Origin: Verrucomicrobiia bacterium
GTDB lineage: Bacteria; Verrucomicrobiota; Verrucomicrobiia; Opitutales; Cerasicoccaceae
Direction of reading: 5' to 3'
DNA length: 64,000 nt
NCBI GenBank assembly: GCA_030432235.1
Contig: JAUIHT010000007.1
Span: 1 to 64,000, forward strand
Part shown: positions 1 through 64,000 of the stretch, piece by piece
Layout: the number at the start of each line of letters is the position of its first letter
How positions within the stretch are numbered: the first letter of the stretch is position 1
Position numbers and translations under genes: made by a program
The notes under the pieces: generated by a model
Database searches by the model: none
Seen by the model: the letters and a program-made list of their open reading frames with translations, nothing else
What the model was told of the DNA's origin: nothing

Positions 1-575
1 CGTTCGAGGCCGCGCTCCTCGACGATCGCCGAGATCGCCTCCTCCGACTCCGCGCCGATCGCGAGCTCGCCGACGCTGCCGAGCGCGTGCGAACCGCGGG
101 CGAACTCCATCACGCCCATGTCGGGCGTGACGTCGACGAGCGGCATCCACAGGGTGATCGTGTGCCGCGTCTCGAGAGGCCAGTAGAACTGGTCCTGATG
201 CCACGGCGTATAGCCGCCGCCGGGCTCCTTGTAAAGGGCTTGGTCATGGTAGAGGCGAACGCCACGTGTCCCCATCAGCTCGGTGGCGATGCGGGCCAGG
301 CGTTTGCCAAAGACGAATTCCTTCGTCAGTTCGCTGTGACGCCAGAGATTCATGATTTGCAGGAAGGCCTTGCCATAGGTGTTGCGCTTTTCCAGCGGAG
401 TGTCGTCCGTGTTCAGCTCCTTCACTTTGGAGGTAATCTCCTGCCGGTAGTGCTCGATGGTCTCGGCGCTGAGGACGTCCTTGAGCTTGATGTAGCCGTC
501 GCGGCGGAACTGCTCAATTTGCTCGGGGCTGAGAGTGTAATGGGTGTCGATGTTGATATCTGCGGTCGTGCTCAT
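1..575 (-). CDS. Phytanoyl-CoA dioxygenase (PhyH) family protein, 3' end outside window
   Basis: Reading the minus strand from the ATG at 575-573 gives about 191 residues with no stop before the window edge, so the C-terminus is missing. The protein opens with a typical PhyH start (SPEQIEQFRRDGYIKLKDVL) and contains YTPWHQDQFYW near residue 125, where the H-x-D pair matches the iron-binding motif of Fe(II)/2-oxoglutarate dioxygenases. The second iron His and the 2-oxoglutarate Arg would lie beyond the window. The family hydroxylates small molecules; the substrate here cannot be told. It is divergent from the AraC regulator at 705, which could control it. The first 180 bases of the window are about 71% GC, against about 48% at 301-360, a sharp shift within one gene. 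Confidence 0.85.
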   Translation of the reverse strand, partial: MSTTADINIDTHYTLSPEQIEQFRRDGYIKLKDVLSAETIEHYRQEITSKVKELNTDDTPLEKRNTYGKAFLQIMNLWRHSELTKEFVFGKRLARIATELMGTRGVRLYHDQALYKEPGGGYTPWHQDQFYWPLETRHTITLWMPLVDVTPDMGVMEFARGSHALGSVGELAIGAESEEAISAIVEERGLE

Positions 576-704
576 AGTCATTATTGAGATTAGTATATGG
601 AATGCAGTTTAACAGAAACGCTTACCAAAATCCCCGCCTGCCAGGTCAAAAACCAATACTTTTTTGACATTTCTGGCGAACATCACCAAAAATAAGCTCA
701 AAAT

Positions 705-1565
705 ATGCGTGCCCATCTGGAAAAACTCATACCGACTCCGGAGTATTCATTCAATTGCCAGGAGAGCATCGTGCGCAGTTTTGACTGCCCATTTCACTTT
801 CACCCGGAGTTCGAGATTACCCACATCGTCGCCAGCGAGGGTACACGCATCATCGGGGATCACGTCGGGCAGTTCGAGGCGGGCGATCTCGTCATGCTGG
901 GTGGCAACTTGCCGCATATCTACATGAATAGTGCCAAGCATACCTCTGGAAAAAAGCGAGCCCACTCCCAAGTCATTCAGTTCCGCGACGACTGCCTGGG
1001 CCCGGACTTCTTTGAGCTGCCGGAGATGTCTAACGTTCGCGTGCTGATGGACCGCTCGACCCGCGGACTGTTCTTCGGTCCTGACACGCTGGGCCTTGCC
1101 CGGCCTTTACTCGATGCCCTCGTCCATGACGAAAGTGGACGCCGCATCACGCACTTGCTGGAGCTCCTGCATGTGCTGGCCGGCACCGACGCTTCACCAC
1201 TCGCCAGCACCGGCTATCTGCCCAACATCGCCCATCGTGACAGCGAACGGCTCGATCGCATTTGCGGCTTCGTCAACGAACGCTTTCATGACACCATCGA
1301 CCAACAGGAAGTGGCCGCCCTGGTGGGCATGAGCGCCTCGACCTTCAGTCGGTACTTCCGCAAACGCACCAGCATGAGCTTCTCGCGTTTCGTCAACGAG
1401 GTGCGCATCAGCCACGCCTGCAAACGCCTCGTCGAAACCGACGACACCGTGCTGGCTATCAGCCAGGACTGCGGCTTCGGCAACCTCTCGAATTTCAACC
1501 GTCGCTTCCGCGACCTGCGCGGCCTCTCCCCGCGTGAATTCCGCAACGCCCTCCGCCACAAGTGA
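705..1565 (+). CDS. AraC-family transcriptional regulator with N-terminal cupin domain
   Basis: The 286-residue protein has a cupin-like sensor region (about residues 20-100, with FHFHPEFEITHI and a GDLVMLGG turn) and a C-terminal double helix-turn-helix (about residues 185-284). The C-terminal part carries the AraC signature: EVAALVGMSASTFSRYFRKR for the first helix-turn-helix, then AISQDCGFGNLSNFNRRFR for the second. Cupin-AraC regulators usually bind a sugar or related ligand and activate nearby catabolic genes. It is divergent from the PhyH-like gene, with a 129-bp gap, so that gene is the likeliest target. I see no copy of the locus-wide palindromes in this gap, so it may lie outside the regulon that starts after the tRNA. 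Confidence 0.93.
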   Translation: MRAHLEKLIPTPEYSFNCQESIVRSFDCPFHFHPEFEITHIVASEGTRIIGDHVGQFEAGDLVMLGGNLPHIYMNSAKHTSGKKRAHSQVIQFRDDCLGPDFFELPEMSNVRVLMDRSTRGLFFGPDTLGLARPLLDALVHDESGRRITHLLELLHVLAGTDASPLASTGYLPNIAHRDSERLDRICGFVNERFHDTIDQQEVAALVGMSASTFSRYFRKRTSMSFSRFVNEVRISHACKRLVETDDTVLAISQDCGFGNLSNFNRRFRDLRGLSPREFRNALRHK

Positions 1566-1655
1566 ACCACCTCAATCAACTCACACTCCCGCTGTTTTGT
1601 GCTTGTCGGCCCGCCCCGAAGAAATTGGGGTAAACATGCATACCTTTTATCTCCC

Positions 1656-1741
<86 letters not shown>

Positions 1742-1918
1742 TTTAGGACACGAGATCGGCTTTAGGCCAAATACGTTAGGGGCGTCTCCAACACCACAAA
1801 CCCTGTTAAAATCAAGGAATCTTCTCGTCGCGTAAGCTGATCGAGGGGGCAAAATGACAGGTTTTTAATGGGCTGAAATCTGTGTTTATTCACGGTTTTT
1901 TGCCGTTTGAGCCTAATT

Positions 1919-1934
1919 TTGTCCACGTGCACAA
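1919..1934. promoter_or_regulatory. Class 1 palindromic operator upstream of ABC transporter
   Basis: TTGTCCACGTGCACAA, extended by TT on the left and AA on the right to a near-perfect 20-bp inverted repeat. It lies about 75 bp before the transporter start codon. The central CG and even symmetry are typical of LacI-family operators. Related copies recur at 15 other places in the window. Confidence 0.75.
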
Positions 1935-2007
1935 AAACGCCTTGACCCACCTGCTCCTCAAGTTAAAGTGCGTATTTTTCACCCTTGTCTGAAATCCCCC
2001 TGATGTG

Positions 2008-5000
2008 ATGCGAGCCTTCTCGCTCTTTTTTAAATGCGCCCTGGTCGGTATCGCGGTTTTCGCCGTGTTATACCTGTTCGCCAGCCTGCTGCGTCCTTCT
2101 TTCCCGGAAAAGAAGGTATCATACTCCGTAGAAAGATTGGAGGAGCTGGAGAGAAGCCGGGACATGAGCTACGATGCGGAGCATCCACCGGTAAGGTGGG
2201 TGGATGTGGACTACGCATCAGGAAAGGAGGCCGATTGGTGGCCTAAAGCTCAGGCTCCTATTCTTAAAAGCCTGGAGGAAGAAGGCTTCCTCCCTCCCCT
2301 GCCCAAGCGTGTGGGCTCACAGCCACTGGTGCTCAGTGCGGAAGAGGGCCTCGGCCAGTACGGTGGTACGTGGACGCTGGCCGGCACCGGCCCCGGTGAA
2401 CTCTTCGTCATGGCCAAATACTACGGCTGCGACACACTGGTGCGCGCCTCGCCCATGGGTGAGCCCTATGTCCCCAACCTGGCGCGGAGCTGGGAGGTGT
2501 CGGAAGACCAGCGCGTGTGGACCTTTCATCTGCGCAAGGGCGTCTGTTGGTCGGATGGCGACCCCCTGACGGCCCACGACCTTCTCTATTGGTGGAAGTG
2601 GCATCAGCTACATTTTGGCACGGCGCCACTGTGGATGCGCGTAGCCGGGGAGCCAGGCGACATTGAGGCCGTCGATGACATGACTGTAGTTTTTACCTTC
2701 AGCGAGCCCAATCCGCTGTTCCTCTCCCGGTTGGCCCAGCGTAATGACATCTTTCAGCCCGAGCATTATCTCCGCAAGTACCACCCGGCCTTGGGTGAAC
2801 CCGACTTTGTCCAGCAGGCCATGCGTGCCAAGAACGCGATTTCACCGCGGCAATTCTATCTCTCTTTGCTCGATATCCGCAACCCGGAGGTGCCCCGGCT
2901 GTGGCCCTGGATTTACCGGGACTTCCGCGCTGCCTCCCCACAGGTCTTTGTGCGCAATCCCTATTTCTGGGCCGTGGACGAAAAGGGCAATCAACTGCCC
3001 TACATTGACCAAATCGTACTGACCGATCGGCAGCGCGACTACATTGCGATTTCCGCCTCCAGCGGGAGCCTGACCCTGCAGGCAAGGCACATCATGCAGC
3101 GCGACTACTCACTGCTAATGGAACAACGCGAAGCAGGCGGCTACAACGTACGCGAATGGACCTCCGGTTATGCGGGCGACTGGGTCATTTCCGTCAACCT
3201 AAACCGCGTAACCCCGGAAGGCGATCCAGAGGCCGCTGCCAAGGCCCAACTACTGGGCGACAAGCGGTTCCGCCAAGCCCTTTCCCTGGCCATCGACCGC
3301 GAGCAAATCATCCAAGCGGAGTACGATGGCCTGGGCCATCCCGCACAGGTGGCCCCACGTCCCGGCAGCGCCTACTACAAGAAGGACCTCGAGGACGCTT
3401 ATGCCCAATACAATCCCGAGGAGGCTAATCAGCTACTCGATAAAATCGGTCTACCCTGGACTGATGCCGGCTACCGCAGCATGCCCGACGGCACCCCGCT
3501 GGTCTTTTTCATCGACTACACCAGCATGACCGGCCCGGGGCCTGCCCAGTTTATCGTGGATGACTGGGCCTCGGTGGGCATCCGAGTCAAGGCGCGCGAA
3601 CGCTCACGGCAGCTTTTTGCTACGCAGGGAGCGGCCGGCACCATCGACTTCTCTGTCTTTCCCGCCGTCGAGTCCGACAACCCGCTGGTGCAACCCGAGG
3701 CTTACGTGCCCGTGGATATGACTTCCACCTGGGCACGCCGCTGGGGTGCATGGTATCGCAGGGGCGGAATCCAGGGCCGAGCTGAGGCCGACAAACTACC
3801 GGGGGGAGAACCACCGCCCATGGATCATGCCGTCAGAGAAGCCATGGACCTGTATGCCCAAGCCGAAGTCACTGTGGACCCCCAGGAACGTAAGAAGCTG
3901 GGCGAGCAAATCCTGCACATTGCCAAGGAAAACGTCTGGACTATCGCGCTGGCGCCCGGCATGCCGCAACTGGCCGTGGTTGCTAACGACCTGCACAATG
4001 TCCCTCAAAAACTGACCTTTGCTACGCTGTATAATTCACCGGCCAACGCCTATCCGGAGACTTTCTATCTGGAAAATCCCGCCATGACGGAAGGTGCTGT
4101 CGAGCAGCTTAAGGCTCAAGTAGCCGGTGTGGTCACGCCCATGCCAGGCGTCATGACGGCAAACGGAGAGGTTAAGCAAGGTTCGAGCCTCGGCGTGGTT
4201 GTCCGTTATGTGATTATCGCTATCTTGGTTCTTGGGCTGATTGCGCTGGGCTTCAGACATCCCTTTATTGGTCGCCGCCTGGCTCTGATGGTACCAACGC
4301 TGCTTTTCGTTTCCATCATCGCGTTTACCTTAATACAGCTGCCGCCCGGCGACTACCTACAAACACGCATCCTTGAGCTGCAACAGTCAGGCGATGCCGA
4401 CGCGGCCAACCAGATTCAGGAACTACGGTCGGCCTTCTGGCTGGACCAGCCGATGTATGAGCGCTACCTGCGCTGGTTGGGTGTTTACTGGTTCACCTCT
4501 TTCGAACCGGAAGACGCCGGGCTCCTTCAAGGCAATCTCGGACGCTCCATGGAGACCGCCCGTTCGGTCAACGAAATGGTGGGGGACCGCATCCTGCTGA
4601 CCGTGATTATCTCCGCCGGCACCATCCTTTTTACCTGGGCGCTGGCTCTCCCCATCGGCATTTACTCCGCCGTCAGACAGTATTCGACCGCCGATTATAT
4701 CTTCACCTTCCTCGGATTCATCGGGCTCTGTCTGCCGAATTTCCTACTCGCACTGGTGCTGACGTTCTGGGGTTCGCGCTACTTCGGCGTAGACTTGACC
4801 GGCCTTTTCTCTCCCGAGTATGCAGCTCAACCGGACTGGACCTGGGATAAAATACAGAACCTGCTGGCCCACCTCTGGGTACCCATCATCGTGCTCGGTA
4901 CTGGCGGCACGGCCGGCATGATTCGCGTGATGCGCGGCAACCTGCTCGACGAATTGCGCAAGCCCTACGTGACAACCGCTCGAGCCAAAGGAGTGCGTCC

Positions 5001-5289
5001 CTTCAAACTACTCATCAAGTATCCGGTGAGGCTGGCCCTTAATCCATTTATTTCTAGTATCGGCTACCTCTTCCCACGCCTGATCTCGGGCGGAACCATC
5101 GTGGCGGTAGTCTTGAGCCTGCCCACGGTCGGACCACTCCTGCTCGGCGCTTTGCTGACAGAAGATATGTATATGGCAGGTTCGCTCCTCATGGTGCTCA
5201 GCCTGCTTGGCGTCCTGGGAACACTGGTCAGCGACCTCCTGCTGCTGGCTCTCGATCCTCGCATCCGCATGGAAGGAGGCTCTAAATGA
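2008..5289 (+). CDS. Fused family-5 substrate-binding protein and DppB/OppB-like permease
   Basis: This 1093-residue protein joins two normally separate importer subunits. An N-terminal membrane segment (about residues 8-30) anchors a family 5 extracellular solute-binding domain, about residues 110-690. The solute-binding part shows [20 protein letters not shown] and the [20 protein letters not shown] motif. After a membrane segment near 730-752 comes a DppB-like permease (about 755-1090) with the cytoplasmic EAA loop ([19 protein letters not shown], near 985). Family 5 systems import peptides or, in several bacteria, oligosaccharides; the enzymes around it favour oligosaccharides. GTG at 2005 is an alternative start just before ATG 2008. 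The stop overlaps the next start by 4 bp (ATGA). Its ATPases are probably those at 60-62 kb. Confidence 0.9.
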
Positions 5290-6461
5290 GCGGGGCCGCG
5301 ACCACCACAGTACCAGCCGCCGAGCCCTCCGGGCCGCCCCCCTCCCCCGTTAAGGCCGTCAATCCCGGCAGTCTTTCCCAGTGGCAGCTTATACGCCGTC
5401 GCTTCGCTCAGCACCGACTGGCCCTGGCCAGCTTTTACTTCATCATCTTTATCTATACGGTCGCGTTTTTCTGCGGTTTCTTTGCTACCACTACCCAGGA
5501 CTGGCGAGAACTGGACCATGCCTTTAGCCCGCCGCAACTCCCACGCTTCAGTCTTGAGCATGGCATACACACCTACGCGGTATCACTCCAAATAGATCCC
5601 GTTACCCGCAAGAAATACTACCTGGAGGATAGTGCCATCATTGTACCTTTAGGTTTCTTCGTGCGTGGCGAAACCTGGTCATTTTACGGTCTATTTGAAA
5701 GCGATGTACACTTCTTCGGAGTGGATAATTCACGCTGGCAGGAATCTGCCGAAGGAATCAAACCGACCTTCTACTTCCTCGGTGCAGACCGCTATGGCCG
5801 CGACATATATAGCCGCATCATATATGGGGCACGAGTGAGCCTTTCCATCGGCTTGGTCGGCATCAGCATTGCCTTCCTGCTGGGCATCGCCATCGGTGGG
5901 ATATCCGGTTATATAGGCGGTAAGACGGACACCTTTATCCAGCGGCTCATTGAAATCATAAGCTCTTTTCCCGAGCTGCCGCTTTGGCTGGCGATGGCGG
6001 CGGTTATGCCGCCGACGTGGTCACCTCTACAGGTATACTTTGCGATGACCATTATTCTCAGTCTGCTGCACTGGACCGGACTGGCCCGCGTCGTTCGCGG
6101 TAAAATACTATCCCTGCGCGAAGAGGACTATGCGGTGGCCGCGCGATTACTCGGGGCCAGTCATGGGCGCATTCTTTTCCGTCACCTGGTGCCGGGTTTC
6201 ACCAGCCACATCATCGTCGCCCTGACGATGACCATACCCGCCATGATCCTTGGCGAAACCTCACTGAGTTTCCTTGGCCTCGGCCTGAGGCCTCCGGTTG
6301 TGAGCTGGGGTGTGATGCTGCAGGACTGCCTGAACCTGCAGGTAGTTGCGAGCTATCCCTGGCTGCTCATGCCCACCCTCGCCATCGTCGGTACAGTCCT
6401 GGCCTTCAACTTCCTTGGAGACGGCTTACGCGACGCAGCCGACCCGTATGCTTCACGCTAA
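5286..6461 (+). CDS. DppC/OppC-like ABC transporter permease
   Basis: The 391-residue inner-membrane protein has an N-terminal segment near residues 45-65. It then carries the family hallmark [20 protein letters not shown] (around 160-180), several further membrane helices, and the EAA loop ([20 protein letters not shown], near 278-298) that contacts the ATPase. The insert between the first helix and the GADRYGRD motif (about 70-155) is longer than in typical DppC. It is translationally coupled to the fused binding protein/permease and would form the second half of the membrane channel. No ATPase gene follows; transcription passes to an independently controlled LamG gene. Confidence 0.92.
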
Positions 6462-6519
6462 AACCTACGGGCAAAATCCACTATAAGAGCCGATTTCCAT
6501 TATGTTAATTGCCACTTTA

Positions 6520-6532
6520 TGCAACCGTTGCA
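6520..6532. promoter_or_regulatory. Class 2 palindromic operator upstream of LamG PEP-CTERM gene
   Basis: TGCAACCGTTGCA is a perfect odd palindrome around a central C, 85 bp before the ATG at 6618. Related sequences occur at 13247, 18594, 39772 and 52742. It overlaps an ATG at 6519 that could be mistaken for the gene start. Confidence 0.6.
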
Positions 6533-6617
6533 CAAGGGCCACTGTTGTCCACCCGCTATCTTGGTAAAGAATAGACGCGATAGAACACACAACCAACCCG
6601 ATCCCCACATTAGTACT

Positions 6618-7580
6618 ATGAAAACCACCCCTCACCAAACTGCCGTCTTACACCACCCGCTGTGTGCCCTGACTTTCGGATGCCTTCTGGCATTGGCTTC
6701 TCCCGCTGAAGCACTCACTCAGATGGAACTGGATTTCCAAAACTTCACTTCCAACGAAACACAAGCCCTGACAGTGCGCGCCGATTCTTCGGATACCCTT
6801 ACGCTTTCAGGTGACGGCGCCAGCCTCCTGTCCAGCGCTTCGACAGGGATAGACAGCACGAATTCGAAACTGACCACCGGCTACGCTGAGTTTACCCGCA
6901 CCGGCTCAAACAATGGCATTCTAAAAACGACGAATACTTCGGAAGGCAGCAATGACGCCGAATACCGCGACTACACAGGCGCAAGCCCGGGCAGTAGCTA
7001 TGGCACCAATACGATTACCTTCATTTTCCAGCCCGATTTTACCGGCGCCTTGGCAGGCTCTTCACCCGGCACACGTTCTTTTCTGTTCACCACGGATTAC
7101 AACGGCACTTCGACTAATCTGGTCTACCTGCAAATCGGTGGTGGCATTAAAATGATTTTCGGCACCGGCGGCAGCTCTCAGGACTCCTTTACCTTCAGTC
7201 AGCCGGACTGGGACCCAAGCAAATGGTATATGGTTTCGGCATCATGGCAGGAAGGCTCGGAAACGACGATTTACTATCGTGAAGTTGGCGGCGAAGCGGG
7301 TAGCTTCGGCAAGGATGATTCCCTTCTGCCGGCGAATCCCGGCTTCGACATCACCCGATCGGTTGTCCTCGGCAACAACGGCGCCAACGACGGCACGAGC
7401 TATCAAACGCCGGCCCAAGGCAAAATCGCGTATTTCCTTTGGACGGATGAGTATACCTCCACCGAAGCTAGCTATAACTCACTCTACTCCGCAGTTATTC
7501 CTGAGCCTTCCTTAGCCGCTGGCCTGGCCGGGCTGCTGACACTCGGCTGCGCGTTTATTCTGCGTCGACGTCGCAGCTAG
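6618..7580 (+). CDS. Secreted LamG-like protein with PEP-CTERM sorting tail
   Basis: The 320-residue protein has a signal peptide (MKTTPHQTAVLHH then a hydrophobic stretch ending SPAEA). A concanavalin/LamG-type beta-sandwich of about 240 residues follows, with the typical WYMVSASWQEGSETTIYYRE strand pair. The C-terminal tail has the tripartite PEP-CTERM form: PEPS, a hydrophobic helix, then RRRRS. In bacteria with exosortase, such tails direct proteins to the envelope or exopolymer; no exosortase gene is in the window. ATG 6618 is preferred over 6519 because the signal peptide starts there and 6519 lies in an operator. It is paralogous to the genes at 22476 and 23493. It is probably a surface glycan-binding protein; no catalytic residues are recognised. 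Confidence 0.8.
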   Translation: MKTTPHQTAVLHHPLCALTFGCLLALASPAEALTQMELDFQNFTSNETQALTVRADSSDTLTLSGDGASLLSSASTGIDSTNSKLTTGYAEFTRTGSNNGILKTTNTSEGSNDAEYRDYTGASPGSSYGTNTITFIFQPDFTGALAGSSPGTRSFLFTTDYNGTSTNLVYLQIGGGIKMIFGTGGSSQDSFTFSQPDWDPSKWYMVSASWQEGSETTIYYREVGGEAGSFGKDDSLLPANPGFDITRSVVLGNNGANDGTSYQTPAQGKIAYFLWTDEYTSTEASYNSLYSAVIPEPSLAAGLAGLLTLGCAFILRRRRS

Positions 7581-7678
7581 AAGCTGCTGCTTCGCGGTGG
7601 ACGCCCCCGGTCTTTTGTGCATAATACCCTCAGTATTCGGCGAGCAATCTCGCTGAATATCCAGACTACCTTCCAACC

Positions 7679-8743
7679 ATGATTCAGGAGTCTACTTCAC
7701 TGGGCGCAATTGCGGAAAAGACGGGATTTTCCAAGTCCACCGTCTCCCGGGCGCTCAATGGGCACCCAGCTATCAGTGCGGACACACGCAACAAAGTGAT
7801 GGCCGAGGTGCAGCGTGTAGGCTATCGCCCCAATATATATGTTAATGCGGTAATGCGCCGCATACGCGCCTCCAGCAATGCGACCACGCGCGACGTCATC
7901 GCCTATATCTACCGCACTCATCCCTCTCACCCCCTGCAATCGAAGAACTTTGCGGAACGCATGGTGAACGCCCTAGATAAGACGGCGTCCAGCAAAGGGT
8001 TTTCCATCGACGCCTTTAACTTCAACGACTACGAAGCGACGCCTCACCGCCTGGACCGTGTCCTGCGTGCACGCGGCATCCGTGGAGTGATCCTTGGCTC
8101 CGGGCTTTCGGCTAACGACCGCCCAGAGCTAAACTGGGAAAACCTGACCTGCATCGTGCTCGGTAACCATTGCTGTCACCTGCCACTGAACCGGGTTGGG
8201 ATGCACCACGAGCATGATGTCTGCCTGACCTACCAGCAGTTGAGAAACCTTGGTTACGGCAAGATAGGCTTCGTAGCCGACGAGGTCCTGCTGGCCAACA
8301 CAGATCAGTCCATGGTTAGTGGATTTCTGCTTGGACACTATCGCTTCGGAGGAAAACGTGTACCGACCCTGGTGGTGTCTTCCTGGGAGCAGGAAAGCAT
8401 CGGGAAGTGGTACCGCCGTCATAAGCCCGACGCAATCATTGCCCAAGGAAGTGGCCCCCGCATGCAGAAGCTTCTCGAGCTAAACGGACTGAGCGTTCCT
8501 GATGATGTTGCCTTGGGCAGCCTGAACTGCGTCCCTGGCGATAGCCGATTTGCCGGTATTGTGCAAAGGCCCGATGTCATTGGTCAGCTATTGGTGGAAA
8601 GCCTCTGCCTGTCCCTGGGCAGCTTCCAACGGGGTATGGTCCCCTACCCCCAGCTCCATTTGGTTGAGGGCACGTGGAACCCGGGTCAGTCCGCGCCAAA
8701 TCGACTGGTAAAAAACGAGACCGAGGCTCTTAAGGCAAAGTAG
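7679..8743 (+). CDS. LacI-family transcriptional regulator
   Basis: The 354-residue protein begins with a LacI helix-turn-helix (AIAEKTGFSKSTVSRALNGH, about residues 10-30) and hinge (YRPN near 53-56). A periplasmic-binding-protein-like effector domain follows to about residue 340. The recognition helix KSTVSRAL is of the standard type. Members repress sugar-use operons until an oligosaccharide or monosaccharide binds. It is one of two LacI regulators in a locus with two operator classes, so a one-to-one pairing is likely, but which binds which is not clear. A half-site (TTTTGTGCATAATA, 7613-7626) lies upstream and may allow weak autoregulation. Confidence 0.93.
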   Translation: MIQESTSLGAIAEKTGFSKSTVSRALNGHPAISADTRNKVMAEVQRVGYRPNIYVNAVMRRIRASSNATTRDVIAYIYRTHPSHPLQSKNFAERMVNALDKTASSKGFSIDAFNFNDYEATPHRLDRVLRARGIRGVILGSGLSANDRPELNWENLTCIVLGNHCCHLPLNRVGMHHEHDVCLTYQQLRNLGYGKIGFVADEVLLANTDQSMVSGFLLGHYRFGGKRVPTLVVSSWEQESIGKWYRRHKPDAIIAQGSGPRMQKLLELNGLSVPDDVALGSLNCVPGDSRFAGIVQRPDVIGQLLVESLCLSLGSFQRGMVPYPQLHLVEGTWNPGQSAPNRLVKNETEALKAK

Positions 8744-8815
8744 CAACGCAACCTTCAGCCCAAGCACCAGGAACGGATTATACCGCTCCCAGTGAATGTG
8801 ACGTGATAGGCCCAA

Positions 8816-8833
8816 GAGAGCTATTCAGCTCTC
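8816..8833. terminator. Possible bidirectional terminator hairpin between convergent genes
   Basis: A perfect 7-bp stem GAGAGCT/AGCTCTC closes a 4-nt ATTC loop between the LacI gene end (8743) and the stop of the convergent enzyme gene (8825). It overlaps that stop codon. No strong T-run follows directly; on the plus strand a TTTGTTTT stretch begins about 5 bp later, so termination activity is uncertain. Confidence 0.4.
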
Positions 8834-11800
8834 CGTACTTTGTTTTGGTTGCTCACCAACGGTGATTTTCAGCAGACGATAACGCTCCGGCTCGATGTCG
8901 ACCACCACTTTACCTTGAGCATAGTTGAGAGGTGTCAGCAGGAGGCCGTCTTCCACCGTGACAGGTTGGTCACCCGGCATACCCAAGGCCGTCAGATCTA
9001 GATCGACCACGGCATCATCAATGGGCTTCTTATCCAGGTTGGAAACCACGACGATGGCGCGTTTCTTGTCACCACTGACGAAGGCACTGCTGAGCAACGA
9101 ATCGGGACTGGCCTTGACTGCCTGGTAGTGCCCGGCTTTGTTCTCGTAGTAGTAATGTATGGTCTCCGAGCCATCCATAGGCAACCAGTTGAAGAGCTGC
9201 CAGTAGCCTATCAAAGGACGTTTGTCATAGCTGTAACTGCGATAATGCGCCGGACTCAGGAGTGAATACTCCTTGGCGTAATCGCCGTGCAGGAGGGTGA
9301 CGGCCGAGTGGGTGCTGACACGCATGGGCAGCTTGGCCCAGTCGTTGACCTCACCGCTGTAAAGCGTACCGAAGGGCTCGGCCGAATACTCAGCACGAAA
9401 TTCCTCGAAAGGCGTCCAGCTTTCATGCAGAGAAGACGCACGCATGGGGCGTCCCTCTCCGCGATTCTGTATATCCGCAAAGACATTGATGGGCCACATG
9501 CTGCCGGTGTGATTATAGACGATGCCGTCCTTGCCGACCTCCTCCTTATAGATGGTGTAAACGCGGCGGTAGAGCTCACGCGTGGCCAGCACCCCATACT
9601 TCGGACGTGCCCGGCCTTCATCATCCACCCAGGCATTGCCGATGCGCAGATTCTGATCGGGGGTGAGGTTCGCCCCGGAATCCCATAGAACGCCATCGGC
9701 GCCGTATTCGCGGGCGATGTCGGCGTGGCCCCATGCCATGAAATCGATGTAGGCTCCATTCTCGCCGGCCGACTGGGCGTAAGTGCCCCACCCCTTGTTT
9801 TCAATGGGATACTTGCCGAGCTCGTAGGAGAATTTCTGCCAATTGGGACTGGTGGCATTCACCCCCCAGCCAGTAAACAGAATAACTTTGAGGCCATGCT
9901 TGTGGGCCAGTTCGATGCCCTTTTTCAGCTTCTTGCGCTGCTCGGGGTCTACGGGCCGCTCGGGCGTGCCACCCATTTCCGTCTGTGAGTTACCTCGCCA
10001 GTCATAATAGAAGACAAAAACCTTGCCGCCCAGCTCGGCCACTTTTTCGAAAACCTCCTCATCGGTCACGACCGAATTGCGCTGGAAAATATTGAGGATG
10101 CTGCGGTCCTCTGGAGTCTCGCGAATCGGCGTGGCCTGAAGGCCGAACTGCAACCGCATCGGCTTGCTCAGGGTCATCGGCTTCTGGATGATGTGAGCAA
10201 GGATTTCCCCGCCGCGGCCATTCTCTGGAGGCCGTGTCTCCAGGACGGAGTTAGGCTTATCGATAGACCAGTCGATGGGAGCCTCCGCAACGAAGCCCAT
10301 GCCGGCTTTCTCGTTACCGATCCACAAGTAGGGCGTAAACGGCAACTTGGCATGTTCCAACAGACCGGGCAGACCGTTGAGGTCGGGCTGAGGCGCCTTG
10401 GTTTGCAGGACCGGGTCGGTCAGGAACTTATGCCGACCCATCAGCTCGCATAGCTTGGGGTTGACGGGGATGACCAGGCTCATGGACTGGATGTCCACGG
10501 GTTGAGCAACGGGCTTAAGATTAAGGTCGTACCAAATCAGCCCGTCGAACTCCGCGCGCATGGTACCGCTCAGATTCAGCCCCGGTGCTTCCAATGCGAC
10601 ATCGTAAGTAACGCCCCCGGGGGACTGCTTGGTCACCTTGAGCTCGCTCACCTTCCATGCGAGTTCACTCGCGCCGGTGATGGTTTTCAACCCTATCGGA
10701 GCCGACAGTACCGGGATGCCATCGCTGGTCACCGCACTGGGGAACACCTGGCTGAGGTCATAGTCACGGCCCCAGACCTCGAAGTTGCCCTTTTTATCGG
10801 CCACAACCGGCGTCCATGGAGCTGGCACCTCTACCTGATTGCCGATTTCGTTGTTGAACCACTCAGGCGTCTCGGGGCGTTCGACCGGAACGGCATTAAC
10901 TGCCAGCGACTCCCCGGACGCATCAAAAAGCTCGGCCTGTACCCGGTAGAAGCCCGGCTGCAAGTCTTTCACCGAAAGCGGCACCTTGACGGTATCGGCC
11001 CCGGCCTGTACCTGCTGGCTGGTCTGGCTGATGACCGGTGTGTCGGCCTCCGCCGGAAGCAGGGAAACCACCAGCTTGGCCTGGTCCGTCCACTCCAAGT
11101 CGGAAACATCGGCGAAGACATCAATGAGTTGCGAGTAGAGCCAGTAGGGCTCCAACTGCAGGGAAAGAGGCGGCGTGATGCGGAAAACAGAAACCCCGGC
11201 AGCCAGAACATGATCCTGCCCGGTCGTGATGCGGTAACTGGCCGTATACTCGCCCAGGGGCAGGTCTCCGCCCAGACCGAAAGTCTTGCGCTCCCCTGCT
11301 GGCACGGACACAGATTCCCCTGCTCCGGTGATATCCTCGACTGACTGGTACTGCTCTTCGGCGAAAACAATCATTTGGGTCAGGTTCGTGCCTTTGTAGA
11401 ACTCCACCTGCGAATCGTTGGTAACGCCACTTTCGATATTATCGTAGTAGCTCTTTGCCCCGGAAGTATTTCTCATGTCGCGCCCAGCCAGTATCAACTC
11501 CGCCTGGATATCGAAGGATTGCTGAGTCGGGTTGGCCACGGCGAAAGCCATACCATGCTGACCGTTCGGCAAAGCGCCCATATTGATAACCTGAATGGCT
11601 GGAGCCTTGGCGAAGCGGATGCGGCCAAAGTTCTCGTAGTTGTGCCAAAGGTTGCCGCGGTAGGACCAGTGAGAGGTCAGGGAGAAGGGCGTGGCGCGAT
11701 TGTCCACGAAATCGAAACCCCACCACTCTGTGGGCCCCGGAGGTGAAGACAGGCCAAAGGCGGCAAATGGAATGGCCAGTTCACCCTCCCAGCCAGTGGC

Positions 11801-12331
11801 GGTGATGCGGGTCGCCCTCTGCCAGTCGGGATTCCAACGGGTATCCTTGTTGCGATTGCACAAGGCATCGCCGAACGCTTCGTTGGCAAAAAGAAGCAGC
11901 GAGTAGCTATTATCGAAGTCCAGGTTGGGAGCAAACATCAACTCAGCGGCATCCGTGTTGCCAATGGTGACAGCGTCAATACGCCCTTGTTCGTGAGGTA
12001 CGGAAGGTATCGGCGTTTCCTTGGGACGCTCGAGCCGGAAGGCGATGTAGATATTCTTGTCATCATACCCCATACGCACGACTTGATGGAAATCACTGCT
12101 CAGGCCATCCTTGCCGACAACCAGCGGAGCGAACTTCGAAGCCGCCAGCCATTCCGAGGCATCCACCGTACCGTCGATGACGGGGGGTCGCGTAAGATAG
12201 GGTATGGTCCATTCAGGTGTGCGCTTCCACTGGGAAGGACCGGCATCAAAAATATCCTGGCCACCCGCCAGCAGCAAAGAGGTAGTTAAGCTGGCAAAGA
12301 GATAAAAGGTAAATATCTTCATTATAAACAT
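8825..12331 (-). CDS. Secreted CBM9-like plus TIM-barrel glycoside-hydrolase-like protein (copy 1)
   Basis: The 1168-residue protein has a signal peptide (MKIFTFYLFASLTTSLLLAGG; ATG 12331 or the in-frame ATG at 12322). A CBM9-type carbohydrate-binding domain covers about 38-245 (PPVIDGTVDASEWLAASKFA, then GWEGELAIPF and WWGFDFVDN). Beta-rich linker regions lead to a C-terminal TIM-barrel-like domain, about 730-1090. That part has VFVFYYDWRG near 770, LKVILFTGWG and EYGADGVLWDSG near 880, the last a plausible catalytic Asp site. It resembles the DUF6067/GH123-like group of putative hydrolases; the exact family is not certain. A close paralogue is at 52829. It is the second gene of an operon beginning with the LamG gene at 13125; the 29-bp gap contains a weak half-site (TGCAAC). 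Confidence 0.75.
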   Translation of the reverse strand: MFIMKIFTFYLFASLTTSLLLAGGQDIFDAGPSQWKRTPEWTIPYLTRPPVIDGTVDASEWLAASKFAPLVVGKDGLSSDFHQVVRMGYDDKNIYIAFRLERPKETPIPSVPHEQGRIDAVTIGNTDAAELMFAPNLDFDNSYSLLLFANEAFGDALCNRNKDTRWNPDWQRATRITATGWEGELAIPFAAFGLSSPPGPTEWWGFDFVDNRATPFSLTSHWSYRGNLWHNYENFGRIRFAKAPAIQVINMGALPNGQHGMAFAVANPTQQSFDIQAELILAGRDMRNTSGAKSYYDNIESGVTNDSQVEFYKGTNLTQMIVFAEEQYQSVEDITGAGESVSVPAGERKTFGLGGDLPLGEYTASYRITTGQDHVLAAGVSVFRITPPLSLQLEPYWLYSQLIDVFADVSDLEWTDQAKLVVSLLPAEADTPVISQTSQQVQAGADTVKVPLSVKDLQPGFYRVQAELFDASGESLAVNAVPVERPETPEWFNNEIGNQVEVPAPWTPVVADKKGNFEVWGRDYDLSQVFPSAVTSDGIPVLSAPIGLKTITGASELAWKVSELKVTKQSPGGVTYDVALEAPGLNLSGTMRAEFDGLIWYDLNLKPVAQPVDIQSMSLVIPVNPKLCELMGRHKFLTDPVLQTKAPQPDLNGLPGLLEHAKLPFTPYLWIGNEKAGMGFVAEAPIDWSIDKPNSVLETRPPENGRGGEILAHIIQKPMTLSKPMRLQFGLQATPIRETPEDRSILNIFQRNSVVTDEEVFEKVAELGGKVFVFYYDWRGNSQTEMGGTPERPVDPEQRKKLKKGIELAHKHGLKVILFTGWGVNATSPNWQKFSYELGKYPIENKGWGTYAQSAGENGAYIDFMAWGHADIAREYGADGVLWDSGANLTPDQNLRIGNAWVDDEGRARPKYGVLATRELYRRVYTIYKEEVGKDGIVYNHTGSMWPINVFADIQNRGEGRPMRASSLHESWTPFEEFRAEYSAEPFGTLYSGEVNDWAKLPMRVSTHSAVTLLHGDYAKEYSLLSPAHYRSYSYDKRPLIGYWQLFNWLPMDGSETIHYYYENKAGHYQAVKASPDSLLSSAFVSGDKKRAIVVVSNLDKKPIDDAVVDLDLTALGMPGDQPVTVEDGLLLTPLNYAQGKVVVDIEPERYRLLKITVGEQPKQSTES

Positions 12332-12360
12332 ACGTGCAACGAGGTTAGAAAAGGCGGGTT

Positions 12361-13125
12361 CTATTTTTTGTAAAAGGCAATGCCCGGTGTGGGACTAGTG
12401 ACATACTCCCACTCACCGATGAGTGTCCCCACCGTGGACTCTTGCAGTGTATAGCTGATTTCGGGCATGCTTACTCCGTCACTGATGCCATCCTGCGTAT
12501 CGAAGCGATCCAGCAGCAAGGTGGCCAGATCGGCGGTCGGACGGGCATCCTTCAGGGAGTTTTCATCTTTGGCTACAAACGATACCTTGATGGCGTTCAT
12601 AATAATTTTGTTCGGACCATCATATTCGTCCTTCCCGTAACCAAAGACCAGATCGGCATCGGCCAGAGAACCCCAAAAGCCTTTGCCGAAAGTCTTTGAA
12701 GAACGAAGCTCCCCGTCGGCATAAAGCCAGATGTGATTGTCCTTCCATACAAAGGCCATGTGATGCATCTGGCCCGGCTTCCAGGGAGGTGGCGGCTCAC
12801 TGCCCAAGGCGCCGCCTCCACCAAACTCGACGTCCCTGGAGCTAGCCGTCACTTTCAAACCGATCTGGCTATTATGGCGATACCACTGGGAAATAATGGA
12901 CCACTCCTCCGGCACTTTGAGATGAAAGATATCGAAAACTTTGTAGTACTTGCCATCGTCCGGAGGCACCATCTCCTCTACCATTGGAGTCAACCAGACC
13001 TCAAGCGTGCCTTCATTCAATAGATAATTGCCGGCCGCCGGATAGCTGATTTTGCCTGCTTGCGCGCTGGAAGCGGCGAACAGCACATTTAAAAGCAAAA
13101 GAAAGATACGGTTGTAACGAATCAT
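12361..13125 (-). CDS. Secreted LamG/concanavalin-like protein
   Basis: About 254 residues with a signal peptide (MIRYNRIFLLLLNVLFAASS ending AQA) and a single LamG-like beta-sandwich. The domain opens with LLNEGTLEVWLTPM and includes MHHMAFVWKDNHIWLYADGE, the strand pair typical of laminin-G folds. ATG 13143 is an alternative start that adds six residues. The protein ends soon after the domain, without a PEP-CTERM tail. It is closely similar in layout to the gene at 36329. It is transcribed just ahead of the CBM9/TIM-barrel gene, from a shared regulatory region with the divergent beta-helix gene. Probable role: binding of the polysaccharide; no catalytic site is recognised. Confidence 0.72.
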   Translation of the reverse strand: MIRYNRIFLLLLNVLFAASSAQAGKISYPAAGNYLLNEGTLEVWLTPMVEEMVPPDDGKYYKVFDIFHLKVPEEWSIISQWYRHNSQIGLKVTASSRDVEFGGGGALGSEPPPPWKPGQMHHMAFVWKDNHIWLYADGELRSSKTFGKGFWGSLADADLVFGYGKDEYDGPNKIIMNAIKVSFVAKDENSLKDARPTADLATLLLDRFDTQDGISDGVSMPEISYTLQESTVGTLIGEWEYVTSPTPGIAFYKK

Positions 13126-13218
13126 CAGGGATGGGGGTGTCATTTAGTATCAAGAGCCACAAAAGCACCATTGTGCGAGGCTGACGAAAGAGATAGTATA
13201 TGGGTACGCAACGCAATT

Positions 13219-13234
13219 TTGTGCAGGTGCTCAA
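13219..13234. promoter_or_regulatory. Class 1 operator in divergent promoter region 13126-13345
   Basis: TTGTGCAGGTGCTCAA, imperfect inverted repeat, 94 bp ahead of the LamG gene start at 13125. Same pattern as the site at 1919 but with GG at the centre. Confidence 0.65.
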
Positions 13235-13246
13235 ACATGGAGCGAA

Positions 13247-13259
13247 TGCAACGGTTGCT
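13247..13259. promoter_or_regulatory. Class 2 operator in divergent promoter region
   Basis: TGCAACGGTTGCT matches the odd palindrome at 6520 at all but the last base (allowing C or G at the centre). It lies between the two class 1 sites of this gap. Confidence 0.55.
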
Positions 13260-13295
13260 ACAAGAACGCGCACAGATATTGACGAAAAATCGTTA

Positions 13296-13311
13296 TTGTG
13301 CACGTTCACAA
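13296..13311. promoter_or_regulatory. Class 1 operator overlapping a likely -35 of the beta-helix gene
   Basis: TTGTGCACGTTCACAA. Its first half can serve as a -35 (TTGTGC, 13296-13301), with TTATAG at 13318-13323 as a -10 after a 16-bp spacer. Binding here would block RNA polymerase at the gene starting 13346. Confidence 0.7.
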
Positions 13312-13345
13312 TTGCAGTTATAGGAAAAGTTAACAAGCTAAAAAC

Positions 13346-14419
13346 ATGATCTCCTGTCGCCCTAACCTCAGACTCTTACTTGCCATCAGTGTACTGGTGC
13401 CGCTGATGCACGAAGCATACGCGCGAACCATCATGGTCGACCAGCGAGGAGGTGAAGGGGTGCAGGTATCCCTGCAGTCTGCTGTCGACGCTGCGAAACC
13501 CGGGGACGTTATCTCCACAGTGCCAGGCAGCGGCCCCTATCGTGAAGGCATTCGCATTAAGCAAAGCGGGGAACCGGAAAAGCCCATCACCCTGGAGGGC
13601 AACGGCGAAGTCATCGACCTTGGTGTGGATATCTCCCAGGGTCCCTGGTCCCAGGAAAAGGGCCTTTGGGTGCTGGAGAGCCCGCGTATTCCGCCGAAGA
13701 CCTGGGGCATGAATCAACGGGCCACCGCCTTTTACAAAGGCAAGCCTATCACTTTCCATGACAAAGCTGACCTGCCACAGCCGGACTACTCCGTCAGCCT
13801 GGACGAAGAAGGCCGATTGCACTTTCGCTTTCCGGAAGAGATGGCGCCGCCTTTCAGTGGACTCATGCTGCCGGTCAAACCTACACTCTCGGCTGTCGCT
13901 CTAGTGAACGCCTCTTACTGGCACATTCGCGGACTGCATGTTTTGTATGCCGGCAATGATGGCTTCAACTATCACGGCGAGGGCAAGGGTATCGAAACGA
14001 CCAACTGCTCCGCCCTCTTCTGCGGCGACGAAGGCAGCAGCGCCCACTATAAGATGGAGGTCACCACACGCGACAGCCTCTTTGCCTTCAACGGCTCAGG
14101 TACTGGTGGCGTCGCTGATGTGCACGAAAGCGTAACGAGCTACAGCAATTGCATTTCCGCTTACAATCGCAGCTACGGCTATACACTAAAAAACGCGAGT
14201 GGCACTCTCACTAACAGTCTCTCCGCCGCCAACGGCCGGCCGGAAAACAACAAAGTCCTGCCGCCCACAACAACCACCCTCGACAACTTCGAAGACTGGC
14301 CGGCTGAACCCGGCATCCTCGAACGCATCCAAGCCTGGCATCCCGACCACCCCCAATTGCCTTACCTTCTCGAAACAGTCCGGGCACTACAGGCAGAGGG
14401 CGCTGACTTTACCTATTAA
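13346..14419 (+). CDS. Secreted right-handed beta-helix protein, polysaccharide-lyase-like
   Basis: The 357-residue protein has a signal peptide (MISCRPNLRLLLAISVLVPL to about EAYA). The classic entry to a parallel beta-helix follows: SLQSAVDAAKPGDVIS, GPYREGIRIKQSGEPEKPI and TLEGNGEVIDLG. Repeated coils run through residues 190-310 (GLHVLYAGNDGFNYHGEG, TTNCSALFCGDEGSS, SYSNCISAYN). Such folds are common in PL1/PL9 pectate lyases, GH28 and epimerases. I cannot assign the family because the Ca2+-binding Asp cluster and Lys/Arg base cannot be aligned by eye. It is monocistronic, divergent from the LamG/CBM9 operon, and convergent with the pectate-lyase-like gene ending at 14449. Confidence 0.75.
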   Translation: MISCRPNLRLLLAISVLVPLMHEAYARTIMVDQRGGEGVQVSLQSAVDAAKPGDVISTVPGSGPYREGIRIKQSGEPEKPITLEGNGEVIDLGVDISQGPWSQEKGLWVLESPRIPPKTWGMNQRATAFYKGKPITFHDKADLPQPDYSVSLDEEGRLHFRFPEEMAPPFSGLMLPVKPTLSAVALVNASYWHIRGLHVLYAGNDGFNYHGEGKGIETTNCSALFCGDEGSSAHYKMEVTTRDSLFAFNGSGTGGVADVHESVTSYSNCISAYNRSYGYTLKNASGTLTNSLSAANGRPENNKVLPPTTTTLDNFEDWPAEPGILERIQAWHPDHPQLPYLLETVRALQAEGADFTY

Positions 14420-14448
14420 GCCCACCACATTAGTTGTTAGGTACAAGA

Positions 14449-16113
14449 TTAGCCCTCTGGCTGATCGACGTCCCAGAGGACCACGGTGTCGAAAATCTTT
14501 CCGCGACTTGCGTAGTTGAGATGCAAGTCTGCCTTGGTCGCCCATGCCAGGGGCACTTCACTTTCACGGCCCTTCAATGCACCAACCAGATGCAACAGAG
14601 CCAGAGGCTCCAGGGCGTCGAACTGGATGTTGGCGCGATGAGGACCGCTCAATATCCACCCATCATGCACATCCTCCGCGAGAATGTTGTCCCCTATGCA
14701 GCGAGCCATGGCCAGGTAGCTGGGGTCACGACCGCGCCGATAAAGCTCTAGGAACCCGAGGAGGACCTCCGGTTCCAGGCAGTCCGTAGTAAGGTTAAGC
14801 TTTGGTTTCTCTCCTACCCCACCCAGTTCTCCCAGGTGGAAAGTCTTCATCAGGTGACCGAGCATCTTCCAATGAGCTTCCTCGCCTGTCTGCCTCCAAG
14901 CCAGCGAGTAGGCCCAGAAAAAGGTAGGATTGGGCGGTACGGGCTGCATTTTGATTTCCCGCAACTCCAAATCGGGGTCCCAGTAATAACCTACGCGTTT
15001 GATATCCTCAGGGAGGATGCGGCGTCCGTCCGAAACGGTGGCATAGAAAAGGTCCTTGTCTGGATCGTAAGCGTATTGAGCGAAGGCGGTGAGTGAGCGA
15101 CTGGCTCGACTCATCAGCTCCCGGCCAAAGTCACTATTCAAACTCTCACCCAACTGCATGTAGCAGATGCCTACGTCACCGTATAGTTCGAGCTGAGCAG
15201 GCAGGGCCGCCACGGTCCCCTCCGTCACCCCCGGTCCCATCTCCTGCCCAAACTGTAACTGGGCGCGGTCTCCTCCATGATACTCCTTCGGCAACAAGGT
15301 ATATTGGATGCCGCACAGACCGGTGTCAGCATTACGCGTTTTCTCGAACATGCGGGCCATGTGCTCGGCCCAGAGCAGCGGCTTTTCCTGCCCACTGAAC
15401 TCGTAGAGCTCAGCCGCCGCGTAGATAAGATCGCTGCCGGTCGTGACAAAACCCAACCCCCAGGAAGTAAAGAAAGGCTCGGGATCCTTGAACTCGTGGT
15501 TCCAACCATCCGTAGTGGACTCGCGATCGAAGCGAGCGTGGCGATTGAAGGACAGCGTGTTCCAGTTCTTCACGTGGATGCCCCACATGGCCTCAATGTA
15601 GTCTTCGGTGGCAACGGGATTCACCTCCCAGAACAACTGGTAATACGGGTAATGGCTTTTCAGCTCATGACCGTGGCCATCCATGCCAACGGGCCCATCC
15701 GTGCGTAGATCGTAGAAAGCGTGTCCACCCCAGATGCCCAGGCCATTATCCGCCCGCAGGAATTGCAGAGCATAGGCCGTGGCGTCCTTGGCTGCTTGCT
15801 TGTATTGCGGGTCACCCGTCAGGGCGGACAAGCCGCAGAGCGTCCGCAGGAAGGTCTGCTGGCTGCCGAAATTACTCAGGTAAGATTTTTGCCCGCGCAT
15901 GGGCCAGATGACCGGCTCCAGGCTGCCGCGCTGAAGGCCGTCTGCAAATAAGGGCGTGGACTTGGGCCCGTAGGTGTCGCGACCATGCTCGAGGGCAAGA
16001 TCGGCGTGCTGACGCACGGCGTTAAGGTAGGGAGTCGCTATGTCCTCCCCACCAGCAGTGAGAACGCCGTGGGAGACCAACAGTATCAAAGCGGGGAATA
16101 ACCAAGCCTTCAT
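14449..16113 (-). CDS. Secreted pectate-lyase-like alpha/alpha-barrel protein
   Basis: The 554-residue protein has a signal peptide (MKAWLFPALILLVSHGVLTA) and is largely helical. It resembles proteins usually annotated pectate lyase in Verrucomicrobiota and Planctomycetota: YGPKSTPLFADGL near 49-61, a SNFGSQQTFLRTLCGLSALT helix, GWNHEFKDPEPFFTSWGLGF, and a C-terminal YLAMARCIGDNIL repeat. These belong to (alpha/alpha)n toroids such as PL2/PL10-like enzymes that cut uronic-acid polymers by beta-elimination. The family recall is from pattern memory, so the activity is tentative. It lies 18 bp downstream of the TIM-barrel gene at 16132 and is co-transcribed with it. Confidence 0.62.
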   Translation of the reverse strand: MKAWLFPALILLVSHGVLTAGGEDIATPYLNAVRQHADLALEHGRDTYGPKSTPLFADGLQRGSLEPVIWPMRGQKSYLSNFGSQQTFLRTLCGLSALTGDPQYKQAAKDATAYALQFLRADNGLGIWGGHAFYDLRTDGPVGMDGHGHELKSHYPYYQLFWEVNPVATEDYIEAMWGIHVKNWNTLSFNRHARFDRESTTDGWNHEFKDPEPFFTSWGLGFVTTGSDLIYAAAELYEFSGQEKPLLWAEHMARMFEKTRNADTGLCGIQYTLLPKEYHGGDRAQLQFGQEMGPGVTEGTVAALPAQLELYGDVGICYMQLGESLNSDFGRELMSRASRSLTAFAQYAYDPDKDLFYATVSDGRRILPEDIKRVGYYWDPDLELREIKMQPVPPNPTFFWAYSLAWRQTGEEAHWKMLGHLMKTFHLGELGGVGEKPKLNLTTDCLEPEVLLGFLELYRRGRDPSYLAMARCIGDNILAEDVHDGWILSGPHRANIQFDALEPLALLHLVGALKGRESEVPLAWATKADLHLNYASRGKIFDTVVLWDVDQPEG

Positions 16114-16131
16114 ACCGGGATTGCTAAGGGG

Positions 16132-18474
16132 TTAGTCGATTTGATTCTCAAGAAAAGTCGGAGCAAAGTTGCCGAAGAGATAATCGGCATTCTGCCAGCC
16201 TTCAAAAATATTCAGGTCCGCCACCTTGCTTCCGCCGGAAAGGGTGAGGCTGAGAATCAGAGGTTCTGAGGCTCGCACCATGAGATCACGCCCGTCGTTG
16301 AGGCGATAGCGGGCCAAATCTTCAGGCTGCCACGTAGACAAGTCGGCAAAAACCGGTTGGTATTTCTCGAAGAAACGCGCCAGCGCGAACTTACCATAGT
16401 CGAAGTGATTAAATATCTTGCCGTTGGGATTAATCCCATCCTTGAGGAAACGTTTGCGGTAAACCTGAATGACATCGAGGCTGTCCCATGGTGCGGTATC
16501 CATAAACATGTTATAGGCCCCGCCACCCATGTGCAAAGTAGTGTCTTTGAGCAACGTGTACCAGAGATCAAGCGATTGGATGACCTGATTTTGCGTGGGA
16601 CGCGCCGGATCGCCCGGGTAGCCGCCGGTGTTCGGCCAGCTTGCGCCCAGGTGCGGGTAGCCCCTGACCCATGGGGAAAGTACCATAGCATCCAGCGCGG
16701 GCTCATGTATTTCGCGCATCTTGGAGAGCACCTGCTTGTAGAAGTCTACATCGAAACGCTTCTCAGCCTTTTGTTTCTCAATCAAGTCACGCGCGGCTTG
16801 CGCCTTGTCCAGGTTATCCCCCACCTGCAACTCCAACAAGTCCTCGGTCGCGAATTCGCCAGTGAGCAGTTGATTAATGGAATTGGTACGAACGTTCTGC
16901 GCCAAATCCACATACTTGAAGTAGGATTCGCCCGGTGAGAGTTCCGTGGCGATGGCCACATGCTGCAGCCCGTTTTCATCGAGGGCCTTGCGAATGAGCT
17001 TGTACATCTCGCCCATGCCCTGAGCGATATTCATCCCATAGCGGTCGTTATGCCCCTCCATCCAGTATGAGGGCACGTCGAGATGCACGGCATCGGCGCC
17101 GGTAGCACGAACGATACTGAGGATTTCCGCAGCCTTGAAGTTGCGCTGCGCCTCGTAAGCCGGAGTCATATGATAACCCGTCATGACGGTTTTCTGGCCG
17201 CCGATTTTGGTCCACCCACCTCCGAAATCCTTATCCCTCTGGATCATGTCATGGTCGCGAAGAATGTCGTAGCCCACGCCCCAGGGGACCTCCTTCTCCG
17301 GATCATGGCCGAGCCATTCAGACTGCTTCGCCACCAATCGCTGGTAGTACGTCGTAGGCTCCTGAATCAAATGGTTGTGAATATGCAGCATGACGTGGAA
17401 GCCCTTCGCGCGAACCTTGCCCACCATCATGGCGAAATAAGGGTCAACCGTCTGGTCGGGGAAGTAGGTGTCATGCCCGGAAACACGCCAGTCGGTCAGG
17501 TAAAACATCGTCTTCTCCGGCTCCAGCACCTTGGAGAGGTTTTCCAGCCACTGCATGTCCGCCTCCATGCTTTCCTCCCAACCCGAGGTGTAATTGTAGT
17601 AGGGCCGCGGTTTGCCCGGGAAAGGCAGGGGCCGCGTCCAGGGTGCTCCGACGAAAGTCCAGGCCAAGTCCTGCACCCAAGCCGTCGGACGCTTGTCGAG
17701 CGGTGTCGGCTCGTAGGCTTTCTCCAGATAGTCCTGATACAGCTTCGCGCCAGCAGCCAAATCGCCTTCATACTGACGAATAACCCAGGGCGCAGTCGTA
17801 AAACTATCCGAGAAGGGCGCAAAAGCCATGGCCCTATTACTGATGGTCACCTCTCCTTTACGATCCGTCTTGTATTCAAGGATATTGGCCTGAACGTTTT
17901 TCGGGTCCTCGACGTAGATCAGCAAACCACCCTTCTTACCCTGGATAATGTAGTAGCGCATCCGCCAGTCATGCGTGGAAAGCACGCCCTCGCGGCCATC
18001 GAGCGGGTAGAACGGACGTATCCACATCGACTGCACCGCACCTTTGCCGGTGATGCGAGCCGGAGCCAGACCGCGCGGCCAGTGTACAGCGTCAAACTGG
18101 TCAAAAGGTAACCGTAAGCCCCATTGCAGGGCCTGCAAATCTTTCGGTCCCTGGCCGGACATGACAATGCGAAGCGCGTCCGCACCATCTGCTGCCACCT
18201 TGTAGGTAACCTTATCGCCTTGGGTCTGCCCCTTCTTGATTGACCAAGTACCGGGCACGTAAAAGCGATCTCCGGAATCCGGGTCCGTATTCAAATCGTC
18301 CCGCAGTCCGAAGCTAAAGGTTTCGCCGGACTCTTTGTTGGTCCACGACGTCAGCCAGCCGTCCTGGAAATCAGCGCGGAAGTCGGCTCCGTCGATGACA
18401 TCAGCCTGAAGAGAGGCTCCTATGAGGAGGAAAACGGAGACGAAATAGATCAGGGAGAAGCGTATGCCTTTCAT
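16132..18474 (-). CDS. Secreted TIM-barrel glycoside-hydrolase-like protein (DUF6259/GH36-like)
   Basis: The 780-residue protein has a signal peptide (MKGIRFSLIYFVSVFLLIGA to about LQA) and an N-terminal beta-sandwich (about 25-270). A TIM barrel spans about 275-640. Barrel strands show EKTMFYLTDWRVSG near 323, FHVMLHIHNH, GADAVHLDVPSYW near 461 and HVAIATELSPGE near 510. The Asp in HLDVPS and the Glu in ATELSP sit at strand ends where retaining hydrolases carry their catalytic acids. The arrangement recalls the DUF6259 and GH36/GH101-type clan; this is inference. It is the first gene of an operon with the pectate-lyase-like gene and is controlled from the operator-rich gap 18475-18719, shared with the large gene at 18720. 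Confidence 0.65.
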   Translation of the reverse strand: MKGIRFSLIYFVSVFLLIGASLQADVIDGADFRADFQDGWLTSWTNKESGETFSFGLRDDLNTDPDSGDRFYVPGTWSIKKGQTQGDKVTYKVAADGADALRIVMSGQGPKDLQALQWGLRLPFDQFDAVHWPRGLAPARITGKGAVQSMWIRPFYPLDGREGVLSTHDWRMRYYIIQGKKGGLLIYVEDPKNVQANILEYKTDRKGEVTISNRAMAFAPFSDSFTTAPWVIRQYEGDLAAGAKLYQDYLEKAYEPTPLDKRPTAWVQDLAWTFVGAPWTRPLPFPGKPRPYYNYTSGWEESMEADMQWLENLSKVLEPEKTMFYLTDWRVSGHDTYFPDQTVDPYFAMMVGKVRAKGFHVMLHIHNHLIQEPTTYYQRLVAKQSEWLGHDPEKEVPWGVGYDILRDHDMIQRDKDFGGGWTKIGGQKTVMTGYHMTPAYEAQRNFKAAEILSIVRATGADAVHLDVPSYWMEGHNDRYGMNIAQGMGEMYKLIRKALDENGLQHVAIATELSPGESYFKYVDLAQNVRTNSINQLLTGEFATEDLLELQVGDNLDKAQAARDLIEKQKAEKRFDVDFYKQVLSKMREIHEPALDAMVLSPWVRGYPHLGASWPNTGGYPGDPARPTQNQVIQSLDLWYTLLKDTTLHMGGGAYNMFMDTAPWDSLDVIQVYRKRFLKDGINPNGKIFNHFDYGKFALARFFEKYQPVFADLSTWQPEDLARYRLNDGRDLMVRASEPLILSLTLSGGSKVADLNIFEGWQNADYLFGNFAPTFLENQID

Positions 18475-18521
18475 ATTAGGGGAACAACGGGGGTTATGAA
18501 TTTAATGAGTATAAGCTCGAA

Positions 18522-18537
18522 ATGTGCACGAGTACAA
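18522..18537. promoter_or_regulatory. Class 1 operator upstream of 16132-18474
   Basis: ATGTGCACGAGTACAA, inverted repeat with central CG, 48 bp upstream of the minus-strand start at 18474. Confidence 0.68.
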
Positions 18538-18593
18538 GAGCGATTGTTATAAACCCAACCCTGACGTCAACCCTCAACGCATTTTACACCGCA

Positions 18594-18606
18594 TGCAACG
18601 GTAGCA
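18594..18606. promoter_or_regulatory. Class 2 operator in divergent gap 18475-18719
   Basis: TGCAACGGTAGCA, one mismatch from the odd palindrome, midway between the two class 1 sites of this gap, as at 13247. Confidence 0.55.
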
Positions 18607-18637
18607 CATATGTTTCAGGTAGATCACCCCAATCACC

Positions 18638-18654
18638 TTGACACACGTGTACAA
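18638..18654. promoter_or_regulatory. Class 1 operator overlapping consensus -35 of 18720 gene
   Basis: TTGACACACGTGTACAA. Its first six bases are a perfect -35 (TTGACA), and GTTAAT at 18661-18666 is a plausible -10 after 17 bp. Binding here should repress. Confidence 0.72.
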
Positions 18655-18719
18655 TTCAAGGTTAATGCCCTTTAACTGGCGCAGTAATCGACCCGCCACA
18701 TCACCGCAACCCCGATGAA

Positions 18720-21700
18720 ATGATGAAAGCAAGTTCCGTTGTCCCTGCCCGCCACCTCGCCGCTGTAACCGCTATTTTTTGGTTCGCCACAACACTCACC
18801 TCCATTGGCCAGGCCCCATCGGATCCACCGTCCGCCCTGGATCCCTTTACCTCTCCACTGCTCTCCTCCACTCCCGCCACAACCCTACTGGTCAGCTTCG
18901 ACGCGGATGGCCAGCCGGTTGTGAACCCGGGGTCACAAGCCGAGATGAAGGGGAGCTACAAACCGCTTCCCGCGGACCGGGAATTACCCGGCGCTAAAGG
19001 TATCGTGCGCATCCCGGCAGACCTCGACAACGACGAGTCGCAAGGCTGGCTGGAAATCAACCATGGAGCCGATTTACTGACTCAGGGGCCTTTCACGCTG
19101 GATATGGTCATGCGCGTCAGTCGTCGCGCTGACTCCATTCTGCAAGCCGGCGACGCCACTCATCCATTACGTTTTGCCCTTATCGACCGTGACGCCGGTT
19201 GGGTACGCCTGGTGTATCCTACAGATCAGGGCAAAAGTGAATCACTGGAGGTTTCCGGCGTTTTCGAAACCCCAGGCCCGCTGCGGCAGGACCGCTATCA
19301 GGTTTTCACACTCGCCTATGACGGCAAAGGAACTCTGTACGGTTATATCGACGGCCTTCCTTCATTTGATCTAAAGCTGAAGGGCGTAAAAGGAGCACTG
19401 CCACTCGGCGAGGGGCCACTCATCTTCGGCAGCTATGATCGCTGGAAAAGCCATTTTCAGGGAGACTTGGCTCAACTGCGTATCCAATCGACCTTTGCCC
19501 CCCCTCAACTTCGGCAGCTACTCCCGCTCGATCCCGCAGTTTTCGGTTGGCGCTTCGACTTCGGTCCGGATGGCGCACTAACCGAGCCAGGCTGGCTCAG
19601 GGTCACCCCCGGCGAAGTCCCTGCGCTGCTCACCTGGTCCAGCGCTCCCACCGAGGGATACGATGCCTGGTTTTTCCCCGATCGCTACAAAGCCAGCCCC
19701 GAAGCCGCCACAAAGCAGCACACCCGCCGCGCTGCTGATTGGGTAAGGCGCGACGGCCTGCTCGTCCCCGCAGGCGGCAGCCTCCATATCGATGTCCCGG
19801 CTGGCAGCTACGCTGTCTCCGTTATTATAGGCGACAATCGCAATAACACCACCACTGCGGAAGTGACAGCCAACGGCAAAGTCATTGGCCGAGACCTCGT
19901 CATCAACGTCGACAATACCAGCTACCCACTCAACCGAACCGCACGCGGTATCGTGACTGTCGACGCAGGCCAGGGTCTCGACATCGACTTCAATACAGTA
20001 AGCAGCAAAGGTCCGGCGCCCACTCATCTGCAGGGGGTCATCATCGAGCCCATCGCCCCGCTGCCCGTCAGCCGCCAGGGCGGCAAACTCGTCTGGGTTG
20101 GCAGCGGCAAGGCACCGGCCGGCTTCGACCAAGCTGCCGAGTTGTACAGCGCGCGTGACTTTTCCAGAGCCTTCGAAGCAGCCGGTCAAATCAGCGATCC
20201 CGTAGCACGCAACAGTACCCGTGCCTGGATCATGGGTTACCCCCGCCTCGTTAAAGGCGAGGATGTTTACCGCCTCGTACAGATGCAGGAGGACCTCGTC
20301 TCCGCTGCTCGGACCGATCCGGATAACATCGCTCTGCGCTACCTGCTTTCCAGTACCAATACGATGTACAATGCCGCGCTCGGCTATGCCTACCAGTGGA
20401 GCAACGGCGTGATTTACGGCCCCAATAAAGGGCGCCCCTGGCGCATCTCTGCCGACCTGGCCCTGAGCATCACCCCGGAAGAGCCCTGGTATGGCAACGC
20501 TCACCTGCTGGCCGGCTCCGCCATCTGGCAGGGCGGACAACAGAGCGGTGGTTACACTGCCCAGGGCGAATGGCTCAAGCCCTCCCGGCACCATGAATTT
20601 GCCACACCGATTCCCATCTTTCAGGAGGTTCTTGAAGTCTATCCAGATGCCAGCCTGGCCCACATATTCCTGGGCGAGGAAGTACCGGTTGAAAAGCAAA
20701 TCCCCATTCCGGAGGGAGCCCCTGAGTGGGCTGCGCTCCAGCACCGCGCTCTCATACGCCTGCTCGACACGCTGCACTACTGGCATGACGAGCGCATGGA
20801 CGAAGGCGGCCTCATGGGAGGGGGCTTCGGTGATGATGTCGAGATGATGCGCTGGTGGAATGTCGCCATCCTCGCGGCGGACGATGCCAAGGCCCGCGAT
20901 GGGTGGAATCGACTGACTGCGACCGGCTGGAAAAATCTGCGCCGGCAGCCCCTTGGCGACAAGATGTCCGACGCCGAGCACGCCGCTGAGGACTTCAGCG
21001 ATTCGCATTCCCTCCAACCCCTGCTGCAATTCGGTAAGCCTCAGTTCGAGGAGATGCTGCAACGCAATCGTCTGCCCCTACCCCTATTTAAGAATGTCCT
21101 CATGGACCGCTCGGCCGACGGTCACTTGATGTTCAAGAGCCACGTCTACTCGATTAACGCCAGCGACCCGCGCCCTGGAGATGTGCCTTACAACATACGC
21201 ACCATGCTGCCCCTTATCTGGTATTGCTATTTCCGGCCCGACGACACCGAAGCCACCGAAGTCGTCACCGAATATGCCCGTAGCTGGAAGGACGTCACCA
21301 TGGCCGCTACCGACGGAAAACCGGCCGGAATCACGCCCATGATGGTCCGCATGGACGATCACGGTAAGCTGCGCCTGGACTCCAGTGGAAATTATTCCGG
21401 CCCTCTCGTACTAACCGACGGCAGCACAGACTGGGTCTACCCCGGTTACTGGAGCTATGCTTATCCGAATGGCTACACCAACAACATTTACGACCTGTGT
21501 CTTGCCGCTTATGACCTGACCGGTGACCCAGCTTATCTGGAACCACTCAAGAAGGCCGCCGAATTTATACGCAACCATCAGGACCTCGCTCCCACAGCAG
21601 AAGAAACCATGCCGCATGGCGGCGTACTGGGCTCTACCTCAGGGCATGCCGTACCCCCTGCGTCCGAAGGAAAAGAGCGCGGCTCATTGGAGTGGGCGAT

Positions 21701-22367
21701 CGCCTACAACTGGTCCGGCCTGGCTCACGCCGCCGCCCAATACCGCCTGGCCACCGGCGATACGTCATTCGATGACGTGCTGCTCAAACACGGCGGCGCC
21801 GCAATCCGCACGCAGATTGGTACAGACCAAGCGCAATCCCAAGAGTCATTCGATGCCGCCGTCGAGCCAATGAACGAAGTCCTGCGCGCAACCCTGAAGA
21901 ACCTGGACTACAATGAAATACTCCGCACCGAACTAGGCCAAAGCACCGACCGCATCTGGGTGCCCGGCTCTCAAGCCATCCTGGCCGGTTACACCGGCAT
22001 GATTGCCGGCGTGCCACCCCTCACACGTCGCGGTGCGGAATTGCAATGGCCCACCTTCGCCGTCACCTGGGAGGAAACCGGACCGGACATCAGTGCTCTG
22101 GTTACTCATAATCAAAAGGACGGCCTAACTGTGATGCTCTACAACTTTGCCGAAACGCCCAAAGACATTGCCCTGCGCGTCTGGCGACTCAATCTCGGCA
22201 AATACCGCCTTACCCTTTCCCCGGCGCGAAACCTCGACCACACTGACTTAAAAGATGAAGTCGTTGATATTCGTGAGAAAGGCCAGCGCATCGAACTACA
22301 CATTCCCGCACGAGAAGAACTGCGTCTGTCTCTGAAAAGCGTTGAGTTAAGTGCACGAGACAATTGA
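18720..22367 (+). CDS. Large secreted multidomain protein, GGGxGDDVE family (copy 1)
   Basis: The 1215-residue protein starts at ATG 18720 (a second ATG follows at once) and has a signal peptide ending near SIGQA. A LamG-like domain (about 60-265) contains GPFTLDMVMRVSRR and YQVFTLAYDGKGTLYGYIDG. A galactose-binding/malectin-like beta-sandwich (about 285-445) includes VPAGSYAVSVIIGDNRNN. The C-terminal half is helical. It carries GGGFGDDVEMMRWWN near 699 and DAEHAAEDFSDSHSLQPLL near 750, both conserved in the proteins at 26145 and 33565. A short beta domain ends the protein. I do not recognise a named family for the helical part; conserved acidic and His residues suggest an enzyme, possibly a hydrolase or lyase. 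Confidence 0.7.
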   Translation: MMKASSVVPARHLAAVTAIFWFATTLTSIGQAPSDPPSALDPFTSPLLSSTPATTLLVSFDADGQPVVNPGSQAEMKGSYKPLPADRELPGAKGIVRIPADLDNDESQGWLEINHGADLLTQGPFTLDMVMRVSRRADSILQAGDATHPLRFALIDRDAGWVRLVYPTDQGKSESLEVSGVFETPGPLRQDRYQVFTLAYDGKGTLYGYIDGLPSFDLKLKGVKGALPLGEGPLIFGSYDRWKSHFQGDLAQLRIQSTFAPPQLRQLLPLDPAVFGWRFDFGPDGALTEPGWLRVTPGEVPALLTWSSAPTEGYDAWFFPDRYKASPEAATKQHTRRAADWVRRDGLLVPAGGSLHIDVPAGSYAVSVIIGDNRNNTTTAEVTANGKVIGRDLVINVDNTSYPLNRTARGIVTVDAGQGLDIDFNTVSSKGPAPTHLQGVIIEPIAPLPVSRQGGKLVWVGSGKAPAGFDQAAELYSARDFSRAFEAAGQISDPVARNSTRAWIMGYPRLVKGEDVYRLVQMQEDLVSAARTDPDNIALRYLLSSTNTMYNAALGYAYQWSNGVIYGPNKGRPWRISADLALSITPEEPWYGNAHLLAGSAIWQGGQQSGGYTAQGEWLKPSRHHEFATPIPIFQEVLEVYPDASLAHIFLGEEVPVEKQIPIPEGAPEWAALQHRALIRLLDTLHYWHDERMDEGGLMGGGFGDDVEMMRWWNVAILAADDAKARDGWNRLTATGWKNLRRQPLGDKMSDAEHAAEDFSDSHSLQPLLQFGKPQFEEMLQRNRLPLPLFKNVLMDRSADGHLMFKSHVYSINASDPRPGDVPYNIRTMLPLIWYCYFRPDDTEATEVVTEYARSWKDVTMAATDGKPAGITPMMVRMDDHGKLRLDSSGNYSGPLVLTDGSTDWVYPGYWSYAYPNGYTNNIYDLCLAAYDLTGDPAYLEPLKKAAEFIRNHQDLAPTAEETMPHGGVLGSTSGHAVPPASEGKERGSLEWAIAYNWSGLAHAAAQYRLATGDTSFDDVLLKHGGAAIRTQIGTDQAQSQESFDAAVEPMNEVLRATLKNLDYNEILRTELGQSTDRIWVPGSQAILAGYTGMIAGVPPLTRRGAELQWPTFAVTWEETGPDISALVTHNQKDGLTVMLYNFAETPKDIALRVWRLNLGKYRLTLSPARNLDHTDLKDEVVDIREKGQRIELHIPAREELRLSLKSVELSARDN

Positions 22368-22382
22368 GTCAGAATACCATTT

Positions 22383-22398
22383 TTGTACACGTGTGTAA
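22383..22398. promoter_or_regulatory. Class 1 operator upstream of LamG gene 22476
   Basis: TTGTACACGTGTGTAA, 15 bp after the preceding stop and 77 bp before ATG 22476. Its TTG begins an in-frame extension of the downstream gene that is very unlikely to be translated. Confidence 0.72.
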
Positions 22399-22475
22399 AT
22401 TTCGTTGACACAAAATATACGCCTCCCTTAACCTCCCAACTGTTTTCCCTCCTCCACAACCCCAACCTCTTGCCC

Positions 22476-23468
22476 ATGAATACAAAAAAGACCCTTATTC
22501 TCGGCAGTTTGGCTTTATTATCGTTTGGCCATTCTCATGCCCAAGTACCTGACACCAAGCTGTTTGAAGTCAATTTTCAGGCCGTAAACACCGTCGATAG
22601 CCCCAACTGGACGACCATCGGCGATATAGAGGAAGCCGGGGCCAGCGACCACCTTAACCTGACCGATGGCGCGACGGTTAACACCGGCTCGAACAATTTC
22701 GGCTTCAACGTTGCCCCCTCGGTAGCCGATGGCAGTGGCGTGTTAGGTGGAAGCACACAGTCATTCTCTTCCAATGGAGTCGCCGGTGAAATCCGCAAAT
22801 ATTGGCCACAAGCCTCATCCAATGCTGGGAATCTTCCCCGCGGCTTCACCGTGGCCATGGTCTTCAAGCCCACCTTCAGCGGCGTTCAGTCAACGAGGCG
22901 ATTCTTCCTCCAGGCCAGTGGTGGCAGTGGCTCTAACGATTCGACGAATACCAGCCTGAATGTCAATAACGGCGACGGTACCGTTTCTTTTAAACTAGGT
23001 CGAGGCACCAGCCAGAGCAACCCCGGGACTGAAGTCAAAACCACCAGCAGCATCGACTGGAACAGCGATAGCTGGTATTTTCTGGCCTTTGGCTGGGAAG
23101 AAAGCGATGCCGGAGGCGGCCTGACGGACCGTACCATGAATCTCTATATTCGAGAGTTCACCGATCAGGCATCGACCACCATCTACGAGAGTTCCATGAG
23201 CGAAGACATCACTCAATTTCCTGGCTATGACGGTACTCAGGGTTTTGAAATCGGTAATCGCATCAGTGTAACCGAGGCAGGACAAGGTAGCTACGCGCTG
23301 GTGCAGTTCTATAATGGCGGCTTTTCCCAAGCCAACTATGACTCGCTCTACTCAGCGCTCATTCCTGAAGCGGAAGTAACCGGAGTGATTTTTGGCGCCA
23401 TGGGATTGCTTGCATTCGCGGTATATCGACGCCGCAACCAAAAGAACAATCTCAATACCACTATGTAA
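22476..23468 (+). CDS. Secreted LamG-like protein with PEP-CTERM-like tail (degenerate motif)
   Basis: The 330-residue protein has a signal peptide (MNTKKTLILGSLALLSFGHS then HAQ). A LamG-like beta-sandwich contains GFTVAMVFKPTFSG and SWYFLAFGWEES. The tail has a short hydrophobic helix and YRRRNQKNN. The sorting motif reads PEAEV rather than PEPS, a variant that may weaken or change recognition. ATG 22476 is chosen because the signal peptide begins there and the in-frame upstream TTG lies in an operator. It is followed after 24 bp by a paralogue at 23493. It is probably a surface glycan-binding protein. Confidence 0.75.
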   Translation: MNTKKTLILGSLALLSFGHSHAQVPDTKLFEVNFQAVNTVDSPNWTTIGDIEEAGASDHLNLTDGATVNTGSNNFGFNVAPSVADGSGVLGGSTQSFSSNGVAGEIRKYWPQASSNAGNLPRGFTVAMVFKPTFSGVQSTRRFFLQASGGSGSNDSTNTSLNVNNGDGTVSFKLGRGTSQSNPGTEVKTTSSIDWNSDSWYFLAFGWEESDAGGGLTDRTMNLYIREFTDQASTTIYESSMSEDITQFPGYDGTQGFEIGNRISVTEAGQGSYALVQFYNGGFSQANYDSLYSALIPEAEVTGVIFGAMGLLAFAVYRRRNQKNNLNTTM

Positions 23469-23492
23469 TAACCCCTTAACACATGCTATAGG

Positions 23493-24449
23493 ATGAAGAT
23501 ATCACTACCCCCAAATTTCAATTTGTCCTCCCGCCCGGTCAACTGTCTGCTACTAACCATGACGTCTGTGGCATTCTCACTCCATGCCGATACGGTACTG
23601 GAGTTGGATTTTAAGAATTACGATTCTGGCGCCATGACAACCACAGCGACACAGGCCGCCGCTGGAGCCAACAATGTGCTGACTCTCGACGATGGCGGCA
23701 CCACCGGCGACGTGGACATCAATCCGTCGGCCAGTACCGGCATCTCCACCAACAATTCCGCACTGACCACCGGCTACTTCAGCAGTACAGGCACGCCGGA
23801 CCGGAACGGCGTGTTGGTAACGAGCCCCCCTTCCGGAACGGGTGAGTTTCGCGATTACTTTGGCACCACCAATGGCTGGGGAACCGGCACGATTGCCGTG
23901 GTCTATCGCCCCTCTTTCGACGGTCAGGCCCCAGGCAACCGCGCTTATCTCATGACGGATGGATTCGCCTCCGGCACCTCCAATTTCGCCATGGCGTTGT
24001 TAGTGGACAATGACGAAACCGTGCGCATCAATCTCCGTCAGGGCAATACCGACCCAGCGCCCCTGGTGGTCCGAAGCTCTGTCATAGACTGGTCCAGCAG
24101 CACATGGTATTTCATCGCCTTTTCGTGGGAAACAGGTCAGAATGCCAATGTCTACGTAAGGCCGATAGCAGAATCGTCCACGGGAGATTTTGCCACATCC
24201 GACACCACGCTGGTAGCAACCACTAGCATTAATCGCCCCATATACATTGGAAATCAGTACACCGATTCGGAAATATCCATGATGGGCGATATGGCTTATT
24301 TTGTTGGCACGGACCAATACACCGGTTCATCGGCAGAATTTGATTCCCTCTACAACTCCATTGTCACCGTCCCGGAACCCTCGAGTCTGCTCTACGCTTT
24401 GCTTGGCGCTTCCGGTGTTTTCTTTCTCCGCCGGAGAAAAAGAGCCTGA
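23493..24449 (+). CDS. Secreted LamG-like protein with PEP-CTERM tail
   Basis: The 318-residue protein has a signal peptide with an unusually long n-region (MKISLPPNFNLSSRPVNCLL) ending near LHA. A LamG-like fold follows (VLELDFKNYD, GTIAVVYRPSFDG, WYFIAFSWETGQNANVYVR). The C-terminus carries a textbook PEP-CTERM signal: VPEPSS, a hydrophobic helix, RRRKRA. It is closely related to the protein at 6618, sharing the LDFKNYD/LDFQNF opening and the repeated NSALTTGYF-type motif. It is the last gene of the run 18720-24449 and is followed by a strong terminator at 24491-24525 that lies inside the convergent gene. Confidence 0.8.
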   Translation: MKISLPPNFNLSSRPVNCLLLTMTSVAFSLHADTVLELDFKNYDSGAMTTTATQAAAGANNVLTLDDGGTTGDVDINPSASTGISTNNSALTTGYFSSTGTPDRNGVLVTSPPSGTGEFRDYFGTTNGWGTGTIAVVYRPSFDGQAPGNRAYLMTDGFASGTSNFAMALLVDNDETVRINLRQGNTDPAPLVVRSSVIDWSSSTWYFIAFSWETGQNANVYVRPIAESSTGDFATSDTTLVATTSINRPIYIGNQYTDSEISMMGDMAYFVGTDQYTGSSAEFDSLYNSIVTVPEPSSLLYALLGASGVFFLRRRKRA

Positions 24450-24479
24450 TTGCATTTCGTCGAATAACTCCGACGTTCG

Positions 24480-26120
24480 TCACACTTTCAGCGTCACCGC
24501 CTCGCAGGCGGTGGCGCTTATTTTTGACTCAGGCTTAACACCACCGAGGTCGTTCTCCTCGAAACATATATCCTTACAGCGGTGCAGCACCATGGCCAAT
24601 GATCGACCGGTAAAGCGGTTACGTCGCACCCTGATGTTACGATGTACCGGGTTCATTTCCAACGCCCGCGAATGCAAAACAGGTGAGATGCGAATCGCTG
24701 CCGGGAAAGGACGATTGCCGTAGGCACAGTTGTCGAAATCGTTATCCTCCACCAACAGCTCATCGACCGCTCCGGCTTCGAACCAATCGAAGCAATCACA
24801 CACAGCCAAGATCGCGTTGCCCGGCACATGAAAGCGATTATGATGTACCCAGTGACGGCCAGGCGCGCTCAACAACAAGCCTCGTGCACGGTGTCGCTCG
24901 AAGACATTCCCCTGTATTTCAGTCTGTACGGAGTTTGAAATAATCTGCAGGGCCATCCCATCAACTTTGTCTGGCAAAGCTTCACTGAAGGTGACCTGAA
25001 CCAATGCGGGCCCGGTCCGCTCCACCGCAGTGACCGTCAAGGTTTCCTCGCTACGCATCAACGTCCCTGGGTCTACCAGCGCCAACTTATCCCCTGGCTG
25101 GATGTAGTCCACATGCCACTGCTGGAAATGCACCGCTTCCGCCACCAGACTATGGGCGTCCATACGGCGCGCGACCCGTAGATATACGCCATGGATATTT
25201 GACGAATCATCGAGCTGTCCGTTGAAGTGACAATCTTCCAGCAACAGGCGTCCACTGCACTCGACAAAATGGCTGGCATCCGCCGCCAGGCTCAGCATCC
25301 GTCCGGTTTTCGCGCGCGGAGCCACCGTCACTCGTTTCAGCGTCACGTTCCGGCACATCTGCGCAATAACGCCCATGCCTCCGGCATGGTGCAGGTTTGC
25401 ATCCTCGATAGTAACCTCATCACAACGTGTTAGCACCACCGCCGGGCTGGTACGATGTTCATGGGGAAGCGCCAACAGGTTGCCCGGCTCCGGAGGCATA
25501 ATAAAGGGTGCGCGAAACCGCAACAGGCCTCCCTCCGCTTCCTTGACCGAGTATGCCTGTCGCACACCCCAGGTATCGCGTGCGTGCAGGGCCACCTCGC
25601 GCTTATCCGCATCAAAGGCCAGGGCATTCTTGAGGTAACTGCTGGTATATCCGTCCGGACCCGTGAAACAGAAACGCTCCTTCTCCAACCGGTAGGGAAA
25701 ACGCTCACTATCGATGCGCACGAGCGCCTCGTCCGCCCCGATAACATCCACCACCTCCGCTTCACTGGAAAACGGCCTCACCCAATCGAGGGCAAAGTTG
25801 CGTAACCGGATGTTGTGACTACTCTCCACCCAAAAAGGAATCAATCTGCCCTCACAAAGAAGGAGGGCTCCGCAACCGTCGATTTCCACATCATGCTCGT
25901 TGACCAGCGAAAAGGCCACCGCGCGATCTCCGGAATCATGGTTGGAAACGGCCGCAAAGCGACGCGGACACTCGCTTTCGCGCAGAATGTAGATACCCGG
26001 CTCGAGAATCAGGCGCAGGCCACGCCCGGACGTGCGTCCCGCTAAAGCCCGGTGAAAGGCAGCAATGAGGTCACCTCCGCCTTGTTTCTTAACGGCTGCG
26101 GATAAGTTGACAGTTTCCAT
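24480..26120 (-). CDS. GH110 family alpha-1,3-galactosidase-like beta-helix enzyme
   Basis: The 546-residue protein has no signal peptide and so should be cytoplasmic. It matches GH110 alpha-1,3-galactosidases closely along its length: EIDGCGALLLCEGRLIPFWV, LRNFALDWVRPFSSEAEVVD, HHAGGMGVIAQMCRNVTLKR, APRAKTGRMLSLAADASHF, LLLEDCHFNGQLDDSSNIHG and FDNCAYGNRPFPAAI. The acidic residues D281 and D304/D305 sit in the two motifs where the family keeps its active-site Asp residues, with the same 23-24 residue spacing I recall. Known members are usually secreted and release alpha-1,3-linked galactose by inversion. It lies 24 bp downstream of the large multidomain gene at 26145 in the same operon. Confidence 0.88.
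   Translation of the reverse strand: METVNLSAAVKKQGGGDLIAAFHRALAGRTSGRGLRLILEPGIYILRESECPRRFAAVSNHDSGDRAVAFSLVNEHDVEIDGCGALLLCEGRLIPFWVESSHNIRLRNFALDWVRPFSSEAEVVDVIGADEALVRIDSERFPYRLEKERFCFTGPDGYTSSYLKNALAFDADKREVALHARDTWGVRQAYSVKEAEGGLLRFRAPFIMPPEPGNLLALPHEHRTSPAVVLTRCDEVTIEDANLHHAGGMGVIAQMCRNVTLKRVTVAPRAKTGRMLSLAADASHFVECSGRLLLEDCHFNGQLDDSSNIHGVYLRVARRMDAHSLVAEAVHFQQWHVDYIQPGDKLALVDPGTLMRSEETLTVTAVERTGPALVQVTFSEALPDKVDGMALQIISNSVQTEIQGNVFERHRARGLLLSAPGRHWVHHNRFHVPGNAILAVCDCFDWFEAGAVDELLVEDNDFDNCAYGNRPFPAAIRISPVLHSRALEMNPVHRNIRVRRNRFTGRSLAMVLHRCKDICFEENDLGGVKPESKISATACEAVTLKV
24491..24525 (+). terminator. Rho-independent terminator inside the convergent GH110 gene end
   Basis: An 11-bp stem (24491-24501 with 24507-24517, one G-T pair) closes a TCGCA loop and is followed by TTATTTTT at 24518-24525. 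It sits 41 bp after the stop at 24449 and would end plus-strand transcription, while encoding the last residues of the minus-strand gene. Confidence 0.82.
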
Positions 26121-26144
26121 CGGCTTGTCTGCTGGAGGCTTTCT

Positions 26145-29100
26145 CTAGAGCCGCTGAAAAGAGAAGTAGCATTGCTGCTTCGAGGGCACACTGATGCGGA
26201 AAAGCTGCCCTTTTTCCTTCAACTCAAAGTCCTGACTGACCAACGGGGCGCCTTCCGGTGCGTAGTCTGGCGCCGATAATAGCTGGAAGCGGTATTGCCC
26301 GGGTTTCAATCGCCAAAGATGGGCGCCAATCTCCCGGTCACCTTCCGCAAAATTATAGACGTAACCGTCGAGCTTGGTAACCTGATTGGAGCGCACCAAG
26401 GCGGCGACATCCGGTCCCGTATCTGTCCAGGTCACACCAAAGAGCGGCCAGGCCTCTTCCTCCCCTCGCATGGTGGGAGGCGGTGTCTGGGATACGTCAC
26501 CCGTGGAGATGGACTCGACAAAGTCCATGCCCGGCACCCAAACGCGGTCAGTCGATAGCGGCAGTTTGGTGCGCAGCAGCTCGTTGTAGTCCAGCGTGCC
26601 GAGGACATCTTTCTGGTAAGGCTCAAGAGCGGCCACCGCATCGGCCATCTGCTGCGGGTTCTGCGCCCGCTCCGCCAGTATCTGGAAGCGGGTGTAGGCT
26701 GGCCCGTGCTTAAGCAAGGTTTCGTCGTAGCTGGTATCTCCGGTAACGAGGCGATACTTGGCTCCGGCCTTGGCCAATCCAGCACGGTTGATACGGATAG
26801 CCCATTCCAGCGAACCACGTGGATATTGACTGGAATCGTAATCGCCACTGGCTTCACTGGCAATGTGTGTGGTCATGCCACCGCTACTGGTATTGATATG
26901 GCCAGCGTCGCCTTCTCCCAACGTACCAAGGAACTCAAGCGCCTTGCGGTGAGGGTCGAGGAAACTTTCATCACCAGTCAGCTCATAGGCGGCGATAAGC
27001 AAGTCGTAAATCTTATCGGTATAGCCTCCCGGATACTCGTAGCTCGCATAACCAGGGAAGACCCAATCGCGATTTTTTTTGCCCTCCTTCAGAATGATAC
27101 TGGAGCGATCGAAGAGAATCATCATCGGCGTAATACCCGCAGGCTTTCCGTCGATTTCCGTCATGGTCATATCACGCCAGTTCCTGGCATAGGCGACGAC
27201 AACATCCGTCACTTCTTTATCTTCAGGATGGAGATAAGCATAATTGATTAACGGCAGCATAGTCCGGATATTGTAAGGCGCATCACCGTCCCGGGGATCG
27301 GGCCCCAGGCGCGAATACACATGACTCTTGAACATCAGGTAGCCCTCCGGATTCACGCCCATCAGATTGTCTGGAAGCACCTCGATAAGTCCTCGTGAGC
27401 GCGCGGCATACTCGTCCTCTTTCGGAGTCCCGATGACCAGCAGCGGCAGCAAGGCATGGCTATCGCTGAAGTCTTCGGATTCGTGCTCGGCATCATCCGG
27501 CGTATCGTCCATGGACTTTTTGTCGGAGGCCCTCCAGGCCGTATTGGCCAGCCGCGTCCAGCCGTCGAGCGCCTGCTGATCATCCGCGACGACAATGGCT
27601 GTCTTCCACCAGCGCATCATCTCAACATCGTCTCCCAGGCCTCCGCCCATGGTGCCATCCGCTACCATACGCTCCGTGTACCAATAGTTGATGAGGTCCA
27701 CGAGTCTCACGAGGGCGCGATGCTGCAAGACTGCCCATTCCGGTGCCCCGTCAGGAGTCACAATTTCTTTACCCACAGGCACCTTGTAATCGAGGAGAGG
27801 CTCCCCAAGGCCTTTCTCCGATTCGAGCGGGGAACGCGTCGCGGATCCAAGAAAGATTTTGGGCAGCCCGGCGTCGGGGTATTCCTCCAATACATGCCGA
27901 AAAATCGGAGGAGGCGGAGCATAGGCCCGATGCTTGCTCGGCTTACGCCACTCGGTGTCGCTCACGTAGCCACCGCTTTGTTGGCCATATTGCCAGATAA
28001 AATTACCCGCCAAAGTCTGGGCGTGACCATAGTAAGGTTCACCCGGCGCAATCTGCAGCGCCAGATTTAAACCCTCCCGCCATACGCGGCCCTTGGGCGC
28101 GCCGTAAATATGGGTAGTGCCTTGCTGAAAAATGTAGGCAAGGGCCGCATGCCACATGAGGTAGGTTTGTTGCAAAAGATAATTCGCCGCCAAATCGTCG
28201 GGATGCTGTCGCAGGTAGCCCAGCAATTCATCGTAGATCACTTCCAGACGTTCGAGCGTAACCTTGTCCGTTAAATCAGGATAACCAACTATCCAGGCGC
28301 GTGCAGTGGCTTGGGCAATGACATCGTGAATGCCCGCGGTGAGCTTCCAGGCTTCATCTCGCTGTCCCGCCGCATAGGCGTTGGCAACGGCCTCAAAGCC
28401 AGCCGGTGCGCTACCCTGCCCCATCCAGACCAGTTTACCTTCCTTGCGGCTGACGGGCAGTGGAGCCACCGGCTGCACGGTTACCGCCATGAGGGAGACC
28501 GGCTCGCTATTTTTACTTTCCGCGGAGATCGTCAGCGCTTCATTTCCCTTAACAGAGACTAGTCCACGAACGGTACGATCATCGGAATTCGCATAATCGT
28601 CGGGCAAGGTAATGAGCTCGGTGCCTAATGTGACACCGTTGGCCGTGATGTTGGTGACATATTGATTCTTGTCCGGGCTTCCGGTGGAAACCGTGACCTC
28701 GTAAATGCCCGCAGGAACCTGCACAACAAACTCGCCTCCGGAGGGCATCAGGACGCCATCCCGCAAAAGCCAACTGCGAGTGCGACGCGCACCGCGCTTG
28801 GTAGCCACCTCTGGCTTGGCCCAGTAACGGTCACCCACAAACCAAAAATCCACTTCACCCTTCGTTGGCTGCATCCAGCCATACTCCCCACCTTGCTGGA
28901 GTACCGTCTCCGTCGTGACCTGGGTGTAGCCTGGTTCCACCGGTGTATCCAACGGGCCCATGTCGAAAGCCAGCGCGCCCGGACCCACAGCATTCAGAGG
29001 CTTGGGCGCATCCGGCGCATGAACTCCGGATTGTACACGCAGCTGAGCCAAGGCACCGACAAAGGTGGTATGTCCGCGAGACACCTGGCCAAAAAGCAGT

Positions 29101-29828
29101 GGGCCATCTTTCAGGGCAAGCTTACCCGCCACACCGTCGATGCCGAACTCAAGGCAACGGATGCCATCGATATAAAAGACGAACTGCCCCTTTTCGTCAT
29201 AGGTCAGCGTCAGCAATTGATAAGCGTTACGACGCAACGGACCGGCCTTCTCCAAGGCCCCTGGCATCTCGCTGCGAATCACCGTGCCGTCCTTATTCGG
29301 CGCGTACACCTCCAAAACACCGGCATTGCGATCCAGCAACCCCCACAAAAACGCCGTGCCCTCCCCGGCTTCGAGGAAGTGATCGTCTCCCTGCGAGAAC
29401 CGCATGATGACATCGATGGTAAAGGACCCTTGGCTCAGCAAGGCGGCTCCATCCTTTACCTTCAGCTGTGCCGGTTTCTTGGACTCGGCCACAATCTGCA
29501 CCGCTCCGCTGAAGCCCGGTAACTCGAGTGCCATAGGCACCGGTTGCCATTGTCCCACGAGGGTAGCCTGCAAACCAGCACTACCCATCGTGACCGGAGT
29601 ACCTTGAGCATCAAAGCCAATCAGCAAACTGGTATCCGCGGTCGCCTTCAGGGGCACGACTGCATAGGCGGGATAGGCCGTTACTGGCTCCGGCCCCCTG
29701 CTGGGAGGCCCGGCATGGAGAGCGCCGGTGAAAAATATTGCCTGAAAGGCACAAGCAGTAAGGCCGCTGAGAAATAGCTGGTTACGGCAATATTTCTCGA
29801 CAAAAGGGATCGGGGAAGGGATTTTCAT
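26145..29828 (-). CDS. Large secreted multidomain protein, GGGxGDDVE family (copy 2)
   Basis: About 1227 residues with the same layout as the 18720 protein: an N-terminal signal anchor (hydrophobic LFLSGLTACAFQAIFFTGAL, ending near LHAG), a LamG-like domain (about 80-280), a galactose-binding-like sandwich (about 300-465, with VPAGIYEVTVSTGSPDKN), then a helical C-terminal region. Shared signatures are GGGLGDDVEMMRWWK near 729 and DAEHESEDFSDSHALLPLL near 781. Near 690 it has an extra loop absent from copy 1. ATG 29828 is preferred over the upstream in-frame TTG at 29834. Its operator (29845-29860) also faces the esterase gene at 29912. Function unknown; probably a polysaccharide-degrading enzyme. 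Confidence 0.7.
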   Translation of the reverse strand: MKIPSPIPFVEKYCRNQLFLSGLTACAFQAIFFTGALHAGPPSRGPEPVTAYPAYAVVPLKATADTSLLIGFDAQGTPVTMGSAGLQATLVGQWQPVPMALELPGFSGAVQIVAESKKPAQLKVKDGAALLSQGSFTIDVIMRFSQGDDHFLEAGEGTAFLWGLLDRNAGVLEVYAPNKDGTVIRSEMPGALEKAGPLRRNAYQLLTLTYDEKGQFVFYIDGIRCLEFGIDGVAGKLALKDGPLLFGQVSRGHTTFVGALAQLRVQSGVHAPDAPKPLNAVGPGALAFDMGPLDTPVEPGYTQVTTETVLQQGGEYGWMQPTKGEVDFWFVGDRYWAKPEVATKRGARRTRSWLLRDGVLMPSGGEFVVQVPAGIYEVTVSTGSPDKNQYVTNITANGVTLGTELITLPDDYANSDDRTVRGLVSVKGNEALTISAESKNSEPVSLMAVTVQPVAPLPVSRKEGKLVWMGQGSAPAGFEAVANAYAAGQRDEAWKLTAGIHDVIAQATARAWIVGYPDLTDKVTLERLEVIYDELLGYLRQHPDDLAANYLLQQTYLMWHAALAYIFQQGTTHIYGAPKGRVWREGLNLALQIAPGEPYYGHAQTLAGNFIWQYGQQSGGYVSDTEWRKPSKHRAYAPPPPIFRHVLEEYPDAGLPKIFLGSATRSPLESEKGLGEPLLDYKVPVGKEIVTPDGAPEWAVLQHRALVRLVDLINYWYTERMVADGTMGGGLGDDVEMMRWWKTAIVVADDQQALDGWTRLANTAWRASDKKSMDDTPDDAEHESEDFSDSHALLPLLVIGTPKEDEYAARSRGLIEVLPDNLMGVNPEGYLMFKSHVYSRLGPDPRDGDAPYNIRTMLPLINYAYLHPEDKEVTDVVVAYARNWRDMTMTEIDGKPAGITPMMILFDRSSIILKEGKKNRDWVFPGYASYEYPGGYTDKIYDLLIAAYELTGDESFLDPHRKALEFLGTLGEGDAGHINTSSGGMTTHIASEASGDYDSSQYPRGSLEWAIRINRAGLAKAGAKYRLVTGDTSYDETLLKHGPAYTRFQILAERAQNPQQMADAVAALEPYQKDVLGTLDYNELLRTKLPLSTDRVWVPGMDFVESISTGDVSQTPPPTMRGEEEAWPLFGVTWTDTGPDVAALVRSNQVTKLDGYVYNFAEGDREIGAHLWRLKPGQYRFQLLSAPDYAPEGAPLVSQDFELKEKGQLFRISVPSKQQCYFSFQRL

Positions 29829-29844
29829 AAGCAAACAAGGCGTA

Positions 29845-29860
29845 TTGTTCTCGTGAACAA
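29845..29860. promoter_or_regulatory. Class 1 operator between 26145 operon and SGNH gene
   Basis: TTGTTCTCGTGAACAA, nearly perfect inverted repeat with central CG. It lies 16 bp from the minus-strand ATG (29828) and 51 bp from the plus-strand ATG (29912), so it can serve both. Confidence 0.72.
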
Positions 29861-29911
29861 TTTTGCCATGTTCAAGCCTAAAACGATAGTTACCTCTATG
29901 TTTCTCATCTC

Positions 29912-30532
29912 ATGAGCCCTACCCTATACCTCATTGGCGACAGTATCGCCGTACACTACGGCCCATATTTACGCACGTTTCTCGAACCTTCCTGGCAGTG
30001 TCGCCTGCCTCCCGGACGCGACGAAGCGCTGCAAAATCTCGACCATCCAACCGGCGCCAACGGCGGTGACTCCCGGCGACTTCTCCAGCTCATTACCAGC
30101 ATCACCGCTGAAGAAACGTCATCCTGCGGTTGGTTGGCATTTAACTGCGGTCTTCACGATATACGCCGGAGTCACAAAGATTCCGAGGCACAGGTGCCTC
30201 TGGCTGAATATCGTGAAAACCTGGATTCGATGACCGCACGCCTGCTGGCTTCGCCATGGAAACCTATCTGGATTACAACCACACCCGTGGATGACAGCAT
30301 CCATAACGACTTGCATCCTGTGGACTTTCAACGCTTTCACCAGGACGAGCTTGCCTACCGGGAAGCCGCTTTAACACTCATGCAAAGCAAGGACATCGCC
30401 ATTTGTGACCTAGGCGCATTCACCGCCGGCTTTGGCCAGGAAGCCTATTGCGATCATGTTCATTACCGAGCGGACTTTCGCCGCCTTCAGGCCGCTTATC
30501 TGGCAGGTTGGCTTCAGGGACATGTATTCTAA
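29912..30532 (+). CDS. SGNH/GDSL-type hydrolase, probable carbohydrate esterase
   Basis: The 206-residue protein has no signal peptide. SGNH blocks are visible: the nucleophile in IGDSIA (Ser11), a Gly in the GANGGDS region, Asn in FNCGLHDIR near 73-80, and the catalytic pair in YCDHVHY near 180-185 (Asp and His three apart). This small fold is typical of acetyl- and other acyl-esterases acting on sugars. It is cytoplasmic, so it may deacylate imported oligosaccharides. The following esterase gene has its own operator only 60 bp downstream. Confidence 0.8.
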   Translation: MSPTLYLIGDSIAVHYGPYLRTFLEPSWQCRLPPGRDEALQNLDHPTGANGGDSRRLLQLITSITAEETSSCGWLAFNCGLHDIRRSHKDSEAQVPLAEYRENLDSMTARLLASPWKPIWITTTPVDDSIHNDLHPVDFQRFHQDELAYREAALTLMQSKDIAICDLGAFTAGFGQEAYCDHVHYRADFRRLQAAYLAGWLQGHVF

Positions 30533-30549
30533 AGAAAGCCTTGACCAAA

Positions 30550-30568
30550 AATGGGCACGTGTTTCATT
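30550..30568. promoter_or_regulatory. Class 1 operator upstream of SASA esterase gene
   Basis: AATGGGCACGTGTTTCATT, inverted repeat on CACGTG, 23 bp before ATG 30592. The outer arms deviate from the TTGT/ACAA consensus. Confidence 0.58.
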
Positions 30569-30591
30569 TTCTAAAAACCCTCTGTAATCCG

Positions 30592-32073
30592 ATGAAAATC
30601 CCCTTTATTCTCGCCCTATTGGGCATTGTTCTTCTTTCCCCCGTCCAAGCCGACGTAGACAACGCCTTTCGCTTGGCCAATATCTTCAGCGACCATATGG
30701 TCCTGCAAGCGGATCAACCCCTTCGCATCTGGGGCTGGGATACTCCCGAAACAACCGTCACCGTGACCTTCGCGGATAAATCGACTCAGGCCAAGGCGGC
30801 GCAGGATGGACGTTGGGTCGCCATGCTCTCCCCTACGGATACCGGCGGCCCCTATACCTTGAGCGTACAAGGTAGCGGAAGCACCACGCTGGAGGACGTT
30901 TGGATCGGGCAGGTATGGATTGCCGCCGGGCAGTCCAACATGGCAATGCGTGCTCAGTACTGCGACGAGGCCGAGCAAATCGCGGCCGATAGCAAGGAGC
31001 TTCCCTTGCTGCGTATTACGAGCATACCACAGGGCTACGCCGACGAACCGCAGACGGATATTGAGAAACGAGCGCGCTGGCGTTTGGCCAGCGAAGGTAC
31101 GGGCGGCTTTTCCGCCGTCGGGGTGAGCTTCGCCAACGATCTGCAGGCAGGACTGGGGCAGCCGGTCGGCATCATACAGGTAGCGGTGGGAGGCTCAAAA
31201 ATCGAAAGCTGGGTACCCAGGGATGTGCTTGCGGGCAACCCCACGACAGCCGATTGGATCGGGCGCTACGATAAGAAGCTCAAGGAATACGAAGCCGCGA
31301 AAGCAAAAGGCAAAACCGAGATGAGGGAGCCTGGCCGCAATAAATACGCCGCCTTCCTTTATAACAAAATGGCCGCACCCTTGCAGGACCTCTCTGCTTC
31401 CGGCATAATCTGGTACCAAGGCGAGTCCAACAGCGGTGATAGCGACGACTACATCCCGCTCTTTCGGGAGTGGATTTCCCAATGGCGCGAGATGACGCAC
31501 AATCCCAATTTACCCGTCTTCATCGTTCAGCTCCCCTTCTACCACGAGCGCCAGACCGAGCCGGTGGAAAAGGGCTCGTGGGGCTACTTCCGCTATGTAC
31601 AGGCCAAAGTCACCGAGGCCGTACCACACAGCAACTATGTCGTAACCCTGGATACCGGCAATGCCGAGGATGTCCACCCACGGCAAAAGCAAGTCATCGG
31701 CCAACGCCTGGCGGCACTCGCCCTCGAAACCGTCTACGGCAAAGACCTGCCCGGTCAGCATCCCGAAGCAGTATCCTTAAAAGCCATCGGGCAAAACCGT
31801 TACAGCATAGGCTTTGAAAATCTCTACGGCGGACTCAAAACTTTCGACAATGAAGCACCTCGAGGCTTAGCCGTACAAGACACCGATGGCGAATGGCATT
31901 GGGCACAGGGCCTGTCTATCGACAAAGGCACCTTGACCTTCCAGCCACCGACAGGAGGACTCAAGGCTGTGCGCTACAACTGGGCCAATAACCCCGTGGG
32001 CAACCTAGCCAACGCCGCCGGCCACCCGGTCGGGCCTTTCGAGATTACGCTCGAGACCGCAGGGCAGGATTAA
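30592..32073 (+). CDS. Secreted sialate O-acetylesterase (SASA) family protein
   Basis: The 493-residue protein has a signal peptide (MKIPFILALLGIVLLSPVQA). An N-terminal beta domain follows (FSDHMVLQADQPLRIWGWDT), then an SGNH-like SASA domain. Motifs are AAGQSNMAMRAQY near 111-123 with the nucleophilic Ser, IIWYQGESNSGDSDDY near 272, and NAEDVHPRQKQVIGQRLA near 358 with the catalytic Asp-His. The family removes O-acetyl groups from sialic acid and, in environmental bacteria, from other acetylated glycans, so the polymer is probably acetylated. ATG 30592 is chosen because the signal peptide starts there and an operator lies just upstream. It ends 1 bp before the stop of the convergent sulfatase gene. 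Confidence 0.9.
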   Translation: MKIPFILALLGIVLLSPVQADVDNAFRLANIFSDHMVLQADQPLRIWGWDTPETTVTVTFADKSTQAKAAQDGRWVAMLSPTDTGGPYTLSVQGSGSTTLEDVWIGQVWIAAGQSNMAMRAQYCDEAEQIAADSKELPLLRITSIPQGYADEPQTDIEKRARWRLASEGTGGFSAVGVSFANDLQAGLGQPVGIIQVAVGGSKIESWVPRDVLAGNPTTADWIGRYDKKLKEYEAAKAKGKTEMREPGRNKYAAFLYNKMAAPLQDLSASGIIWYQGESNSGDSDDYIPLFREWISQWREMTHNPNLPVFIVQLPFYHERQTEPVEKGSWGYFRYVQAKVTEAVPHSNYVVTLDTGNAEDVHPRQKQVIGQRLAALALETVYGKDLPGQHPEAVSLKAIGQNRYSIGFENLYGGLKTFDNEAPRGLAVQDTDGEWHWAQGLSIDKGTLTFQPPTGGLKAVRYNWANNPVGNLANAAGHPVGPFEITLETAGQD

Positions 32074-32074
32074 G

Positions 32075-33532
32075 TCAGGCCACCGGCAGGGAAAAACGCG
32101 TCCACTCCGGTGGTGTCTCTAGCTCAGGCAACTCAAGCTGCGGAATGAAGGCGTGACCGCAGCCGCGCAAGTAGCGGATGCGCGTATTGTAGTCGGTCAG
32201 ACCGGCACGGCTCTCTTCGTAAGACCAGACGGAATCCCGGCGCGCACGCATTTCCTCCATTAGCTTGGGCTGAGACGCTGCAAGATCGTGGTGCTCGCAG
32301 GGGTCGGCATCCAGATCGAAAAGATGCTCATGACCCAGCTCCGGGACATAGACATACTTCCAGTGCCCGGTCCACAGACCAAAGACATGTCGGCAACCTT
32401 CGACGCCGATGCTTTCCGCCCAAACAAAGTCATCACTGCGCGCAATAGGCACTCCCTCACGAAAAGACTTAACCAGGCTGACTCCCTGTGCTTTGGGCAA
32501 AGGCGGTGCGTCAGCCAGATCCAACAGAGTCGGTGCAATGTCCAGCAGGCTGACCACCTCATCACAAACAGTGCCCGGCACAGTCGTATCCGGCGCCGCT
32601 ACAATGAACGGCACGCGGGCAGAGGGTTCGCTCAAGTTCGTCTTAAACCAGAGCCCGGCATCGCCGGTCATGTCTCCGTGATCGGACGCGTAGATGACAA
32701 CCGTGTTGTCGAGCTGACCGCTCTCCTCCAACACCTCAAGGATACTACCGATATTTTCGTCTAGCTCGGTGCACAATCCAAAGTAGGCCGCCAAGGCACG
32801 GCAGTGCTGCTCATCGGACACATCGGTCAGGTTCTGCTTCTCCAAGAAGCACCTCAAATATGGCTGCGCTACCAGCATGGACTCTCGCTCCTCAACGGTG
32901 GAAGCCCGCACCAAAGGCAGGTATTTTTCAAAAAGCTCCGGACGACAAACATAAGGGTTATGCGGGCAGATAAATCCAGAAACGAGACACCAGGGCCTCT
33001 CAGCCCCGGCATGCGAACGAATAAACTCCGCGGAATCCTCTGCCACACGGTGGTCAAAGTACTGAAACCCCTGCCGGCCCGGACCCGAGGCCCTCAAGGC
33101 ATAGGCGTTATTGGCCGTCCAGCGCTCACCGGAGGCCGAGGCACGAACCTCCTCGTCCAGCAGGCCTTCGGTACACTCCCCGGTAAGCCTGCTCTCAAAG
33201 CCGTGAAACTGGTCCGGCCCGCAAAAGTGCATCTTGCCACTCAGAACCGCTTCATAGCCCGCCGCACCCAGACCGTGCGCGAAAGTCGGGATGGTGGTAT
33301 CCAGCACATTGCCATTACCCCACACGCGGATGCGGTCACTGGACTGCCCCGTCATCATGGTCATACGTGATGGCACACAGAGCGGATTGGCACTGTACGC
33401 GCGGGTGTAACGCACGCCACGCTCAGCCAGACGATCCAGGTTCGGCGTTTCCAGCCAGGGATGTCCGGCACAGCCAAGAGCGTCGGCCCTATGCTGGTCG
33501 GAAATAATGAACAGGATGTTAGGACGTTTCAT
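32075..33532 (-). CDS. Type I sulfatase, cytoplasmic (no signal peptide)
   Basis: The 485-residue protein begins directly with the sulfatase core (RPNILFIISDQHRADALG, metal-binding Asp). It carries the formylglycine site LCVPSR with Cys52 as the modified residue, followed by MTMMTGQ. Later motifs include LSGKMHFCGP and NTVVIYASDHGDMTGDAGLW (metal Asp-His) with a downstream Lys in LWFKTN. Sulfatases of this S1 type remove sulfate esters from sugars. The missing signal peptide implies action on imported oligosaccharides. It is the last gene of the minus-strand operon 37090-32075, 32 bp after the multidomain gene. A maturation enzyme is not encoded in the window. Confidence 0.93.
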   Translation of the reverse strand: MKRPNILFIISDQHRADALGCAGHPWLETPNLDRLAERGVRYTRAYSANPLCVPSRMTMMTGQSSDRIRVWGNGNVLDTTIPTFAHGLGAAGYEAVLSGKMHFCGPDQFHGFESRLTGECTEGLLDEEVRASASGERWTANNAYALRASGPGRQGFQYFDHRVAEDSAEFIRSHAGAERPWCLVSGFICPHNPYVCRPELFEKYLPLVRASTVEERESMLVAQPYLRCFLEKQNLTDVSDEQHCRALAAYFGLCTELDENIGSILEVLEESGQLDNTVVIYASDHGDMTGDAGLWFKTNLSEPSARVPFIVAAPDTTVPGTVCDEVVSLLDIAPTLLDLADAPPLPKAQGVSLVKSFREGVPIARSDDFVWAESIGVEGCRHVFGLWTGHWKYVYVPELGHEHLFDLDADPCEHHDLAASQPKLMEEMRARRDSVWSYEESRAGLTDYNTRIRYLRGCGHAFIPQLELPELETPPEWTRFSLPVA

Positions 33533-33564
33533 AAAAGACTACTGTCGCCTGCCGAAAAGCAGTA

Positions 33565-36282
33565 TCAACCGGCGACCGGACTGATTTCAATACGGCTCTC
33601 CGTCCGGCCTGGCACATTGAAGTACAGCCACTGGAGTTTTCCATCGTGAGTCACCGTCTGAACACTTTCTGAGCCATCCGGCGATTGGTAGCGAATGTGG
33701 TAGCGCCCCTTGGGTAAAGTACGCAGGCTCAGGCCCACCTCGGCTGTTTTTTTCAGAAACGAATAAAGCCGGATGGAAACGCTGTCCCGTGAAGTGCGAT
33801 GCGCCAAGACCGCAAAGTCCAGCGAAGGGAACTGCCAGGACACCGCAGCATCCGGCGGTAACGGATCGCCCCACCCTCCGGTTGCCCCCGTCATGAGTGT
33901 GTAAACGGCGTTGGCCGTCGGAATGTAGACCCGGTCCGTGGAAAGCGGCTCGCTGGTCCACATGGGAAAGTCACGCCCCAGAGCGGCGTCCAGATAAGCC
34001 TGGGAAACGGCGGTAACGGCCTCGGGGTTACCCGTCAGTTGATAGTCTGCCACTGCGGCTTCAGCCATATCAACAACAGGAATGATATCGCCCGTCTCCT
34101 GAAAATGCGAGGCCGCCGCCGCCACCTGCTCTTTCAGCGAAGCTTGCTTACCGCCAAATGAATAATCGCTGGGCTGGCCCAGATGCACGCCCGAGCCTTG
34201 GGACAATCGGGCCAGAAGAGGCAGGAACATGCCCTTGGCCTTCCATTGTGAAAGTAACCAACGCTGATAGTCAGCCGAAGGCATCTCATCGTCGGCCGGG
34301 GCTACCGGGACCGTACTCAGGGAGTCACCCTCACGGGCCCGAGTCAGGCATGCCTCGACCGGCTCCAGATACTTTGCATCTCCCGTCCATTCGTACGCGG
34401 AAATGAGGAGCTGGAGAATGCGTGTTTGATTGTTCCGGTTGTAATCGAAGTAAGTCCAGTCCATGCCCGTCTTATACCAGTCCCGGGTATTACCGGTGCC
34501 GAGCTGTCCTGTTTTCCAATACACCGCCGCCGGGCTGACACCGGCGAGCTTTCCACCCTCCTCGCGCAATGTTGCTTCCCGCCAGGCATCCGCGATCTCC
34601 AACATGGTCGCCTGGACATCCGGCTGGTCTGACAAGGAGGTCAACCAGGTCAGACCTTTGTAAGCACGGGTATGATAAGGCACATCGCCTTCCAGCGACG
34701 GGCTCATTTCCGCACCTTCAAGCCCTATATAGGAGGACTTCATGCGGCGGTAACCCTGCGGGTCGAGAGCGCTCCATTTGTCAAGAACCAGAGGCAGGAG
34801 CTTGCGATTTCGCTCCACATACTTCGAGTCATCTGGCTGTAAAAAAAGCCCAACCGGCTGGGTGTCCGCCGTCGGTTCCGAGGAGTGTTCAACATCCTCG
34901 ATACGCTTCATGTATCCGCCCTGCAAGCCGCCATAAGCATGCTCCCAAGCGCCATCGATCAGGCGCATGACGGTCGCCTCAGCCTCGGGACTGGCCTGCC
35001 CCACAGCGATAACCGTGCCCCAGTTGCGGAGGATTTCCACGTCGTCACCCCACCCTCCGCCCAGGTCGCCTCTAGGCGTCTGGCGATGAGCTCCCCACCA
35101 GCCAATAATATCGAGGATGCGAATGTAGGTCTCGATTTGCGTTACCGCCCAGGCCGGCGCGCCGGTAGTATCTGGCTGATGACTGGGGGACCAAGTCTGA
35201 CGTTCTCCCAGATAGGCCGCAAGGACGGGTGAATCATAACCGCGCTCTTTGAGCAGGCGAAGGTCGGCCTTCCCCAAGTCCATTACGGTCTCGTTGTGTT
35301 GCTCGCGCCCATTCCAATAGAGGCAACGGCCATACTCCAGCACCGCCTTGGCCCAGAAAGGATGGTTCTGCGGCAAATCCGCTTTGAGGATAATGGTACG
35401 ACCCATGCGGTGAGGCCGGGCCCGACGGGGATCGGCAACGACCGTCATCATCTGTGATGCCTCGGTCAAAGAAAGTGGACCACCGGTACCGGGGTCGCTC
35501 TCCGGATGCGCTTGCAGGTACTTGAGCAACTGCGCATTCGCCTCCATGTAGTCTTCCGCAAAGGGATCGGCAAGCCGCTCCAGCAGGGCTTGCACCGCAG
35601 TATCTTTAACCTCAGGGACAGTCGTGACCGGTATCTCCTTTTGCGTGGGAGGCTTGGTATAAATCGCGATTGAATCGTAACTGAGAAGGCTGTTGTTCCC
35701 GGAAAGGTAAATACTATCGAAGGACTCGTAGGGCAGATCGAACGGCATGTCTCCCGCCAAGAGGGGCTCACCGTCTACGGATAGTGTCACATGGCGTCCC
35801 TCCATAGTCGCCTCCAAGGTATACGTCACGCCAGGCTCGGGCAATGGCCCGTTGTTGCGCGCGATGTACTCCCAGCCAAAGTAAGCGATGAGATTACGAG
35901 TGTTGCGCATACGCCCCAAAGCAGGCCAAACGTCTGCCCCGGTCGCCTCGACACCGTTGCTGCGCAGGCGCATGCCATGCTGAACGATACCACGGCCGGC
36001 AGTAGGCGCCCAGGCTGCGGTCCACACGATTTTCTGGTCGCTGGGCAGGGGCTCACGGAATTGCACCATGGCTTTGCCGGGACCAGAGAGGATGAGTTTA
36101 CCATCCTCGATACGCATCTCGGTTTTGCCGAGCGGTATCCAGTCCACAAGCGCATCGTCAGAGTTGAAGTCCGTTTGATAAACCAGAGTCCAGCCTTCTG
36201 ATTCTGGATCATCACTAGCGCAAACCCAGCCTGTGCTAGCGCCAACAAACATGAGGAATAAGATAGAGAGTCGAAGTAACAT
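33565..36282 (-). CDS. Secreted multidomain protein, GGGxGDDVE family (copy 3)
   Basis: The 905-residue protein has a signal peptide (MLLRLSILFLMFVGASTGWV to about CAS). Its N-terminal concanavalin-like domain (about 30-235; YQTDFNSDDALVDWIPLGKT, MRIEDGKLILSG) resembles the DUF1961-like protein at 51868, not the LamG domain of copies 1 and 2. The C-terminal helical region matches those copies: GGGWGDDVEILRNWG near 407 and DVEHSSEPTADTQPVGLF near 464. A final small beta domain ends in a typical enzyme-like C-terminus. The swap of N-terminal binding modules around a constant helical core supports the core being the catalytic part. ATG 36282 is preferred to upstream in-frame starts because of the signal peptide. 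Confidence 0.7.
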   Translation of the reverse strand: MLLRLSILFLMFVGASTGWVCASDDPESEGWTLVYQTDFNSDDALVDWIPLGKTEMRIEDGKLILSGPGKAMVQFREPLPSDQKIVWTAAWAPTAGRGIVQHGMRLRSNGVEATGADVWPALGRMRNTRNLIAYFGWEYIARNNGPLPEPGVTYTLEATMEGRHVTLSVDGEPLLAGDMPFDLPYESFDSIYLSGNNSLLSYDSIAIYTKPPTQKEIPVTTVPEVKDTAVQALLERLADPFAEDYMEANAQLLKYLQAHPESDPGTGGPLSLTEASQMMTVVADPRRARPHRMGRTIILKADLPQNHPFWAKAVLEYGRCLYWNGREQHNETVMDLGKADLRLLKERGYDSPVLAAYLGERQTWSPSHQPDTTGAPAWAVTQIETYIRILDIIGWWGAHRQTPRGDLGGGWGDDVEILRNWGTVIAVGQASPEAEATVMRLIDGAWEHAYGGLQGGYMKRIEDVEHSSEPTADTQPVGLFLQPDDSKYVERNRKLLPLVLDKWSALDPQGYRRMKSSYIGLEGAEMSPSLEGDVPYHTRAYKGLTWLTSLSDQPDVQATMLEIADAWREATLREEGGKLAGVSPAAVYWKTGQLGTGNTRDWYKTGMDWTYFDYNRNNQTRILQLLISAYEWTGDAKYLEPVEACLTRAREGDSLSTVPVAPADDEMPSADYQRWLLSQWKAKGMFLPLLARLSQGSGVHLGQPSDYSFGGKQASLKEQVAAAASHFQETGDIIPVVDMAEAAVADYQLTGNPEAVTAVSQAYLDAALGRDFPMWTSEPLSTDRVYIPTANAVYTLMTGATGGWGDPLPPDAAVSWQFPSLDFAVLAHRTSRDSVSIRLYSFLKKTAEVGLSLRTLPKGRYHIRYQSPDGSESVQTVTHDGKLQWLYFNVPGRTESRIEISPVAG

Positions 36283-36328
36283 AGGGCATACAATGATGGC
36301 GAATAGACTTACGGTCGCTTCATGCGGC

Positions 36329-37090
36329 TCAGCGCAACACCAAGCCTCCGGGGGCGGGTTCCGCCTGCCATTGTGCGTCCGCGCTAAGCTTTCCGAAGGC
36401 TGACTGACCATGGATCAGCGCGATAACCGCCGGCGTCGTGACGCCATCGGCCAAATTCTGCCATTGATCGGCACGGTCCAGCAGGAGCGTTGAGGCATCC
36501 GCCACCGGGCTGGAGTTCGCCAGCTCTTCGGCCTTGCGTGCCACAGAGGAAATCCGGATAGCCTGGAAAAGCCAGGAACGGGAGGGCTTATCCTTCTCTC
36601 CTAATTGAATCATGAGATTGCCAATAGGTCCGGAGAAGCCAGTCAATTGACTTACCTTTCCGAGGAACTCTCCGTCGGCATAATGAGCCATTTCCCGTCC
36701 CTTCCAGGTAAAGGCGAGATGGGTAAGCTTGCCCTGCTGCGGATTCGCATCGGGGCTCTTTTCGTTGCCAAGGTTTCGCATGCCCTTCGCCCCTGTCTTG
36801 TCATCGATACGGACACGAAGATTGCTCATCAAATCCTTTTGAGTAACCGTCCAATCGACAGTAAAAATATCCGGGCTTTCGATATGAAGGAAACGAAAGA
36901 TGCCTTTCCAGTTCTGGGGCTTCGGCTCGGGTTCGGTTGAATCGACTGGAACCAGCCAAAGCTCAATCGTGCCCTCGTCGAAGTTCAGATTGCCGAAAGC
37001 AGGATACTCTACCGTCGCAGCCCGTGCAGTCGTAAGAAGCGCAAACGCCAAGGATAGCTGAAGAGCATAAAGATAATATCTACGGGGCAT
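36329..37090 (-). CDS. Secreted LamG/concanavalin-like protein
   Basis: The 253-residue protein has a signal peptide (MPRRYYLYALQLSLAFALLT to about ARA) and one LamG-like domain: NFDEGTIELWLVP, KLTHLAFTWKGREMAHYADG and FQAIRISSVARKAEE. It is a paralogue of the gene at 12361: same length, same position as first gene of an operon ahead of a large secreted protein, same absence of a PEP-CTERM tail. ATG 37090 is chosen because the region further upstream contains the operator at 37133. It is followed by the copy 3 gene and the sulfatase gene in one operon. Confidence 0.73.
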   Translation of the reverse strand: MPRRYYLYALQLSLAFALLTTARAATVEYPAFGNLNFDEGTIELWLVPVDSTEPEPKPQNWKGIFRFLHIESPDIFTVDWTVTQKDLMSNLRVRIDDKTGAKGMRNLGNEKSPDANPQQGKLTHLAFTWKGREMAHYADGEFLGKVSQLTGFSGPIGNLMIQLGEKDKPSRSWLFQAIRISSVARKAEELANSSPVADASTLLLDRADQWQNLADGVTTPAVIALIHGQSAFGKLSADAQWQAEPAPGGLVLR

Positions 37091-37132
37091 AGCATCAAAA
37101 ATGCTTGCATAAAGACACTTGGTCAAGTCATA

Positions 37133-37148
37133 TTGTGCACCTGTAACA
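37133..37148. promoter_or_regulatory. Class 1 operator between LamG operon and Gfo/Idh gene
   Basis: TTGTGCACCTGTAACA, inverted repeat with two arm mismatches, 42 bp from the minus start at 37090 and 81 bp from the plus start at 37230. Confidence 0.62.
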
Positions 37149-37229
37149 TTTTGATGGTTTTTACTAAATCCATCACGAAAAGAAGCTTTGCATAAAACCC
37201 AAAGTCGCTGAAAACAGAGAGAACGACTT

Positions 37230-38411
37230 ATGTTAAAATTACCTCCTCGCATTGCGATCATAGGCATCAGCGGCTACGGCGGCTCCCATCTGCGTGTACT
37301 CTCAACCTTGGCCCGGGAAAGTTGCCTGAAAATTGCCTGCGCCACTGTTATCAACCGTCCGGAGGTCGAAGAGAGCTGCCAGGCTCTTGAAGCCGATGGC
37401 TGTCGCATCTATGACAATTACACGGAAATGTTTCAACGCGAAGCTGGCAATATAGACTTATGCGTCATCCCAACCGGTATTGCCTGGCATCACCCCATGA
37501 CACTGGCCGCCCTGAAAGCAGGCTGCCATGTACTCGTGGAAAAGCCCGCCGCCGGCACGGTTGAGCAAGTCGATGAGATGATAGCTGCACGAGAAGCCGC
37601 CGGACGGCGCGTCTTTGTAGGCTTTCATGATCTGCTGCTTGATCGCACCGTAGAGCTCAAGCAAAGCCTGATCAGTGGCATCATCGGAGAGGTACACGAT
37701 ATTCGTGTAATGGGATGCTGGCCACGCACCCTCAACTACTATCGCCGTAATAGCTGGGCAGGCTGCTTACGCTCCGGCGATCACTGGGTTTACGATTCGC
37801 CGGCCAATAATGCTCTAGCCCATTACCTGATGGCCGCCTTGTACTTTGCTGCCGATCGATTGCATGCCGTTGCGCGCGTCGAGTCCTTTGAGGCTGAACT
37901 CTACCGTGCGCAGGCCATCGAAAGCTTCGATACCCTCTCCATGCGCCTGCAAACCGACAGCAATATCCTCATCTTCTATAGTGTCACACATAGCGCCTGC
38001 GAAACCATCAACCCGGTCGTGGAAGTCGTTGGCAGCAGTGGCACCATCCGCTGGGAGGTGGACCAACGGATTCTGTGCAGCTCGACCGGCCAGGAAACGC
38101 CAGCCCTAGGAGGGAGCGCCATGCGCCAGGAGATGTATCATAATATTCTCGCCGCGCTGGCCAATGAACAACCAGCAGGCTGTACTTTGGAAATGGCACG
38201 GGAGCACACGAGCCTTATAAACGAGCTTCATGCCCACTGCCCCATCCACGAGGTGTCGGCACAATACCTTGTTGAGGGCACCGGTCCGAAAGGACATCAG
38301 GTAGCTATCCGTGGGATAGAAGCAAACATGCAGCAAGCCTTTGCGGAAGGTAAGCTATTCTCTGAATTGGAGCTACCATGGGCTGCCCGCAATCCAGTTA
38401 CACATGCCTGA
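37230..38411 (+). CDS. Gfo/Idh/MocA-family NAD(P)-dependent oxidoreductase
   Basis: The 393-residue cytoplasmic protein has an N-terminal Rossmann fold (RIAIIGISGYGGSHLRVLST, nucleotide-binding turn at about 10-20). It carries the family motif CHVLVEKPAAG near 98-108, whose Lys is catalytic in most members, and a C-terminal alpha/beta domain with the substrate pocket. The family oxidises or reduces sugars, inositols and related polyols, or performs redox-assisted hydrolysis. It would act on a sugar released inside the cell. It stands alone on the plus strand and shares the operator region at 37133 with the divergent LamG/multidomain/sulfatase operon. Confidence 0.9.
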   Translation: MLKLPPRIAIIGISGYGGSHLRVLSTLARESCLKIACATVINRPEVEESCQALEADGCRIYDNYTEMFQREAGNIDLCVIPTGIAWHHPMTLAALKAGCHVLVEKPAAGTVEQVDEMIAAREAAGRRVFVGFHDLLLDRTVELKQSLISGIIGEVHDIRVMGCWPRTLNYYRRNSWAGCLRSGDHWVYDSPANNALAHYLMAALYFAADRLHAVARVESFEAELYRAQAIESFDTLSMRLQTDSNILIFYSVTHSACETINPVVEVVGSSGTIRWEVDQRILCSSTGQETPALGGSAMRQEMYHNILAALANEQPAGCTLEMAREHTSLINELHAHCPIHEVSAQYLVEGTGPKGHQVAIRGIEANMQQAFAEGKLFSELELPWAARNPVTHA

Positions 38412-38482
38412 GATAGCTCAGTGATTCAGACTCCGGCTAAGCCCGTCTCTGGTTGACGATCCACTTATTACCGCTACGGCAA

Positions 38483-39724
38483 TCACAAAGCCCCTTCCTG
38501 CCGAAGAGCGTGCATGCGCGTACAGGCAGGATTTTCTTCAAGCAAGGCCGTCGGATCCAGCCCGAGTTCGAGTTCCACATGCATGTAAACAGCCAACGTC
38601 GACCAACCCCAGAAGGGCCTCTTGCCACAGCCTACCCCCGACTCTGCAGTGTAATATTCACTGAACGTCGAACGTTTAAATAACTGGTAAGTCTTGTCCG
38701 CCAAAAGCTGCGCCACCTCTGTCATGCCGTAGCGGCGCAACCCCTGGAAGGTGATGTAATTGGTAGGAATCCACGTGTTGCCACGCCAGGAACAGCATGT
38801 AGTGCGCTCATCTGGCAGAAAGCCTTCGACGTAGCCGGGCTCGGTCGCAGCCAGAGCTGGAATGGGCCACGGGCGCCAGAACTCCTCCTCATTGAGCAGA
38901 TGCGATTGCACAAGTCGGTTCGCCTGAGACTCGGACGGAACCTCAGCCCAGAGCGGGGCAAACGCACTCACCGCCTTGATGGCGATGTGCCGTTTCTCTC
39001 CCACATGCCAGTCATAGTACATGCTCTCCTCATCGTTCCATAAATACTCCTGCATGGCATTCGCGAGCGCCTCGCTCTCGGCCCTCAGACTCCTGGCGTC
39101 ATCGTGTTGGCCCAAAATATCGGCCAGCACGGCAAGGGCTTTCAACTCTCGCACAAGGTAGCTGTTCAGGTCGCATCCGGCACAGAAACCGGTATCGCCT
39201 CCGAAATCACCAGCGCGATCATAGTGGTTGTCCATGCCCGTCTGGCCCGCATCAAACCAAAAGCTCAGGCCGCTGTCTGAGTCACGAAAGCGACTGCGCC
39301 AACAATCGACGTAGCGTAAAAGTTTTTCCCAAAGCCCTTCCTCCAATAACCAACCGGACTGGCCTGACTGGTGGTGGCACAAAAGCAGGATCTGTCCGAG
39401 GAAAGGTTTGATCATCGTGCGGTGCTTGATATGCACCGAGCCGGGATAACCGACATTGAAAGCGCGTGCCACAAAGCCGTCTTCCTCCTGCCGATTCAGG
39501 AAGATACGCACACCGTTTTTAAGGTATTCTGTCGGCCAGCCAAGGTTGCACAGCAGAATGCCTTCGAAATACTGATCCCAGTCGTAAAGAGTGTGATCGC
39601 TGTAGCCGGTAAAGTAAGGCGGCGTGGGCAAAAACGAGCGGACCCCCAAAGGCAGGAGCCCATAGTAATGAGTAATCAAGGAGCGTCGCGTGGTATCATG
39701 TAAACAAGAGGTATCCGTAATCAT
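38483..39724 (-). CDS. GH63/GH37-like glycoside hydrolase, cytoplasmic
   Basis: The 413-residue protein has no signal peptide and an (alpha/alpha)6-barrel pattern like MOGS (GH63) and trehalase (GH37) enzymes. The substrate-binding entry reads DHTLYDWDQYFEGILLCNLG near 46-65. A likely catalytic acid lies in FWFDAGQTGMDNHYD near 157-171 and a candidate base Glu in EYYTAESGVG near 355. Near the end comes WRGNTWIPTNYITFQGLRRYG, a motif common in these families. The specific sugar is not predictable; alpha-linked glucosyl, mannosyl or glycerate glycosides are known for relatives. It is the last gene of the operon starting at 45773. A class 2 site at 39772 could give separate control. ATG 39724 was chosen as the first start after the previous gene. 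Confidence 0.78.
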   Translation of the reverse strand: MITDTSCLHDTTRRSLITHYYGLLPLGVRSFLPTPPYFTGYSDHTLYDWDQYFEGILLCNLGWPTEYLKNGVRIFLNRQEEDGFVARAFNVGYPGSVHIKHRTMIKPFLGQILLLCHHQSGQSGWLLEEGLWEKLLRYVDCWRSRFRDSDSGLSFWFDAGQTGMDNHYDRAGDFGGDTGFCAGCDLNSYLVRELKALAVLADILGQHDDARSLRAESEALANAMQEYLWNDEESMYYDWHVGEKRHIAIKAVSAFAPLWAEVPSESQANRLVQSHLLNEEEFWRPWPIPALAATEPGYVEGFLPDERTTCCSWRGNTWIPTNYITFQGLRRYGMTEVAQLLADKTYQLFKRSTFSEYYTAESGVGCGKRPFWGWSTLAVYMHVELELGLDPTALLEENPACTRMHALRQEGAL

Positions 39725-39771
39725 AATAAATAGCCAGCGGCAAAAAGTCTGCCCAGGCAACGAGCCTCCCG

Positions 39772-39784
39772 TGCAACGGTTTCT
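39772..39784. promoter_or_regulatory. Weak class 2 operator candidate upstream of GH63-like gene
   Basis: TGCAACGGTTTCT keeps the left arm and centre of the odd palindrome (11 of 13 positions). It lies 48 bp upstream of ATG 39724, in the 68-bp gap after the propeller gene. Confidence 0.35.
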
Positions 39785-39792
39785 CAGGGCGG

Positions 39793-40959
39793 TCAGTCCA
39801 GAAAATCTTCCAGCAAATACATGCCCAGCCGCGAGGCTCCGTCGTTTACATTGACCAAGAGACTGCGACTGTCCGGCGACCAAACAGGATGAAGATTTGA
39901 CCGCAACAAGGTATGCGGTTGGTAGGTATCCGTCACCTTGGTATGATGCTCAAAGCGGGCAATCTCGCGGCAAATGCCCGTCTCCAGTTCTATGACATAG
40001 ACCGGACAACACAGACGATTAGCGGTATAGGCATCCGTTGCCAGGTACCTGCCGTCCGGAGAGATAACGGGGTGCCCGGGGCCCTCTATAGGCCAATCCA
40101 CAAGGCGCTCGACGTCACCCGTATCCGTATCCTGTAAGACCAGCCAGCGGTTGTCCGACCCATCCAACGGCTGCATCACATTGATGATATGGCGACCATC
40201 AGGCATCCACTGCGGATGGCCGGAGATACGGTGTCCGAAACAATGAAACTCGCTTCGGTTGATGTCGTACGTAAAAAAGCCGCCCCAGATATCCATCTGG
40301 TCGGGTGGCGTGCGAATGATGTCGGGCCTCACCAACTTGAAGAAAACGCGGCTTTCATCCGCGTTGGCCACACAATGGTTGATGGCCCAGCCACAGGCCG
40401 GATCCACCAGTTCTTCAGGCAAATGCCTGGCCGCCTCTTGGGTAGAAAACAATGTCTCGACCTTACCGCTGGCCAAATCCAATCGGGCGGCCACATTTTC
40501 GCTCCCTCCCACCGCAGACGGCTCCTGCTCATTCAGCCCGGAGACATTCAGGCCTCCGTAACCGCGCAAACCACTGGGGCTGACCGCACGAACATGCATC
40601 CCCTTGATACAACGCGATTGGCCACTGCCTGACGCATCGGCCAGCACTGCGCTCTTCAGCCCATCCCGCATGTCATCGTAAACAATGCATTGACCATCCA
40701 GGCCCCACTGCTGGTATGCCGCCGTATGATAATCATACTTGTGCGTTTTTCCCAATAGAGTGTCCCGGCCAGTGGCCAGATCTCGTATGACGATATCAGC
40801 TTCGTCATGGACCTCGCTAAAGCCGACATAGAGCAACTGGCTCCCGTCCGGGCTCCATGGACACAGACCCTGGTAGGCATGGAGCGCATGCTTGTATGGG
40901 GTCTCCACCGATGTGACACGCGCACGCTTCAGAGGTTGAGCTATAAGAGATGATGTCAT
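39793..40959 (-). CDS. Cytoplasmic beta-propeller protein, oligogalacturonate-lyase-like (PL22/TolB-like)
   Basis: The 388-residue protein has no signal peptide and consists of WD40/TolB-type propeller blades: LCPWSPDGSQLLYVGF, HPQWMPDGRHIINVM, HPVISPDGRYLATDAY and LHPVWSPDSRSLLVNVND. Seven-bladed propellers with His at blade starts are found in oligogalacturonate lyases (PL22), where His and Gln bind Mn2+. Here several His residues precede the blade turns (ISGHPQW, EGPGHPV, SNLHPVW), which fits but does not prove PL22. The role would be cleavage of imported unsaturated or uronic-acid disaccharides. A partial paralogue begins at 63665. The gene lies 7 bp downstream of the small secreted protein. 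ATG 40959 is preferred to the longer overlapping reading. Confidence 0.68.
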   Translation of the reverse strand: MTSSLIAQPLKRARVTSVETPYKHALHAYQGLCPWSPDGSQLLYVGFSEVHDEADIVIRDLATGRDTLLGKTHKYDYHTAAYQQWGLDGQCIVYDDMRDGLKSAVLADASGSGQSRCIKGMHVRAVSPSGLRGYGGLNVSGLNEQEPSAVGGSENVAARLDLASGKVETLFSTQEAARHLPEELVDPACGWAINHCVANADESRVFFKLVRPDIIRTPPDQMDIWGGFFTYDINRSEFHCFGHRISGHPQWMPDGRHIINVMQPLDGSDNRWLVLQDTDTGDVERLVDWPIEGPGHPVISPDGRYLATDAYTANRLCCPVYVIELETGICREIARFEHHTKVTDTYQPHTLLRSNLHPVWSPDSRSLLVNVNDGASRLGMYLLEDFLD

Positions 40960-40966
40960 CGTGAAG

Positions 40967-41656
40967 CTAGGCCCCTTTGAGCGTTTCCCGAATCCGCTTA
41001 ACCTCGTAATCGCCTTTCTCATCCCGGTAGATGATAACGAGAGTACGCACGCGGGGATTCACCGCCCAGTTGGTTGAAAATATTAGCTTCCATTCTTCTT
41101 TGGCCGCAGCCGCCAGCTTGACCTGTACAGTGGCCGAACGACTCTGCTCCGTCATCCCAATCACTACCGACTGGCCACGGTTTAGTTCCCGTCGCTCCTC
41201 TCCCAAAGCTACGGCGATATGACGATTAGTCATGTTGACAAACCGGTAGCCCCCACCCTGAAATTTATTCGCATCATCTGCAAAGGCCCGTATACGATAA
41301 TGCCCCTCGGCATTTCCATCGGGCACAAAAAGCAAGGACAACTTTGAAGCTCCACGCGGTAGCTTAATACTGGCCACCTCAACAGGCTGCATCACACCTT
41401 CGCTGTCTGGCTCATCCCGATAGAAGACTAACTTCGGCAGGCCATGATAGTGATATTCGCGAGAGAGAAACCCCGGCGAGAACTCCACGGGACATTTGAT
41501 ATCGCCGACAACATAATAAATGCCATCGACAGCATCCGGTAGGCTGAGCCCCATAAAATCAACGGTGACGGTTTTCTCCTCTTGTCCAAAGAGAGCCTGC
41601 CCCATCAGGACGCACAGCATCACCAGTACGAGTATCTGAACGCTTTTAAATCTCAT
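40967..41656 (-). CDS. Secreted protein of unknown function, coupled to pilin-like giant
   Basis: The 229-residue protein has a signal peptide (MRFKSVQILVLVMLCVLMGQ to about LFG). The mature part is rich in beta strands: KTVTVDFMGLSLPDA, GASKLSLLFVPDGNAEGHYR, YRFVNMTNRHIAVALGEE and TLVIIYRDEKGDYEVKRIRE. I do not recognise a named family; the pattern suggests one or two beta-sandwich domains. Its start overlaps the end of the 41646 gene by 11 bp, so the two are translationally coupled, and small secreted proteins of this kind may accompany Verru_Chthon-type genes. It may help surface assembly rather than sugar breakdown. Confidence 0.62.
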   Translation of the reverse strand: MRFKSVQILVLVMLCVLMGQALFGQEEKTVTVDFMGLSLPDAVDGIYYVVGDIKCPVEFSPGFLSREYHYHGLPKLVFYRDEPDSEGVMQPVEVASIKLPRGASKLSLLFVPDGNAEGHYRIRAFADDANKFQGGGYRFVNMTNRHIAVALGEERRELNRGQSVVIGMTEQSRSATVQVKLAAAAKEEWKLIFSTNWAVNPRVRTLVIIYRDEKGDYEVKRIRETLKGA

Positions 41657-44600
41657 CCTCGTTCAACCAGCGAAAGGAAATCAGTTCAAAACGCCGTCCA
41701 AAAAGTTTGTTTTCATCGGCCAGATCCTCGTTCTGCGCCCAGACTCCATGTGCTTCAGCCTGTTTGTTTACGGCTACTTCGGGGGCGTCATCCCCATTGA
41801 CGAATTCCGGCAGGCGTTGGACTACCGCTTCGCACCACGCGCGCCCGCGAACTTTCTGTGTCAACGGGTCGATAGAATCACCGTAAGCACGAATCGTAAA
41901 TGTGTCTGAACGTACGCTCATAAGTGGGCCGTAAACACGCAGCACATCGTTCTGCGAGACCCAGCCAGGAATGCCCGCGGCCTGCACGGCTACCGTATTC
42001 GCTTCTATCATGCCGTTAGTGTCGTCGTAGGGAGAACTGTCCTTGCCGCTGGGTGCGACGCTTCTGGTATAAAGCGGGTCATCGTTGACCACCGATTTAT
42101 CGATGGCGGCCTGCAGGGCTCCACGCCTCCCCAGCTCTCCGTTCACCAGGCGGCGGTTGACAAAGTCCGCCATGGAGGGGAAAGGTCCGCGTTTTTTGAC
42201 CTCCGCTACGATATTCTCCGCCAGGCTTTTCAACTGATCCTTATCCAGGCTGCGGAAGCCCCGCCACTGCCAGCTGCCCGAACTACCGCTGTTGGAGCCG
42301 CGAGGAGAGCTAAAGCGTGAGACAGGAAAACCTAATTGCTCATCATCAAGACGAGTATCGCCACCATCGATAGAGTTAATATCGAGGTATTCATCCGGAC
42401 CGAAAGCACTGCCGGCGAGAAACGCCATCCAGGCCTCGACCGAGGTCGAGTTGACATTGAAAGCACCATCCACCAGCAGGCGAGATGCCGCGGTTGTGAG
42501 CGCTTGAGTACCTTGCAGCTTTTCCAGGGTGTCCTCCGTACTTTCACCATCTTTGGTAAAGTACGTCATGGCGCTGTTGGGTAGAGGTTCGCCAGCCTCG
42601 ATATAAGCAGCATCCAACGCCTTGAAAGGCGGGAGTTTCGATCGCAGAACCGCGTAATCCTGATTGCTGCCTGTACTATAGTTCGGGGGTACAGTGGAGA
42701 AAAAGAAGCGGTCAAATAGCTCGTTGTTGAGCAAGTAGGAGTAGTCAGCGAACACATAATTGTCGGTGTTAACTATTTCCAGACGTTCGATGTACTTCCA
42801 AGTACTAGTTGCATCTGTAGGCACGTAAGGCGAAGCGTAGGAATTACCCACCGCATAAGCCGGCATAGTATCGTAAAAAGACAGATTCGCGTGCATGATG
42901 GCACCCACAGACTGCAAAGGCTGCCTCGGAACCTCATATAAAATTACTTGGCTATGTGAGTTAAAGGATGAGTCCTCTCCCCAGAAGGCACGCGAACCAT
43001 TACTATCTATGTCAAGGATGTCTCCGGTTCCATCCGCCGGATATTCTCGGCCATCACCATAGACGTGGTGCTCATAGAGTTGGCCTAGCAGGGTTTCCGG
43101 GAAAGGTGTTTCTACTTTGGTAAAAAGCCGATTGGCCGTGATGCGCCGGGGGGAAAATTGACTGATAACAGGTACACCATCGGTACCCAGCTCGGTGCCC
43201 TTCAAGCGCCAATCCATAATAAGCAGTTTTTCGGCGGACGGCACGCGGGGCACACCGACGGTAGCTGTAACTGCTGAGGCTGATATCGGCAGGGCCAGCA
43301 ATCCATTTCGTTCCTTGATAAAATCGCTATTTTCATCAAAAAACTGGGCGTTGGTTAAACCTCCACCAATATCGACTTCTGCCTGGTTGCTGCTTGGGGT
43401 CAGGGTCTCATCCAACATGCTCAAATTGAAATCAATCTGGCTGCCCTTCCATTGGTAAAAGCTATCTTTAGAGTTGGCAAAAAACTTGAAATAATAGGTT
43501 TTTTCAGGGCTTGGAACCTTATGAGCCGGGTTCACCGGATCAGCTTCGAAAGTAACCGGGATTTCATTGATAGCCACACGCCTTTTTCCTCCATGAAACT
43601 GAGTATCTTCCGCGGTTTGATGAAGCTCCACATAGACACCGGTGTCAGTAGTCGCCCCTTCCAGTAACTCGAGGTCACCGTCTGAAAAGGGAATGTCGTT
43701 GCCTGCATTATCATCTGAAAGGCCGAATATCTTGATTTCCCCGGGCTCAAAACTGGCTTGCCGAATAACAAAGTTGAGGGAGAACGTACTCGATTCACCC
43801 CCGAAATATCCCAGATTTCCAGCATTTTGTACCCGTGGATCGTACACATCTGTCGTACCACTGTTTGCCACTTCGTCGCCCCACGCATTCTCGTTAAGAA
43901 GCTCCTCCAGAGGATACCCACGTATTGAGGACTGTAGAGCCCAATTCGTGCTTTCATCCGGAATTTTTACGCCCCTGAAGTAGTAATGGTCACCCCCATA
44001 ATCGCCACTGATGGAGCCCCCCTCACCACTGATGGGATTGTCATAGAGCTGAATCTTTAGATGAGGCTCGATGGTTATGCGGTAATCTTTTGCCTGCAGA
44101 TTCACATTGTAGGGATTCCACAGCACAACAGCCGGATAAAGATGAATGCGTACTTTATAATAGTGATCTTCCGAGCCATCATCATTAACAGTAGGTGGCG
44201 TCGAGGTTTCAAAGGTGCTCAGACCGAAGCCCATCTGCGAGCGGATCAACACCGGTTGCATTTGGTTCCAAAGTGGCTCGCGTCGGAATGCTTCATCGTA
44301 CTGTTTGCCTCGGTTTAGCGCCACCGTCTTGGGCAAACCAAACCAATTGCCACGGTAAGGCTTGTGCTTGCTGAACTCAGGCATGGGTATATAGTAACCG
44401 CTGGATTCATACTGAGGTTCATTTGCGCTGTGTCCGCCTCCCGGTCCTGCTCCGCGAGGTTCCACAGAAGGGGTCAGGTCATTGACGTCGGCAATGTTCG
44501 CGGGGCTGCCACCGCTGGGCGTTTTGTAGCCAGTGAAGTCGTATAGCAATCCATCGTTGCTCTTGCTGACCTTCACTACCCCCACCTTAATTTCAGGATA

Positions 44601-45773
44601 CAGAGGAATCGTGGGTTTGTAGAGATTGTAGTATTGGTAAAGAATGTCCCAATAAGGTCCCCAGATGCCGTAGTCTTCCGATGAAATCGGGTAACCCATC
44701 GAAGCCGCAGGATAATCATCCGGCCAGGGGGCTTTGAAGATGGACTGAGGCTCGGGCCATTCACCCCCATACCAATTGGACGTGTTCGGCTCCAATGCCT
44801 GCAGGAACTGCTGCCACTGGTCGTCCAGCCCTCGTGTCAGGTCGAGCTTCAAACCTCCGTGCAGTGTGTCACTGAGCACCCCATAGCTGTCAAAGGTGAG
44901 GTCGTGGATATGTTCTCTGGAGATTTGATCGGCATCCGCCTTATCCGAGGTCAGGGCTTCCAAACTGCCAAAGTCAGCCAGGCGATCCGACATGCTGTCA
45001 TTCACCTCTAATACCTCTGTGTAGTCATCAAGGACATTGAGGTTCGTCTTGCGGGAGGCCAGAAAAGGCAACTGGTTTTTAAGACGTTTCTCGGACGTGC
45101 CGTTGGCTATTATGTCCTGACTTCTATCGCGGGTATTGATTTTTGCTTTGAGGCCTTCGTCAGCCACCCACCATGCATAGGTGCCCTCCACGCTGCCGGA
45201 ATCCGAGGGCACTGGCACCCTACCCGCCTGTTGGACTGCATTTTCGTCGTCTACCGCATATTTGAGCAGATCAACCATACCATAAAGCCCATCGGCATTC
45301 TGGATCGCCGCCAAATCCGCTTCAGGTCCGGTTAGGGTCACTGAGGGATCATGAGACACCAGCCAAGTGGCTTGGTCATTGTTTTTGTCGATATTGCCCG
45401 TGGCAGAATCTCGCGTCAGGGCACTGTCGGAGTAATCGAGAAGATCGTCTTCTTCGACATTCCAAACACCCGTCCAATAGCGATTTTCGTCCAAGACGTC
45501 GACGCCCCTGCCTTCCAGGATTTCCGCACGGGCCGTCACGCGCTGATCTGCTCCGGCGGCCACCTGCAATGCCGCCAGGGCTTCCAGCATTCCCAGGCGG
45601 GCATTCTCGCGGGCCTGCGAAAGGTGGACCTGACTGGCAGCCGTCCCCATCTCTATACGACTGTAAAGGGACAAACTAAGGAGGATGAGCAGGATAAAGC
45701 TCATCAAAACCACTGCCACGATCAGGGCAAAGCCCGAACGGTCACGGGGGATAGACTTGCGGGGTAAAGCCAT
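41646..45773 (-). CDS. Giant pilin-like secreted protein, Verru_Chthon cassette protein A-like
   Basis: The 1375-residue protein starts with a prepilin-type leader: RDRSG then FALIVAVVLMSFILLILLSL and an amphipathic helix (HLSQARENARLGMLEALAAL). Position 5 after the cleavage Gly is Val, not Glu, as in GspK/PilX-type minor pilins. The rest is a very long beta-rich and helical ectodomain. Length and layout match the Verru_Chthon cassette A group, which usually sits with three further pilin-like genes; those are absent here. The function of the family is not established; surface fibre or secretion roles are inferred. An operator ends only 3 bp upstream of ATG 45773, so the transcript would have almost no leader, or initiation differs. 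It heads an operon ending at 38483. Confidence 0.7.
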   Translation of the reverse strand: MALPRKSIPRDRSGFALIVAVVLMSFILLILLSLSLYSRIEMGTAASQVHLSQARENARLGMLEALAALQVAAGADQRVTARAEILEGRGVDVLDENRYWTGVWNVEEDDLLDYSDSALTRDSATGNIDKNNDQATWLVSHDPSVTLTGPEADLAAIQNADGLYGMVDLLKYAVDDENAVQQAGRVPVPSDSGSVEGTYAWWVADEGLKAKINTRDRSQDIIANGTSEKRLKNQLPFLASRKTNLNVLDDYTEVLEVNDSMSDRLADFGSLEALTSDKADADQISREHIHDLTFDSYGVLSDTLHGGLKLDLTRGLDDQWQQFLQALEPNTSNWYGGEWPEPQSIFKAPWPDDYPAASMGYPISSEDYGIWGPYWDILYQYYNLYKPTIPLYPEIKVGVVKVSKSNDGLLYDFTGYKTPSGGSPANIADVNDLTPSVEPRGAGPGGGHSANEPQYESSGYYIPMPEFSKHKPYRGNWFGLPKTVALNRGKQYDEAFRREPLWNQMQPVLIRSQMGFGLSTFETSTPPTVNDDGSEDHYYKVRIHLYPAVVLWNPYNVNLQAKDYRITIEPHLKIQLYDNPISGEGGSISGDYGGDHYYFRGVKIPDESTNWALQSSIRGYPLEELLNENAWGDEVANSGTTDVYDPRVQNAGNLGYFGGESSTFSLNFVIRQASFEPGEIKIFGLSDDNAGNDIPFSDGDLELLEGATTDTGVYVELHQTAEDTQFHGGKRRVAINEIPVTFEADPVNPAHKVPSPEKTYYFKFFANSKDSFYQWKGSQIDFNLSMLDETLTPSSNQAEVDIGGGLTNAQFFDENSDFIKERNGLLALPISASAVTATVGVPRVPSAEKLLIMDWRLKGTELGTDGVPVISQFSPRRITANRLFTKVETPFPETLLGQLYEHHVYGDGREYPADGTGDILDIDSNGSRAFWGEDSSFNSHSQVILYEVPRQPLQSVGAIMHANLSFYDTMPAYAVGNSYASPYVPTDATSTWKYIERLEIVNTDNYVFADYSYLLNNELFDRFFFSTVPPNYSTGSNQDYAVLRSKLPPFKALDAAYIEAGEPLPNSAMTYFTKDGESTEDTLEKLQGTQALTTAASRLLVDGAFNVNSTSVEAWMAFLAGSAFGPDEYLDINSIDGGDTRLDDEQLGFPVSRFSSPRGSNSGSSGSWQWRGFRSLDKDQLKSLAENIVAEVKKRGPFPSMADFVNRRLVNGELGRRGALQAAIDKSVVNDDPLYTRSVAPSGKDSSPYDDTNGMIEANTVAVQAAGIPGWVSQNDVLRVYGPLMSVRSDTFTIRAYGDSIDPLTQKVRGRAWCEAVVQRLPEFVNGDDAPEVAVNKQAEAHGVWAQNEDLADENKLFGRRFELISFRWLNEDEI

Positions 45774-45776
45774 CGA

Positions 45777-45793
45777 TTGTTCACGTGTTACAA
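45777..45793. promoter_or_regulatory. Class 1 operator directly abutting the pilin-like gene start
   Basis: TTGTTCACGTGTTACAA, good arms around CACGTG with one extra base on the right, 3 bp before the start codon at 45773. Confidence 0.68.
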
Positions 45794-45893
45794 TAATCTG
45801 AATTTCTGGACTGTCAAGAGGTAAGCATGACCGAGTTACTACCTACTGTAAATAGCATCTTCAGGCACGTGCCTGCCCTGCCCCGATGCCATC

Positions 45894-45914
45894 CCCCGGA
45901 TAAATCCAAGGGGC
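45894..45914 (-). terminator. Weak hairpin after GH4 gene
   Basis: On the minus strand CCCCTTGGATTTATCCGGGGG can form a hairpin with one bulge just after the GH4 stop (45919). There is no T-run, so it is at most a weak terminator. Confidence 0.25.
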
Positions 45915-45918
45915 TGTG

Positions 45919-47313
45919 CTAGGCATGGGTTGCAGCCAGGCGACGGCCAGCCGGAAGAGAAGGATAAAACTGGGGCAAGAGAGAACGATTCGCTTCCAGA
46001 AGAGCATCCAGCATCTCCTGGATTTCCCGCGGATCATTGTTATTGTTGAGAGGATCACCAAGCATCGCCTGCAGTACCGACGCCCGATCGCCACGCAAGG
46101 CCCCCTGCACTGTCAACTCCTGATTGACCACGTGCTTATGAGTAAGGGCGAGAATCGGCTCCGGGAGGCTCCCCGAGGCATGCGGGGTGATAGCATCGCA
46201 TTCGATCGTGGCCATAGTCTCCACGGTAGCACCGCGCGGAAGATTGTCGATTTGACCAGAGTTCGGCATGACGATCGGCTGGATGGTAGGAGGTCCTCCC
46301 AACAGCGAGGCCAGAATCGGCGCAAGTTGCTCGTGAGAAGCTTTGAGCGGCACCGAATCCGGCTTATCCGAGCACCATTTCTCAATAATGCCTTTGAACT
46401 TTTTCAACCATGGCCCACGCCGATCTTCAATGCTGGTCAACAACACATCGAAATCGAGGCCAAAGCCCGTTTTCTCGCTGATGAAGTAAGGGAAAAACTC
46501 GGCGATGTGCCGGTCTCCGGGATACGGCATGTAACCGTAGCGGTCAAAAAGCCAAAGCTTGACGCGGTCACCGGAGAAGGCGTCCGAACCATTGCTCAGG
46601 CTGTTCTTCCCCGGGTCGAGTGAACGCAGATTGCGCAACTCAGGCATGCGCGCCCGCAACATTTCCAACCCATCCTCTCCATTTATACGCAAGCGGGTAA
46701 TCCAGGCGAAGTGATTGACGCCAGCAATGGTCGCACTGACCTCCTGCCGCCAATCCTGCAAGCCAAAGAGATTCTCAAGCTTCGCCATGAAGCCCATGTA
46801 CTCATGACAAAGCCCCACCACCTTGATGGATGAGCTACGATCAATCGCACGCACGATCTGGCACATGGGATTGCTCAGGTTAAGCAACCATGCATCGGGA
46901 CAGTGCTCTTCCATTTGCCGCGCGATACGAGTGACCACCGGCACATTACGAAGCGTCCGGCTGATGCCACCCGGGCCCGTGCTGTCCCCCACCGACTGAC
47001 GAATACCGTAGCGAAGGGGAATATCCAAATCATGTGCCATGGCGTCCAGCCCCCCTGTCGAAATACACAGGACGACGGCACTGGCGCCGGACAAAGCACG
47101 GTCGAGGTGATCTTCCGCAGATACTTCGAGCTTCGCTCCGGTCTTCCGTTTGATAATCTGGCAGACCTCCGTCAACTCGGCGTTACGCTCCGCGTCGATA
47201 TCGTGCAGCACGAAAGTCGTGTCCTGCAGCGATGGATTGACTGCAATGTCACGGAATAGAGTGGGCACCCATTGATAACTGCCGCCACCTATAAAGGTAA
47301 TCTTGTGTTTCAT
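45919..47313 (-). CDS. GH4-family NAD-dependent glycosidase
   Basis: The 464-residue cytoplasmic protein belongs to glycoside hydrolase family 4. It has an N-terminal Rossmann motif (KITFIGGGSYQWVPTLFRDI), DDLDRALSG-like dinucleotide contacts, and ADWLLNLSNPM-type and VVGLCHEYMGF motifs whose Cys and His bind Mn2+. It also has GVNHFAWITRLR, typical of the family. GH4 enzymes oxidise C3 with tightly bound NAD+, eliminate the aglycone and reduce back. Known activities include alpha-galactosidase, alpha-glucosidase, alpha-glucuronidase and alpha-galacturonidase. In this uronic-acid-like setting one of the last two is attractive but unproven. It has its own regulatory region (47314-47543). Confidence 0.9.
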   Translation of the reverse strand: MKHKITFIGGGSYQWVPTLFRDIAVNPSLQDTTFVLHDIDAERNAELTEVCQIIKRKTGAKLEVSAEDHLDRALSGASAVVLCISTGGLDAMAHDLDIPLRYGIRQSVGDSTGPGGISRTLRNVPVVTRIARQMEEHCPDAWLLNLSNPMCQIVRAIDRSSSIKVVGLCHEYMGFMAKLENLFGLQDWRQEVSATIAGVNHFAWITRLRINGEDGLEMLRARMPELRNLRSLDPGKNSLSNGSDAFSGDRVKLWLFDRYGYMPYPGDRHIAEFFPYFISEKTGFGLDFDVLLTSIEDRRGPWLKKFKGIIEKWCSDKPDSVPLKASHEQLAPILASLLGGPPTIQPIVMPNSGQIDNLPRGATVETMATIECDAITPHASGSLPEPILALTHKHVVNQELTVQGALRGDRASVLQAMLGDPLNNNNDPREIQEMLDALLEANRSLLPQFYPSLPAGRRLAATHA

Positions 47314-47463
47314 AAGCTATAAAATGAGAAAAAGCGCCAAATGCGACGGTGCATGGACGATCTGAAAAGGTTTTTTCGGGTATTGAAGCATGCTTCCCTC
47401 GTATTCAGTTTAGAATGAATATCGTGCACAATGGGCATCGCACTCACTAAGGTCAACCCAAAT

Positions 47464-47479
47464 TTGTGCACGTGTCCAT
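47464..47479. promoter_or_regulatory. Class 1 operator upstream of GH4 gene
   Basis: TTGTGCACGTGTCCAT, excellent left arm and centre, 150 bp upstream of the GH4 start. A further half-site (GTGCACAAT, about 47424-47432) lies nearer. The 230-bp gap holds nothing else recognised. Confidence 0.65.
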
Positions 47480-47543
47480 ATCGTATCAATCGCGTACCTG
47501 GAGGAATACTTTAGGACTATTCGCCATCCGGGAAAAACATGCC

Positions 47544-48893
47544 CTAGCGGTCACTGGGAGAATAGGCCTCGCTGGGAGTCACTATTTTATCATCGAGGTC
47601 CAGCGTACCACCATTGAGGAAAGGATCATTGGTTTCCTTCATCCACGCATCCAGACGGGAACGCATGTCCTTCAAGACTTCAGCCGCAGCAGAATCTCCA
47701 GCCAGATTATGGCCCTCCACCGGGTCAAAAACCAGGTCGTACAGCTCTTCCTCGGGCGTGGCTCGCCCATCCCAACCGCGTTCATGAAGGTAAGTCTTGG
47801 CCAAACCGTTATCGGTATTGGACAAGACAGGCTCTATGCGGTCATGGAGACGGCGAATGTACTTCCAGCGAGTAGTGCGCACGGCCCTCATCGGCTCATA
47901 AGCCGCATGGACATTAACCTCGGCAAATAGTTCATCACGCAGTGAAACGGAAGGATCCTCTGCCAGAGGCAAAAGAGAAAGACCCTGTACGCGCTCGGGG
48001 ATCGGCAGCCCAAGCAGCTCGCAAACTGTGGGAAAAACGTCGATGTGAGATACCATGGCGTCGCTGATCTTACCACCATCGAAGCCTCCCGGGCCTCGCA
48101 GCATAAACAATACGCCCAAACCATGGTCAGTAAGGCGACACTTCATGCCTGGAAAGGCAATGCCATGGTCCGTGGTAATGATGACGAGTGTATTACCAGC
48201 CAGGTTATGCCGGTCCAAGGCGGCCAGGACACGTCCGGCCAGGAGATCGAAAGTGGCCACACTCGCCATGTATTCGGCGAAGTCCTGACGGGTCGACGCG
48301 GTGTCAGGCAGATGCGCGGGGGGACGCACATAACCTGCAGGAGGAACTGGCAACAAGCTGGGGAAGCTGTTGTTACTGCCGCGGTGAGGCGGGAAATAGC
48401 CGACATCCAGGAAGAACGGAGCGTCGTGAGAACGGGCCAGAAAATCCTCCGCTGCCTCGGTCACCCCGATTGGGCCATCGCTGTACTTTCTCCGAGCCCC
48501 CTCTCCCTCAGCCGGCTCGGCTCCCGCGTCCAAAATCTCGTGGTAGCCGATACTGGACGGAGAAGCATAGGGCTCCCGCGCAATATGCTGAATGCCGCTA
48601 AGGGCAGTATGCCAACCATGACTTCGCAGGTGATTGACCAGCGTATGGCTGTAGTCATTCATGGCAAAACCACGATGAGCCAGGCCCAACATCCCGTTAA
48701 CGTGGGCGTATTGCCCGGTCATCAAACAAGCGCGGCTTGGTGAGCAGGTTGGATTGGCACAAAAGGCTTGGCGAAAAAGCATTCCCTGCTCGGCAAACTT
48801 CTGCAAGTAGGGCGTCGGCACGCCATAACCGTAGGGTTGGATATAGCGACCGGCGTCATGGGCATGGAGATAAACCACATTAAGGGGATTCAT
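47544..48893 (-). CDS. Type I sulfatase, heparan-N-sulfatase-like, no signal peptide
   Basis: The 449-residue protein starts in the core (LNVVYLHAHDAGRYIQPYG). The HDAGRY motif is characteristic of S1 subfamily 8-like enzymes (sulfamidase-like). The formylglycine site is PTCSPSRACLMTGQ with Cys50. Further motifs are HTLVNHLRSHGWHTALSG and NTLVIITTDHGIAFPGMKCRL, with metal Asp-His and Lys. Lack of a signal peptide implies cytoplasmic desulfation of imported sugars. The subfamily guess comes from motif shape only. It is monocistronic with its own operator at 48935 and lies upstream of GH4 on the same strand. Confidence 0.9.
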   Translation of the reverse strand: MNPLNVVYLHAHDAGRYIQPYGYGVPTPYLQKFAEQGMLFRQAFCANPTCSPSRACLMTGQYAHVNGMLGLAHRGFAMNDYSHTLVNHLRSHGWHTALSGIQHIAREPYASPSSIGYHEILDAGAEPAEGEGARRKYSDGPIGVTEAAEDFLARSHDAPFFLDVGYFPPHRGSNNSFPSLLPVPPAGYVRPPAHLPDTASTRQDFAEYMASVATFDLLAGRVLAALDRHNLAGNTLVIITTDHGIAFPGMKCRLTDHGLGVLFMLRGPGGFDGGKISDAMVSHIDVFPTVCELLGLPIPERVQGLSLLPLAEDPSVSLRDELFAEVNVHAAYEPMRAVRTTRWKYIRRLHDRIEPVLSNTDNGLAKTYLHERGWDGRATPEEELYDLVFDPVEGHNLAGDSAAAEVLKDMRSRLDAWMKETNDPFLNGGTLDLDDKIVTPSEAYSPSDR

Positions 48894-48934
48894 GAAAATC
48901 GAGATAAGCCCTTTATACTACAGGGTCAACGATT

Positions 48935-48952
48935 TTGGTACTCGTGTAACAA
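48935..48952. promoter_or_regulatory. Class 1 operator upstream of sulfatase 47544
   Basis: TTGGTACTCGTGTAACAA, an 18-bp imperfect inverted repeat with central CG, 42 bp before the start at 48893. Confidence 0.62.
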
Positions 48953-49038
48953 TTTAACCGGAGATTGCAGCCATCCATTATCCATACTTATCCCGGTGCG
49001 CGCCAAATACGCAGGCTTCACTCTTCCGGGCTAAAAAA

Positions 49039-50187
49039 CTAGCCCTTACTCTTGGCCTTGGCCCGAGCGCGCTTTTTCTTAGGCGCGGTGCTTTCTGGCA
49101 CATCACCCGAAGACTGCAAATAAGCCCCGCAGGATTCGCGCACAACGAGCCGGAAAGGTATCTTTTCATTAATGCACTTTTCACTGGTATTACGCCCTTC
49201 AATCCGGTCCAGCAATATCTCCACCGCACGTTGGCCCATACGGTAATTAGGTTGCTCCACTGTGGTCAGCGGTGGACTGGTATACCGAGAGATAGTCGAG
49301 TTATCATAGCCGATGAGCGCCAAGTCCTCAGGCACCCGCAAGCCCGCCAGGTTCGCCGCTCTTAGCGCACCGATGGCCGTGTCGTCAGAAGCGCACACCA
49401 GAGCCGTTGGCCTCGGCCGCCGCCGCATGATTTCACGCGTGGCCCAGAAGCCGGCAGCGTAGTCCATATCGGCAGCTTCCAGGCTTTCAATGTAGGGCAC
49501 TTCTTCCCCTCCCATAATGCTGGGCGAAGCATAAATCAGGTATCCGGGATCGAAAGGAATTCCTGCCTTTTCCAAGGCCCGGACATAGCCCTGCTCGCGC
49601 GTCAGCACGAAGCGCGAGGTTCTCGGCATAAAGACAGCCAGGCCGATGCGCTTGTGCCCGAACTCGATGAAATAACGCGTCATCCGCTCAAAAGCCGCAG
49701 CCGTATCCAGGAAAACACAATCACACTCCACATCGTGAATGGGATAAATCGAAACGATGGGCTTACCCGCATCCTGGTAGGCCTTGAAGTGATCCGAGGG
49801 CTGGCACAGACCACGCCCCATCACGATGATGCCGTCAACCATATGCGAGAGCAGGTGCTTGATACCACGCTCGTCACTCTCACGCGAACCATCGCTGTAG
49901 GAGATAATCACAGAGTAGCCTCGCTCCTCGGCCGTATGGTAGACGCCGTCGAGCTTGAGACTGTTGGACATACGAATGCGTGCCGGCCCCAGAATGCCAA
50001 GTGTCATGCTTCGCCCGACCTTCAGGCTACGCGCCGCCCGGTTGGGAATGTAGTTGAGAGACTTCAACTCTTCTTCCACCCGCTCGCGCGTCTTTTTATT
50101 TACCAACGGCGAACCCACCAGCACCCGGTGGAGTGTCCCGCGGCTAATACCCAGGCGATCAGCGATTTCCTGCTGCTTCAAATTCAT
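49039..50187 (-). CDS. LacI-family transcriptional regulator (second copy)
   Basis: The 382-residue protein has an N-terminal helix-turn-helix (QEIADRLGISRGTLHRVLVG, about 6-25) and hinge (YIPNRAARSLKVGRS, around 46-60). A LacI-type effector domain follows, with GYDNSTISRYTSPPLTTVEQ near residue 300. The recognition helix (RGTLHRVL) differs from the usual TVSRVL type and from the regulator at 7679, so a different operator preference is expected. The C-terminus is Lys/Arg-rich (KKKRARAKAKSKG), an unusual tail. ATG 50187 is chosen as the start of the helix-turn-helix. A class 1 site (50319) lies 131 bp upstream, allowing autoregulation. Confidence 0.92.
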   Translation of the reverse strand: MNLKQQEIADRLGISRGTLHRVLVGSPLVNKKTRERVEEELKSLNYIPNRAARSLKVGRSMTLGILGPARIRMSNSLKLDGVYHTAEERGYSVIISYSDGSRESDERGIKHLLSHMVDGIIVMGRGLCQPSDHFKAYQDAGKPIVSIYPIHDVECDCVFLDTAAAFERMTRYFIEFGHKRIGLAVFMPRTSRFVLTREQGYVRALEKAGIPFDPGYLIYASPSIMGGEEVPYIESLEAADMDYAAGFWATREIMRRRPRPTALVCASDDTAIGALRAANLAGLRVPEDLALIGYDNSTISRYTSPPLTTVEQPNYRMGQRAVEILLDRIEGRNTSEKCINEKIPFRLVVRESCGAYLQSSGDVPESTAPKKKRARAKAKSKG

Positions 50188-50318
50188 GCTCGGTAGTCTT
50201 TTTGGCTCAAGGTGTCCAAACGGGGGGTTCACAGCGTCTTAACCGGGCAAAGCCGAACGCCCTTTTTCCTTTTGAATAATCACTACACCACACTCTTATC
50301 AGCCTGTTTTCAACACAA

Positions 50319-50334
50319 ATGTGCACTTGCCCAA
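50319..50334. promoter_or_regulatory. Class 1 operator upstream of second LacI gene
   Basis: ATGTGCACTTGCCCAA, left arm good and right arm weaker, in the gap between the LacI start (50187) and the sulfatase stop (50357). Confidence 0.52.
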
Positions 50335-50356
50335 TATGGAGAATGGGGCCGCGAGT

Positions 50357-51871
50357 TCAGTCCTCTGTATCGTTGGAGGCCTGTCGTACTTGCTCGATCA
50401 TGCTCTCGCTTAAGCCCGTTGCAGCCATTTCGCCCCGCAGGCGCGACTCCCATTCGGTGCGCATGAGCGCAGCGTCCGGGTTGTGATACAGGTTATTCAT
50501 TTCAAAAGGGTCTTCCTGTAAATCGTAAAACTCACCATCACCCTCAAACTCTGGATAGGTGATCAGTTTATAGCGATTGCCGCGCACGCCCAGAATGAGA
50601 GGACGCTTACTCGGCGCGAGAAACTCATAAAGGAACGCATCCCGCCATACCACATCCGCTTCCTCAAAGAGGGGGAGCCAGGAACGCCCCTGCATCGTGG
50701 CCGAAATCTCGGCACCAGCCAAACCAAGAAAGGTTTCAGGTATATCAATATTGAGCACCATGGCATCGATTACAGTTCCCGGCGGAATGAGCGGCGGGTA
50801 ACGTGCCAGCATGGGAACCCGTATGGACTCCTCCCACATGTAATACTTACCATAAAAGTTGTGGTGGTGGGCGCGCTCCATCGTGCCGTTATCACTCGTG
50901 TATAGAATGAAAGTATTGTCCAATTGCCCGCTTTCCTCCAAAGCCTGATAAATGATGCCCAGGCCCTCGTCCACGGCCAGCAGGGTTTCCAGCTCTTGCA
51001 AGGGATAATCGGTCTTCCAACGACGCAAACCAATCTCCTCAGGGGCTCCCTGGACGGTTAGCTGACTTCGCCATTGCTTCAAGCCGTAGGCGGCAAGAGC
51101 GCGTGCCCAATCGGGCTTATCTCCCAAATCTTCACCATAGCTGACGGGCGGATTCGTTTCGACATCATCAAAGGCGTTGTCGTGGCGCGGCGCAGGAATA
51201 TGCGGAGAATGGGGCGCCTTTTGCCAGACGAAGATGCAAAAAGGCCTGTCGTGAGGTTGGCGAATCCAGTCGTCCGCAAAGCGGGAAAGATGATCCGTAA
51301 GATATCCCTCCCCTTTTATCCGCTCACCATTATGGTTGATGGTCCAATCCGTGTAGGAGCCCTGCCCGCCAAAGGCGTACCAGGTATCAAAGCCAGGTCG
51401 GGGCCAATCCCGGCCACCCGTAGAGCCCTGATGCCACTTGCCCACGAAAGCGGTTTCATAACCGGCCTGCTGCAGGAGCTGACCGAGCTGTGGCAATCGC
51501 GGATTGGGGTCGCTTCCCTCATTGGTCAAGACACCATTGATGTGACCATAGGTCCCCGTCATGATAGCCGCCCGGCTGGGGGAACAAAGCGAAGTCACCA
51601 CAAAGGCGTTCCGGAAATCAGCACCTTCGGCTGCCAGGCGATCCATCCAGGGCGTCTGCAGGAAGGGATAGCGATCACGTAGCCCCATCTGGTCCCAAGA
51701 CTGATCGTCTGTCATGATCATGACTATGTTGGGACGCGCGTCTTGGGGGGCCTCCTGAGCCCGCACACGCGAAAGACCAACCACTGCGAAAGTTACGCTG
51801 AGGGTAAGCAGTCCCAAAAAGCGAGACACAAGGGTCATAGTCAGGGTAAAAAAAGCGGAAAAAGGACTCAT
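50357..51871 (-). CDS. Secreted type I sulfatase
   Basis: The 504-residue protein is the only one of five sulfatases here with an N-terminal hydrophobic export segment (FLGLLTLSVTFAVVGLSRVR, about 18-37, then QEAPQDARPNIV). Core motifs are NIVMIMTDDQSWDQMG for metal binding, the formylglycine site SLCSPSRAAIMTG with Cys96, FVGKWHQGS with Lys/His, and NTFILYTSDNGTMERAHHHN. The DN rather than DH in TSDNG is common in subfamilies such as those acting on N-acetylglucosamine or galactose sulfates. It would desulfate the polymer outside the cytoplasm. The start overlaps the stop of the DUF1961-like gene by 4 bp. Confidence 0.93.
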   Translation of the reverse strand: MSPFSAFFTLTMTLVSRFLGLLTLSVTFAVVGLSRVRAQEAPQDARPNIVMIMTDDQSWDQMGLRDRYPFLQTPWMDRLAAEGADFRNAFVVTSLCSPSRAAIMTGTYGHINGVLTNEGSDPNPRLPQLGQLLQQAGYETAFVGKWHQGSTGGRDWPRPGFDTWYAFGGQGSYTDWTINHNGERIKGEGYLTDHLSRFADDWIRQPHDRPFCIFVWQKAPHSPHIPAPRHDNAFDDVETNPPVSYGEDLGDKPDWARALAAYGLKQWRSQLTVQGAPEEIGLRRWKTDYPLQELETLLAVDEGLGIIYQALEESGQLDNTFILYTSDNGTMERAHHHNFYGKYYMWEESIRVPMLARYPPLIPPGTVIDAMVLNIDIPETFLGLAGAEISATMQGRSWLPLFEEADVVWRDAFLYEFLAPSKRPLILGVRGNRYKLITYPEFEGDGEFYDLQEDPFEMNNLYHNPDAALMRTEWESRLRGEMAATGLSESMIEQVRQASNDTED

Positions 51872-52674
51872 TTGGACACTTCCGGCGCCTGCGGATCTGG
51901 CGATTCATTCCTCAGAGGATAAACCGTCAAATTGTCGTACTGGCATAAGTGAGCATGGTCCATTTGGCGCAGTGCAATCCAGCCGGGGTTGTCCCAAATC
52001 TGCCCGTAAGCCTTCCCGTCATCGACAAACTCCAAGGCCAGTTTTCCATCGACATAATAGCGGATTACGCCGCCATCCTTGTAGAGCCCAACACGATTGA
52101 AGGAGTCTGTAGTGTCGGCGGAAATAGGGTCCTCTCCGCTGGCTACCAGTTGAAACCCTTTGTTTTTGCGCAGATTTGAGCCAGCACGGGCACCGCTCCA
52201 GTAAGAGATATGGTAGTTGTTGAGGTCCCCACTATGATACTGCTTAAAGTTTCCCTTCCTCTTCTTCAGGGACGCGTCAAAAACCGACTCACCATGCAAG
52301 CCGCGGGCATTGAAAAAGATAATGGCAAGGCCCTGCTGCTTCTTCTCGGGGCGAAAATCAAACTCCAGATAAAAGTTGGCCGGCATTTCCGGCTTTAGCC
52401 AAGCCACCAGATGGTTGCCCTGCCCCCCGACCGGGCGGGTGTATTCGCCCTCGCTTTCCAAAACGAGGCTACCCTCCTCTACCCGCATGTCCTTACCGCC
52501 CTCCAGAAGCCAATCCTGCAAGGCATCATCGGAATCGAACCCGCTCCGGTAAACCGGATGCTCCCAGTCTATATTAGTGGGCAAGTCGGCCTCAGGCTTA
52601 TTCGCGGCAATTGATTCAGCAAAGCTGTGGTGCATAACAAAAAGAACGAGAAGACGCAGAAAGGAGTTTACCAT
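51868..52674 (-). CDS. Secreted DUF1961-like concanavalin-fold protein
   Basis: About 268 residues with a signal peptide (MVNSFLRLLVLFVMHHSFAE to about SIA) and one lectin-like domain: YRSGFDSDDALQDWLLEGGK, MRVEEGSLVLESEGEY, FYLEFDFRPEKKQQGLAIIF, LNNYHISYWSGARAG, VGLYKDGGVIRYYVDGK and WIALRQMDHAHLCQYDN. The NYHxSYW motif and overall order match DUF1961, a beta-sandwich family found beside polysaccharide enzymes. Its role is probably sugar binding; a catalytic role is not excluded. It is co-transcribed with the secreted sulfatase and divergent from the CBM9/TIM-barrel operon. ATG 52674 is chosen because the upstream in-frame ATGs lie across operators. Confidence 0.78.
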   Translation of the reverse strand: MVNSFLRLLVLFVMHHSFAESIAANKPEADLPTNIDWEHPVYRSGFDSDDALQDWLLEGGKDMRVEEGSLVLESEGEYTRPVGGQGNHLVAWLKPEMPANFYLEFDFRPEKKQQGLAIIFFNARGLHGESVFDASLKKRKGNFKQYHSGDLNNYHISYWSGARAGSNLRKNKGFQLVASGEDPISADTTDSFNRVGLYKDGGVIRYYVDGKLALEFVDDGKAYGQIWDNPGWIALRQMDHAHLCQYDNLTVYPLRNESPDPQAPEVSK

Positions 52675-52719
52675 GCCCTTCAGAGGGTTGGTAGCCAGCA
52701 GGATGTTGTCAAAACCATA

Positions 52720-52735
52720 ATGTGCAGGTGTAACA
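52720..52735. promoter_or_regulatory. Class 1 operator upstream of DUF1961/sulfatase operon
   Basis: ATGTGCAGGTGTAACA, the reverse complement of which is close to the site at 37133, 46 bp from the start at 52674. Confidence 0.62.
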
Positions 52736-52741
52736 TTTTTC

Positions 52742-52754
52742 AGCCACGGTTGCA
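52742..52754. promoter_or_regulatory. Class 2 operator in divergent gap 52675-52828
   Basis: AGCCACGGTTGCA, two mismatches from the odd palindrome, again placed between two class 1 sites as in the gaps at 13.2 kb and 18.6 kb. Confidence 0.42.
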
Positions 52755-52786
52755 TTTGGGGTTGACCGAAGTCCGGAGACACATAA

Positions 52787-52802
52787 TTGTTCAGGTGCAC
52801 AA
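52787..52802. promoter_or_regulatory. Class 1 operator upstream of CBM9/TIM-barrel operon
   Basis: TTGTTCAGGTGCACAA, 26 bp before ATG 52829. Its first TTG begins an in-frame extension of the downstream gene that is unlikely to be real. Confidence 0.7.
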
Positions 52803-52828
52803 TTTCCAAAAACCAACCCCAAAATCAC

Positions 52829-55800
52829 ATGATACGTCGTTGTCTTCCGCTTGTTTTCCTCGCTTCCGCCTGCTCGGCCGCTACCTCCACCAGTACTGCC
52901 AGCTGGATGCGTTATCCAGAGGCAACCGTCCCTAAATTGACACAAGCCCCAGCTATTGACGGCACGGTAGATAACAGCGAATGGGCCGGCGCACTTGAGC
53001 TATCCCTCTCCGCCCTGCACCCCAATGGCATCAGCGATGGTCGCGAGCGCCATGTTTATCTGGCCTATGATGACAACAACCTTTATCTGGCCGTCTCCAT
53101 TCAGCGTCCTCCGAATGCACTCGAGCCACGCATGCCTGCGGAAACCGGACGCATTGATAATGACAGTGGCGGCGATCTGGCTGAGCTGATGTTTGCCCCA
53201 GGGAGAAACTTCGACAAATCATTCGTTTTCATGCTGTATTCTAACGGTGCCTTTGCCGACGCCACCCAAGCGGGTAGTAAAGAATACTCATGGGACGCCA
53301 ATCTGCAGGCGGCCAGCCGTCTCAACGAAATGGGTTGGGAAGGCGAAATGGCCATTCCTTTCGCGGACATGGGCCTGCAAGGGCCACCCACACCCGATGA
53401 AGTCTGGGGTTTCGATGCCGTCGACAACCAGCAAACGCCCGCCCGGCAACGCACCCACTGGTCCTACCGCGGCCACTGGAAGGACTTCGAGAATGCCGGC
53501 AGTATCCGCTTCGCTCCTGTCCCTGCCGCTCACATGGCCCAAACCGGGGAAATCGCCGTCGGTACGCTTGGGGCAAGCTTTTCCGTGCTCAACGAGACGG
53601 GCCTCGACACCCAAGTCAGCACTACCATGCAGCTGCTCAAGCGTAAGGAAGGTGCGCAAGGCGGCCCCAAATCCTTTTTGGAGAATATCGAAAGCGGCAT
53701 GGCACATGACTCCCAGGCTGAGTTCACCAAAGGGGTGGACCTGGACAGTCAGGTTAAGTTCGCCCTGAGTTTCTACGACCCGATTGGCGAAACCGTACAA
53801 GAAAGCACCACTGTGCCGAACGGCCAGCAGCGCAGCTTCGGTCTCAAGCAAGAGGCCGAACTAGGTGAGTACCTGCTGCTCTATAGCATCCACTCAGGAA
53901 AGGATGTCCTGCTTCGCGGCGCCTCCGTGATGGAGCTTGAGCCCCCACTGAGCCTGGAAATCGAGCCCTACTGGCTCTACTCCCAGGTCCTCGACGTCAA
54001 ACTGAACGTAGGACGGCTCGAAATGCCCGACCGTTGCTCCGCCGCCCTTTCCTTGGCCGCGGCTTCCGATCCGGATAAGGCCTTAACTACCGCGCAAGCG
54101 GATGTTCCCCCGGGCAAAACGCTCTTTAAAGTACCGGTCGACATCAAGGGGCTGGAGCCAGGCTTTTACATCCTGACAGCCCGCATCAATGGGCCTGACG
54201 GCGAGCAAATTGCCGAAACGGACGTCAAGCTGGAGCGTCCGCCTTTTCCAGATTGGTATCAAAACGATTTCGGCAACGAAAGAGTGGTTTCCGAAGACTG
54301 GACCCCTCTCGAGGCCTCCCCCAATGGCATCGTCAAGGTTTGGAATCGCATCTACGACCTAAGCACATTTCTGCCAAAGTCTCTCACCAGCGGCGGTGTG
54401 GATGTGCTGGCCAGCCCGGTGCAGTTGAAAACGGTGATCAACGCCAAAGCGCAAAACTTCTCCGTCAAAAGCCTGAAGCTGGTCTCCGCGGACGAAGGTA
54501 AAGCCACCTATGAAGCCCGACTCGAAAGCGCCGATGCCATCCTCAGTGGCACGGTCAGTATAGAGTTTGACGGCTTCACCTGGTACAGCATCGACCTGTC
54601 CCCGAAAAAGCCGGGGCAAACGCTCGACTCCGTCACCCTCGAAGCCCAAATCGTCCCTCAATTCAGCGAGCTCTTCGGCCGGCACAAATTTATTGATGAC
54701 CCTGTCTTTGGCCCACCCAATCCGGCCCTCAACTCGCAACCCGGCATCGTCCAGCATTCACAGTTTCCCTTCACTCCGCTTTTCTGGATTGGCGAAGAAG
54801 AAGGCGGGCTGATCTTCTCCGCGGAGAGCATGCAGGACTGGTCGGTGGATAAACCCAATGCCGTCATGGAGACACTGCCTTCGCAAAACGGCAGCCCTTC
54901 CAGCATGATGATTCACTACGTGCAAAAGCCGGTGCCTTTCGACCGTACACGCCATTTCGAGTTCTCCATCCAGGGCACACCCATCAAGGAGCCGCTCAAG
55001 GACCACCGAAAGCTGTTCATCGTACAGTTCGGAGGCGTCAACGACAACGAGGAAGCCTTCAAGAAAATCGCTGATGCCGGTGCCTACGCTGTTGTCTTTT
55101 ACTATGGCTGGCGAGGTGACCCCAAAACCGAGATGGGTGGCACACCGGAACGACCCGTCCTGCCCGGTCAGGATGAGAAGCTGCGACGCGGCGTGGAATT
55201 AGCCCATAAGTACGGCTTGAAAGTCATCATGTTCAGCGGCTGGGGAATTAATGCCGTCAGCCCGAACTGGCAGAAATACGGCTATGAGCTCGGCGCCTAC
55301 CCTATCTCGAACAAAGGCTGGGGCACCTACACGCAGGCGGCTGGCCTCAACGGCGGCTATGGCGACTTCATGGCCTGGGGCCATGCTGACCTGGCCCGCG
55401 AATACGGTGTCGACGGCGTGCTTTACGACTCGCTCGGCAACCTGACCCAGGACACCAACCTGCGAGCTGGCAACGGTTGGGTGGACGACCAAGGCCGCGT
55501 TCGTCCAACCTACGCCGTACGGGCCACGCGCGATGTCTACCGTCGCATCTACAACATCTACAAAGGCGAGGTAAACCAGGATGGGTTCATCTACAACCAT
55601 GGCGGCAGCATGTGGAACATCAATGCCTTCGCGGACCTGCTCAACCGCGGCGAAGGCCGTCCCATGCGCGCAGCGACCCTTCGCGAGGCCTGGATTCCCT
55701 TCGAAGAATACCGCGCGGAATACTCCGGCACGCCCTTCGGCCTGTTGCAGAGCAATGACCAGAACGATCACAAGAAGCTGCCCATGAGCGTGAACAACCA

Positions 55801-56266
55801 CAATGCGGTCTCCCTGCTCCATGGCACCTTTCCCAAGACCGGCCGCATCTATGATCAGCCCAAAGACTTCAGCTACGACCGCTACCGCCGGCCGGACATG
55901 CAAATCTGGCAGCTCCTGGACTATGTCCCCCTTGATGGAACCCAAAAGGAATTCCTCTACTATGAGGATACCGAAGCTGTCGTTCCCGAAAACCCCGCCC
56001 TGCTCAGCTCCGCCTTCGTCAGTCCGGACGGACGTCGCGCCGCCATCGTGGTCTCCAATCTCGACGCCTTCCCGGTCAACGGGCAGGCCGTACGCATCAA
56101 CCGCGACGTTATGGGCCTGGTACCAGGCCAACTGAAAATCATCGATGCCGTTACTCTTGAAGAGGTGCCCGTAGAGGATGATACCGTCACCCTCGACATC
56201 CTCGACGAGCGCTATCGCCTGCTTAAGCTGACCGTCGAGGATTCCTCCTCAGCCAATGCCGGTTAA
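52829..56266 (+). CDS. Secreted CBM9-like plus TIM-barrel glycoside-hydrolase-like protein (copy 2)
   Basis: The 1145-residue protein has a signal peptide (MIRRCLPLVFLASACSAA). A CBM9-like domain covers about 25-245 (APAIDGTVDNSEWAGALELS, GWEGEMAIPF, VWGFDAVDNQ). Beta linkers lead to a TIM-barrel domain with AVVFYYGWRG near 754, LKVIMFSGWGINAVSPNW and EYGVDGVLYDSLGN near 861. It is a full-length paralogue of the 8825 protein, sharing PKTEMGGTPERPV-like, NKGWGTYxQxAGxNG and RGEGRPMRA blocks. The Asp in GVLYDS is a candidate catalytic residue. Membership of the DUF6067/GH123-like group is inferred. It leads an operon with an unknown secreted protein and two sulfatases. Confidence 0.76.
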   Translation: MIRRCLPLVFLASACSAATSTSTASWMRYPEATVPKLTQAPAIDGTVDNSEWAGALELSLSALHPNGISDGRERHVYLAYDDNNLYLAVSIQRPPNALEPRMPAETGRIDNDSGGDLAELMFAPGRNFDKSFVFMLYSNGAFADATQAGSKEYSWDANLQAASRLNEMGWEGEMAIPFADMGLQGPPTPDEVWGFDAVDNQQTPARQRTHWSYRGHWKDFENAGSIRFAPVPAAHMAQTGEIAVGTLGASFSVLNETGLDTQVSTTMQLLKRKEGAQGGPKSFLENIESGMAHDSQAEFTKGVDLDSQVKFALSFYDPIGETVQESTTVPNGQQRSFGLKQEAELGEYLLLYSIHSGKDVLLRGASVMELEPPLSLEIEPYWLYSQVLDVKLNVGRLEMPDRCSAALSLAAASDPDKALTTAQADVPPGKTLFKVPVDIKGLEPGFYILTARINGPDGEQIAETDVKLERPPFPDWYQNDFGNERVVSEDWTPLEASPNGIVKVWNRIYDLSTFLPKSLTSGGVDVLASPVQLKTVINAKAQNFSVKSLKLVSADEGKATYEARLESADAILSGTVSIEFDGFTWYSIDLSPKKPGQTLDSVTLEAQIVPQFSELFGRHKFIDDPVFGPPNPALNSQPGIVQHSQFPFTPLFWIGEEEGGLIFSAESMQDWSVDKPNAVMETLPSQNGSPSSMMIHYVQKPVPFDRTRHFEFSIQGTPIKEPLKDHRKLFIVQFGGVNDNEEAFKKIADAGAYAVVFYYGWRGDPKTEMGGTPERPVLPGQDEKLRRGVELAHKYGLKVIMFSGWGINAVSPNWQKYGYELGAYPISNKGWGTYTQAAGLNGGYGDFMAWGHADLAREYGVDGVLYDSLGNLTQDTNLRAGNGWVDDQGRVRPTYAVRATRDVYRRIYNIYKGEVNQDGFIYNHGGSMWNINAFADLLNRGEGRPMRAATLREAWIPFEEYRAEYSGTPFGLLQSNDQNDHKKLPMSVNNHNAVSLLHGTFPKTGRIYDQPKDFSYDRYRRPDMQIWQLLDYVPLDGTQKEFLYYEDTEAVVPENPALLSSAFVSPDGRRAAIVVSNLDAFPVNGQAVRINRDVMGLVPGQLKIIDAVTLEEVPVEDDTVTLDILDERYRLLKLTVEDSSSANAG

Positions 56267-57269
56267 CCCTGACCAATCCGCCTCAACTCACAGAAGCCCC
56301 TTGAAAACCCACATCCCTCCCCTGCTTATCCTCGGGGTTTCCTTGCTTGGTCTTGCGACCCCAGCGGCTCAAGGCGAAGTCACGGCCCGCTTCGACTCGT
56401 TCCTGAAGACGCGAGGCGACTACACTTACCAGCAACCTGTCTTCGCTGTTAATAACGGTCCACTGCGGATCGATTTTTTCCCGACCACATTCTGGACCAT
56501 CGGGCGTATCTTTTACCACGATGCCATGGTCGGCCAACCTACGGGCGGCACGGGCACCGTGGTCCACTGGGATGGCGAAGCGGTCGGCACCGTCCATCGC
56601 TCTGAAAAGGGACAGGAACAACTCATCTCAGCCGTACTGGAGGTAGACGGAAAGCCGCACGATCTCCTCACCGCCTCCAAGGAGGACACCTGGAGCGGAC
56701 AAAACATGACGCTGATCAAGACTTCGCGAGTGGGCCCTTTTCTGCATCGCGCCACCTTCATTCTTCGAGACGGTGCAGACACCTTGATAATCCGGCATGA
56801 CTACCGGGCGGAAGTCGAAATCACGGCGGAACGCTTCCAGGGGTACTGCTACGTTTTCATGCACATGATGCCTGAATCGTTCCTCGCCTGGATGCGGCTC
56901 GACGCGCAGACACCAAGCATGCTGAAGGACACCATCGAAACTGGCGGCAAGCCCAAGACCCTGTGGACGGAGGACATCCAGGGACTGGCCTGCTATTCAC
57001 CCACGGAAAAACTCGGCGTCGTCTATGCCTTTCCGGAAGGCCAGCACGGGCTCTCCCATCTCGTCTACCGGTCAGGCAAGGACGTCAAATACCGCGCCAT
57101 CCTTTTTGACCAGGAGGGCTATCCCGCCGGCACCGAGTTGAGCTGGTCCGAGTTGCTCACGCCTTTCCAAAGCCCGGCGGACCACTGGGAAAAGGTTGCC
57201 GAGGGCATCCTCCGACACGATATTGCCATGCAAGCCCCCAACGTTCCGCCTCTGCCAAAGCAGCTTTGA
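56256..57269 (+). CDS. Secreted protein of unknown function
   Basis: The 337-residue protein has an N-terminal hydrophobic segment (PPLLILGVSLLGLATPAAQG, about 21-40) that looks like a signal peptide with a long n-region. The mature part is beta-rich: PVFAVNNGPLRIDFFPTTFW, HWDGEAVGTVHRSEKGQEQL, FLHRATFILRDGADTLIIRH and LGVVYAFPEGQHGLSHLVYR. The YxQPVFAVNNGPLRIDFFP opening suggests a large beta-sandwich, as in galactose-mutarotase-like folds, but I assign no family. The start overlaps the stop of the preceding TIM-barrel gene by 11 bp, so translation is coupled and the two probably act on the same polymer. Confidence 0.65.
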   Translation: MPVNPDQSASTHRSPLKTHIPPLLILGVSLLGLATPAAQGEVTARFDSFLKTRGDYTYQQPVFAVNNGPLRIDFFPTTFWTIGRIFYHDAMVGQPTGGTGTVVHWDGEAVGTVHRSEKGQEQLISAVLEVDGKPHDLLTASKEDTWSGQNMTLIKTSRVGPFLHRATFILRDGADTLIIRHDYRAEVEITAERFQGYCYVFMHMMPESFLAWMRLDAQTPSMLKDTIETGGKPKTLWTEDIQGLACYSPTEKLGVVYAFPEGQHGLSHLVYRSGKDVKYRAILFDQEGYPAGTELSWSELLTPFQSPADHWEKVAEGILRHDIAMQAPNVPPLPKQL

Positions 57270-57273
57270 CCCA

Positions 57274-58692
57274 ATGAAACCTCCCAACGTTCTTTTCATC
57301 CTGGCTGACGAATGGCGAGCCGACACCCTGGCTTGCTATGGCAACGATTTCGTCCAGGCCCCGCACCTCAACCGCTTCGCCGAAACCGCTTGTGTGTTCG
57401 ACCGCGCCTATTGCAACCAACCGGTCTGCACGCCTTCACGCGCCAGCATATGGTCCGGGCTTTACCCGCATGCCCACGGCTGTGTGACCAACAACCAGCC
57501 GCTGCCGGATGAGCATCCCACGCTGGCGGAGATGGCCCCCGAGGCTTACCACTGCGCCTACTACGGCAAGTGGCACCTGGGCGACGAAATCAAAGCGCAG
57601 CGCGGTTGGTCGGAATGGGTGAGCAGTGAGGACGGCCCCTACCGCCCTTACTACCGAGACCCGGAACTGCTTGAGCAGTTCAGCGACTATCATCACTTCC
57701 TCCTGGAGCAGGGCTACGCGCCAGACAGCCGCGCGGCGGACGGCGCAGCGGTTTTCTCCCGCGCCATGGCCGCCCACCTCGCCGCCGATTACAGCAAGGC
57801 TACCTTCCTGGCCGATCGCGGCGCTGCTTTTATCGAGCGCGAGAAAGATTCGACCCGCCCGTGGTTCCTAACCCTTAGCATTCTGGAACCGCACATGCCC
57901 TTCTACGGGCCCTACAACAACCGCCACGAGCCCGAGTCTATCCCCGTGGGCCCGGCTTTCCTCCGTGAGCCCACCGAGGACATGCCCCGGCGCATCCGTA
58001 GCAAAGCTGGCAAGTTTTACGAGAAAGGCCACGACGGCTACACCCTCCAGACCGAAGCGCAGTGGCGACGTTTGCGCGCCAACTACCTGGGCCTCGTCAC
58101 CCTCGTCGATGAGGCACTCGGCAAGGTCTTCGCCGCTCTGGAAGCGACGGGACAAGCGGATAACACACTCGTCATCGTGACTTCAGATCACGGCGAAATG
58201 ATGGGGGACCACCGCCTGCTGACCAAGAATGTCGAGCTGGAGCCCTCCCTGCGCATCCCCATGCTCATCCGTGCTCCCGGTGCCCCGGCAGGCCGTTGCG
58301 ACGAGTTGGTCAGCCTGGTAGACGTGGCGCCCACGGTTCTGGACTTCATGGGCGCACCACTCCCGGAACACCTCCAAGGCGTTTCTCGCCGCAAGGCACT
58401 GCTGGGCGAGAAACGCGAGCGCTCCGAAGAGATCGTTGCCGAGTGGCACGACGACGGCGCCTATCGCGTAATCGTCTCCGATGACGGTTGGAAACTGACC
58501 GTATCCCCGGACGACCTTACCACCCTGTATTATCTCCCCGAAGATCCGCATGAACTGAATAACCGGTCCGGCGAAGCCGCCCTGGAAAACATTGAGCAGG
58601 ATCTGCGCGAGCGCCTGCGTGCCTGGGCTCTTCGCACGGGTGACGATCCTGCGGTGGCTGAATGGGGAGCGTCAGCCTGCCACTCCGCCTAA
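57274..58692 (+). CDS. Type I sulfatase, no signal peptide
   Basis: The 472-residue protein starts straight into the core (PPNVLFILADEWRADTLACY). The formylglycine site is PVCTPSRASIWSG with Cys52. Other motifs are YYGKWHLGDE (Lys and His of the active site) and NTLVIVTSDHGEMMGDHRLL with metal Asp-His, then Lys in LTKNVE. It follows the preceding stop by 4 bp. With no export signal it should desulfate imported oligosaccharides. ATG 57274 is preferred to upstream in-frame starts, which would add a poor leader overlapping the previous gene. Confidence 0.93.
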   Translation: MKPPNVLFILADEWRADTLACYGNDFVQAPHLNRFAETACVFDRAYCNQPVCTPSRASIWSGLYPHAHGCVTNNQPLPDEHPTLAEMAPEAYHCAYYGKWHLGDEIKAQRGWSEWVSSEDGPYRPYYRDPELLEQFSDYHHFLLEQGYAPDSRAADGAAVFSRAMAAHLAADYSKATFLADRGAAFIEREKDSTRPWFLTLSILEPHMPFYGPYNNRHEPESIPVGPAFLREPTEDMPRRIRSKAGKFYEKGHDGYTLQTEAQWRRLRANYLGLVTLVDEALGKVFAALEATGQADNTLVIVTSDHGEMMGDHRLLTKNVELEPSLRIPMLIRAPGAPAGRCDELVSLVDVAPTVLDFMGAPLPEHLQGVSRRKALLGEKRERSEEIVAEWHDDGAYRVIVSDDGWKLTVSPDDLTTLYYLPEDPHELNNRSGEAALENIEQDLRERLRAWALRTGDDPAVAEWGASACHSA

Positions 58693-58701
58693 TCCATTTC
58701 C

Positions 58702-60153
58702 ATGTCCGAAACACCGCCAAACGTCCTCCTTGTCTGCACCGACCACTGGCCCGCCAACCTGCTTGGCTGTGCCGGCCACCCGGCCGTACTCACCCCCACC
58801 CTCGATCAGCTTGCCGCCAATGGCACGCGCTTTGCCAGCGCTTACGCGGACTGCCCCGTGTGCGTTGCCTCTCGCCGTTCCCTCATGAGTGGGATGCATC
58901 CTTCCGCGCACGGTTCCTACCGCAATGCCTGGGTCCGCGACCTGCCGGAGAAAACCCTGGCGCAGTGCTTTCGCAACGCCGGTTATCAGGCCTATGCCGT
59001 CGGCAAGATGCACATCAAGAACATGCGTGGTCGCCTCGGCTTTGACGACATCCTCTGCGAGGAGGAAGGGCGCGCAGCCACCACCGAACATGGAGCGGAC
59101 GACTACGAGCTATTTCTGGGAGATCAAGGTTACGCAGGTCAACGCTTCGCCAGCGGAGTCTGCAACAACGAATACTTCTGGCGTCCCTGGCACCTGCCCG
59201 AACATCTTCACCCAACCAACTGGGCTGCGGACCAGATGTGCCGCATCATCCAGCGCCGTGACCGCGCCAGGCCAGCCTTCTGGTATCTTTCCTTCAGCCA
59301 TCCGCACCCTCCCCTGCAACCGCTGAGCGCCTACATAGATATCTATCGCACCGTGGAGCCGCCTCCCGTTGTGCATGGGGACTGGGCGAATGAGCCCTGC
59401 GTAGCCGTGAACCGTATGCAGGAGCCATTGGTCAGCCCGCACCAAATCGCGGAGACTCGCCGGGCCTTTTACGCGCTTTGCACTCACATAGACCACCAAC
59501 TCCGCCGCGTCCTCGGCACCATCCGCGAAGCCGGGCTGGCGAATAACACCATCATCGCCTTCACCTCAGACCACGGTGACATGCTGGGCGACCATGGCAT
59601 ATGGGGCAAAACACGCATGTACGATGGCTCCGCCGGAGTCCCCATGATAATATCCGGCGTCGAGGGTGACACCCGCGTGGGTGAAGGCCGGGTGCTTTCC
59701 CATCCTGTCACCACCTCGGACATCATGCCTACCCTGCTCGACTTGGCTGGTTTGCCGGTGCCGGAGCATGTGACCGGACGTTCGATGTTCTCGCCCGAGC
59801 CGCGAAAGGAAGTTTACAGCGTCTTCGGGATGGCTTCACGCATGGTGCGCGATGATGCATGGAAATTGGTTTACCTGCCGGAGGGCAACGTTTGCCAACT
59901 CTTCGATATGCGTACCGATCGTTCCGAGCTCCATGACCGCGCGCCTGATCCGTCTAGTGCCGAAGTTTTGAAGAAGCTACAAAGCCGTCTGCTGGCCTGC
60001 TTCAGCGACGAGGAGCGAGCGGCCTGGGCTCCTGAAGGTCAACTGCACGGCGTGCCCGAGGAGCCCTTTGACGGCTATCCAACGCAACGCGGCTTTCGCG
60101 GACAAAGAGGCAGCCACTGGCCGCTCCCCGGCAACGGTCCGGCTAAATGGTAA
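58702..60153 (+). CDS. Type I sulfatase, no signal peptide, variant CxASR site
   Basis: The 483-residue protein has core motifs PPNVLLVCTDHWPANLLGCA and YAVGKMHIKNMRG. The formylglycine site reads CPVCVASRRSLMSG with Cys54: Ala replaces the usual Pro, still within the C-x-P/A-x-R rule. NTIIAFTSDHGDMLGDHGIW gives the metal Asp-His and the following Lys (GKTRM). Its length and cytoplasmic location match the preceding sulfatase, from which it is separated by 9 bp. It ends the operon starting at 52829. A run of nine C (60160-60168) follows the stop. Confidence 0.92.
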   Translation: MSETPPNVLLVCTDHWPANLLGCAGHPAVLTPTLDQLAANGTRFASAYADCPVCVASRRSLMSGMHPSAHGSYRNAWVRDLPEKTLAQCFRNAGYQAYAVGKMHIKNMRGRLGFDDILCEEEGRAATTEHGADDYELFLGDQGYAGQRFASGVCNNEYFWRPWHLPEHLHPTNWAADQMCRIIQRRDRARPAFWYLSFSHPHPPLQPLSAYIDIYRTVEPPPVVHGDWANEPCVAVNRMQEPLVSPHQIAETRRAFYALCTHIDHQLRRVLGTIREAGLANNTIIAFTSDHGDMLGDHGIWGKTRMYDGSAGVPMIISGVEGDTRVGEGRVLSHPVTTSDIMPTLLDLAGLPVPEHVTGRSMFSPEPRKEVYSVFGMASRMVRDDAWKLVYLPEGNVCQLFDMRTDRSELHDRAPDPSSAEVLKKLQSRLLACFSDEERAAWAPEGQLHGVPEEPFDGYPTQRGFRGQRGSHWPLPGNGPAKW

Positions 60154-60187
60154 ATAAGTCCCCCCCCCGGTGTGCGGCGCGCCTTAA

Positions 60188-60203
60188 TTGTGCTCGTGTG
60201 TCA
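60188..60203. promoter_or_regulatory. Class 1 operator upstream of ABC ATPase operon
   Basis: TTGTGCTCGTGTGTCA, central CG with good left arm, 83 bp before ATG 60287. It links the ATPase genes to the same control as the permeases 58 kb away. Confidence 0.66.
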
Positions 60204-60286
60204 TTTTTCGTTGCCAAGCCTGCCTTCCTTCTTAAGGCTGGCTCTTTCCGGTAAACTTTGTTGCCCTCATCGAAGCGATTTCCCCG

Positions 60287-61282
60287 ATGCCCCAACCTTC
60301 TTCTCACGCTGAACAGCCAGTCCTCTCCATTGAGGATCTCGAAGTGGTATTCGACACCATAGACGGCCCGGTTACCGCCATCACAGGTGTCAACCTGGAG
60401 CTGCCACGTGGCAAAACCGTGGCGGTGGTAGGTGAAAGCGGCTCGGGCAAGAGTGTGACGGCCTACGCCATTCTGCGCATTATCCAGAAGCCCGGACGCA
60501 TCTCCCGCGGGCAAATCCTTTTCAGACCGCGCAACGGAGAGCCCTGCGATATCGCCACCTTAAGCGAGAAAGACGATCGGCTCTATCAACTGCGCGGCGG
60601 CAAGATCGGTATGATTTTTCAAGAGCCCATGACGGCCTTGAGCCCCGTGCACAGCATCGGCAACCAGATCGTCGAGGCCATCCGTCTGCACCGTCCGGTG
60701 ACCAAACAGGAGGCGGAAAAAGAGGCCGCCGCCATGCTCGGTCGCGTCGGCATCAAGCAACCTGAAGAGCGCCTCAAGCAGTACCCGCACGAATTCAGCG
60801 GAGGCATGCGGCAGCGCGTAGTCATTGCCATGGCGCTGGTTTGCAGGCCCGAGATTCTCATCGCCGACGAGCCTACCACCGCTCTGGACGTGACTATCCA
60901 GGCGCAAATCCTGGACCTCATCAATGAGCTGAAGAACGAGCTGGGCGCCTCCGTGCTCTTTATCACGCACGACCTCGGCGTCGTTGCGCAGATGGCCGAC
61001 GAAGTCGTGGTCATGAACCGCTCCCGGGTGATGGAGCGCGCACCGGTGCTGGAACTCTTCGACCAGCCCTTCCACCCTTACACGCGCGGCCTCCTGGCTT
61101 CCATGCCGAGGTTGGATCAACACCAGTCACGCCTGGCCCGGGTGGAGGTCAGCAATGTTAACATCGCCGGCCTGCCTGCGGGATACACCCTTCGACGTGA
61201 GGACGCCCTGCCCGGCGCCGAACCCCGCCTGCTCCCCTTGGAGGGACGGCGGCAAATCCTGGCTTGGCCCACCCAGAACTGA
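60287..61282 (+). CDS. Dpp/Opp-type ABC transporter ATPase (DppD-like)
   Basis: The 331-residue ATPase has Walker A GESGSGKS (49-56), the Q-loop region [15 protein letters not shown], the ABC signature [17 protein letters not shown], Walker [13 protein letters not shown] and the switch His in [14 protein letters not shown]. The C-terminal oligopeptide/dipeptide-type extension ([17 protein letters not shown]) is present and ends without obvious Fe-S Cys residues. It would energise the fused binding-protein/permease and DppC-like permease at 2.0-6.5 kb. It is followed after 2 bp by its partner ATPase. Confidence 0.94.
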
Positions 61283-61284
61283 TC

Positions 61285-62163
61285 ATGCCCGCCCCATCGA
61301 CAGATCCGCTCGTCCTCCAGGTGCGAAACCTGTGCAAGTATTACCCGGTCTTCGCCCGCGGCCTGGTGAAAAAGCAGCTCGGTGAAGTCAAGGCCGTCGA
61401 TGGCGTGAGCTTCGAGTTGCGGCGGGGCGAAACCCTGGGCCTGGTGGGCGAAAGCGGTTGCGGCAAAACCACCTGCGCCCGTGCCATCCTCCGTGCCATT
61501 ACCCCCACCTCCGGCGAAGTCCTTTTTCATGGGGAAAACGGCATCGTTGACCTGGCACAGATTCCCGAACCGCAAATGAAGCCCCTCCGTCGTGAGATGC
61601 AGATGGTTTTTCAGGACCCCATGGCCTCGCTCAATCCCCGCATGACCGTAGGGCAGATTATCGAGGAGCCGCTGGTCATCCACCGTATCGGCAACCGCCG
61701 CGAGCGCGTGGACAAAGTCGTGGAGATGCTTGAGAAAGTGGGCCTGCTTCCCGAACACCGCCACCGCTACCCGCACGCCTTTAGCGGCGGCCAACGTCAG
61801 CGCGTCAGCATTGCCCGCGCACTTATCCTGCGCCCCTCCCTCGTGGTCTGCGATGAGGCCGTCAGCGCACTGGACGTCTCTGTGCAAGCGCAGGTTATCA
61901 ACCTCCTGCAGGACCTGCAGGAAGAGCTGGGCCTGACTTATATTTTCGTCGCACACGACCTCAGTGTGGTGCGACACATCTCGACCAGCGTGGCCGTGAT
62001 GTATGCCGGCAAGGTAGTCGAGACAGGCACGGCAGCGGAGCTTTTTGAACATCCGCAGCACCCGTACACACAGTCTCTCATTTCGGCGATCCCCTATCCG
62101 GACCCGCGCAGGAAGATGAAAATCATTCCCTACAAGCCCGAGGTGACCGAGGTCTCGGCATGA
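61285..62163 (+). CDS. Dpp/Opp-type ABC transporter ATPase (DppF-like)
   Basis: The 292-residue ATPase has the DppF/OppF-type N-terminus ([20 protein letters not shown]), Walker A GESGCGKT (55-62), [17 protein letters not shown], signature [17 protein letters not shown], Walker [13 protein letters not shown] and switch His in [14 protein letters not shown]. The C-terminal [16 protein letters not shown] is family-typical. ATG 61285 is preferred to a TTG at 61264 inside the previous gene. The stop overlaps the next start by 4 bp (ATGA). Confidence 0.94.
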
Positions 62164-63671
62164 GCCATCAATCCCCACCCCGGCCTGTCGTCACCGCCTT
62201 CGGCGAAGTACAGCCCGTTATCGAGGGCCCCGCGAACTGGATCAACAAAGACGGTCGGCGCGGCCTGCTCGCCGGGAGTCTGTCCACCCGCTTTACGCTG
62301 AAAGGTCCACATACGCTCAATTGCCCACGCGGGAGTCTCACCTTCTGGGTGCTGCCTCTGGAGGACCTCGTGCAGTCCCCTCTGCCGGATTACACCGTCA
62401 CCCGCAAGGTCGAGCCTCACTTCGAGCTGTACACGCTTCTTATCGACCATCCGCAATTGCGCAACACGGACGAAGCCTCCTTCGCGCTCCTCTGGCGTAA
62501 TCACTGGTGGCGGCAATTGATGGCCCGTTTCGTCAGTGGCCTGAACAAAACACCCTCGCCGCAAAAGCCGTCCTTTGGCCCCTGCGATTTCCATTTCCGC
62601 CGCGGACATTGGTACCAATTGGGTCTGAGCTGGGACCGGCCAGCCAGCCTCTTCCGGCTCTACTGCAACGGCATTCGCGTCGGCCACAGCAACCTGGGCG
62701 CTCCCCTGCGTGACGAACGCGCCGGTGAAACGCTCTATGCCGGCAACACCGCCTTCGCCCTCGGACAATTGAACTGGTATGACGAAGCGCTGGAGACCTC
62801 GGACTTCGAAACGCTCTTCCAAGCCCAGGCCACGAATGTCGACACCGAAATCCAACATGAGCTGGAGTGGATGCACGGAGGCCGACACTTCGCACCCTTC
62901 GCGTGGGAGCCGCATGGAGCATGGCAGGAAAGCCTGTCTCTGTCCCTGCGCGAGCCGGAGCACCTCGACGCTTTTCATATCCAAGGCAACCAAAACGCCG
63001 GCCAGATTACACCCGAGGGACTCAAGGTGGTTACGCCAGAAACTTTTGTCACCACCTCCACCGCAAGCAACCAAGCCGATACCGAGGTCCAGGTATACTT
63101 TCACAGCCGTCAGTGTTTCACGGGCGACATCGCGGTTTCGCTCGATTTCATGCCTTTGCAGAACAAAGGGCTCGCGCTGCTCATGGTGCAGGCCTCCGGC
63201 ATGCAGGGCGAGGACTTCCTCGCTGACCACCCCCACCGTACGGACGGCTCCATGAAGATGGTTTGTTGGGAAAACGTGCGCAACTATCACTGGGAATTCT
63301 GGCGTATGATGGAGGGCATCCGCCACGACGTCGCCACCCATGCGCTCTTTAAGAACCCCTGGTTCCGCGGCCTGGGCTACCGCGCCATGGACTCCTGCTA
63401 CGAGCCAAATCAATGGCATCGTCTATTACTGGTTCAAGAAAACGGACGCCTGCGCGCAGGCATCAACGGTCGCCTGATCTTCGACGTGGTGGACGACTCC
63501 CTCGCCGGCCACGGGCCCATCCCGCGCGGCGGCCACGTGTCGCTACGCAACATGTGGGGCAGCGCCTTTGTCTGGAAAAACCTACAGATCTGGAACCACC
63601 CGCCTGATTGGCAGGAGGAACCAGTGTCCGGTCAAGCCATCACCGAGTCCCCCAACACAACCATATGTTAA
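62160..63671 (+). CDS. Cytoplasmic LamG plus DUF1961-like protein
   Basis: The 503-residue protein has no signal peptide. A LamG-like N-terminal region (about 1-240) contains [34 protein letters not shown] and [17 protein letters not shown] second lectin-like domain (about 255-490) has [40 protein letters not shown] and a C-terminal [20 protein letters not shown]. The [10 protein letters not shown] motif parallels NNYHISYW in the DUF1961-like protein at 51868. A double lectin-like fold without export signal suggests an intracellular enzyme acting on imported sugar rather than a binding protein. It is coupled to the ATPase gene before it, and its stop overlaps the propeller gene after it by 7 bp. 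Confidence 0.66.
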
Positions 63672-64000
63672 TAGCCGATGCCACACCCGCCGCGGCTGAG
63701 CATCACCTGCACAGCTACTTCAACGTCTGTCCGGAAAGCCCGAACTCACAATGGGTGCTATACTTTGCCAGCACGGACCGTGACGCATCAGTCGGTGAGG
63801 TGCGCATTTCCAATCGCCAAACTGGCGAAGAGCGCACACTCGCCCGTGACGTCCATACGGAGGACGCCCACCGCGTGGCCTGCCAACAATGGGTCGACCT
63901 CGGACGTAAAGTTATTTTCCACGACGAGCGCGACGGTCAGTGGATGGTCGTCGTGGTGGATATCGAGACCGGCGAGGAAACGGTATTGGCCGAGGACCGC
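63665..64000 (+). CDS. Beta-propeller protein, oligogalacturonate-lyase-like, truncated by window end
   Basis: From ATG 63665 an open frame runs off the window with 112 visible residues. HLHSYFNVCPESPNSQWVLY, VACQQWVDLGRKVIFHDERD and VVDIETGEETVLAED are propeller blades like those of the protein at 39793 (CPWSPDGSQLLY, YQQWGLDGQCIVYDDMRD). The two are paralogues. No signal peptide is visible. Its start overlaps the previous stop by 7 bp. The PL22-like activity is speculative. Confidence 0.72.
   Translation, partial: MLIADATPAAAEHHLHSYFNVCPESPNSQWVLYFASTDRDASVGEVRISNRQTGEERTLARDVHTEDAHRVACQQWVDLGRKVIFHDERDGQWMVVVVDIETGEETVLAEDR

Follow-up and report, generated by a model that had tools for sequence, protein, structure and literature searches.

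Three large, probably secreted proteins encoded in the window, the 64,000-nucleotide stretch of DNA that was analyzed (C20:1-64000, from a genome of 5.7 Mb in 42 contigs), have in common a core predicted to fold as a helical toroid. Our best explanation, to which we give about an even chance, is that this core is an unclassified, probably secreted toroid enzyme domain that acts on a uronic-acid polysaccharide, most likely by β-elimination; the substrate and chemistry are suggested by the genes that neighbor relatives of the core and by the PL2 and GH4 genes of the window.

Copy 1 (18720..22367, + strand) is a protein of 1215 aa composed of a LamG-like module, a β-rich module, linker helices, the toroid core, and a β domain, and its assignment as probably secreted is based on an N-terminus judged by eye. 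Copy 2 (26145..29834, - strand) is 1229 aa long from a TTG or 1227 aa from the ATG at 29828, and copy 3 (33565..36282, - strand), with the start taken as the ATG at 36282 of a mechanical ORF that begins at 36411, is 905 aa long and consists of a DUF1961-like N-terminal module, the toroid core, and a β domain. The initial annotation ascribed two shared motifs to these proteins, and the open frames and motif readings agree with it: motif 1 is read as GGGFGDDVEMMRWW in copy 1 (20817..20858, +), GGGLGDDVEMMRWW in copy 2 (27606..27647, -) and GGGWGDDVEILRNW in copy 3 (35020..35061, -), and motif 2 as DAEHAAE (20970..20990, +), DAEHESE (27474..27494, -), and DVEHSSE (34876..34896, -), respectively. 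The spacing, given earlier as 51-57 residues, measures 51, 51, and 55 residues from the start of motif 1, and the D/S-rich stretch said to follow motif 2 is clear in copies 1 and 2 (DFSDSH) but not in copy 3 (PTADTQ).

Copies 1 and 2 are 43.8% identical over 1231 positions, their whole length, with a BLAST E-value of about 0, whereas the similarity to copy 3 is confined to the core (24.1% over 689 positions, E 1.8e-29, for copy 1; 27.4% over 558 positions, E 7.6e-29, for copy 2). A profile of 58 short-form relatives aligned by hhalign with copy 3 at E 1.5e-48 and with copies 1 and 2 at E 8.9e-58. Judged by their sequences, the three window proteins are true homologs, with a similarity far beyond chance. 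They had been described as a three-member family, which is too narrow, since a fourth copy is encoded on contig C11 of the same genome and relatives are widespread.

The helical core is constant and the N-terminal modules vary, as had been proposed, with LamG-like modules in copies 1 and 2 and a DUF1961-like module in copy 3; both are accessory modules distinct from the core. The LamG-like module of copy 2 (residues 126-270; 29025..29459, -) matches PF13385 at E 8.7e-7 and 29.6 bits, over the curated Pfam cut-off of 27.6, and that of copy 1 (residues 108-257; 19041..19490, +) falls just below it, at E 2.5e-5 and 24.9 bits. Galactose-binding-like modules had also been assigned to both copies and are merely hinted at by PF21254, with E 0.14 in copy 2 and E 0.018 in one of 15 members. 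For copy 3, the direct match to the DUF1961 profile PF09224 is weak (E 0.22), but there is an indirect link: residues 2-70 (36073..36279, -) are 38% identical (E 4e-8) to the product of a window ORF at 51871-52755 that is a strong DUF1961 match (PF09224, E 5.7e-48).

In the libraries searched, the core matches no named family. No match of the core over cut-off was found in Pfam for the three window proteins and 15 relatives, which yielded accessory modules and weak matches, none was found in NCBIfam for the three window proteins, and the best matches among PDB sequences (E 0.74, 0.12, and 0.34) were not above cut-off. No description of the family was found in the part of the literature that was searched, with the motif letters in one form and most subscription journals outside its scope. 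Several candidate families were compared with the core by sequence or profile, without a match. Up to E 1, none of the window proteins matched the GH76 profile PF03663, which reached E 0.057 in one of 15 members; GH76 matches over cut-off occur once in 39 genomes. GH88/GH105 gave no PF07470 match of the core in Pfam and an hhalign probability under 3%. PL2 gave no PF06917 match of the core in the window proteins and 15 members, and is present in the window as a separate gene. The PL26 rhamnogalacturonan exolyase (PcRGLX) is a large secreted multidomain enzyme for a uronate polymer; PL26 gave no Pfam match, and hhalign gave 0.1% against the PcRGLX_2nd domain of three sequences; with six longer sequences of mixed kind, it gave 15.7% over 118 columns. 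There were no PL26 structures among the fold matches listed, which has no bearing on likeness.

Structures were predicted with AlphaFold for the copy 1 core (model m45a75bf2eb44; 608 residues, pLDDT 85.1, pTM 0.88) and for copy 3 (model m1f7ce7d595b2, from a 61-row alignment; pTM 0.73, confident from about residue 300 on). Both models show an (α/α)6-type helical toroid, a fold common among sugar enzymes, at about residues 669-1092 of copy 1 (20724..21995, +) and 376-808 of copy 3 (33859..35157, -), followed by a small C-terminal domain of eight β-strands by DSSP, at about residues 1115-1207 of copy 1 (22062..22340, +) and at 33577..33849 (-) in copy 3. The region termed helical and C-terminal in the initial annotation is thus helical in its core, but its very C-terminus is the β domain. 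The corresponding region of copy 2, with flanks (26151..28364, -), matches the core profile at E 7.6e-150, a profile that includes copy 2 itself.

In VIA-align comparisons, GH76 ranked first for both models, with Z 14.1 for copy 3 (4boj_B; 4.1 Å over 280 residues, 9% identity) and Z 13.8 for the copy 1 core (3.9 Å over 289 residues, 8%), followed by the GH88 unsaturated uronyl hydrolase UGL (Z 12.8 and 12.4). Mostly helical models can reach Z near 14 through a common arrangement, so these scores indicate a fold class, not membership. Foldseek matched the copy 1 core to GH76 (6y8f_A, E 6.6e-5) and UGL (E 5.1e-4); for the full copy 3 model it found nothing with an E-value of 0.001 or lower. The comparison with (α/α)n lyases suggested earlier did find a lyase toroid, that of the PL2 pectate lyase YePL2A (6ojl; Z 10.7 over 351 residues against the copy 3 model), but the GH76 and GH88 folds are nearer, at about 10% identity. 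GH76 enzymes such as BcGH76 Aman6 and Salegentibacter GH76A have the same (α/α)6 toroid and two adjacent Asp residues, to judge from the D136/D137 and D125 variants named in PDB titles. The core has an Asp pair of its own, D413-D414, which may or may not lie at the equivalent place; it differs in being longer, with extra helices and the C-terminal β domain, and is 6-11% identical to GH76 in the alignments listed. The GH88/GH105 unsaturated uronyl hydrolases are of the same toroid class (UGL Z 11.5-12.8) and are not known to have a C-terminal β domain, and GH88 is a separate gene near several members, not the core itself. A mapping of GH76 and UGL catalytic residues by end-to-end offsets was too rough and was dropped.

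To follow residue conservation we used 35 distinct proteins (62 frames before removal of duplicates) that were collected by protein similarity rather than by motif, with columns taken from a profile built on alignment A3 and several rows cut at locus ends. In alignments A3 and A5 themselves, which include 58 of the 80 genome-contig loci, conservation is partly forced by the pattern [GD]DD[VC]EM[WLM]R through which the genome-contig rows were found. In copy 3 numbering, W378, G405, and D414 are present in all 35 proteins and D413 in 34 of them; D463, H466, and E469 are each present in 34/34 covered proteins, D783 and R784 in 24/24, and K578 in 18/23. The fuller form of the D-D motif in the core is D-D-x-E/D, and the position of its last residue separates two groups: E416 occurs in 18 proteins, 17 of which also have E465 and D473 (the other, at locus L158, has no letters there), and D416 with L465 and N473 occurs in the remaining 17, which include LamG proteins on plasmids of Asticcacaulis, Sphingomonas, and Novosphingobium. 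At the level of sequence, the relatives are two clans with a common, nearly invariant D-D, D..H..E, and D-R set, and we infer that these residues would form one active site or pocket. By helix order, four of the five motif loops fit an active site on one face of the toroid; the last, D783-R784, does not, and because of this the one-face argument is not claimed. That D, D, D, H, E, D, and R are kept almost without exception in both clans and in many phyla speaks more for an active site than for a non-catalytic scaffold or glycan-binding toroid, a role that we think very improbable even though we know of no activity for any member of the core family.

Relatives of the core were found well beyond the window's own lineage. 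With genome counts that include the query's own genome, a search with copy 3 gave matches in 9/88 relatives (one, G005, in the N-terminal module only, and another, G076, weak) and in 19/372 genomes of the order; a search with copy 2 gave matches in 15 of the 387 genomes of the phylum; and a profile search gave matches in 10/296 Bacteroidota genomes, one of them a seed and one weak. When genome contigs were scanned, 238 pattern matches came up; 121 of them were relatives, and 80 of these were retained. They come from Verrucomicrobiota, Planctomycetota, Armatimonadota, Hydrogenedentota, Bacteroidota, Omnitrophota, KSB1, Acidobacteriota, Desulfonema magnum, and others.

The genes around the relatives in Bacteroidota point to uronates. 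Ten loci were compared (L191-L196, L197, L198, L214, and L217 of genome G1008); G1037 and G1000 (L215), the latter with a weak GH88-profile match (E 3.6e-7), stand outside this set. GH88 lies in the stretch at nine of the ten, and at the tenth, L197, KduI is beside the core. L191-L196 have one layout, of a TonB receptor, a second protein, the core, an Nramp-like transporter, a GH2-like protein, further genes, and a GH20-like protein, and once the stretches were extended by about 12 kb, GH88 was found past GH20 in 6/6, and a GH28-like gene in two of the six (stretches L219 and L222). At L197, KduI and a short-chain dehydrogenase directly follow the core, UxaE and PfkB precede it, and GH2-like, GH28, and, at the locus edge, a UxaC-like fragment are also present. 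L198 has two GH88 genes, a PL22-like gene adjoining the core, and GH2- and GH28-like genes; L214 has GH88; and in G1008, where the core is split over two contigs, GH88 is near one part, a PL22-like gene adjoins the other, and a GH28-like gene is present. The later-read loci among these were read with local profiles alone, such that GH2, GH20, GH28, and PL22-like denote likeness to proteins scanned earlier, and other lyases may be present there.

Similar genes accompany the core in other phyla. A PL22-like gene, which adjoins the core at L198 and L216, does so at the KSB1 locus L084 as well; there it lies before the core, with 57% identity to its L198 counterpart, and two GH28 genes lie after the core. 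GH28 and GH88 flank the core at the Verrucomicrobiota locus L018, with GH2 further off, and a GH88 gene adjoins the core at the clan-II locus L023. A clan-II member on a Novosphingobium capsulatum plasmid (L175/L176) has uxaC, kduI, kduD, GH43, and a gene of the altronate dehydratase family around it; the gene table, which is incomplete, lists no lyase in about 90 kb. Across 100 loci (1.72 Mb, before extensions), GH88 occurs five times, in four loci, against about 0.6 expected, an expectation computed post hoc from a rough 0.35 per Mb, itself based on uneven counts in 29 genomes of the phylum to which the window belongs. The 80 short-form loci from genome contigs are poorer in such genes. In their flanks, GH88 was found at L046 only and KduI at no locus; L084 has GH28 as well as a PL22-like gene, L095 has a UxaC-like gene, and L055 has a GH4 gene, with weak matches to GH28 at L054 and to a PL22-like enzyme at L065. 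Among the 94 of 107 nearest-neighbor proteins that were scanned, there is no common or dominant partner, and sulfatases occur in 18/91 loci.

The earlier guess that the core is a lyase or hydrolase is strengthened by these GH88, KduI, PL22-like, and GH28 neighbors. GH88, KduI, and KduD act on unsaturated uronates, which lyases make, and for this reason we rank a lyase above a hydrolase. The nearest folds of the core, GH76 and GH88, are hydrolases, which counts against the lyase reading and would suit a glycoside hydrolase of a new family with a GH76/GH88 fold, in which two invariant carboxylates would act as the acid and the base and the substrate would be a glycan containing uronic acid or hexosamine. 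Such a hydrolase would also agree with the many invariant carboxylates of the core and with the GH2, GH20, and GH28 genes of several Bacteroidota loci, as are found in exo-acting hydrolase sets; we nonetheless regard it as unlikely, as the acids are accompanied by His and Arg, both invariant, and by a Lys that is mostly conserved, and the GH88, KduI, and PL22-like neighbors imply unsaturated uronates in many loci. The uronate neighbor genes can, however, serve other lyases, and the source of the unsaturated uronates may be the PL22-like enzymes.

One relative has a different setting. In Desulfonema magnum, the member overlaps genes for glycosyltransferases and has BcsQ-like and sulfotransferase genes close by; it sits in an exopolysaccharide-type operon, as might be expected if the core modified a chain without cutting it, in the manner of an epimerase or in processing of the producer's own exopolysaccharide. 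AGE-type epimerases also have the toroid (VIA-align Z 10.3-11.9 against the core models), and copy 2 has a weak Pfam match to the C5-epimerase profile PF06662 (E 0.23). The epimerase fold ranks under GH76, however, the Bacteroidota and Verrucomicrobiota contexts, with receptors and hydrolases, look degradative, and lyases are also known from synthesis operons; we consider a modifying role distinctly improbable.

If the core is a lyase, the LamG or DUF1961-like N-terminal modules would probably hold the polysaccharide and the toroid would cut it. The acids and His of the conserved set would bind a metal or the carboxylate of the uronate, with Arg or Lys assisting in removal of the C5 proton; the GH88, PL22-like, KduI, and KduD proteins encoded beside many relatives would then process the unsaturated ends. 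A bolder form of the lyase reading, to which we give somewhat less than an even chance, is that the core founds a new polysaccharide-lyase superfamily of two clans that cleaves uronic-acid polysaccharides at an acidic site containing His, possibly with the aid of a metal, on a GH76-like toroid. The superfamily would span Verrucomicrobiota, Planctomycetota, Bacteroidota, Armatimonadota, Hydrogenedentota, alphaproteobacterial plasmids, and others. The core would then be the missing first cut in GH88 or KduI/KduD loci without a recognized lyase, recognized lyases having been sought by Pfam or annotation in some of these loci only. A widespread, nameless, enzyme-like family with sharply conserved polar residues would add a depolymerase class, which would bear on maps of the breakdown of algal, plant, and bacterial acidic glycans, and the Bacteroidota, KSB1, and Novosphingobium loci point to candidate substrates and downstream enzymes.

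For the window's own copies the case for a uronate role is thinner, and consists of the PL2 and GH4 genes nearby and a UxaE-like gene (E 5.7e-8) near the copy-1/2-type relative at L169. GH88, KduI, and PL22-like enzymes had no match in the window or in the C11 stretch that encodes the fourth copy, and the PD40 neighbor at 39796-41022, considered as a PL22-like enzyme, had no match to the local profile. The PL2 pectate-lyase-like gene (14449..16113, -) matches PF06917 at E 3.2e-138, and the GH4 gene (45919..47313, -) matches PF02056 (E 1.4e-48) and PF11975 (E 2.7e-36). The locus is rich in carbohydrate enzymes, and the window also encodes a peptide-type ABC transporter, a DUF6259 protein, a GH110-like protein, SASA and GDSL esterases, five sulfatases, a GH63-like protein, and two GH123-like proteins. 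The initial annotation made the core a main depolymerase of the locus, which goes further than the evidence; PL2, GH110-like, GH4, GH63-like, and GH123-like genes are present as well.

The fourth copy (C11, frame L017:8404-12066) is 61.7% identical to copy 1 and has counterparts of five further window genes near it. These are a GH123_N-like gene (8825..12331, -; 67.6% identical to its counterpart), a LamG protein (-) and a 357-aa protein (+) at 12361..14419 (63.5% and 55.6%), and the GH63/MGH1-like and PD40 genes at 38483..41022 (-; 72.0% and 60.3%). Copy 1 is thus part of a gene set that is present twice in the genome. On C11, the equivalent of the 357-aa protein shows a weak match to a β-helix. 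In a quick tree of 70 rows, copies 1 and 2, the C11 copy, and the relative at L169 group together, and copy 3 is alone on a long branch, with its position unsure.

A protein of about 640 amino acids is encoded close to the core, the helical toroid enzyme-like domain, in four loci: L018 (17189-19126), L019 (11315-13252), L171 (4188-6140), and L215 (4685-5461), where the contig end interrupts the gene and leaves it incomplete. The identity is 42 to 72%. A Pfam search with the L018 protein found no family, with GH9 at an E-value of 0.057, and this neighbor of the core is perhaps a second unclassified glycan enzyme. A small LamG protein adjoins the clan II core, which is defined by D416, L465, and N473 (copy-3 numbering), in a genome from the order to which the window belongs (L022, 5624-6349) and on a Novosphingobium plasmid (L175, 16485-17444), with an E-value of 1.6e-37.

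The Desulfonema magnum core relative lies in an operon-like run (L087, 7567-15419) in which glycosyltransferase genes overlap the core gene and a sigma-54 regulator is encoded alongside a BcsQ-like gene; a sulfotransferase gene is in the vicinity. The relative in genome G692 (L172, 2040-3527; L158 is the same gene) matches the core profile at 5-222 and then at 482-655, and the middle of the core seems to be absent; the first Asp is replaced by Gly.

Outside the window, contig C15 of the source genome contains a PL26-type PcRGLX_2nd match (7677-7889; 71 profile positions, E-value 3.9e-8). Within the window, the 1375-amino acid protein at 41646-45773 gave nothing in a Pfam search at an E-value of 0.001, and had no relatives at 1e-5 among the other loci compared. 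Three small window proteins (6519-7580, 22383-23468, and 23493-24449) are mutually related, with 26 to 33% identity, and are probably secreted. The C terminus of the third, judged by eye, looks like a PEP-CTERM-type sorting tail.
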